A stretch of DNA of 18,270 nt from a bacterium (GTDB lineage Bacteria; Verrucomicrobiota; Verrucomicrobiia; Limisphaerales; J093), in assembly GCA_021784265.1 (NCBI GenBank), contig JAJXTA010000001.1, positions 1 through 18,270 on the forward strand. The letters are read 5' to 3'. Both the position numbers and the translations under genes were made by a program. Numbering within the stretch: position 1 is the stretch's first letter; each line of letters begins with the position of its first letter. The notes beneath the pieces were generated by a model. That model worked only from the letters and a program-made list of their open reading frames with translations. It searched no databases and was not told the origin of the DNA. Positions 1 through 18,270 of this stretch are shown piece by piece.

Positions 1-2
1 GT

Positions 3-545
3 CCGGGCGGGGGGCCGCCTCGACAGCGGCCGCCTCAGACGGTCGAGTCGGTTAAGACGGCTTGCGCCCAAATGAACAAGTTCGGCGCCATCGTGAAGAA
101 GTTCGGGATGAAGATCCTCATCCACAACCACACCGGCGAGTTCGAGCTCCTGGCGGACGGCAAGACCACCCAATACGAGGTCTTTCTGGCGGAGACCGAC
201 CCCGAGTTGGTGGCGATGCAACTGGATATCGGGTGGGCCTATATCGCCGGGCAGGACGCCATCGCGATGTTCAAGAAGAACCCGGGCCGCTACGAGCTGT
301 GGCACGTCAAGGACGCCAAGTTCAAGGAGCTCGACCCCAAGCTGACGCCGAATCAGCGCATGCGCGCGGGCAAGATTGTCGTGTTGGGCCAGGGCGATAT
401 CGACTACCGCGCCGTGTTCGCCCAGGCCGGCGTCGCCGGCCTGAAGCACTTCGTCATCGAGCAAGACACCGCCGGTCACGATGGGCGGGATGCCCTCGAC
501 GATTGCCGGATCGCCTACCAGAACCTCCGCACGGTCCTCGCCTGA
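3..545 (+). CDS. Sugar phosphate isomerase/epimerase, xylose isomerase-like TIM barrel (5' partial)
   Basis: This is the C-terminal 180 residues of an AP-endonuclease-2/xylose isomerase-like TIM barrel protein of the hydroxypyruvate isomerase/IolE type. The frame is open to the left edge, and residues just before the first ATG (position 72) already read like the helix preceding it (VESVKTACAQMNKFG). The true start therefore lies outside the window. Metal and substrate positions expected of the fold are visible: HNHTGEFE after a beta strand, LDIGWAYIAGQD, WHVKD, and FVIEQD near the end. Such enzymes isomerise or epimerise sugars or polyols in the cytoplasm, or in PVC bacteria outside it. The substrate cannot be told from the sequence. 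The gene converges with moaE across 135 nt with no clear terminator. Confidence 0.85.
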   Translation, partial: PGGGPPRQRPPQTVESVKTACAQMNKFGAIVKKFGMKILIHNHTGEFELLADGKTTQYEVFLAETDPELVAMQLDIGWAYIAGQDAIAMFKKNPGRYELWHVKDAKFKELDPKLTPNQRMRAGKIVVLGQGDIDYRAVFAQAGVAGLKHFVIEQDTAGHDGRDALDDCRIAYQNLRTVLA

Positions 546-680
546 TACGCGGCCCGCTGGCTGACTCCGGGGCCGCCGGTACCTTCCCACCGTCGGCCAG
601 GTTGATAGTGGCATCGACGGCGGCGCTGGGCTCGGCAACCGCGAGAGCGCGGAGGCTCGCCGCCGGGGCGTACCCGCGTG

Positions 681-1103
681 TCAGGGCACCGGCTTCTTCC
701 AGATCGGCACCACCCGTTTGAGTTCTTCGATCAACCACTGGCAGGCGGCGAAGGCTTCGCCCCGGTGGGGCGCCACAACCTCCAGCCACAGCGACACCTC
801 GCCCGCCTTCACCAAGCCCACCCGGTGGACGAGCCGCACCGATTCCACGGGCCAGCGGCGCTCCACTTCGTCGCACAGTTTATGAAGCTGGTGTTCGGCC
901 ATCCGGGCGAAGGCCTCGTACGCCAAGCCTTGAATCGGCTGATCGGCCTCCGTGCCGCGCACGACCCCCACGAACGAGACGGCGGCCCCAGCCGCGCGGG
1001 ACAAGCGTCGGCCCTGAACCAAGGCCGCCTCGGGAATCGGCTCGGGGGTGATAAGCAGGTGACGTGTCACGGACAAACCCTGGCGGTGGGCGAGCGCCGT
1101 CAC
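681..1103 (-). CDS. moaE: Molybdopterin synthase catalytic subunit MoaE
   Basis: This is a 140-residue MoaE, close to the family's usual 140-150. The large subunit of molybdopterin synthase converts cyclic pyranopterin monophosphate to molybdopterin using sulfur carried on the C-terminal thiocarboxylate of MoaD. Visible signatures are GAAVSFVGVVRG (39-50), LAYEAF (60-65), an RW...HRVG strand region, the HRGEAF segment (113-118), and ELKRVVPIWKK near the C-terminus, with lysines 129 and 136 in the places of the conserved active-site lysines. The start is GTG at 1103 and overlaps the moaD stop by 4 nt (GTGA), so the two subunits are translationally coupled. It is the last gene of the minus-strand block. 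No other molybdopterin genes are in the window. Confidence 0.95.
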   Translation of the reverse strand: MTALAHRQGLSVTRHLLITPEPIPEAALVQGRRLSRAAGAAVSFVGVVRGTEADQPIQGLAYEAFARMAEHQLHKLCDEVERRWPVESVRLVHRVGLVKAGEVSLWLEVVAPHRGEAFAACQWLIEELKRVVPIWKKPVP

Positions 1104-1345
1104 CCGCCCTGGACGGGCGGAAACAGACTCACCTCGTCACCCTCGCGCAGGACGTAAGCCGGGGGCTGATACTCCAGGCCCACGGCCCAGAGCGTGGCCC
1201 CACCCCAGCCGGCCAGCGGCGCAAAACGCCGGTCCAAACGGGCCCGCAGCTCGGCCAGGGTGCTTCCCCCCGGCAGCTCCTCCACCACCTGGGCGCACCC
1301 GGTCAGGTCCCGCAGATAAGAATAGAAATGGACGTTGACCCGCAT
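1100..1345 (-). CDS. moaD: Molybdopterin synthase sulfur carrier subunit MoaD
   Basis: This is an 81-residue ubiquitin-like protein (82 if the GTG at 1348 is used). It opens with MRVNVHFYSYLRDLTG and ends in VSLFPPVQGG. The terminal Gly-Gly is the site that is adenylated and converted to a thiocarboxylate, which then donates sulfur to the pterin in MoaE. The EGDEVSLFPPV segment is typical of MoaD. I prefer the ATG at 1345 because MRVxV is the usual beginning, but GTG immediately upstream is also possible, and neither has a well-spaced Shine-Dalgarno. It starts 21-24 nt after the dUTPase stop and overlaps moaE by 4 nt, so it belongs to the same minus-strand transcript. Confidence 0.93.
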   Translation of the reverse strand: MRVNVHFYSYLRDLTGCAQVVEELPGGSTLAELRARLDRRFAPLAGWGGATLWAVGLEYQPPAYVLREGDEVSLFPPVQGG

Positions 1346-1369
1346 CACTCCGGGGCGGCCAGCGGGGGC

Positions 1370-1750
1370 TCAGATGTGTTTGGAATCGCCCTCGTCCTTG
1401 GCGACGTAGCCCGAGTCCTGCCGCTGGAAGTTGACCTGGTTCTTCTTCACGTAGGCGGCAAACACCTCGTCGGCGCTCATCCCCAAGACCTGGGCGGTGC
1501 TGATCAGGAAATGGAAGAGGTCCACGACCTCGACGCGGGCATTCTGAGCGTCGAAACGCTGGTACTTGGCCCACCACTTCCACGGCACGCTGTCGGTCAA
1601 TTCAGCGATCTCCTGGGTCATTGCCCGACAGTAGTTGAGGACCCATTGGGTCTTCTCGGCCTCCGTCATGTTTTCCGTGCGAACGCCGATGCGTTCATTG
1701 AGGGCCTTCTGCATGCGGAACAACTCGCGCAACTGGTCCGGTTCTACCAT
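1370..1750 (-). CDS. Dimeric all-alpha dUTP diphosphatase-like protein (MazG superfamily)
   Basis: This 126-residue protein fits the dimeric dUTPase family (dUTPase_2), part of the all-alpha NTP pyrophosphohydrolase superfamily and unrelated to trimeric Dut. Signatures are ERIGVRTENM (19-28), QWVLNYCRAMTQEIAEL (35-51) with the metal-binding pair Glu47/Glu50, the DSVPWKWW block (53-60), and DAQNARVEVVDLFHF (67-81) with Glu74 and Asp77. All four expected acidic residues are present, so it should be active. It would hydrolyse dUTP to dUMP and pyrophosphate, limiting uracil incorporation and supplying thymidylate synthesis. It lies 58 nt after the ATPase and just before moaD. No promoter-like hexamer pair is visible in the gap, so it is probably read from the ATPase promoter. 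Confidence 0.88.
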   Translation of the reverse strand: MVEPDQLRELFRMQKALNERIGVRTENMTEAEKTQWVLNYCRAMTQEIAELTDSVPWKWWAKYQRFDAQNARVEVVDLFHFLISTAQVLGMSADEVFAAYVKKNQVNFQRQDSGYVAKDEGDSKHI

Positions 1751-1808
1751 GAGGCGAGGATTCCGGGCGGGCGGGGCCGAGGCAAGCCCGAATGCGGGCG
1801 GCGGCGCG

Positions 1809-4166
1809 TCAGCGCAGGTCCAGGCGTTCGAACACAGCCACCTTGAACCAGTCCAGCAGCGTGAAATACGCCAGCCCCACGCCCGCCACCCCCAGCAACA
1901 GGGCCGGAGCGATTGCGGGCATGAGGACCCCGACCGTCGCGAGCAACGCCGTCACCCCCAGCCCGATCACCGAGCTGAGCACCAGAAAGCGGCTCGGGCA
2001 CGAGCGCCAGAAATGCCCGCGCTCGCGCAGGAGATACACCCCCGCCTGCGAGCTGAGGATCAGGCTGGCAAACATCAGCGTTTGGAGATGGCGCATGTCC
2101 AAGCCGAGGCGGTCGTGGGCATAAACGAAGACGCCGAGGGAAAACACCAGCTTCCCCACGGCCAGGCCGACGGCGGCCAGGAGGATGCCGCGAGTATTCC
2201 ACCGGTTCGGCCGCGGGGAACAGGCCATCCGGTCCGTGGCGATGGACATCGTCAGAAAGTCGTTCAGGAAAAGGATGAGCACCATTAACAGCGGCGTGAG
2301 GGGCTTATGGCCGGTCAACAGGAAGCCGATGACCAGCAACGCCATCATCTCGATCTTCTTGACCAGCATGTTCAGGGTGTACGTGATGATGCGCTGGAAC
2401 ACCCGGCGGCTCGTCGCGATGGCCGGCGCCACATCGCCCAGGCCGGGCTGGGTGAGCACCAAGGCGGCGGCCGCTTTGGCCACATCGGTCGCGTTGGCCA
2501 TCGCCACCCCCGCCTCCGCTTGGCGAAGGGCCGGGGCGTCGTTGACCCCGTCCCCGCACATGCCCACCACCTCCCCCCGACGCTGGAAGGCGCGGACGAG
2601 TTTGAATTTATCCTCGGGGAACACGCCGGCGAAGACGCCGCAATCCAGCGCCGCGCCGGTGACCTCGCCGTGCACTTGGGCCGGGGGACAGACCCCGCCG
2701 GTGATGCCCACCTGCTGGGCCACACTCCGCGCGGTAAGGGGGTTGTCGCCGGTGACCATGACGGTGCGCACGCCCGCGGCGCGGAGGGTCGCGACGACCG
2801 CCTGGGAATCGTCCCGGACCGCGTCGGCCAGGCCGACCAACCCCAGCAGCCGGAGCTGGTCCTCTTCGCCCGTGGCCACCGCCACCACCCGCTGCCCGCC
2901 CGCCACCAAGGTCGCCATGCCCGGTTCCCACGCGCTGGCCGGCGCGGGGGTGAGCCCAGCGATGACGGCCGGGGCCCCTTTCAGATACCGATGCGCTCCG
3001 GCCCCCTCGCGGTAGATGGCTTCGGCCCGCTTGGTCGCGGGATCAAACGGCTTGAAACCCACTCGTTCGTACTCCTCCAGCCGGCAGCCGCGCGCGCGGG
3101 CGGCCTTCACAATTGCCCCATCCACCGGGTCCAAACCCGCCGGGTCGCTCGCCAGGGCCGCGGCGCGCACCACCTCCGTTTCGCTGGTGCCCGCCAGCGG
3201 CCAGACGGCGGTGACGGTCGCCTCGTTCCGCGTCAAGGTCCCGGTTTTGTCGCTGCACAGGACGGTCATGGCCGCGATGTCATGCAACGCGCTCAGCCGG
3301 GTGACCAACACCCCGCGGCGCGACAGTTCGACCGAACCCAAGGCGGCCGCCAGCGTGAAGGTCGCCGGCAGGGCGACCGGGATCGAGGCCAGGAGAATGG
3401 TCAGGAGCAGCGGCAGGATATAACCCAGACTCATCCCCGCCTGATGCGCGTACCCAGCCACGATGACCACCATCCCGGCATTCACCACGAACAGATTCCG
3501 CACCACGCCCACGATTTCCCGCTCCTGGCGGTTGGCGGCCCCGGCGGTGCGGACCAACTCGGCGGCCTTGCCGAAGAACGTCCGCGTGCCCGTGCCCGTG
3601 ACCTCTCCCGTGGCCTCCCCGCCGCGGAGCATGGCGCCGGCGTAGGCGGTTTTACCTGGCTCGAGCGCGACGGCGGCCGACTCTCCCGTCAGGGCGGATT
3701 GATCGGCCAACAGCGTCCCCTCGAACAGGCGAACATCCGCCGGGACGATGCCCCCCTGCCGCAGGTGGACAACGTCCCCGGGGACCAAGGCCTCGGCGGG
3801 CAGGGTGGTCCAAGTCCCATCGCGCCGGACGCGGGCCTCGACGTGGAGCTGCTGGCGCAGCAGGGCCAGGGCCTTCTGCGCCCGACCCTCCTGGAGATAG
3901 CTCAGCACGGCGTTAACCACCAGCAGCCCGGCGATGACCGCCGCCTCGACCCGTTCGCCCAGAAAGAGCTGGAGGATAATCGTCGCCTCGAGCAGCCACG
4001 GAATGGGCGCCCAAAACCGGCCGACGAAGGCGCGCCACGGATGCGCCCGCGTCTCCTCCACGCTGTTGGGCCCGAACTGTTGGAGCCGTCCCCGCGCCTC
4101 GGCGCTCGTCAGGCCCGAGGGGAGGGCCTGGGTCCGCGGGGGAGTGACGGGTGCCGGTGCCTGCAT
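1809..4166 (-). CDS. Type III P-type ATPase, probable plasma-membrane proton pump
   Basis: This 785-residue P-type ATPase best fits the IIIA proton-efflux group found in plants, fungi and some bacteria. The N-terminal cation ATPase segment begins near residue 17. The actuator motif is LTGES (159-163) and the phosphorylated aspartate is Asp306 in CSDKTGTLTRNE. The nucleotide-binding KGAP is at 396-399, with TGDNPLTA at 472-479 and GDGVNDAPAL at 538-547. The membrane segments carry PVALP (263-267), an Asn in helix 2 (VVNAV, Asn85) and LND in helix 6 (Asp636). These last two correspond to the Asn/Asp pair used for proton handling in the plant AHA pumps. There is no N-terminal heavy-metal domain or CPC motif. 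A promoter-like element sits directly before the ATG. Exact ion specificity is inferred, not shown. Confidence 0.9.
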   Translation of the reverse strand: MQAPAPVTPPRTQALPSGLTSAEARGRLQQFGPNSVEETRAHPWRAFVGRFWAPIPWLLEATIILQLFLGERVEAAVIAGLLVVNAVLSYLQEGRAQKALALLRQQLHVEARVRRDGTWTTLPAEALVPGDVVHLRQGGIVPADVRLFEGTLLADQSALTGESAAVALEPGKTAYAGAMLRGGEATGEVTGTGTRTFFGKAAELVRTAGAANRQEREIVGVVRNLFVVNAGMVVIVAGYAHQAGMSLGYILPLLLTILLASIPVALPATFTLAAALGSVELSRRGVLVTRLSALHDIAAMTVLCSDKTGTLTRNEATVTAVWPLAGTSETEVVRAAALASDPAGLDPVDGAIVKAARARGCRLEEYERVGFKPFDPATKRAEAIYREGAGAHRYLKGAPAVIAGLTPAPASAWEPGMATLVAGGQRVVAVATGEEDQLRLLGLVGLADAVRDDSQAVVATLRAAGVRTVMVTGDNPLTARSVAQQVGITGGVCPPAQVHGEVTGAALDCGVFAGVFPEDKFKLVRAFQRRGEVVGMCGDGVNDAPALRQAEAGVAMANATDVAKAAAALVLTQPGLGDVAPAIATSRRVFQRIITYTLNMLVKKIEMMALLVIGFLLTGHKPLTPLLMVLILFLNDFLTMSIATDRMACSPRPNRWNTRGILLAAVGLAVGKLVFSLGVFVYAHDRLGLDMRHLQTLMFASLILSSQAGVYLLRERGHFWRSCPSRFLVLSSVIGLGVTALLATVGVLMPAIAPALLLGVAGVGLAYFTLLDWFKVAVFERLDLR

Positions 4167-4172
4167 GGGGCA

Positions 4173-4201
4173 AGACTAGCGCCCCCCCCGAGAGGCGGCA
4201 A
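4173..4201 (-). promoter_or_regulatory. Putative promoter of the P-type ATPase gene, leaderless layout
   Basis: On the minus strand TTGCCG (4201-4196) is followed after 17 nt by TAGTCT (4178-4173), then only 6 nt to the ATG at 4166. The expected transcription start falls on the start codon. There is no Shine-Dalgarno. The -10 hexamer is weak by E. coli standards, but the layout recurs at other genes in this window. Confidence 0.45.
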
Positions 4202-4224
4202 CCGCGAAGCCTACCCACGCCCGC

Positions 4225-4557
4225 TCAGGTGAGCACGGCCAAGGCCAACACCGAGCAGACCGCCGCCATCAGACCCAATCCCAAGAGAAACGTCAGGTCG
4301 GCCGCCTTGCGCAAGCGGCGGCGCTGGACGACCCCCGCAGCCCGGAACGAGATGAAGGCCAACACGCAAGTGATCAAAAAGAAGATCGCATCCAGGGCCA
4401 AGAGCCCATCGCCCGCGCTCTTGACCCGATTAAAGCTGTGGACCACCCGCAAGAGGCCGATCCCGGTCAGGCACACCCCAATCAACCCCGCCGAGACCGA
4501 GAAAATGGCCAACATCAGTTCGTATTCTCGTTGTTCGTTGTCTGGCTCCGCCGCCAT
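4225..4557 (-). CDS. Small three-helix membrane protein of unknown function
   Basis: This is a 110-residue protein I do not recognise. After a charged N-terminus (AAEPDNEQREYE) it has three hydrophobic segments, about residues 14-37, 51-72 and 87-109. A basic stretch RRRRLRK-like (79-84) lies before the last segment, consistent with a cytoplasmic loop. The start at 4557 was chosen because upstream in-frame sequence is antisense to exbB and does not read as protein, and because a promoter-like element ends 8 nt before this ATG. It precedes the ATPase gene by 58 nt on the same strand, but that gene appears to have its own promoter. Homologues or function cannot be stated from the sequence alone. 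Confidence 0.7.
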   Translation of the reverse strand: MAAEPDNEQREYELMLAIFSVSAGLIGVCLTGIGLLRVVHSFNRVKSAGDGLLALDAIFFLITCVLAFISFRAAGVVQRRRLRKAADLTFLLGLGLMAAVCSVLALAVLT

Positions 4558-4565
4558 GCGGGGGG

Positions 4566-4593
4566 AGGGTACTGGGCCGGGGCGCAGACTCAA
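4566..4593 (-). promoter_or_regulatory. Putative promoter of the small membrane protein gene, leaderless layout
   Basis: On the minus strand TTGAGT (4593-4588), a 16 nt spacer, TACCCT (4571-4566) and 8 nt lead to the ATG at 4557. There is no Shine-Dalgarno. It shares the 120-nt divergent region with the exbB promoter. Confidence 0.4.
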
Positions 4594-4641
4594 CTGCTTT
4601 CGCTCGGCGCGCCGGGCAGCGCCAGAGCGCCACATTGGACA

Positions 4642-4671
4642 TTGCCCGCCCGGGGGCGTTGGCGTTACAAG
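4642..4671 (+). promoter_or_regulatory. Putative promoter of the exbB-exbD-tonB operon
   Basis: TTGCCC (4642-4647), an 18 nt spacer and TACAAG (4666-4671) are followed by 6 nt to the ATG at 4678. A GAGGGG run (4671-4676) touches the start codon and is too close to act as a normal ribosome binding site if the leader is absent. It could be a weak one if transcription starts further upstream. Confidence 0.35.
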
Positions 4672-4677
4672 AGGGGT

Positions 4678-5292
4678 ATGTTGCCTGAACTCCTGAGCCG
4701 TGGCGGGGCGATGATCTGGCTGTTGCTGCTGGCCGGCGCGGTCGCCGTGGCGGTGTTTGTGGAACGGTTGTTGCATTACCATCGCGAACAGATCAACTCG
4801 CTGGATTTCCTCAACGGGGTGCGCAACGTGCTCAAGCGCGACAACGTGGTCGAAGCGATTTCGATCTGCGAGGCCACCCCCGGGCCGGTGGCCCGGCTGG
4901 TCAAAACCGCCATTTTGAGCCGGGACCGCGGGCGGGAAGGAGTGCGTGAGGCGCTCGAGGAAGCGGGCCTGGTCGAGGTGCCCCGCTTGGAGGAGCGGCT
5001 GAACCTGCTGGCCACCATCGCGCAGATCGCCCCAATTATGGGCCTGCTGGGAACTGTGCTCGGGTTTATCGAGGTCTTTCGCGTCTTGCAGCAGCAGGGG
5101 GTCTCGGCGCCCGCCAACGAGCTGGCCGGCGGCATTTGGCAGGCCCTGGTCTGCACCGGCGCCGGGCTGGCGTTGGCCATCCCCTGCTACGCTGGTTACA
5201 ATTACCTCGTGAGCCGGGTCAACACCATCGTCCTGGACATGGAAAAGGCCTCGACCGAAATCCTGAATCTGTTGACCGAGGCCGGGTCGTAG
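4678..5292 (+). CDS. exbB: MotA/TolQ/ExbB family proton channel protein
   Basis: This 204-residue inner-membrane protein belongs to the ExbB/TolQ/MotA family, which with ExbD forms a proton-driven motor that energises TonB-dependent outer-membrane transport. It has three hydrophobic segments at about 12-30, 112-133 and 150-173. The family core is clear: ATIAQIAPIMGLLGTVLGFIE (112-132) and a third helix with ALVCTGAGLALAIPCYAGYN. The start at 4678 gives the usual short N-terminus before helix 1 (MLPELLSRGGAMIW). A longer reading frame upstream runs through sequence that does not look like protein. It is followed after 7 nt by exbD. Nothing essential appears to be missing here, in contrast to its partner. 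Confidence 0.92.
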   Translation: MLPELLSRGGAMIWLLLLAGAVAVAVFVERLLHYHREQINSLDFLNGVRNVLKRDNVVEAISICEATPGPVARLVKTAILSRDRGREGVREALEEAGLVEVPRLEERLNLLATIAQIAPIMGLLGTVLGFIEVFRVLQQQGVSAPANELAGGIWQALVCTGAGLALAIPCYAGYNYLVSRVNTIVLDMEKASTEILNLLTEAGS

Positions 5293-5299
5293 CCACCCC

Positions 5300-5740
5300 A
5301 TGAAATACCCCCGCAACCTGAAAGTCTTCACCGGGCAAATGGAGGTCGCGCCGTTTGCGGGGGTGTTCTTCTTGCTGGTGCTGTTTGTGGTCTTGGAATC
5401 GGCGCTCGCCCCGCCCCCCGGGGTCCACCTCCGGCTCCCGGTCGGTCTGGGTGACGGCTCGCCGGGCACGGCCGGGCCAACCCTGGTGGTCACCATTGAC
5501 CGCGATGAACAGCTTTACTTCGAGCAACAGAACCTCACGGCGGCGGCGTTGCGCGCCCGGCTGGCCGAGAAGGCCCGCGCCGCCCGGGAAGCCCCGGCCT
5601 TGTTGGTCGAGGCGGACAAATCGGTCGCCTGGGACGCCATCGTGCAGTTAACCACCCTGGCCCGGGCGGCGGGGATCCGCGAGGTCACCTTCGCGACCCG
5701 CCCGCCGCTCTTCGCTCCACCGGCCCGGCCCGGGCTATGA
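5300..5740 (+). CDS. exbD: ExbD/TolR family protein lacking the conserved membrane aspartate
   Basis: This 146-residue protein has the ExbD layout: a short cytoplasmic N-terminus, one membrane helix (about 17-36) and a periplasmic alpha/beta domain. The periplasmic domain has the typical LVVTIDRDEQLYFEQQNLT and LLVEADKSVAWDAIVQL strands. In E. coli ExbD the helix starts VTPFIDVML, where Asp25 carries protons. Here the aligned segment is VAPFAGVFF, so the Asp is replaced by Gly21. The nearest acidic residues are Glu15 and Glu33. Either another residue takes its place, the motor works differently, or this subunit is structural. It overlaps the tonB-like gene by 4 nt (ATGA), so it is translationally coupled to it and clearly part of the operon. 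Confidence 0.88.
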   Translation: MKYPRNLKVFTGQMEVAPFAGVFFLLVLFVVLESALAPPPGVHLRLPVGLGDGSPGTAGPTLVVTIDRDEQLYFEQQNLTAAALRARLAEKARAAREAPALLVEADKSVAWDAIVQLTTLARAAGIREVTFATRPPLFAPPARPGL

Positions 5741-6519
5741 AGGGGCGGACCCAACCGCCGCCGGGCTGGAGCTGGCGACGCTGGTGGTTAACGATCAGCG
5801 GGGTGTTAGCGGGCCAAGTGCTGCTCGTCGTGCTCCTCTCGGCGCATCCCCTCCCTCGACCGCTGGCACGCCCGGCGCCCGACCGCTACCGCATTCTGAC
5901 CGATCCCCAGGCCCCCCAGCATTTGGGTGAACTCCCCTGGATTGGAGACCCGGCGGAATTCGCCCTCGCCAGCCGCCACGGATTCTCCGGCCCGATTTGG
6001 CGGCTGGTTCCCCAGTTTGCCCATCAGACCATCGAGTGGTCCGAGCCGCCCCAGTGGCTGGGACTGGAGGTGGCCCGGCTGGGGGTGGTGTCCGCGCCGG
6101 GGGCCGAGACCGGTCCAGCCGCGGAGAACCCAATCGCCGAACGGCCGGCCCCGGTACCCGGCCCTTGGCCGGAGGTCACCGGCATCGCGCCACCGAGCTC
6201 GACCCTGCGCCTGGAGGGCGAACTGGCCGCGCGGCGGCTGCTCAAGCCGCTAGAGCTGCCGGAGTGGACGGTGAACCGGGCGCTGCAATCCACGGCGGTG
6301 CAGGTGATCGTGGACGCCCGCGGCGCGGTGCTGTCGGCGGTGCTCTTGCCCGGCGGCAGCGGGGCGCCGGAGACGGACCAACGCGCGCTCGAGTTGGCGC
6401 GCCACGCCGCCTTCAACCCCGTCCCCGGCCCGCCGCTCACCTGGGGCCGGCTCCGCTTCGAATGGCAACTGCAGGGGCCGACCTCGACCAACCCTCCCCC
6501 CAAGGAGGCCGCCCCATGA
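5737..6519 (+). CDS. TonB-like energy transducer
   Basis: This 260-residue protein has an N-terminal cytoplasmic tip with RR and W residues and one membrane helix (about 17-36). A Pro-rich periplasmic stretch follows (for example PLPRPLARPAP), then a longer low-complexity middle region rich in Pro, Ala and Glu. The C-terminus (about 185-250) resembles the TonB C-terminal fold: VQVIVDARGAVLSAVLLPGG, then DQRALELARHAAFNPVP and a closing GRLRFEWQ strand. Its position directly after exbB and exbD, with 4-nt overlaps on both sides, supports a role as the transducer that contacts outer-membrane receptors. The C-terminal domain is divergent, so the assignment rests on pattern and context together. 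No receptor gene is in the window. Confidence 0.72.
   Translation: MKGRTQPPPGWSWRRWWLTISGVLAGQVLLVVLLSAHPLPRPLARPAPDRYRILTDPQAPQHLGELPWIGDPAEFALASRHGFSGPIWRLVPQFAHQTIEWSEPPQWLGLEVARLGVVSAPGAETGPAAENPIAERPAPVPGPWPEVTGIAPPSSTLRLEGELAARRLLKPLELPEWTVNRALQSTAVQVIVDARGAVLSAVLLPGGSGAPETDQRALELARHAAFNPVPGPPLTWGRLRFEWQLQGPTSTNPPPKEAAP
6502..6508 (+). promoter_or_regulatory. Near-perfect Shine-Dalgarno for the zinc ribbon gene
   Basis: AAGGAGG lies 7 nt before the ATG at 6516, inside the end of the tonB-like gene. It is the clearest ribosome binding site in the window, and it fixes the start of the small downstream gene. Confidence 0.8.
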
Positions 6520-6740
6520 CCGTCGCCGGCCTCTTGTTCTGCTACGTGTTTTCTGTGCTTGCCGGCCTTTCCGCCCTCGCCATATATTCCGAGCTCCGAC
6601 GCCGGAGCTTTGGACCCACTCCGACGGAGGACCACATTTTTCGTTGTGAAAAGTGCGGCTACGTCTATACAGACGATCCCGATGTGGACCGCTCACGCTG
6701 TCCGCAGTGCGGGGCGACGAACGGTGTGTTCACCTTCTAA
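6516..6740 (+). CDS. Small membrane-anchored zinc ribbon protein
   Basis: This 74-residue protein has one N-terminal hydrophobic helix (about 3-24), a short basic linker (SELRRRSFG) and a C-terminal zinc ribbon. Cys44/Cys47 (CEKC) and Cys62/Cys65 (CPQC) have 14 residues between the pairs and likely bind one Zn or Fe ion, rubredoxin-like. The start at 6516 is supported by a strong Shine-Dalgarno and a 4-nt overlap with the tonB-like stop. Upstream in-frame sequence is a shadow of the tonB-like gene. By the positive-inside rule, the basic linker suggests that the ribbon faces the cytoplasm. I do not recognise a named family. Tight coupling to the ExbB/ExbD/TonB genes suggests a role in assembling or regulating that complex, which is inference. 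Confidence 0.82.
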   Translation: MTVAGLLFCYVFSVLAGLSALAIYSELRRRSFGPTPTEDHIFRCEKCGYVYTDDPDVDRSRCPQCGATNGVFTF

Positions 6741-6826
6741 TCGCAGGGTGGGTCCAGGGACCGCCCACGGCCCGGTGCGGGCGGCGTCCCGGCAACCGGC
6801 AACCTTCAACCAGTATCTATTGCTTT

Positions 6827-8005
6827 ATGGGAATGTGGATCGGTCGCAATCGCAAAGCGCGCGTTACCTACGGGTTCGACGAAATCGCGTTGGTGCCTGG
6901 TGACATCACCATCAACCCAGCGGAGGTCGATACCAGCTTTCTCATTCCGCGCAAAGAAGGGGAGAGTATCCGCTTGCAGATCCCCATCCTCGCCAGCGCG
7001 ATGGACGGGGTCACCGACGTGCGCTTTTGTGTCGAGATGGGCCAGTTGGGCGGCTTGGGGGTGATCAACTTGGAAGGCATCCAGACCCGCTACGAGAATC
7101 CGACGGAGCCGCTCCGGGCGATTGTCAAGGCGGGCAAAGAAGAGGTCACCACGCTCATCCAGCGGATTTACCAGGAGCCGATCAAGGAGGAACTGATCAG
7201 CCGGCGGGTTCAGGAGCTCAAACGGGGTGGGGTGCTCGCCGCGGTCAGCTCCATCCCCCAAAAAGCCGAACGGTTCGCCGCGCTCGCGCAGGAAGCTGGG
7301 GCGGACCTCTTCGTGGTCCAATCCACCGTCTCGACCGTCCAGCATCTCTCGACGGAGTACAAGTCGCTGGACCTTCAGGCGTTCACAAAGAGCTTGCGCA
7401 TCCCGGTGATCGTGGGCAACGCGGTGACCTACAAAGTGACCCTCGGGCTGATGGAGTGCGGCGTCGCTGGGGTGCTGATTGGGGTCGGGCCGGGCGCGGC
7501 CTGCACCAGTCGGGGGGTCTTGGGGCTGGGCGTGCCCCAGGTCACGGCCACTGTCGATTGCGCCGCCGCCCGCGACTATTACCATAAGCAGACCGGGCGC
7601 TATGTCCCCATCATCACCGACGGCGGGATGAGCAAGGGCGGGGATGTGTGCAAGGCCCTGGCCTGCGGGGCTGATGCGGTGATGGTGGGCAGTGCTTTCG
7701 CGCGCGCTGAGGAAGCCCCCGGCCATGGCACCCACTGGGGCATGGCCACGCCCCACGCCAACCTGCCGCGGGGCACTCGCATCAAGGTCGGCATCAGCGG
7801 GAGCCTGCGGCAAATCCTGTTCGGTCCGGCGACCGCGGACGACGGTTCCCAAAACCTGGTGGGGGCGATCACCACCTGCATGGGCAACGTCGGCGCCGCC
7901 ACCATCCGCCAGTTCCAAGAGACGGAGATCATCATCGCCCCAAGTATCAAGACGGAGGGCAAGCTGTTCCAGACGGTCCAGAGCGTGGGCATGGGGGCCC
8001 AGTGA
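6827..8005 (+). CDS. guaB3: GuaB3-type IMP dehydrogenase family protein without CBS domains
   Basis: This 392-residue protein of the IMP dehydrogenase/GMP reductase superfamily matches the GuaB3 subgroup known from actinobacteria and cyanobacteria. It opens with WIGRNRKARVTYGFDEIALVP-like sequence, where GuaB3 has IGRGK..R..YG..DIALVP. Other markers are ASAMDGVTDVR (57-66), GQLGGLGVINLEG (72-84), the catalytic loop GPGAACTSRGVLG with Cys226, ITDGGMSKGGDVCKALACGADAVM (263-286), and a flap with THWGMATPH. No tandem CBS module is inserted. It would oxidise IMP to XMP with NAD, or act as a related enzyme. I chose ATG 6827 (MGMWIGRN); ATG 6833 is an alternative. A longer frame upstream overlaps the zinc ribbon gene and is not protein-like. 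The next gene follows after 16 nt. Confidence 0.9.
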   Translation: MGMWIGRNRKARVTYGFDEIALVPGDITINPAEVDTSFLIPRKEGESIRLQIPILASAMDGVTDVRFCVEMGQLGGLGVINLEGIQTRYENPTEPLRAIVKAGKEEVTTLIQRIYQEPIKEELISRRVQELKRGGVLAAVSSIPQKAERFAALAQEAGADLFVVQSTVSTVQHLSTEYKSLDLQAFTKSLRIPVIVGNAVTYKVTLGLMECGVAGVLIGVGPGAACTSRGVLGLGVPQVTATVDCAAARDYYHKQTGRYVPIITDGGMSKGGDVCKALACGADAVMVGSAFARAEEAPGHGTHWGMATPHANLPRGTRIKVGISGSLRQILFGPATADDGSQNLVGAITTCMGNVGAATIRQFQETEIIIAPSIKTEGKLFQTVQSVGMGAQ

Positions 8006-8021
8006 CCCGTACCGGCCAATC

Positions 8022-8963
8022 ATGACCCTCGGACGCGGGTGGCCTCGGCAGCACGGCTGGCTCTTGCTGGCCGGGGGGCTGCTCCTGGCGGGGCGGGGCA
8101 TGCCAGCGGAGCTGGGTGAACCCGCGCCCCCGCTCCTGGCCGCCCAATGGCTCAAGGGCGGTCCCTTGGACTTGGGGGCCGGGCGCGGCAACACCGTCTA
8201 TGTGATCGGGTTCTGGGCCGCCTCGAGCCCGCTCTGTCGGCCCAGCATTACGCACTTGGCCGAGCTCCAGGCGACCTACCCCCAAGGCGGTTTGGCCTGC
8301 GTCGGGATCACCGAAGAACCGCCGGCCCAAGTCCAGCCGCTGATCGAGCCACTGGGGACGAACCTCAACTACGCCGTGGCGGTGGACGATCACCACCAGA
8401 CCGCCAAAGCATATCTGGGCGGCTTCGGCGTGATCGGCCTCCCCCACGCCTTCGTCGTGGACAAGACAGGGGCCGTCGTCTGGCACGGGCACCCGATGCT
8501 GGGTTTGGACGACATCGTGGCCCAGGTGGTGGCGGGCAAGCTCGACCGCGGCGCCGCGCGCAAATCGGCGCGCGCCGGGACGTTGGCTCAACAGTACCTC
8601 CGCTTGGTTCGCACCGGCGACGCGGGACCGGCGGCCGCACAATTGGGGAGCGACGTCGTGCGCGACGGCACCAACAACACCCCTTTGCTCAATGAGTTCG
8701 CCTGGGCCATCCTGACCGATACCCATATCACCAACCGCGACCTGCCCTTGGCGTTGCGCGCCGCCCAAGCCGCCCGCGACGTTACCGGCGGGCGTGAGCC
8801 GGCGATCCTTGATACCTACGCCCGGGCGCTCTTCGACTCCGGCAGAATCCCCGAGGCGATCGCGGCTCAGGAAGGGGCGGTGAAGGCCTGTAACGATCCC
8901 CGGGTCCGCGCCCAGCTCGAGGCGACCCTCCGCCACTATCGCGAACGGCTTCCGGCCAAGTAG
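8022..8963 (+). CDS. Secreted thioredoxin-fold (TlpA-like) protein with TPR-like C-terminus, CxxC changed to SxxC
   Basis: This 313-residue protein has an N-terminal signal peptide: basic residues, a Leu/Gly/Ala-rich core at about 12-24, and possible cleavage after PA near residue 29. A redoxin/TlpA-like domain follows: GEPAPPLLAAQWLKGG, then VYVIGFWAASSPLCRPS (59-75), where normal members have FWATWCxxC. A cis-Pro loop is at GVIGLPHAFVVDKTG. The first active-site Cys is replaced by Ser69 and only Cys72 remains. The last ~110 residues are alpha-helical with a TPR-like stretch (LDTYARALFDSGRIPEAIAAQEGAVKAC). It probably acts outside the cytoplasm. With one Cys it cannot run a normal dithiol cycle. 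It is close enough to guaB3 to be cotranscribed, though no functional link is evident. Confidence 0.82.
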   Translation: MTLGRGWPRQHGWLLLAGGLLLAGRGMPAELGEPAPPLLAAQWLKGGPLDLGAGRGNTVYVIGFWAASSPLCRPSITHLAELQATYPQGGLACVGITEEPPAQVQPLIEPLGTNLNYAVAVDDHHQTAKAYLGGFGVIGLPHAFVVDKTGAVVWHGHPMLGLDDIVAQVVAGKLDRGAARKSARAGTLAQQYLRLVRTGDAGPAAAQLGSDVVRDGTNNTPLLNEFAWAILTDTHITNRDLPLALRAAQAARDVTGGREPAILDTYARALFDSGRIPEAIAAQEGAVKACNDPRVRAQLEATLRHYRERLPAK

Positions 8964-9061
8964 GGCCCGAGTCCCCTGGGAGCAAACCGGCGCCGCGGCG
9001 GTCGGCAAGCTGGATGGCGGACTGCCGGGATCTCTCCGAGAGGCTGGGGCAAGTCCAGGTT

Positions 9062-9565
9062 CTACGGCGGGACGGAGCCTGGCGGCTGCTGCATCTGCCG
9101 CACCAGGCCGCGTGTCGATTTGCCCGGCACCAACGGCAACAAAACGATCCGCCCCCCGGCCCCTTCGACGGCCCGCCGTTCTTCCTGATTGAGCGTGGCC
9201 AGGGTGTAGTCGCCGCCTTTGACGTAGATGTCCGGGCCGGCCAAGGTCAGAAACCGCGTGGCTGTCACCTCGGGAAACACCGTGACCGCGGCGACCGCTT
9301 CTAACGCCGCCACGAGCGCCGCCCGATCGGCTTCGCCGTTGAGCGGACGGCCTGGGCCTTTGAGGGCCTGCACCGCGGCATCCCCGTTGACCCCGACCAG
9401 CAAGCCGTCGCCCAGCCGACGGGCGGCCTCCAGGTAGGTGGCATGGCCCAGGTGCAGCAGGTCGAAACACCCGTTGGTGACGACCAACCGCTGGCCCCGC
9501 GCCCGCCACCCGGCCCGCCAGTCGGCCAAGTGCGCGAGAGGAATGACTTTTGACCGAAAATCCAT
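9062..9565 (-). CDS. hldC: D-glycero-beta-D-manno-heptose 1-phosphate nucleotidyltransferase (RfaE domain II type)
   Basis: This 167-residue stand-alone nucleotidyltransferase corresponds to the second domain of HldE. It transfers a nucleotide to heptose-1-phosphate in the ADP-heptose route for LPS inner core. Motifs are VVTNGCFDLLHLGHATYL (28-45) with the HxGH signature at 38-41, GDGLLVGVNGDAAVQALKGPGRP (52-74), PDIYVKGGDY (111-120) and a final GKSTRGLV (148-155). The kinase domain found fused in E. coli HldE is absent and not elsewhere in the window. The start at 9565 is supported by GAGG 7 nt upstream and a promoter-like pair further out. It is divergent from the DUF151 gene and convergent with the thioredoxin-like gene. 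Confidence 0.9.
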   Translation of the reverse strand: MDFRSKVIPLAHLADWRAGWRARGQRLVVTNGCFDLLHLGHATYLEAARRLGDGLLVGVNGDAAVQALKGPGRPLNGEADRAALVAALEAVAAVTVFPEVTATRFLTLAGPDIYVKGGDYTLATLNQEERRAVEGAGGRIVLLPLVPGKSTRGLVRQMQQPPGSVPP

Positions 9566-9583
9566 GGTCCGGCCTCAAAGGCT

Positions 9584-9613
9584 CTGATACCGGCGGCGGG
9601 GGCCAAAAGTCAA
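9584..9613 (-). promoter_or_regulatory. Putative promoter of hldC
   Basis: On the minus strand TTGACT (9613-9608), an 18 nt spacer and TATCAG (9589-9584) are followed by an 18 nt stretch to the ATG containing GAGG, 7 nt before it. Unlike its neighbours, this gene therefore has a conventional, though short, leader with a ribosome binding site. Confidence 0.5.
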
Positions 9614-9622
9614 GGCCCAGGC

Positions 9623-9650
9623 TTGTAATCCTGGCAAAAACTTCTAGAGT
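9623..9650 (+). promoter_or_regulatory. Putative promoter of the DUF151 gene, leaderless layout
   Basis: TTGTAA (9623-9628), a 16 nt spacer and TAGAGT (9645-9650) are followed by 6 nt to the ATG at 9657. A GAGG at 9651-9654 is only 2 nt from the ATG, too close to be a good Shine-Dalgarno. It shares 91 nt with the divergent hldC promoter. Confidence 0.45.
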
Positions 9651-9656
9651 GAGGTC

Positions 9657-10121
9657 ATGAAGAACGATGTGGTGCCGGTTGAGATTCGCGGGATACTGCC
9701 GGCGAACAGCGGCTGCGCGATCTTTGTCGGCAACGAGCAAAAGGTCTTCGTGATCCAGGTGGAAGCGAACATGGGGGCGGTGATCGGGATGTTCTTGCGC
9801 GACACCCCCAAGGAGCGGCCCTTGACCCACGACCTTGTCCGCAGCGTTTTTCAAGCCTTCGGCATCACGGTGGAGCGGGCGGTCATCACGGAGCTGAAGA
9901 ACTCGACCTACTATGCCCGGCTGATTCTGCAGCAACAAAACGAACTCGGACGCAAGATCGTCGAGCTGGACGCCCGGCCCAGCGATTGTCTGGCGCTGGC
10001 GGCGGCGCAGAAGCGGCCGGTCTTCGTGGCGGCGCGGCTCTTCGACCAAGTCGAAGACATGTCCGAGCTCTTAGCCAAGATCAACGAAGGTGGCGGTGAG
10101 TCCGAAACCCCGGGTCAATAG
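9657..10121 (+). CDS. Bifunctional nuclease family protein (DUF151)
   Basis: This 154-residue protein contains the DUF151/bifunctional nuclease domain across about residues 1-140. Recognisable segments are a strand series starting VPVEIRGILPANSGCAIFVGNEQKVFVIQVE, RPLTHDLVRSVFQAFGITVERAVITEL (about 54-80), and the characteristic ARPSDCLALAAAQKRPVFVA (around 107-126). Plant members have RNase and DNase activity. Bacterial members are mostly uncharacterised, so the activity here is by family only. The last ~15 residues are Gly/Glu-rich and probably disordered. A promoter-like element precedes the ATG directly. The next gene, holA, starts 146 nt later after a GC-rich hairpin. Confidence 0.88.
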   Translation: MKNDVVPVEIRGILPANSGCAIFVGNEQKVFVIQVEANMGAVIGMFLRDTPKERPLTHDLVRSVFQAFGITVERAVITELKNSTYYARLILQQQNELGRKIVELDARPSDCLALAAAQKRPVFVAARLFDQVEDMSELLAKINEGGGESETPGQ

Positions 10122-10171
10122 CTGTCGGGTGGTGGAGGGTTCTTCGGCCGCCGCTTTCGCGCTGCCCCGCA

Positions 10172-10199
10172 CCCGGCAGCGGGCTTGGCGCCCGCCGGG
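10172..10199 (+). other. GC-rich hairpin between the DUF151 gene and holA
   Basis: A 6-bp stem GCGGGC/GCCCGC (10179-10184 and 10190-10195, loop TTGGC) is extended by CCCG/CGGG (10172-10175 and 10196-10199) across a short left-side bulge. No T run follows, so it is not a classical intrinsic terminator. It may reduce read-through or protect mRNA ends. Spurious hairpins are common at this GC content. Confidence 0.35.
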
Positions 10200-10267
10200 A
10201 GCGGGGGCGTGGTGCGACTGCAGCCGGCGCTGGGCCAGGTAGCCTGCCGCAAGCCGCTTGCCTCCTC

Positions 10268-11419
10268 ATGCCCACTGCCGCACCCTCCCCCGCCGTTTGC
10301 CCTCCGGTCCTGGTGAGCGGTGACGACGAGTTCGCGGTCAAAGAACGGGCCCGGCGCCTCTACCACCAGTGGTGCGCCGATTTCGGTGGTCTGGACAATG
10401 AGATCATCGACGCCACCGCCGCCAATGCCGGCGAGGCCCTCCGCGCACTGGCCCGCTTGCGGGAGGCGCTGCAAACCCTCCCGCTGTTTGGCGCCGGCAA
10501 GGTGGTCTGGTTCCAGAACTGCAACTTCCTGGGGGAGGAACGGGCCGCCGCCACCCAGGCGGTCGGGGAATCGCTCAACGATCTGGCGCGGGAGCTCAAA
10601 GCAACACGCTGGGATCGGTTGCGGCTCCTGATCAGCGCGGGCAAGGTGGACAAACGCAAGACCTTCGCCAAGGCCTTCGAGAAGCTGGGCACTCTGGAGG
10701 TGCTGGCAGGGCTGTCGGGCGAGGACAAGGACTGGGCGGGGCGGGCCGAGGCTTTCGTCATCGATCGCTTGCAGCCCCACGGCAAGGAGATCGCCCCGGG
10801 CGCCCTGCGCGAGCTGGTGGCGGGGGTCGGCCCTCAGCTCGCCCAGTTGGCGAACGAAGTCGAGAAGCTGGCCCTCTACGTGGGTGACCGGTGCCGCATC
10901 GTGGCCGAGGACGTCGCCGCCGTGGCGGTCCGCTATAAGCAGGCTCGAGCCTTTGCCCTGGGTGATGCCTTGGGCGATCGCCACCTGGCACGGGCCCTCC
11001 GCGCGCTCGACGAGGAACTCTGGGCGGCCAAACAGGAACGCGACCGCAGCGCCATCGGCCTGCTCTACGGGCTTATCGCCAAGGTCCGCGTCCTGTTGTT
11101 TCTCAAGGAAGCCCGCCGGCTCGGCTGGCTCAAACCCACCGCCGATTACGGGCGGTTCCGGGCGCAACTCGAGCGAGTCCCCACCGACGCTCTGCCCCAG
11201 GACAAACGCTTTAATCCCCTGGCGCAGAATCCATACGTCCTCTTCAAAGCCCTGCCCCAGACGGAGCAGTACAGCGCCGAGGAGTTGGTCGCGGCCATGC
11301 AAACGCTCCTGACGTGCAACCAGAGACTGGTCGCCAGCAAACTGGACGAGGCGCTCGTCTTGCAACAAGGCCTCGTGCAAATCATCGGCCATCCCACCGC
11401 CCCGCGGCCGGCTGCTTGA
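10268..11419 (+). CDS. holA: DNA polymerase III subunit delta
   Basis: This 383-residue protein matches HolA, the clamp-loader delta subunit that opens the beta sliding clamp for loading at primer-template junctions. The N-terminal part reads PVLVSGDDEFAVKERARRLY (13-32), as in other delta subunits. LPLFGAGKVVWFQN (about 71-84) and RLRLLISAGKVDKRKTFAKAF (116-136) are the strands and linker of the AAA+-like domain. LRELVAGVGPQLAQLANEVEKLALYVG (about 180-206) follows the usual LV...G.D...L.NEL.KL pattern, then an alpha-helical collar domain with the AFALGDALGDRHLARALRAL block. Length is slightly above the usual ~340. No Shine-Dalgarno is evident before the ATG; the start is the first in-frame ATG before the conserved GDDEF segment. 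Confidence 0.92.
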   Translation: MPTAAPSPAVCPPVLVSGDDEFAVKERARRLYHQWCADFGGLDNEIIDATAANAGEALRALARLREALQTLPLFGAGKVVWFQNCNFLGEERAAATQAVGESLNDLARELKATRWDRLRLLISAGKVDKRKTFAKAFEKLGTLEVLAGLSGEDKDWAGRAEAFVIDRLQPHGKEIAPGALRELVAGVGPQLAQLANEVEKLALYVGDRCRIVAEDVAAVAVRYKQARAFALGDALGDRHLARALRALDEELWAAKQERDRSAIGLLYGLIAKVRVLLFLKEARRLGWLKPTADYGRFRAQLERVPTDALPQDKRFNPLAQNPYVLFKALPQTEQYSAEELVAAMQTLLTCNQRLVASKLDEALVLQQGLVQIIGHPTAPRPAA

Positions 11420-11472
11420 CGCCGCGCGGCTCCCGCAGCATGTTTCCGCGTCGGTAATAGCACCAAACTCAA

Positions 11473-12000
11473 ATGGCCGAACCGTCCGCTACCATGATGG
11501 TTGCCGTGGGTGATTCGCTCGCCTGTCTGAAGCTGGCGGGGCGGGCGAGCTTGAACTCGAGTGTCGATTTCAAGACCTTCGTCAACGAGTTGCTCGCCCG
11601 TGGCTATCGTCAGTTCGTCCTGGACCTGACCGATTGCCTGGCGATGGACAGCACCTTTCTGGGGGTGTTGGCGGGCTTCGCCCAACGCTTGGCGCAGGAC
11701 ACCACCCAACCCCGGCGGCTGGACCTCATCAACGCCAGCCCGCGCATCACCGACTTCCTTGAGAACCTAGGTGCGCTCCCCCTCTTCACGCTGCGCCAGT
11801 GCCCGGGCGGCTTGAACGGGAAATACCAGCCGGTGCCAGGGCGTGATCCGACCAAGGCCGAACTCTCTCAGGTGTGTCTGGAGGCCCACCGGATCCTCAT
11901 GGAGCTTAGCCCCGCCAATGTCCCCAAGTTCAAGGACATCACCCGTTTCTTGGCCGAGGACCTGAAGAAGGCGGGTGAGGAGCCGGGCGGGGCGCACTAA
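11473..12000 (+). CDS. STAS-domain protein, anti-sigma factor antagonist-like
   Basis: This 175-residue protein has an N-terminal STAS domain (about 8-108). The central YRQFVLDLTDCLAMDSTFLGVLAGFA strand-helix unit (45-70) includes Ser60 in the place of the serine phosphorylated in SpoIIAA-type antagonists. The following RRLDLINASPRITDFLENLGALPLF is also typical. A ~65-residue charged, helical C-terminal extension (from about 112) is not part of the minimal STAS fold. Such proteins bind anti-sigma or switch kinases in partner-switching pathways. No kinase or PP2C phosphatase is adjacent, so it looks like an orphan. It starts 53 nt after holA, with a weakly AT-rich stretch before the ATG but no clear promoter or Shine-Dalgarno, and may be cotranscribed with holA. 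Confidence 0.85.
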   Translation: MAEPSATMMVAVGDSLACLKLAGRASLNSSVDFKTFVNELLARGYRQFVLDLTDCLAMDSTFLGVLAGFAQRLAQDTTQPRRLDLINASPRITDFLENLGALPLFTLRQCPGGLNGKYQPVPGRDPTKAELSQVCLEAHRILMELSPANVPKFKDITRFLAEDLKKAGEEPGGAH

Positions 12001-12295
12001 TCAACGGATAGGCTGGCGGGGGACCGGCGCCGAGGCGGACCACGAAACCCGGTGATCCGCCACCGTCGAGCGCAAGGGTGGGACGGCCTCCTTCGGTTAC
12101 CTGCCTGATCCGCCTGCCGGCGAGTCGGCTGCCCCCAAGACCCAACCGGCTTACAGGACCCGGGCCTAAATGAACCACACGCATTGCCTCGAGGATCGGC
12201 TCTCAGGAACGGCGCGTTGGCACCGACACTGCCCGCCGGTTCCCCTCCACCGATAGGGGCCTCTTCCCGGCGGCCGCGCGGCCCGCCAGCGTGAG
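12001..12295. other. Gene-free stretch between convergent genes
   Basis: The 295 nt between the STAS gene and the PEP-CTERM gene contain no convincing coding sequence on either strand. Two small inverted repeats occur near the PEP-CTERM end: CCCCT/AGGGG (12242-12246 and 12255-12259) and the stronger one listed separately. No tRNA-like cloverleaf or T-tract terminator is evident. Confidence 0.6.
12269..12287 (-). terminator. Possible transcription-end hairpin of the PEP-CTERM gene
   Basis: GGCGGCC (12269-12275) and GGCCCGCC (12280-12287) pair with one bulged base around a GCGC loop, beginning 8 nt past the stop codon of the minus-strand gene. There is no U run after it, so it is at best a non-canonical or Rho-assisted end. 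Confidence 0.3.
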
Positions 12296-13108
12296 TTATT
12301 GCCGCCGCCGCATGAAGCGCACGCTCGTCAGGCCAAAGGGCAGGGCCATCAGGGCGCCAGCGACCAACGTGGCTGGTTCAGGCACCAGCACCTCCTGGTA
12401 CGGCATGCCCGCGTAGTTGGGCGGGGCGAAAGGCTGAAGCAGCTTACCCGTGGGGTTGCCACTGATATTCCCCAATTGGGCGAGGTAGTTGTTCGCCGCC
12501 GTAATGGCACTGGCGGTGGCGCCAGAATAGGACCCGGTGAGGGAGAAGTGGCGTCCGGCGCCGCTGGCGCCTCCGGTGGTGACATCCAGACCGCCGCCAT
12601 AGCCGGTGTCGTATAACGACTCCCAAATGGCCAACTGCAAGCCCGCCCGCTCGGCCGTGGTGCCGGCGATCTGCTGCCCGGAAGGCAGCCCGATCCCCAG
12701 ACTGAAGGCGTTGTAGAGCTTGGCCGCGTTCTGGATCGCCTGGCCGGCGTCCGAGGCGCTATAGCCCCATTTGGGCTTCAGGCCGTCCAGCCCGGCAAAG
12801 TCCAGCACGTTGAACTGGTAGGTCCACCCCGCCACCAGCCCGCCGCCGACATCCAGGCAGTAAGTGCTCAAGGTCTGGGGCAACAGCGCGTTGTTGTTGG
12901 CCGGGTTTTGCACCAGCGTCAGCGGACCGGCATAGGCCGCTTCGGAGCTGGTGCCAGCCGCGACTCGGTCATAGTACTGGACCGAGAAGGGCAGCATCGA
13001 GCCTCGAGTGTCCACGATCCGGTAATCCACCGAGGCGTTCAGAGTGAGGGTGGCCGCGACCGTAGCCGGGAGCAACAGGGTCCGCCAAATCATGTCAGTG
13101 TGTTTCAT
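12296..13108 (-). CDS. PEP-CTERM sorted protein with thioester-domain-like motifs
   Basis: This 270-residue exported protein has a signal peptide (about 1-25, probable cleavage after LNA). Its C-terminal PEP-CTERM tripartite signal is VPEPATL (242-248), a short hydrophobic helix (about 248-263) and a terminal RRR cluster. Exosortase cleaves such signals and attaches or releases the protein at the cell envelope, usually with exopolysaccharide. The body has TYCLDVGGG with Cys84 and RAGLQLAIWESLYDTGYG with Gln158. This spacing and wording resemble the Cys and Q-x-A-I-W halves of Cys-Gln thioester adhesin domains. A Gly/Ser/Thr-rich segment (170-205) follows. No exosortase gene is in the window. 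The upstream region has its own repeats, unlike other promoters here. Confidence 0.9.
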   Translation of the reverse strand: MKHTDMIWRTLLLPATVAATLTLNASVDYRIVDTRGSMLPFSVQYYDRVAAGTSSEAAYAGPLTLVQNPANNNALLPQTLSTYCLDVGGGLVAGWTYQFNVLDFAGLDGLKPKWGYSASDAGQAIQNAAKLYNAFSLGIGLPSGQQIAGTTAERAGLQLAIWESLYDTGYGGGLDVTTGGASGAGRHFSLTGSYSGATASAITAANNYLAQLGNISGNPTGKLLQPFAPPNYAGMPYQEVLVPEPATLVAGALMALPFGLTSVRFMRRRQ

Positions 13109-13125
13109 AGCTTGTCCCTTTCTAA

Positions 13126-13155
13126 CCGTTACGCGCTACTTGTAGCGCGAAACGG
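13126..13155. promoter_or_regulatory. 30-bp near-perfect inverted repeat upstream of the PEP-CTERM gene
   Basis: The arms are CCGTT-a-CGCGCTAC (13126-13139) and GTAGCGCG-a-AACGG (13142-13155), separated by TT. Thirteen of 14 positions pair; the only mismatch is A opposite A. It sits 18-47 nt before the PEP-CTERM ATG. It could be a repressor operator or a strong 5'-UTR hairpin (tetraloop CAAG on the PEP-CTERM mRNA) controlling translation. Confidence 0.65.
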
Positions 13156-13173
13156 CCCGCGGCGTCTGCCCGT

Positions 13174-13204
13174 TTTTGGGACATTCTTGATCAGTTTTGG
13201 GACA
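13174..13204. repeat. Two 10-bp direct repeats phased 21 bp apart
   Basis: TTTTGGGACA occurs at 13174-13183 and 13195-13204 on the plus strand, read as TGTCCCAAAA toward the PEP-CTERM gene. The 21-bp period is two helical turns, so both copies face the same side of DNA, as for a dimeric activator. The copies lie about 65-97 nt before the PEP-CTERM ATG. A related GGGACA core recurs near the ribosome binding region in the other orientation. Confidence 0.6.
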
Positions 13205-13342
13205 CCCGGGAGGCGACGGGATTTCCGGCTTTCCCGGTGCCCGCGCTGAGTTGAGGCCCCCGATTCCCCCTTCTAAAGGCAGCTTCGCCCGCGCCCCCAG
13301 GCAACGAGGCCGGTTTGGCCCGAGGCCGGCGGGGAAAAGTGC

Positions 13343-13372
13343 TTGTCACCTTTCACGTCCTCTCGGTAGGTT
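13343..13372 (+). promoter_or_regulatory. Putative promoter of the aminotransferase operon, leaderless layout
   Basis: TTGTCA (13343-13348), an 18 nt spacer and TAGGTT (13367-13372) are followed by 8 nt to the ATG at 13381. The -35 hexamer matches 5 of 6 consensus bases. No Shine-Dalgarno is visible. Confidence 0.45.
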
Positions 13373-13380
13373 GAGCGGCC

Positions 13381-14505
13381 ATGAACGTTGAGTTTTACGG
13401 CCATGTGCGCCAATACCACAATCTCAAGGCGGAGATCGATGCCAACCTGCACGCGGTGCTCGAGAGCGGGCAGTACGTCATGGGGCCGATGCTCAAGCGG
13501 TTCGAGGGGGAGCTGGCGGCGTATCACGGCACCAAATACGCGGTGGGAGTGGGCAACGGCACCGATGCCATCTGGTTGGCGCTGATGGCGTTAGGGATTG
13601 GTCCGGGCGACGAGTGCATCACCACCACGAACACCTTCTTCGCCACCGCCGAGGCGATCTGGATCGCCGGCGCCACGGCGGTGTTCGTCGATAGCGATCC
13701 GCGGACCCATTGCATTGACCCGGCCAAAATCGAGGCCGCCATCACCCCGAAGACCAAAGCCCTCATTCCTGTCCATCTCTACGGCCAGTGCGCCGATATG
13801 CGGGCCATCCGCCACCTCGCCGACCGCCACAAGCTGGTCGTGATCGAGGACAACGCCCAGGGGATCGGGGCCCGAGGCGATACCTTCCGCATCGGAGAGC
13901 TGAGCGATGCCACCACCATCAGTTTCATCATCCAAAAAAACCTCGGCACCTTTGGCGACGGGGGGGCGGTGGTGACCAATAACGCCCAACTGGACGCCCA
14001 GGTGCGCAAGCTGCGCAACCACGGGTCGGACAAGCGTTCCTGCCACAGCTACGGCTTCAACAGCCGGCTGGACGACCTGCACGCCGGCATCCTCTCGGCC
14101 AAACTCAAGCACATTGACGCCGGCAACGACCAGCGGCGGACCTGGGCGGCCCGCTACGACGCCGGATTGCGCGGGGTCCAGCACCTGACTCTCCCGCACG
14201 CCCGCCCCGGCTACCGGCATATCTACCACCTCTACGTCATCGAGACCCACCAGCCGGCGCAACGCGACGTCCTGCTCCAGTTCCTCCAGGACCAGGGCAT
14301 CGACGCCAAGTGCCATTACCCGATCGCCATCCACCAGCAGGCCGGCTATCCCTGGGGCAAAGCGGCCCGGATCGCCGGCCCCATCCCGAACTCCGAACGC
14401 AACGCCGCCACCTGCGTCTCGCTGCCGATGTTCCCCGAACTGACCGCCGCCGAGGTGGATTACGTGATCGCGAAGGTGCGGGAGTGGGACCAGCAGGCCG
14501 GCTGA
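13381..14505 (+). CDS. DegT/DnrJ/EryC1/StrS family PLP-dependent sugar aminotransferase
   Basis: This 374-residue aminotransferase transfers an amino group, usually from glutamate, to a keto-sugar. Signatures in order are ESGQYVMGPMLKRFE (28-42), VGVGNGTDAIWLAL (55-68), NTFFATAEAI (84-93), VHLYGQCADM (131-140) and VVIEDNAQGIGA (153-164), where Asp157 would contact the PLP ring nitrogen. The Schiff-base Lys186 lies in IIQKNLGTFGDGGAVVTN. GFNSRLDDLHAGIL (225-238) is the dimer-loop motif. All essential residues are present. It heads a run with a Gfo/Idh/MocA dehydrogenase and NagB, so the dehydrogenase may supply the keto-sugar. The start is the first ATG and lies 8 nt after a promoter-like element. 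The substrate (nucleotide sugar or sugar phosphate) is not determined by the sequence. Confidence 0.92.
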   Translation: MNVEFYGHVRQYHNLKAEIDANLHAVLESGQYVMGPMLKRFEGELAAYHGTKYAVGVGNGTDAIWLALMALGIGPGDECITTTNTFFATAEAIWIAGATAVFVDSDPRTHCIDPAKIEAAITPKTKALIPVHLYGQCADMRAIRHLADRHKLVVIEDNAQGIGARGDTFRIGELSDATTISFIIQKNLGTFGDGGAVVTNNAQLDAQVRKLRNHGSDKRSCHSYGFNSRLDDLHAGILSAKLKHIDAGNDQRRTWAARYDAGLRGVQHLTLPHARPGYRHIYHLYVIETHQPAQRDVLLQFLQDQGIDAKCHYPIAIHQQAGYPWGKAARIAGPIPNSERNAATCVSLPMFPELTAAEVDYVIAKVREWDQQAG

Positions 14506-14534
14506 GACAGCAAACGAGGGCTCAGCCCAGCGCT

Positions 14535-14559
14535 CGCCCCGCGGGCCTTGCGCGGGGCG
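14535..14559 (+). other. Stable GC hairpin between aminotransferase and dehydrogenase genes
   Basis: CGCCCCGCG (14535-14543) and CGCGGGGCG (14551-14559) form a perfect 9-bp stem with a 7-nt loop, 29 nt after the aminotransferase stop. No T run follows. It may be an attenuator, an RNA processing or 3'-end stabilising element within the operon. A small palindrome GGGCT-c-AGCCC lies just upstream at 14518-14528. Confidence 0.5.
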
Positions 14560-14598
14560 GCTCAACCACGCGGGCCCCCGAACCACGATTTCATCGAC

Positions 14599-15669
14599 AT
14601 GAGCACCCCTTACCGAGTCCTGGTGGTGGGCCTGGGCAAACGCGGTCTGCACCACGCCGCCGCCTTTCACGCCAACCCCCGCTTCACCGTTGCCGGCATT
14701 TGTGACATCGACGCCACCCGCCTGAGCGCCGCCGCGGCGAAACTGGGCCAGCCGCAACACGACACCGACGCGGCCCGCTTGGCCCGGGCCGTGCGGCCCG
14801 ACATCTTCTGCTTTTGCACCCTCCCGAGCCTGCGGACCGACCTGATCCGCCTGGGGATTGAAAGCGGGGCCCGGCTGATCGCCTTCGAGAAGCCGGTGGC
14901 CCTCAGCAGCGCCGAGGGCATGGTGGTGAAGAGTCTGCTGGAGCGCGCCGGAACGAAGGCGGTGGTGAGCCACCAACACCGTTACGGCGTCCACTACCGG
15001 AAGGTGCGGGAGCTCATCGCCAGCGGCGCCCTGGGCCGCGTCCACACCGTTTATGGCACCGCCAGCGGCTGGATGACGCACATGCTCTCGCATCTGATCG
15101 ACTACATGCGTTGGTATAATGACGAGGCGCCCGCCGCCTGGGTCATGGCCCAGGCCGCCGGCCGCGGCAAGCTCGCCGACCTCCATCCCTCCCCCGATTA
15201 CCTCGGGGGCTTCATCCAGTTTGCCAACGGCGTGCGGGGCGTGGTCGAGTGCGGGGCCGGCGCCCCCGACGTGCCGGAAGTGGGCTACTGGTGGCGGAAG
15301 TGCCGCATCGGCGCCCAAGGAACCGACGGCTTTGCCGAGGTCCTCACCGGCGGCGGCTGGCGGGCGGTGACCAAGCAGGGCGTCAGCGGGGGCGAGGGCT
15401 GTATGAACTACGACCTCGACATGCCCCCGTACATCGACCAGATGGCCGACTGGCTGGACGACGACCGCAAGGTCCACCCCTGCAACTTCGCCGCCGCCCA
15501 TGCCGGTTTCGAGATCATGATGGCCCTCTGCCGTTCCGTGGTCGAAGGGGGCCAGGTCGCCCTCCCGTTAACCCAAGGGGCCGACGAGCTGGCGGCCTTG
15601 CGCCAGAAGCTGCCCGACCGCAAGGTGCTGCTCTCCTGCGCGGAAAACGCGAAGGAGTATCTCCCCTAA
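14599..15669 (+). CDS. Gfo/Idh/MocA family NAD(P)-dependent sugar dehydrogenase
   Basis: This 356-residue oxidoreductase has a Rossmann N-terminus: VLVVGLGKRGLHHA with GLGKRG at 11-16, then ICDID with Asp36 at the end of the second strand, favouring NAD over NADP. The conserved EKP motif is at 97-99 (AFEKPVAL). The C-terminal alpha/beta domain includes SHQHRYGVHYRKVRELI (124-140) and HMLSHLIDYMRW (161-172), where His165 and Asp168 occupy the usual catalytic positions. The start at 14599 (MSTPYRVLVVG) was chosen because upstream in-frame sequence crosses a hairpin and is not protein-like. It lies 93 nt after the aminotransferase and probably shares its transcript. It would oxidise a sugar, sugar phosphate or nucleotide sugar to the keto form; the exact substrate is unknown. 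Confidence 0.9.
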   Translation: MSTPYRVLVVGLGKRGLHHAAAFHANPRFTVAGICDIDATRLSAAAAKLGQPQHDTDAARLARAVRPDIFCFCTLPSLRTDLIRLGIESGARLIAFEKPVALSSAEGMVVKSLLERAGTKAVVSHQHRYGVHYRKVRELIASGALGRVHTVYGTASGWMTHMLSHLIDYMRWYNDEAPAAWVMAQAAGRGKLADLHPSPDYLGGFIQFANGVRGVVECGAGAPDVPEVGYWWRKCRIGAQGTDGFAEVLTGGGWRAVTKQGVSGGEGCMNYDLDMPPYIDQMADWLDDDRKVHPCNFAAAHAGFEIMMALCRSVVEGGQVALPLTQGADELAALRQKLPDRKVLLSCAENAKEYLP

Positions 15670-15670
15670 C

Positions 15671-15685
15671 CGGGCGCGACGCCCG
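15671..15685 (+). other. Small perfect hairpin after the dehydrogenase stop codon
   Basis: CGGGCG (15671-15676) and CGCCCG (15680-15685) pair around a 3-nt CGA loop, directly after the stop codon of the dehydrogenase gene. No T run follows. nagB begins 53 nt later without a visible promoter, so full termination here seems unlikely. Confidence 0.35.
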
Positions 15686-15738
15686 CCAATTCCGCCCGGC
15701 GCGCGTCGCCTCGCCGGCGAACCGCCCCGCGCTGCCCC

Positions 15739-16524
15739 ATGGAAGTTATCATCCGCCCGGACGCCGCCGCCGCCGCTCAGTTGGTGACGCAGATCATTGC
15801 GCGCGAGGTGCGGGCCAACCCGCGGTTGGTCTTGGGCTTGGCCACCGGCCGGACGATGGAATCGGTGTACCGCATGCTCGTGCGGCTGCACCGGGAGGAG
15901 GGACTGGATTTCGCCGGGTGCCGGACCTTCAACCTGGATGAATACGTCGGGCTGGGTCCGAACGATCCGCACTCGTACCGCTACTACATGGGCCAGCACC
16001 TGTTCGGGCAGGTGAACCTCGCTCCGCAGCACACCCACCTTCCGGATGGTACGGCGGCTGATCTGGCGGCCGAGTGCGCCCGCTACGAGCGGGCGATCGC
16101 CGCGGTCGGTGGCCTCGACCTCCAGTTGCTGGGGATCGGTCGGGCCGGCCACCTCGGTTTCAACGAACCGTTGTCCGCCCTGCGCTCCCGCACCCGCGTC
16201 AAGGCCCTGACTCCGGTCACCCTGGCCCAAAACGCCCCGCTCTTTGCCGACCCCGCGCGGATGCCCCGCCGGGCGATCACGATGGGCGTGGGGACGATCC
16301 TCGACTCGCGGCGTTGCCTGCTGCTCGCGACAGGGGAGGAGAAGGCCGCGATCATCGCCAAGGCCGTCGAGGGGCCCATCACCTCGATGATCTCCGCCAC
16401 CAGCTTGCAGCTTCATCCCCGCTGCACGGTGGTGGTCGATGAAGCCGCCGGCCAGCGGCTGCAGGAGACGGAATACTACCGCTGGATCTTCGCCAACGAA
16501 CCGGAGTGGGAGAGCTTCCGCTGA
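15739..16524 (+). CDS. nagB: Glucosamine-6-phosphate deaminase/isomerase
   Basis: This 261-residue protein matches NagB, which converts glucosamine-6-phosphate to fructose-6-phosphate and ammonia. Motifs are LGLATGRTMESVY (32-44, phosphate loop), TFNLDEYVGL (63-72) with Asp67, equivalent to E. coli Asp72, GIGRAGHLGFNEP (132-144) with His138 and Glu143, and RRAITMGVGTIL. E. coli has NDGH at the third motif and this protein has RAGH, so Asp141 is replaced by Ala136. I recall Asn at this position in B. subtilis NagB, so the site is variable, but Ala is a marked change. Its place after the aminotransferase and dehydrogenase links the run to amino-sugar metabolism. It converges with the sulfatase across 82 nt. 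No promoter or Shine-Dalgarno is visible. Confidence 0.9.
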   Translation: MEVIIRPDAAAAAQLVTQIIAREVRANPRLVLGLATGRTMESVYRMLVRLHREEGLDFAGCRTFNLDEYVGLGPNDPHSYRYYMGQHLFGQVNLAPQHTHLPDGTAADLAAECARYERAIAAVGGLDLQLLGIGRAGHLGFNEPLSALRSRTRVKALTPVTLAQNAPLFADPARMPRRAITMGVGTILDSRRCLLLATGEEKAAIIAKAVEGPITSMISATSLQLHPRCTVVVDEAAGQRLQETEYYRWIFANEPEWESFR

Positions 16525-16606
16525 TCAGGCCTCGGTGTCGCCACTCGGGCGGGCAGCGGACCTGGCGCCGTCGGCGCACGCCCTGGCCATGCCGCCCGCC
16601 GGTCAG

Positions 16607-18058
16607 TCATTGAGAGCTGGCGCCAGGCGCAGCGACGACATACCGGTTGGGTAACGTCCCTCCCTGGGCCTCATACCAGGCCCGCAACAGGATCCGCTCG
16701 CTCGCGAGCGCGGCCTGGTGGGCAGGGTCTGACGCCAAGTTGCGCATTTCGCCCGGATCGGTTTTCAAATCCACGAGCAGCTCGCGCCGCGGGCCGGAGT
16801 CATAGACGGCGTATTTGTAACGTTGGGAACGCAGAACGCGAGAACGCTCGTTCTCGACCACCAGGTTGGTGCGCCAATCGGTCACGGAGGCGCCCGCGGC
16901 TAAAGGCCTGAGGCTCCGGCCTCGGAGTGCGGCCGGCGGCGCGATGCCGGCGAAATCGCAGAGCGTTGGCATCAGGTCCAGGCCCGTCGATACCAAGTGG
17001 GCACGGTCCACGCGGCCCCGCGCGGTCACCCCCGGGCCGCTGAGGATCAGGGGGACGTTGATGGCTTCCTCGTAGGGCATGGATTTGTGTTCGAGATGGT
17101 GCGAGGCGTCCATGTCACCGTGGTCGCTGGTGAACAGGACAACCGTGTCTTGTTCGTGCTTCGTGTCGCGCAAGGCGTCCAAGACGGTGGCGATTTGCGC
17201 GTCCACCCGCTCGGTGAGGCGGGCGTAGGCCCAGCGGTGCAGCCGCCACTGCTCGTCCGTCCAGTGGGTCTGCACGTAGCCACGAAACGGGCGCCAGTCG
17301 CTGCGACGCACCGCGGGCGGTTCGCCCGCCGGGATGCCGAAATTGGCCGGCAACGGCGGACAGACGGTGCGGAAAAACTCGGCCGAACTCAGCTCCGGGG
17401 GCAAGACCAGGGCGGTCGCCAACGCCGGCACGGTGAACTCCTTCTCCCCGTGCGCGGCGGCATAGGCGTTGATGGCCAAGTAACAGATGTCGTGCGGGTT
17501 GATGAACGAGGCGACGAGCAGGAACGGCCGATCATGCGGCTGGCGCAGAAACGCGGCACAGGCCGCGGCCAGCCCTTCCCGCTCATCCGCGGTCAACCGC
17601 CGGAAGCCGTAGGACTCGGGGCCACCCTTGGGGGCGGCACCGGGCAGGTGGACCTTGCCGCCGTACACGGTCTCGTAACCCGCCTGGCGAAAGACGGCGC
17701 CGAGGGTCTGCGCCCACAGCGCGGGCGGCACAGCGTTAGTGATCTGATCGTTATACTCCAGCCCGATACAGCTCGGCATGCGGCCGGTCATCAATGCGAA
17801 CCGCGACGGGACACAGACCGGGTTCGCGCAGTACGCGTGCGCAAACCGCACGCCACGCGCCGCCAAGCGGTCCAGCCCGGGCGTGTGGAGATACCGGTTG
17901 CCCGCGCAGCTCAGCATGTCCGCCCGTTGTTGATCGGTGAGAATGACCAGGAGGTTCGGCCGCGGGGAGGCCGCCGCGTCGCACGCCACCCAGAGCGCCA
18001 CGGCGATCACCCACTCGAACCACGGGCGCCAGAGCCAGCCAGCCGATGTTTGCTTCAT
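16607..18058 (-). CDS. Secreted sulfatase (type I, formylglycine-dependent)
   Basis: This 483-residue protein of the arylsulfatase/alkaline phosphatase superfamily has an N-terminal signal peptide (hydrophobic core about 15-28, likely cleavage after DAAA near 30). LLVILTDQQRADML (36-49) provides metal-binding Asp42/Gln43. The sulfatase signature VCVPSRFALMTGR (81-93) has Cys82, the residue converted to formylglycine, and Arg86. A second metal site is in FTSDHGDM, followed by HLEHKSMPYEEAINVPLILSGPG, and the C-terminal YKYAVYDSG...ELLVDLKTDPGEMRNLA block is typical. It would remove sulfate esters from carbohydrates outside the cytoplasm, a common trait of PVC glycan degraders. Specificity cannot be told. 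The activating enzyme gene is not in the window. A promoter-like element lies just before the ATG. Confidence 0.92.
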   Translation of the reverse strand: MKQTSAGWLWRPWFEWVIAVALWVACDAAASPRPNLLVILTDQQRADMLSCAGNRYLHTPGLDRLAARGVRFAHAYCANPVCVPSRFALMTGRMPSCIGLEYNDQITNAVPPALWAQTLGAVFRQAGYETVYGGKVHLPGAAPKGGPESYGFRRLTADEREGLAAACAAFLRQPHDRPFLLVASFINPHDICYLAINAYAAAHGEKEFTVPALATALVLPPELSSAEFFRTVCPPLPANFGIPAGEPPAVRRSDWRPFRGYVQTHWTDEQWRLHRWAYARLTERVDAQIATVLDALRDTKHEQDTVVLFTSDHGDMDASHHLEHKSMPYEEAINVPLILSGPGVTARGRVDRAHLVSTGLDLMPTLCDFAGIAPPAALRGRSLRPLAAGASVTDWRTNLVVENERSRVLRSQRYKYAVYDSGPRRELLVDLKTDPGEMRNLASDPAHQAALASERILLRAWYEAQGGTLPNRYVVAAPGASSQ

Positions 18059-18065
18059 GGGACGC

Positions 18066-18093
18066 AGCGTACCGCGACCCGGCGATCCCGCAA
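18066..18093 (-). promoter_or_regulatory. Putative promoter of the sulfatase gene, leaderless layout
   Basis: On the minus strand TTGCGG (18093-18088), a 16 nt spacer and TACGCT (18071-18066) are followed by 7 nt to the ATG at 18058. No Shine-Dalgarno is present. The hexamers are weak singly; support comes from the repeated layout across the window. Confidence 0.35.
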
Positions 18094-18159
18094 GGCATCA
18101 TTGACTTCGCAAGGGATCGGTATCCACGTCTCCTTGTCCGTGCCGTCGGCGTCCAGGAG

Positions 18160-18270
18160 ATGAAGGACGGGTCAATCGTGCTGGTCGAGTTTACCGCCGG
18201 ACGGCATCCCGACGCGATCAAGATCAAGGAGCTGAGTCGCTACAAGTTGGTGCAGATGAGCGAAGTCCCC
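18160..18270 (+). CDS. Possible 5' end of an unidentified gene running off the right edge
   Basis: An open frame runs to the window end. From the ATG at 18160 it gives 37 residues (beginning MKDGSIVLVEFTAGRHPDA, ending SRYKLVQMSEVP) with strongly G/C-ending codons, as expected for coding DNA here. The frame is also open back to an ATG at 18046, but that would overlap the sulfatase start and its promoter, and codons there are less biased. No family is recognised, and an AGGAG directly abutting the ATG is too close for a normal ribosome binding site. It could be chance. Confidence 0.3.
   Translation, partial: MKDGSIVLVEFTAGRHPDAIKIKELSRYKLVQMSEVP

Follow-up and report, generated by a model that had tools for sequence, protein, structure and literature searches.

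Near-fixed promoter-to-start-codon spacing points to leaderless mRNAs in Limisphaerales

Leaderless genes are already known in bacteria, Akkermansia included. The TA-led genes described for Actinobacteria and Deinococcus-Thermus carry TANNNT some 12 nt ahead of the start codon, above a shuffled background, and in high-GC genomes the three middle bases of this -10 box carry little information (Zheng et al. 2011, PMC3160421). For Deinococcus-Thermus, mutation is reported to show that a -10 box adjoining the ORF drives leaderless expression, enhanced by a -35 element, and the same study, which includes a domain-wide scan, gives the -10-adjacent layout at ~30% of ORFs (PMC12340547). In mycobacteria a 5'-terminal ATG or GTG is reported as necessary and sufficient, on the basis of ribosome profiling and reporters (PMC4633059), and Cappable-seq of Akkermansia muciniphila is reported to place 10% of transcription start sites at annotated starts (886 high-confidence positions, replicate 1) versus 0.4% in E. 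coli (PMC4782308). A limited literature search found no paper on leaderless genes in Limisphaerales, the order of Verrucomicrobiota to which relatives assign the metagenome-assembled genome (MAG) behind the DNA analysed here; this MAG yielded no 16S match.

The window, the whole 18,270-nucleotide stretch that was analysed, contains six genes for which an earlier note had described a TTG-led -35 box, a spacer of 16-18 nt and a TA-led -10 box placed 6-8 nt before the ATG; each of the six layouts agrees with the sequence in every base:

4173..4201, minus strand: ATPase promoter, TTGCCG (4196-4201), 17 nt, TAGTCT (4173-4178), 6 nt, ATG at 4166; exact match
1809..4166, minus strand: P-type cation ATPase gene, predicted leaderless; Pfam E1-E2_ATPase
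4566..4593, minus strand: small membrane protein promoter, TTGAGT (4588-4593), 16 nt, TACCCT (4566-4571), 8 nt, ATG at 4557; exact match
4225..4557, minus strand: small membrane protein gene (110 aa), predicted leaderless; frame inside ORF 4225..5496; no match in a Pfam search
4642..4671, plus strand: exbB promoter, TTGCCC (4642-4647), 18 nt, TACAAG (4666-4671), 6 nt, ATG at 4678; exact match
4678..5292, plus strand: exbB (MotA/TolQ/ExbB), predicted leaderless; Pfam MotA_ExbB
9623..9650, plus strand: DUF151 promoter, TTGTAA (9623-9628), 16 nt, TAGAGT (9645-9650), 6 nt, ATG at 9657; exact match
9657..10121, plus strand: DUF151 / bifunctional nuclease gene, predicted leaderless; Pfam BFN_dom
13343..13372, plus strand: DegT promoter, TTGTCA (13343-13348), 18 nt, TAGGTT (13367-13372), 8 nt, ATG at 13381; exact match
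13381..14505, plus strand: DegT/DnrJ/EryC1 aminotransferase gene, predicted leaderless; Pfam
18066..18093, minus strand: sulfatase promoter, TTGCGG (18088-18093), 16 nt, TACGCT (18066-18071), 7 nt, ATG at 18058; exact match
16607..18058, minus strand: sulfatase gene, predicted leaderless; Pfam Sulfatase

A gene-blind scan of both window strands for TTG-N19..21-TAnnnT-N6..8-ATG returned five matches, all five of them gene starts (ATPase, small membrane protein, DUF151, DegT, sulfatase). These five genes have the strict sigma-70-type layout (-35 TTG and -10 TAnnnT, 16-18 nt apart), exactly the number claimed for TAnnnT; the sixth, exbB, has TACAAG, without T at position 6. Counting exbB with this box, the first T of the -10 lies at -12 to -14, and the base at -1 is C or T in all six genes. 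No well-spaced Shine-Dalgarno (SD) site precedes them, as had been claimed; GAGG occurs only twice, at 3 nt from the ATG in exbB and at 2 nt in DUF151. Other parts of the earlier description fared less well. The rule that the third -10 base is always G or C holds inside the window and breaks down elsewhere: 15 strict matches in the source genome, four of them from the window, have G 6, C 4, T 4 and A 1, and among DUF151 relatives the base is A in 45%. The dUTPase gene, described as likely operon-internal and free of such a pair, has a degenerate one (TTGCCT-16-GAATCC-7-ATG), and the ATPase gene does not clearly form its own transcription unit, the small membrane protein gene ending 58 nt upstream on the same strand.

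Beyond the window, a two-box score was used to count matches 5-9 nt before the start, with the expectation taken from distances of 14-29 nt, in a sample of the source genome comprising 234 first genes outside the window and 124 operon-internal genes. First genes gave 61 gene-distance matches (in 52 genes) against 23.4 expected (Poisson p ~7e-11, treating matches as independent), with a peak exactly 6 nt before the start (20 vs 4.7) and enrichment likewise at 7, 8 and 9 nt. Operon-internal genes showed no clear excess (9 vs 5.6), and by the same score 71 E. coli first genes showed no peak (12 vs 19.7). Counted at the coding start only, 38 of the 234 first genes matched, compared with a mean of 4.1 and a maximum of 13 over 100 dinucleotide shuffles (plain shuffling as fallback), and 5 of the 124 operon-internal genes. 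A genome of the same family (G011) behaved similarly (43 vs 18.4 in 140 genes, peak at 6 nt); in the G001 genome (57% GC, 400 kb) the signal was weak and almost without a peak (40 vs 33.1 in 137 genes). The 52 source-genome candidates start with ATG (32), GTG (16) or TTG (4); a pyrimidine occupies -1 in 35 of them versus 108 of the 182 other first genes, and G at -1 is similarly frequent in both (15/52 and 54/182), which counts against the leaderless reading. The share of first genes that appear leaderless is about 15-25% in the source genome, a figure that depends on the scoring model.

Less guided searches recovered less. Blind EM motif discovery over upstream regions failed to recover the promoter motif, so the motif marks a minority of genes, and the case depends on a predefined model and decoy distances. 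Upstream of first genes, A/T content rises only slightly from -14 to -7. TAnnnT alone gave no clear peak before all 11399 ATGs of the source-genome sample, counted independently of annotation (23, 29 and 38 at 6, 7 and 8 nt). With the TTG box added, the counts at these distances were 7, 4 and 9 for ATG and 7, 4 and 5 for GTG, versus 0, 0 and 2 for the control triplet AGT, 2, 3 and 3 for GAT and 1, 1 and 0 for GTA; the control CAT was also up (4, 8, 3).

Over whole genomes we counted the pattern CTTGN{19,21}TANNNTN{6,8}ATG alongside two decoys, one with the ATG shifted to 16-18 nt and one reading the pattern backwards. The source genome holds the pattern 56 times, versus 12 (shifted) and 10 (backwards); the genome-wide enrichment at 6-8 nt on which the earlier note had staked its claim was thus found, in the version run here. 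Across 58 genomes of the order, the source genome included, the pattern occurs 3681 times against 1130 for the shifted decoy, every genome exceeding its decoy and 52 doing so at least twofold. The same layout is present in the searched genomes of the order at variable strength: the ratio to the decoy is only 1.25 in G025, 1.29 in G052 and 1.55 in G056, and in G051 and G052 the count is not above the backward control. Relative to the shifted decoy, the pattern is 3.26-fold as frequent in the order (58 genomes), 2.41-fold in f47/g55 (17), 2.08-fold in f49 (18), 1.59-fold in the remaining families of the class (30) and 1.55-fold in other classes (128).

Three of the six promoters (DUF151, exbB, DegT) recur within Limisphaerales at a near-fixed distance from the start. 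That of DUF151 is the most regular: of 80 loci, 77 have TAnnnT 6-7 nt before the start and 75 at exactly 6 nt, a TTG -35 stands 16-17 nt from the -10 in 76 (spacer 16 in 62, 17 in 14), and a pyrimidine is found at -1 in 73. Over the 75 loci with exact spacing A-9 reaches 91% and the information content from -6 to -2 does not exceed 0.23 bits; the distance from -10 to start is fixed while the bases in between vary. Counting the A of the ATG as +1, the -10 hexamer spans -12 to -7 and the -35 TTG begins near -34, positions which, together with the pyrimidine at -1, match sigma-70 numbering with that A as the first transcribed base. Outside the order, strict TAnnnT at 5-9 nt is found at 4 of 29 DUF151 loci, or 9 when TAnnAn is allowed. 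By eye, many of these loci retain CTTG at about -35 and CAnnTT-like strings near -10.

For exbB (29 orthologous loci, a start being found in 28), 25 of the 28 have TAnnnT or TAnnAn at 5-9 nt from the start, with strict TAnnnT in 2 and a TTG 15-19 nt before the -10 in 20; TAnnAn, the form seen in the window (TACAAG), is shared by most relatives. Both boxes, with a looser -10, precede 13 of 16 DegT orthologs (strict TAnnnT in 9). The other window genes were less informative. The ATPase layout was not seen in five orthologs (L212-L216), four of which align only from residue 17-18, their starts not located; the small membrane protein has no homolog at E<=0.001 among 57 relatives; and the sulfatase has just two at E<=1e-100 in the same 57, aligned from residue 20 or later and lending the layout no support.

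Some archaea are described as opening their transcription units with leaderless or SD-free genes and using SD sites mostly at operon-internal ones. In the source genome, an SD 4-mer at -16 to -5 precedes 1 of the 52 candidate leaderless genes and 17 of the 182 other first genes; first genes show no SD excess (8 vs 7.7 expected in the div class, 17 vs 15.0 in the far class), and operon-internal genes do (22 vs 11.2). The same trend holds in G011 (observed/expected: div 4/3.5, far 8/6.6, internal 12/2.8). Limisphaerales, and patchily other Verrucomicrobiota, might accordingly use two initiation modes sorted by position in the transcription unit, with first genes leaderless or SD-free and SD sites mostly inside operons, a reading we consider less likely than not. 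Pooled loci (80, without DUF151 itself) agree for far (2/7.7) and internal genes (22/8.3) and disagree for divergent ones (7/2.9); G018 (div 11/7.0, far 11/2.1) and G001 (far 15/5.2) speak against such a division, and in E. coli SD sites are likewise most frequent at operon-internal genes. Were it true, ribosome sharing between the two modes would become testable beyond Actinobacteria and Deinococcota.

The conserved layouts, together with first-gene and whole-genome enrichment, indicate that leaderless mRNAs are very probably common in this genome and lineage. This supports the central proposal of the earlier note through first-gene enrichment and three conserved promoters, the mRNA starts themselves being predicted. 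In the mechanism we strongly favor, an ordinary sigma-70-type promoter would be placed so that the start codon's A becomes the first transcribed base; the mRNA would open directly with AUG (or GUG), without leader or SD site, and this 5'-terminal codon would be recognised directly by a ribosome carrying initiator tRNA. Where transcription starts, that no leader is made and how translation begins are all inferred, on the strength of established sigma-70 geometry and of leaderless systems already published. With distances of 7-9 nt, a leader of 1-3 nt would be expected if the start site does not move.

Such distances leave some room for mRNAs with a genuine leader of just 1-5 nt, initiation occurring near the 5' end and the proximity of promoter and gene having another cause, for instance tight intergenic space. 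The enrichment at 7, 8 and 9 nt and the 8 nt of DegT and the small membrane protein fit this reading, which we nevertheless consider unlikely given the peak at 6 nt in the source genome and G011 and the near-invariance of the DUF151 distance; nor does tight space explain the placement where upstream room is ample, as at DegT (272 nt) and at matches in L009 (302 nt) and L019 (262 nt), as called. Alternatively, the A/T-rich box might be a translation signal, an unstructured or S1-binding region of leadered, SD-less mRNAs, as low SD use and the lack of SD excess in source-genome first genes might suggest. This we regard as highly improbable: the box has promoter form and is accompanied by the -35 TTG in 76 of 80 DUF151 loci, which translation would not need, and operon-internal genes lack a clear excess. 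We rejected the notion that TAA or TAG at -12 merely closes upstream reading frames; the hexamer is in frame at 6 nt and its third base makes TAA or TAG at roughly three in four of the 75 DUF151 loci, but 24% have the non-stop TAC, and A-9, T-7, the -1 pyrimidine and the -35 would go unexplained, so that we give it almost no credence. Chance, through a short, degenerate motif picked by eye before six ATGs among the window's roughly eleven units, is dismissed as practically negligible by the gene-blind scan (5/5 at gene starts) and by genome and order counts above decoys.

Start-codon-anchored promoters of this kind would add a large bacterial order, known chiefly through metagenomes, to the groups with leaderless expression, their footprint spanning the order; at DUF151, exbB and DegT the promoter is kept within a few nt of the ATG order-wide. 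Because the promoter marks the start codon, gene finders gain a cue to the start that they can use where SD sites are few. Set against known systems, leaderless translation is demonstrated in mycobacteria (PMC4633059) and predicted here, for candidates starting with ATG (32), GTG (16) and TTG (4). The Akkermansia muciniphila evidence, as presented in PMC4782308, is experimental and from the same phylum, though from another lineage and without promoter-to-ATG geometry or conservation. Deinococcus-Thermus, as described in PMC12340547, shares the -10 next to the ORF and differs in extent, with ~30% of ORFs there. The likeness to the TA-led genes of PMC3160421 lies in TANNNT near -12, weak middle bases and excess over shuffles; Verrucomicrobia are missing from the list of groups with leaderless genes given in that paper, and relative to its account the -35 box is conserved here too and the evidence consists of orthologous footprints and whole-genome decoys.

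The earlier note proposed six transcription units (ATPase, small membrane protein, exbB, DUF151, DegT aminotransferase and sulfatase) with TTGnnn, 16-18 nt, TAnnnn, 6-8 nt and ATG, and their boxes, spacers and distances all proved exact. Scanning both window strands for TTG-N19..21-TAnnnT-N6..8-ATG, with gene positions ignored, returned five matches, all five of which are gene starts; the sixth unit, exbB, has the -10 hexamer TACAAG, with G as its final base. Pfam supports the names ATPase, ExbB, DUF151 (currently 'bifunctional nuclease domain'), DegT and sulfatase, while the small membrane protein gave no hit to Pfam, nor any homolog at E<=0.001 among 57 related genomes. The layout is absent before the window first genes hldC, PEP-CTERM-like, IMPDH/GMP reductase, holA and STAS protein, and by our own count about six units in eleven carry it. 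Because the ATPase gene follows the small membrane protein gene on the same strand, 58 nt after its end, it may be read from upstream too. Individual features of the window are:

1758-1785, minus strand: TTGCCT, 16 nt, GAATCC, then 7 nt to the ATG of dUTPase (operon-internal according to the earlier note), a degenerate form of the layout
4225-4557, minus strand: small membrane protein, 110 aa
13115-13121, minus strand: AAAGGGA, Shine-Dalgarno (SD)-like, 6 nt before the ATG of the PEP-CTERM-like gene, in which the six leaderless candidates differ from it

The DUF151 promoter was compared across the best 80 of 109 loci found, drawn from named genomes; these loci are related and a few nearly identical, so they are not 80 independent cases. 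In 77 of the 80, TAnnnT stands 6-7 nt ahead of the start codon (exactly 6 in 75), and in 76 a TTG lies 15-19 nt ahead of this hexamer (spacer 16 in 62, 17 in 14). Aligned on the start codon, the hexamer in 75 loci, chosen for T-12, A-11 and T-7, reads TA, A/C/G, A (91%), C/T (87%), T; the earlier claim that the third base of the -10 is always G or C was dropped. In the same 75 loci no position from -6 to -2 holds more than 0.23 bits, and C or T occupies -1 in 73 of the 80. Judged by sequence, the spacing is that of sigma-70 promoter numbering with a predicted +1 at the A of ATG. In the three exceptions (L036, L043, L087) a CTTGT box is retained and TAnnnT is 26, 10 and 11 nt, respectively, from the start codon; their upstream regions look as if a short leader had been gained.

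Seventy of the 80 source genomes are titled Limisphaerales, Pedosphaera, Verrucomicrobia or similar, and 7 only 'bacterium'; it is these relatives that point to the order of the window. Loci L026, L038 and L055, titled Candidatus Omnitrophota, Akkermansia muciniphila and Klebsiella pneumoniae, are probably from misnamed bins; their DUF151 is 78-81% identical to that of the window, with the same promoter. Across L021-L100 a conserved T run, CTTGTTTTT, follows the -35 about 27-31 nt before the start (T at -31, -29, -28 and -27 in 89-97% of the 75 loci), which exceeds the sigma-70 -35 requirement; the window's own copy has TTGTAATCC in its place. In the 60 nt before DUF151 in L060 the -10 stretch is tandem-duplicated (GTGCATAGACT twice), the second copy lying 6 nt from the ATG. 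Beyond the order (L293-L313), CTTGC near -35 is by eye kept in many loci, and CAnnTT-like strings stand 6-8 nt before the ATG; the comparison suggests that other families differ in the -10 they prefer.

Other promoters of the window could be followed to varying depth. With a looser -10 allowed, 13 of 16 DegT orthologs have both boxes upstream; 9 of the 16 have strict TAnnnT. Among 29 exbB loci, 28 had a start found, and TAnnnT or TAnnAn lies 5-9 nt before it in 25, with a TTG box also in 20 and strict TAnnnT in just 2. Of 5 ATPase orthologs none showed the layout, but in 4 of them the alignment begins only at residue 17 or 18, leaving their starts unlocated; sulfatase had two homologs at the cut-off used, with alignments beginning at residue 20 or later.

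From the metagenome-assembled genome (MAG) in which the window is one contig (4329957 bases, 870 contigs, 75.6% complete) we sampled 81 contigs, window included, or 14% of the genome. Genes came from a purpose-written codon-bias caller, with starts set by coding score and nearby in-frame candidate starts also allowed, and for every distance from the start the scores of a fixed two-box model were compared (threshold 11, expectation from distances 14-29). At distances 5-9, the 248 transcription-unit-first genes gave 68 gene-distance hits vs. 25.6 expected, and 61 vs. 23.4 with window genes left out (n = 234), with a peak at exactly 6 nt (20 vs. 4.7); the 124 operon-internal genes gave 9 vs. 5.6. 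Using the coding start only, 38 of the 234 first genes matched, against a mean of 4.1 and maximum of 13 in 100 shuffles, as did 5 of the 124 operon-internal genes. Counted in hits, the excess at threshold 11 amounts to ~16% of first genes, rising to ~24% when the threshold is 10; these figures are rough and model-dependent because a single gene may match at several distances (at threshold 11 the 61 hits fall in 52 genes).

The same score gave 43 hits vs. 18.4 expected in G011, a genome of the same family (280 kb, 140 first genes), 9 vs. 2.8 in genome G018 (120 kb, 75 first genes), 40 vs. 33.1 in genome G001 (400 kb, 57% GC, 137 first genes) and 12 vs. 19.7 in E. coli K-12 (150 kb, 71 first genes). 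In 80 relatives' loci without DUF151, summed over three GC groups, hits numbered 28 vs. 8.1 for divergent genes (n = 61), 35 vs. 21.8 for distant same-strand genes (n = 77) and 5 vs. 10.9 for operon-internal genes (n = 103); a stricter regex count on these pooled loci gave little excess.

Whole genomes were searched for CTTGN{19,21}TANNNTN{6,8}ATG, with the backward-read pattern and an ATG shifted to 16-18 nt as controls. The window's genome has 56 matches vs. 10 backward and 12 shifted; the 58 genomes of the order, this one included, have 3681, 1209 and 1130. The shifted decoy was exceeded in 58 of 58 and at least twofold in 52, and it errs on the strict side because it counts some genuine sites that have another ATG ten bases further along (DUF151 at G035:C318 is one); counts in two genomes, G051 and G052, were not above the backward control. 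Among 194 genomes drawn from the phylum, within which alone this pattern was counted, the ratio to the shifted decoy was 2.41 in f47/g55 (family/genus, 17 genomes), 2.08 in family f49 (18), 1.59 in the remaining families of the class (30 genomes, 23 above decoy) and 1.55 in other classes (128 genomes, 113 above decoy). The order thus has the highest ratio among these groups; elsewhere the pattern is patchy, and single families are as high or higher (f56, 9.0, one genome; f73, 4.5, four).

In the window's genome, SD 4-mers stand before 1 of the 52 candidate leaderless genes; the figures are 17 of 182 for other first genes and 16 of 124 for operon-internal ones. Its first genes show no SD excess over local background and its operon-internal genes do (22 vs. 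11.2), so that Limisphaerales, and patchily other Verrucomicrobiota, might leave first genes leaderless or SD-free and keep SD sites mostly for operon-internal genes. We put this forward tentatively and would sooner bet against it: it runs against the counts in G018 and in part of G001, and also against some SD excess in the pooled loci's divergent genes, which lowered its odds. E. coli, counted alike, has strong SD excess in all classes. The window's MAG (75.6% complete) gave no 16S rRNA match from which to read the anti-SD.

Conservation, first-gene excess and whole-genome counts together support the prediction that leaderless initiation is common in this lineage. In the proposed mechanism, RNA polymerase carrying the housekeeping sigma factor would begin the transcript on the start codon's A (+1), and ribosomes would engage directly with the 5'-terminal AUG or GUG; sequence comparisons support its promoter part, and we infer the +1 position and the translation step. 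A partial literature search found no published leaderless work on Limisphaerales, although print may hold some, and Verrucomicrobia do not appear in the list of groups with leaderless genes by Zheng et al. 2011 (PMC3160421). Verrucomicrobia in which SD sites are scarce have been reported (PMC10783764), 10% of transcription start sites in Akkermansia muciniphila are leaderless (PMC4782308), a -10 box adjoining the open reading frame drives leaderless expression in Deinococcus (PMC12340547), and for mycobacteria a 5'-terminal ATG or GTG has been shown to be enough (PMC4633059). Beside these systems, the layout described here is a new, well-supported case of an already known way of expressing genes.
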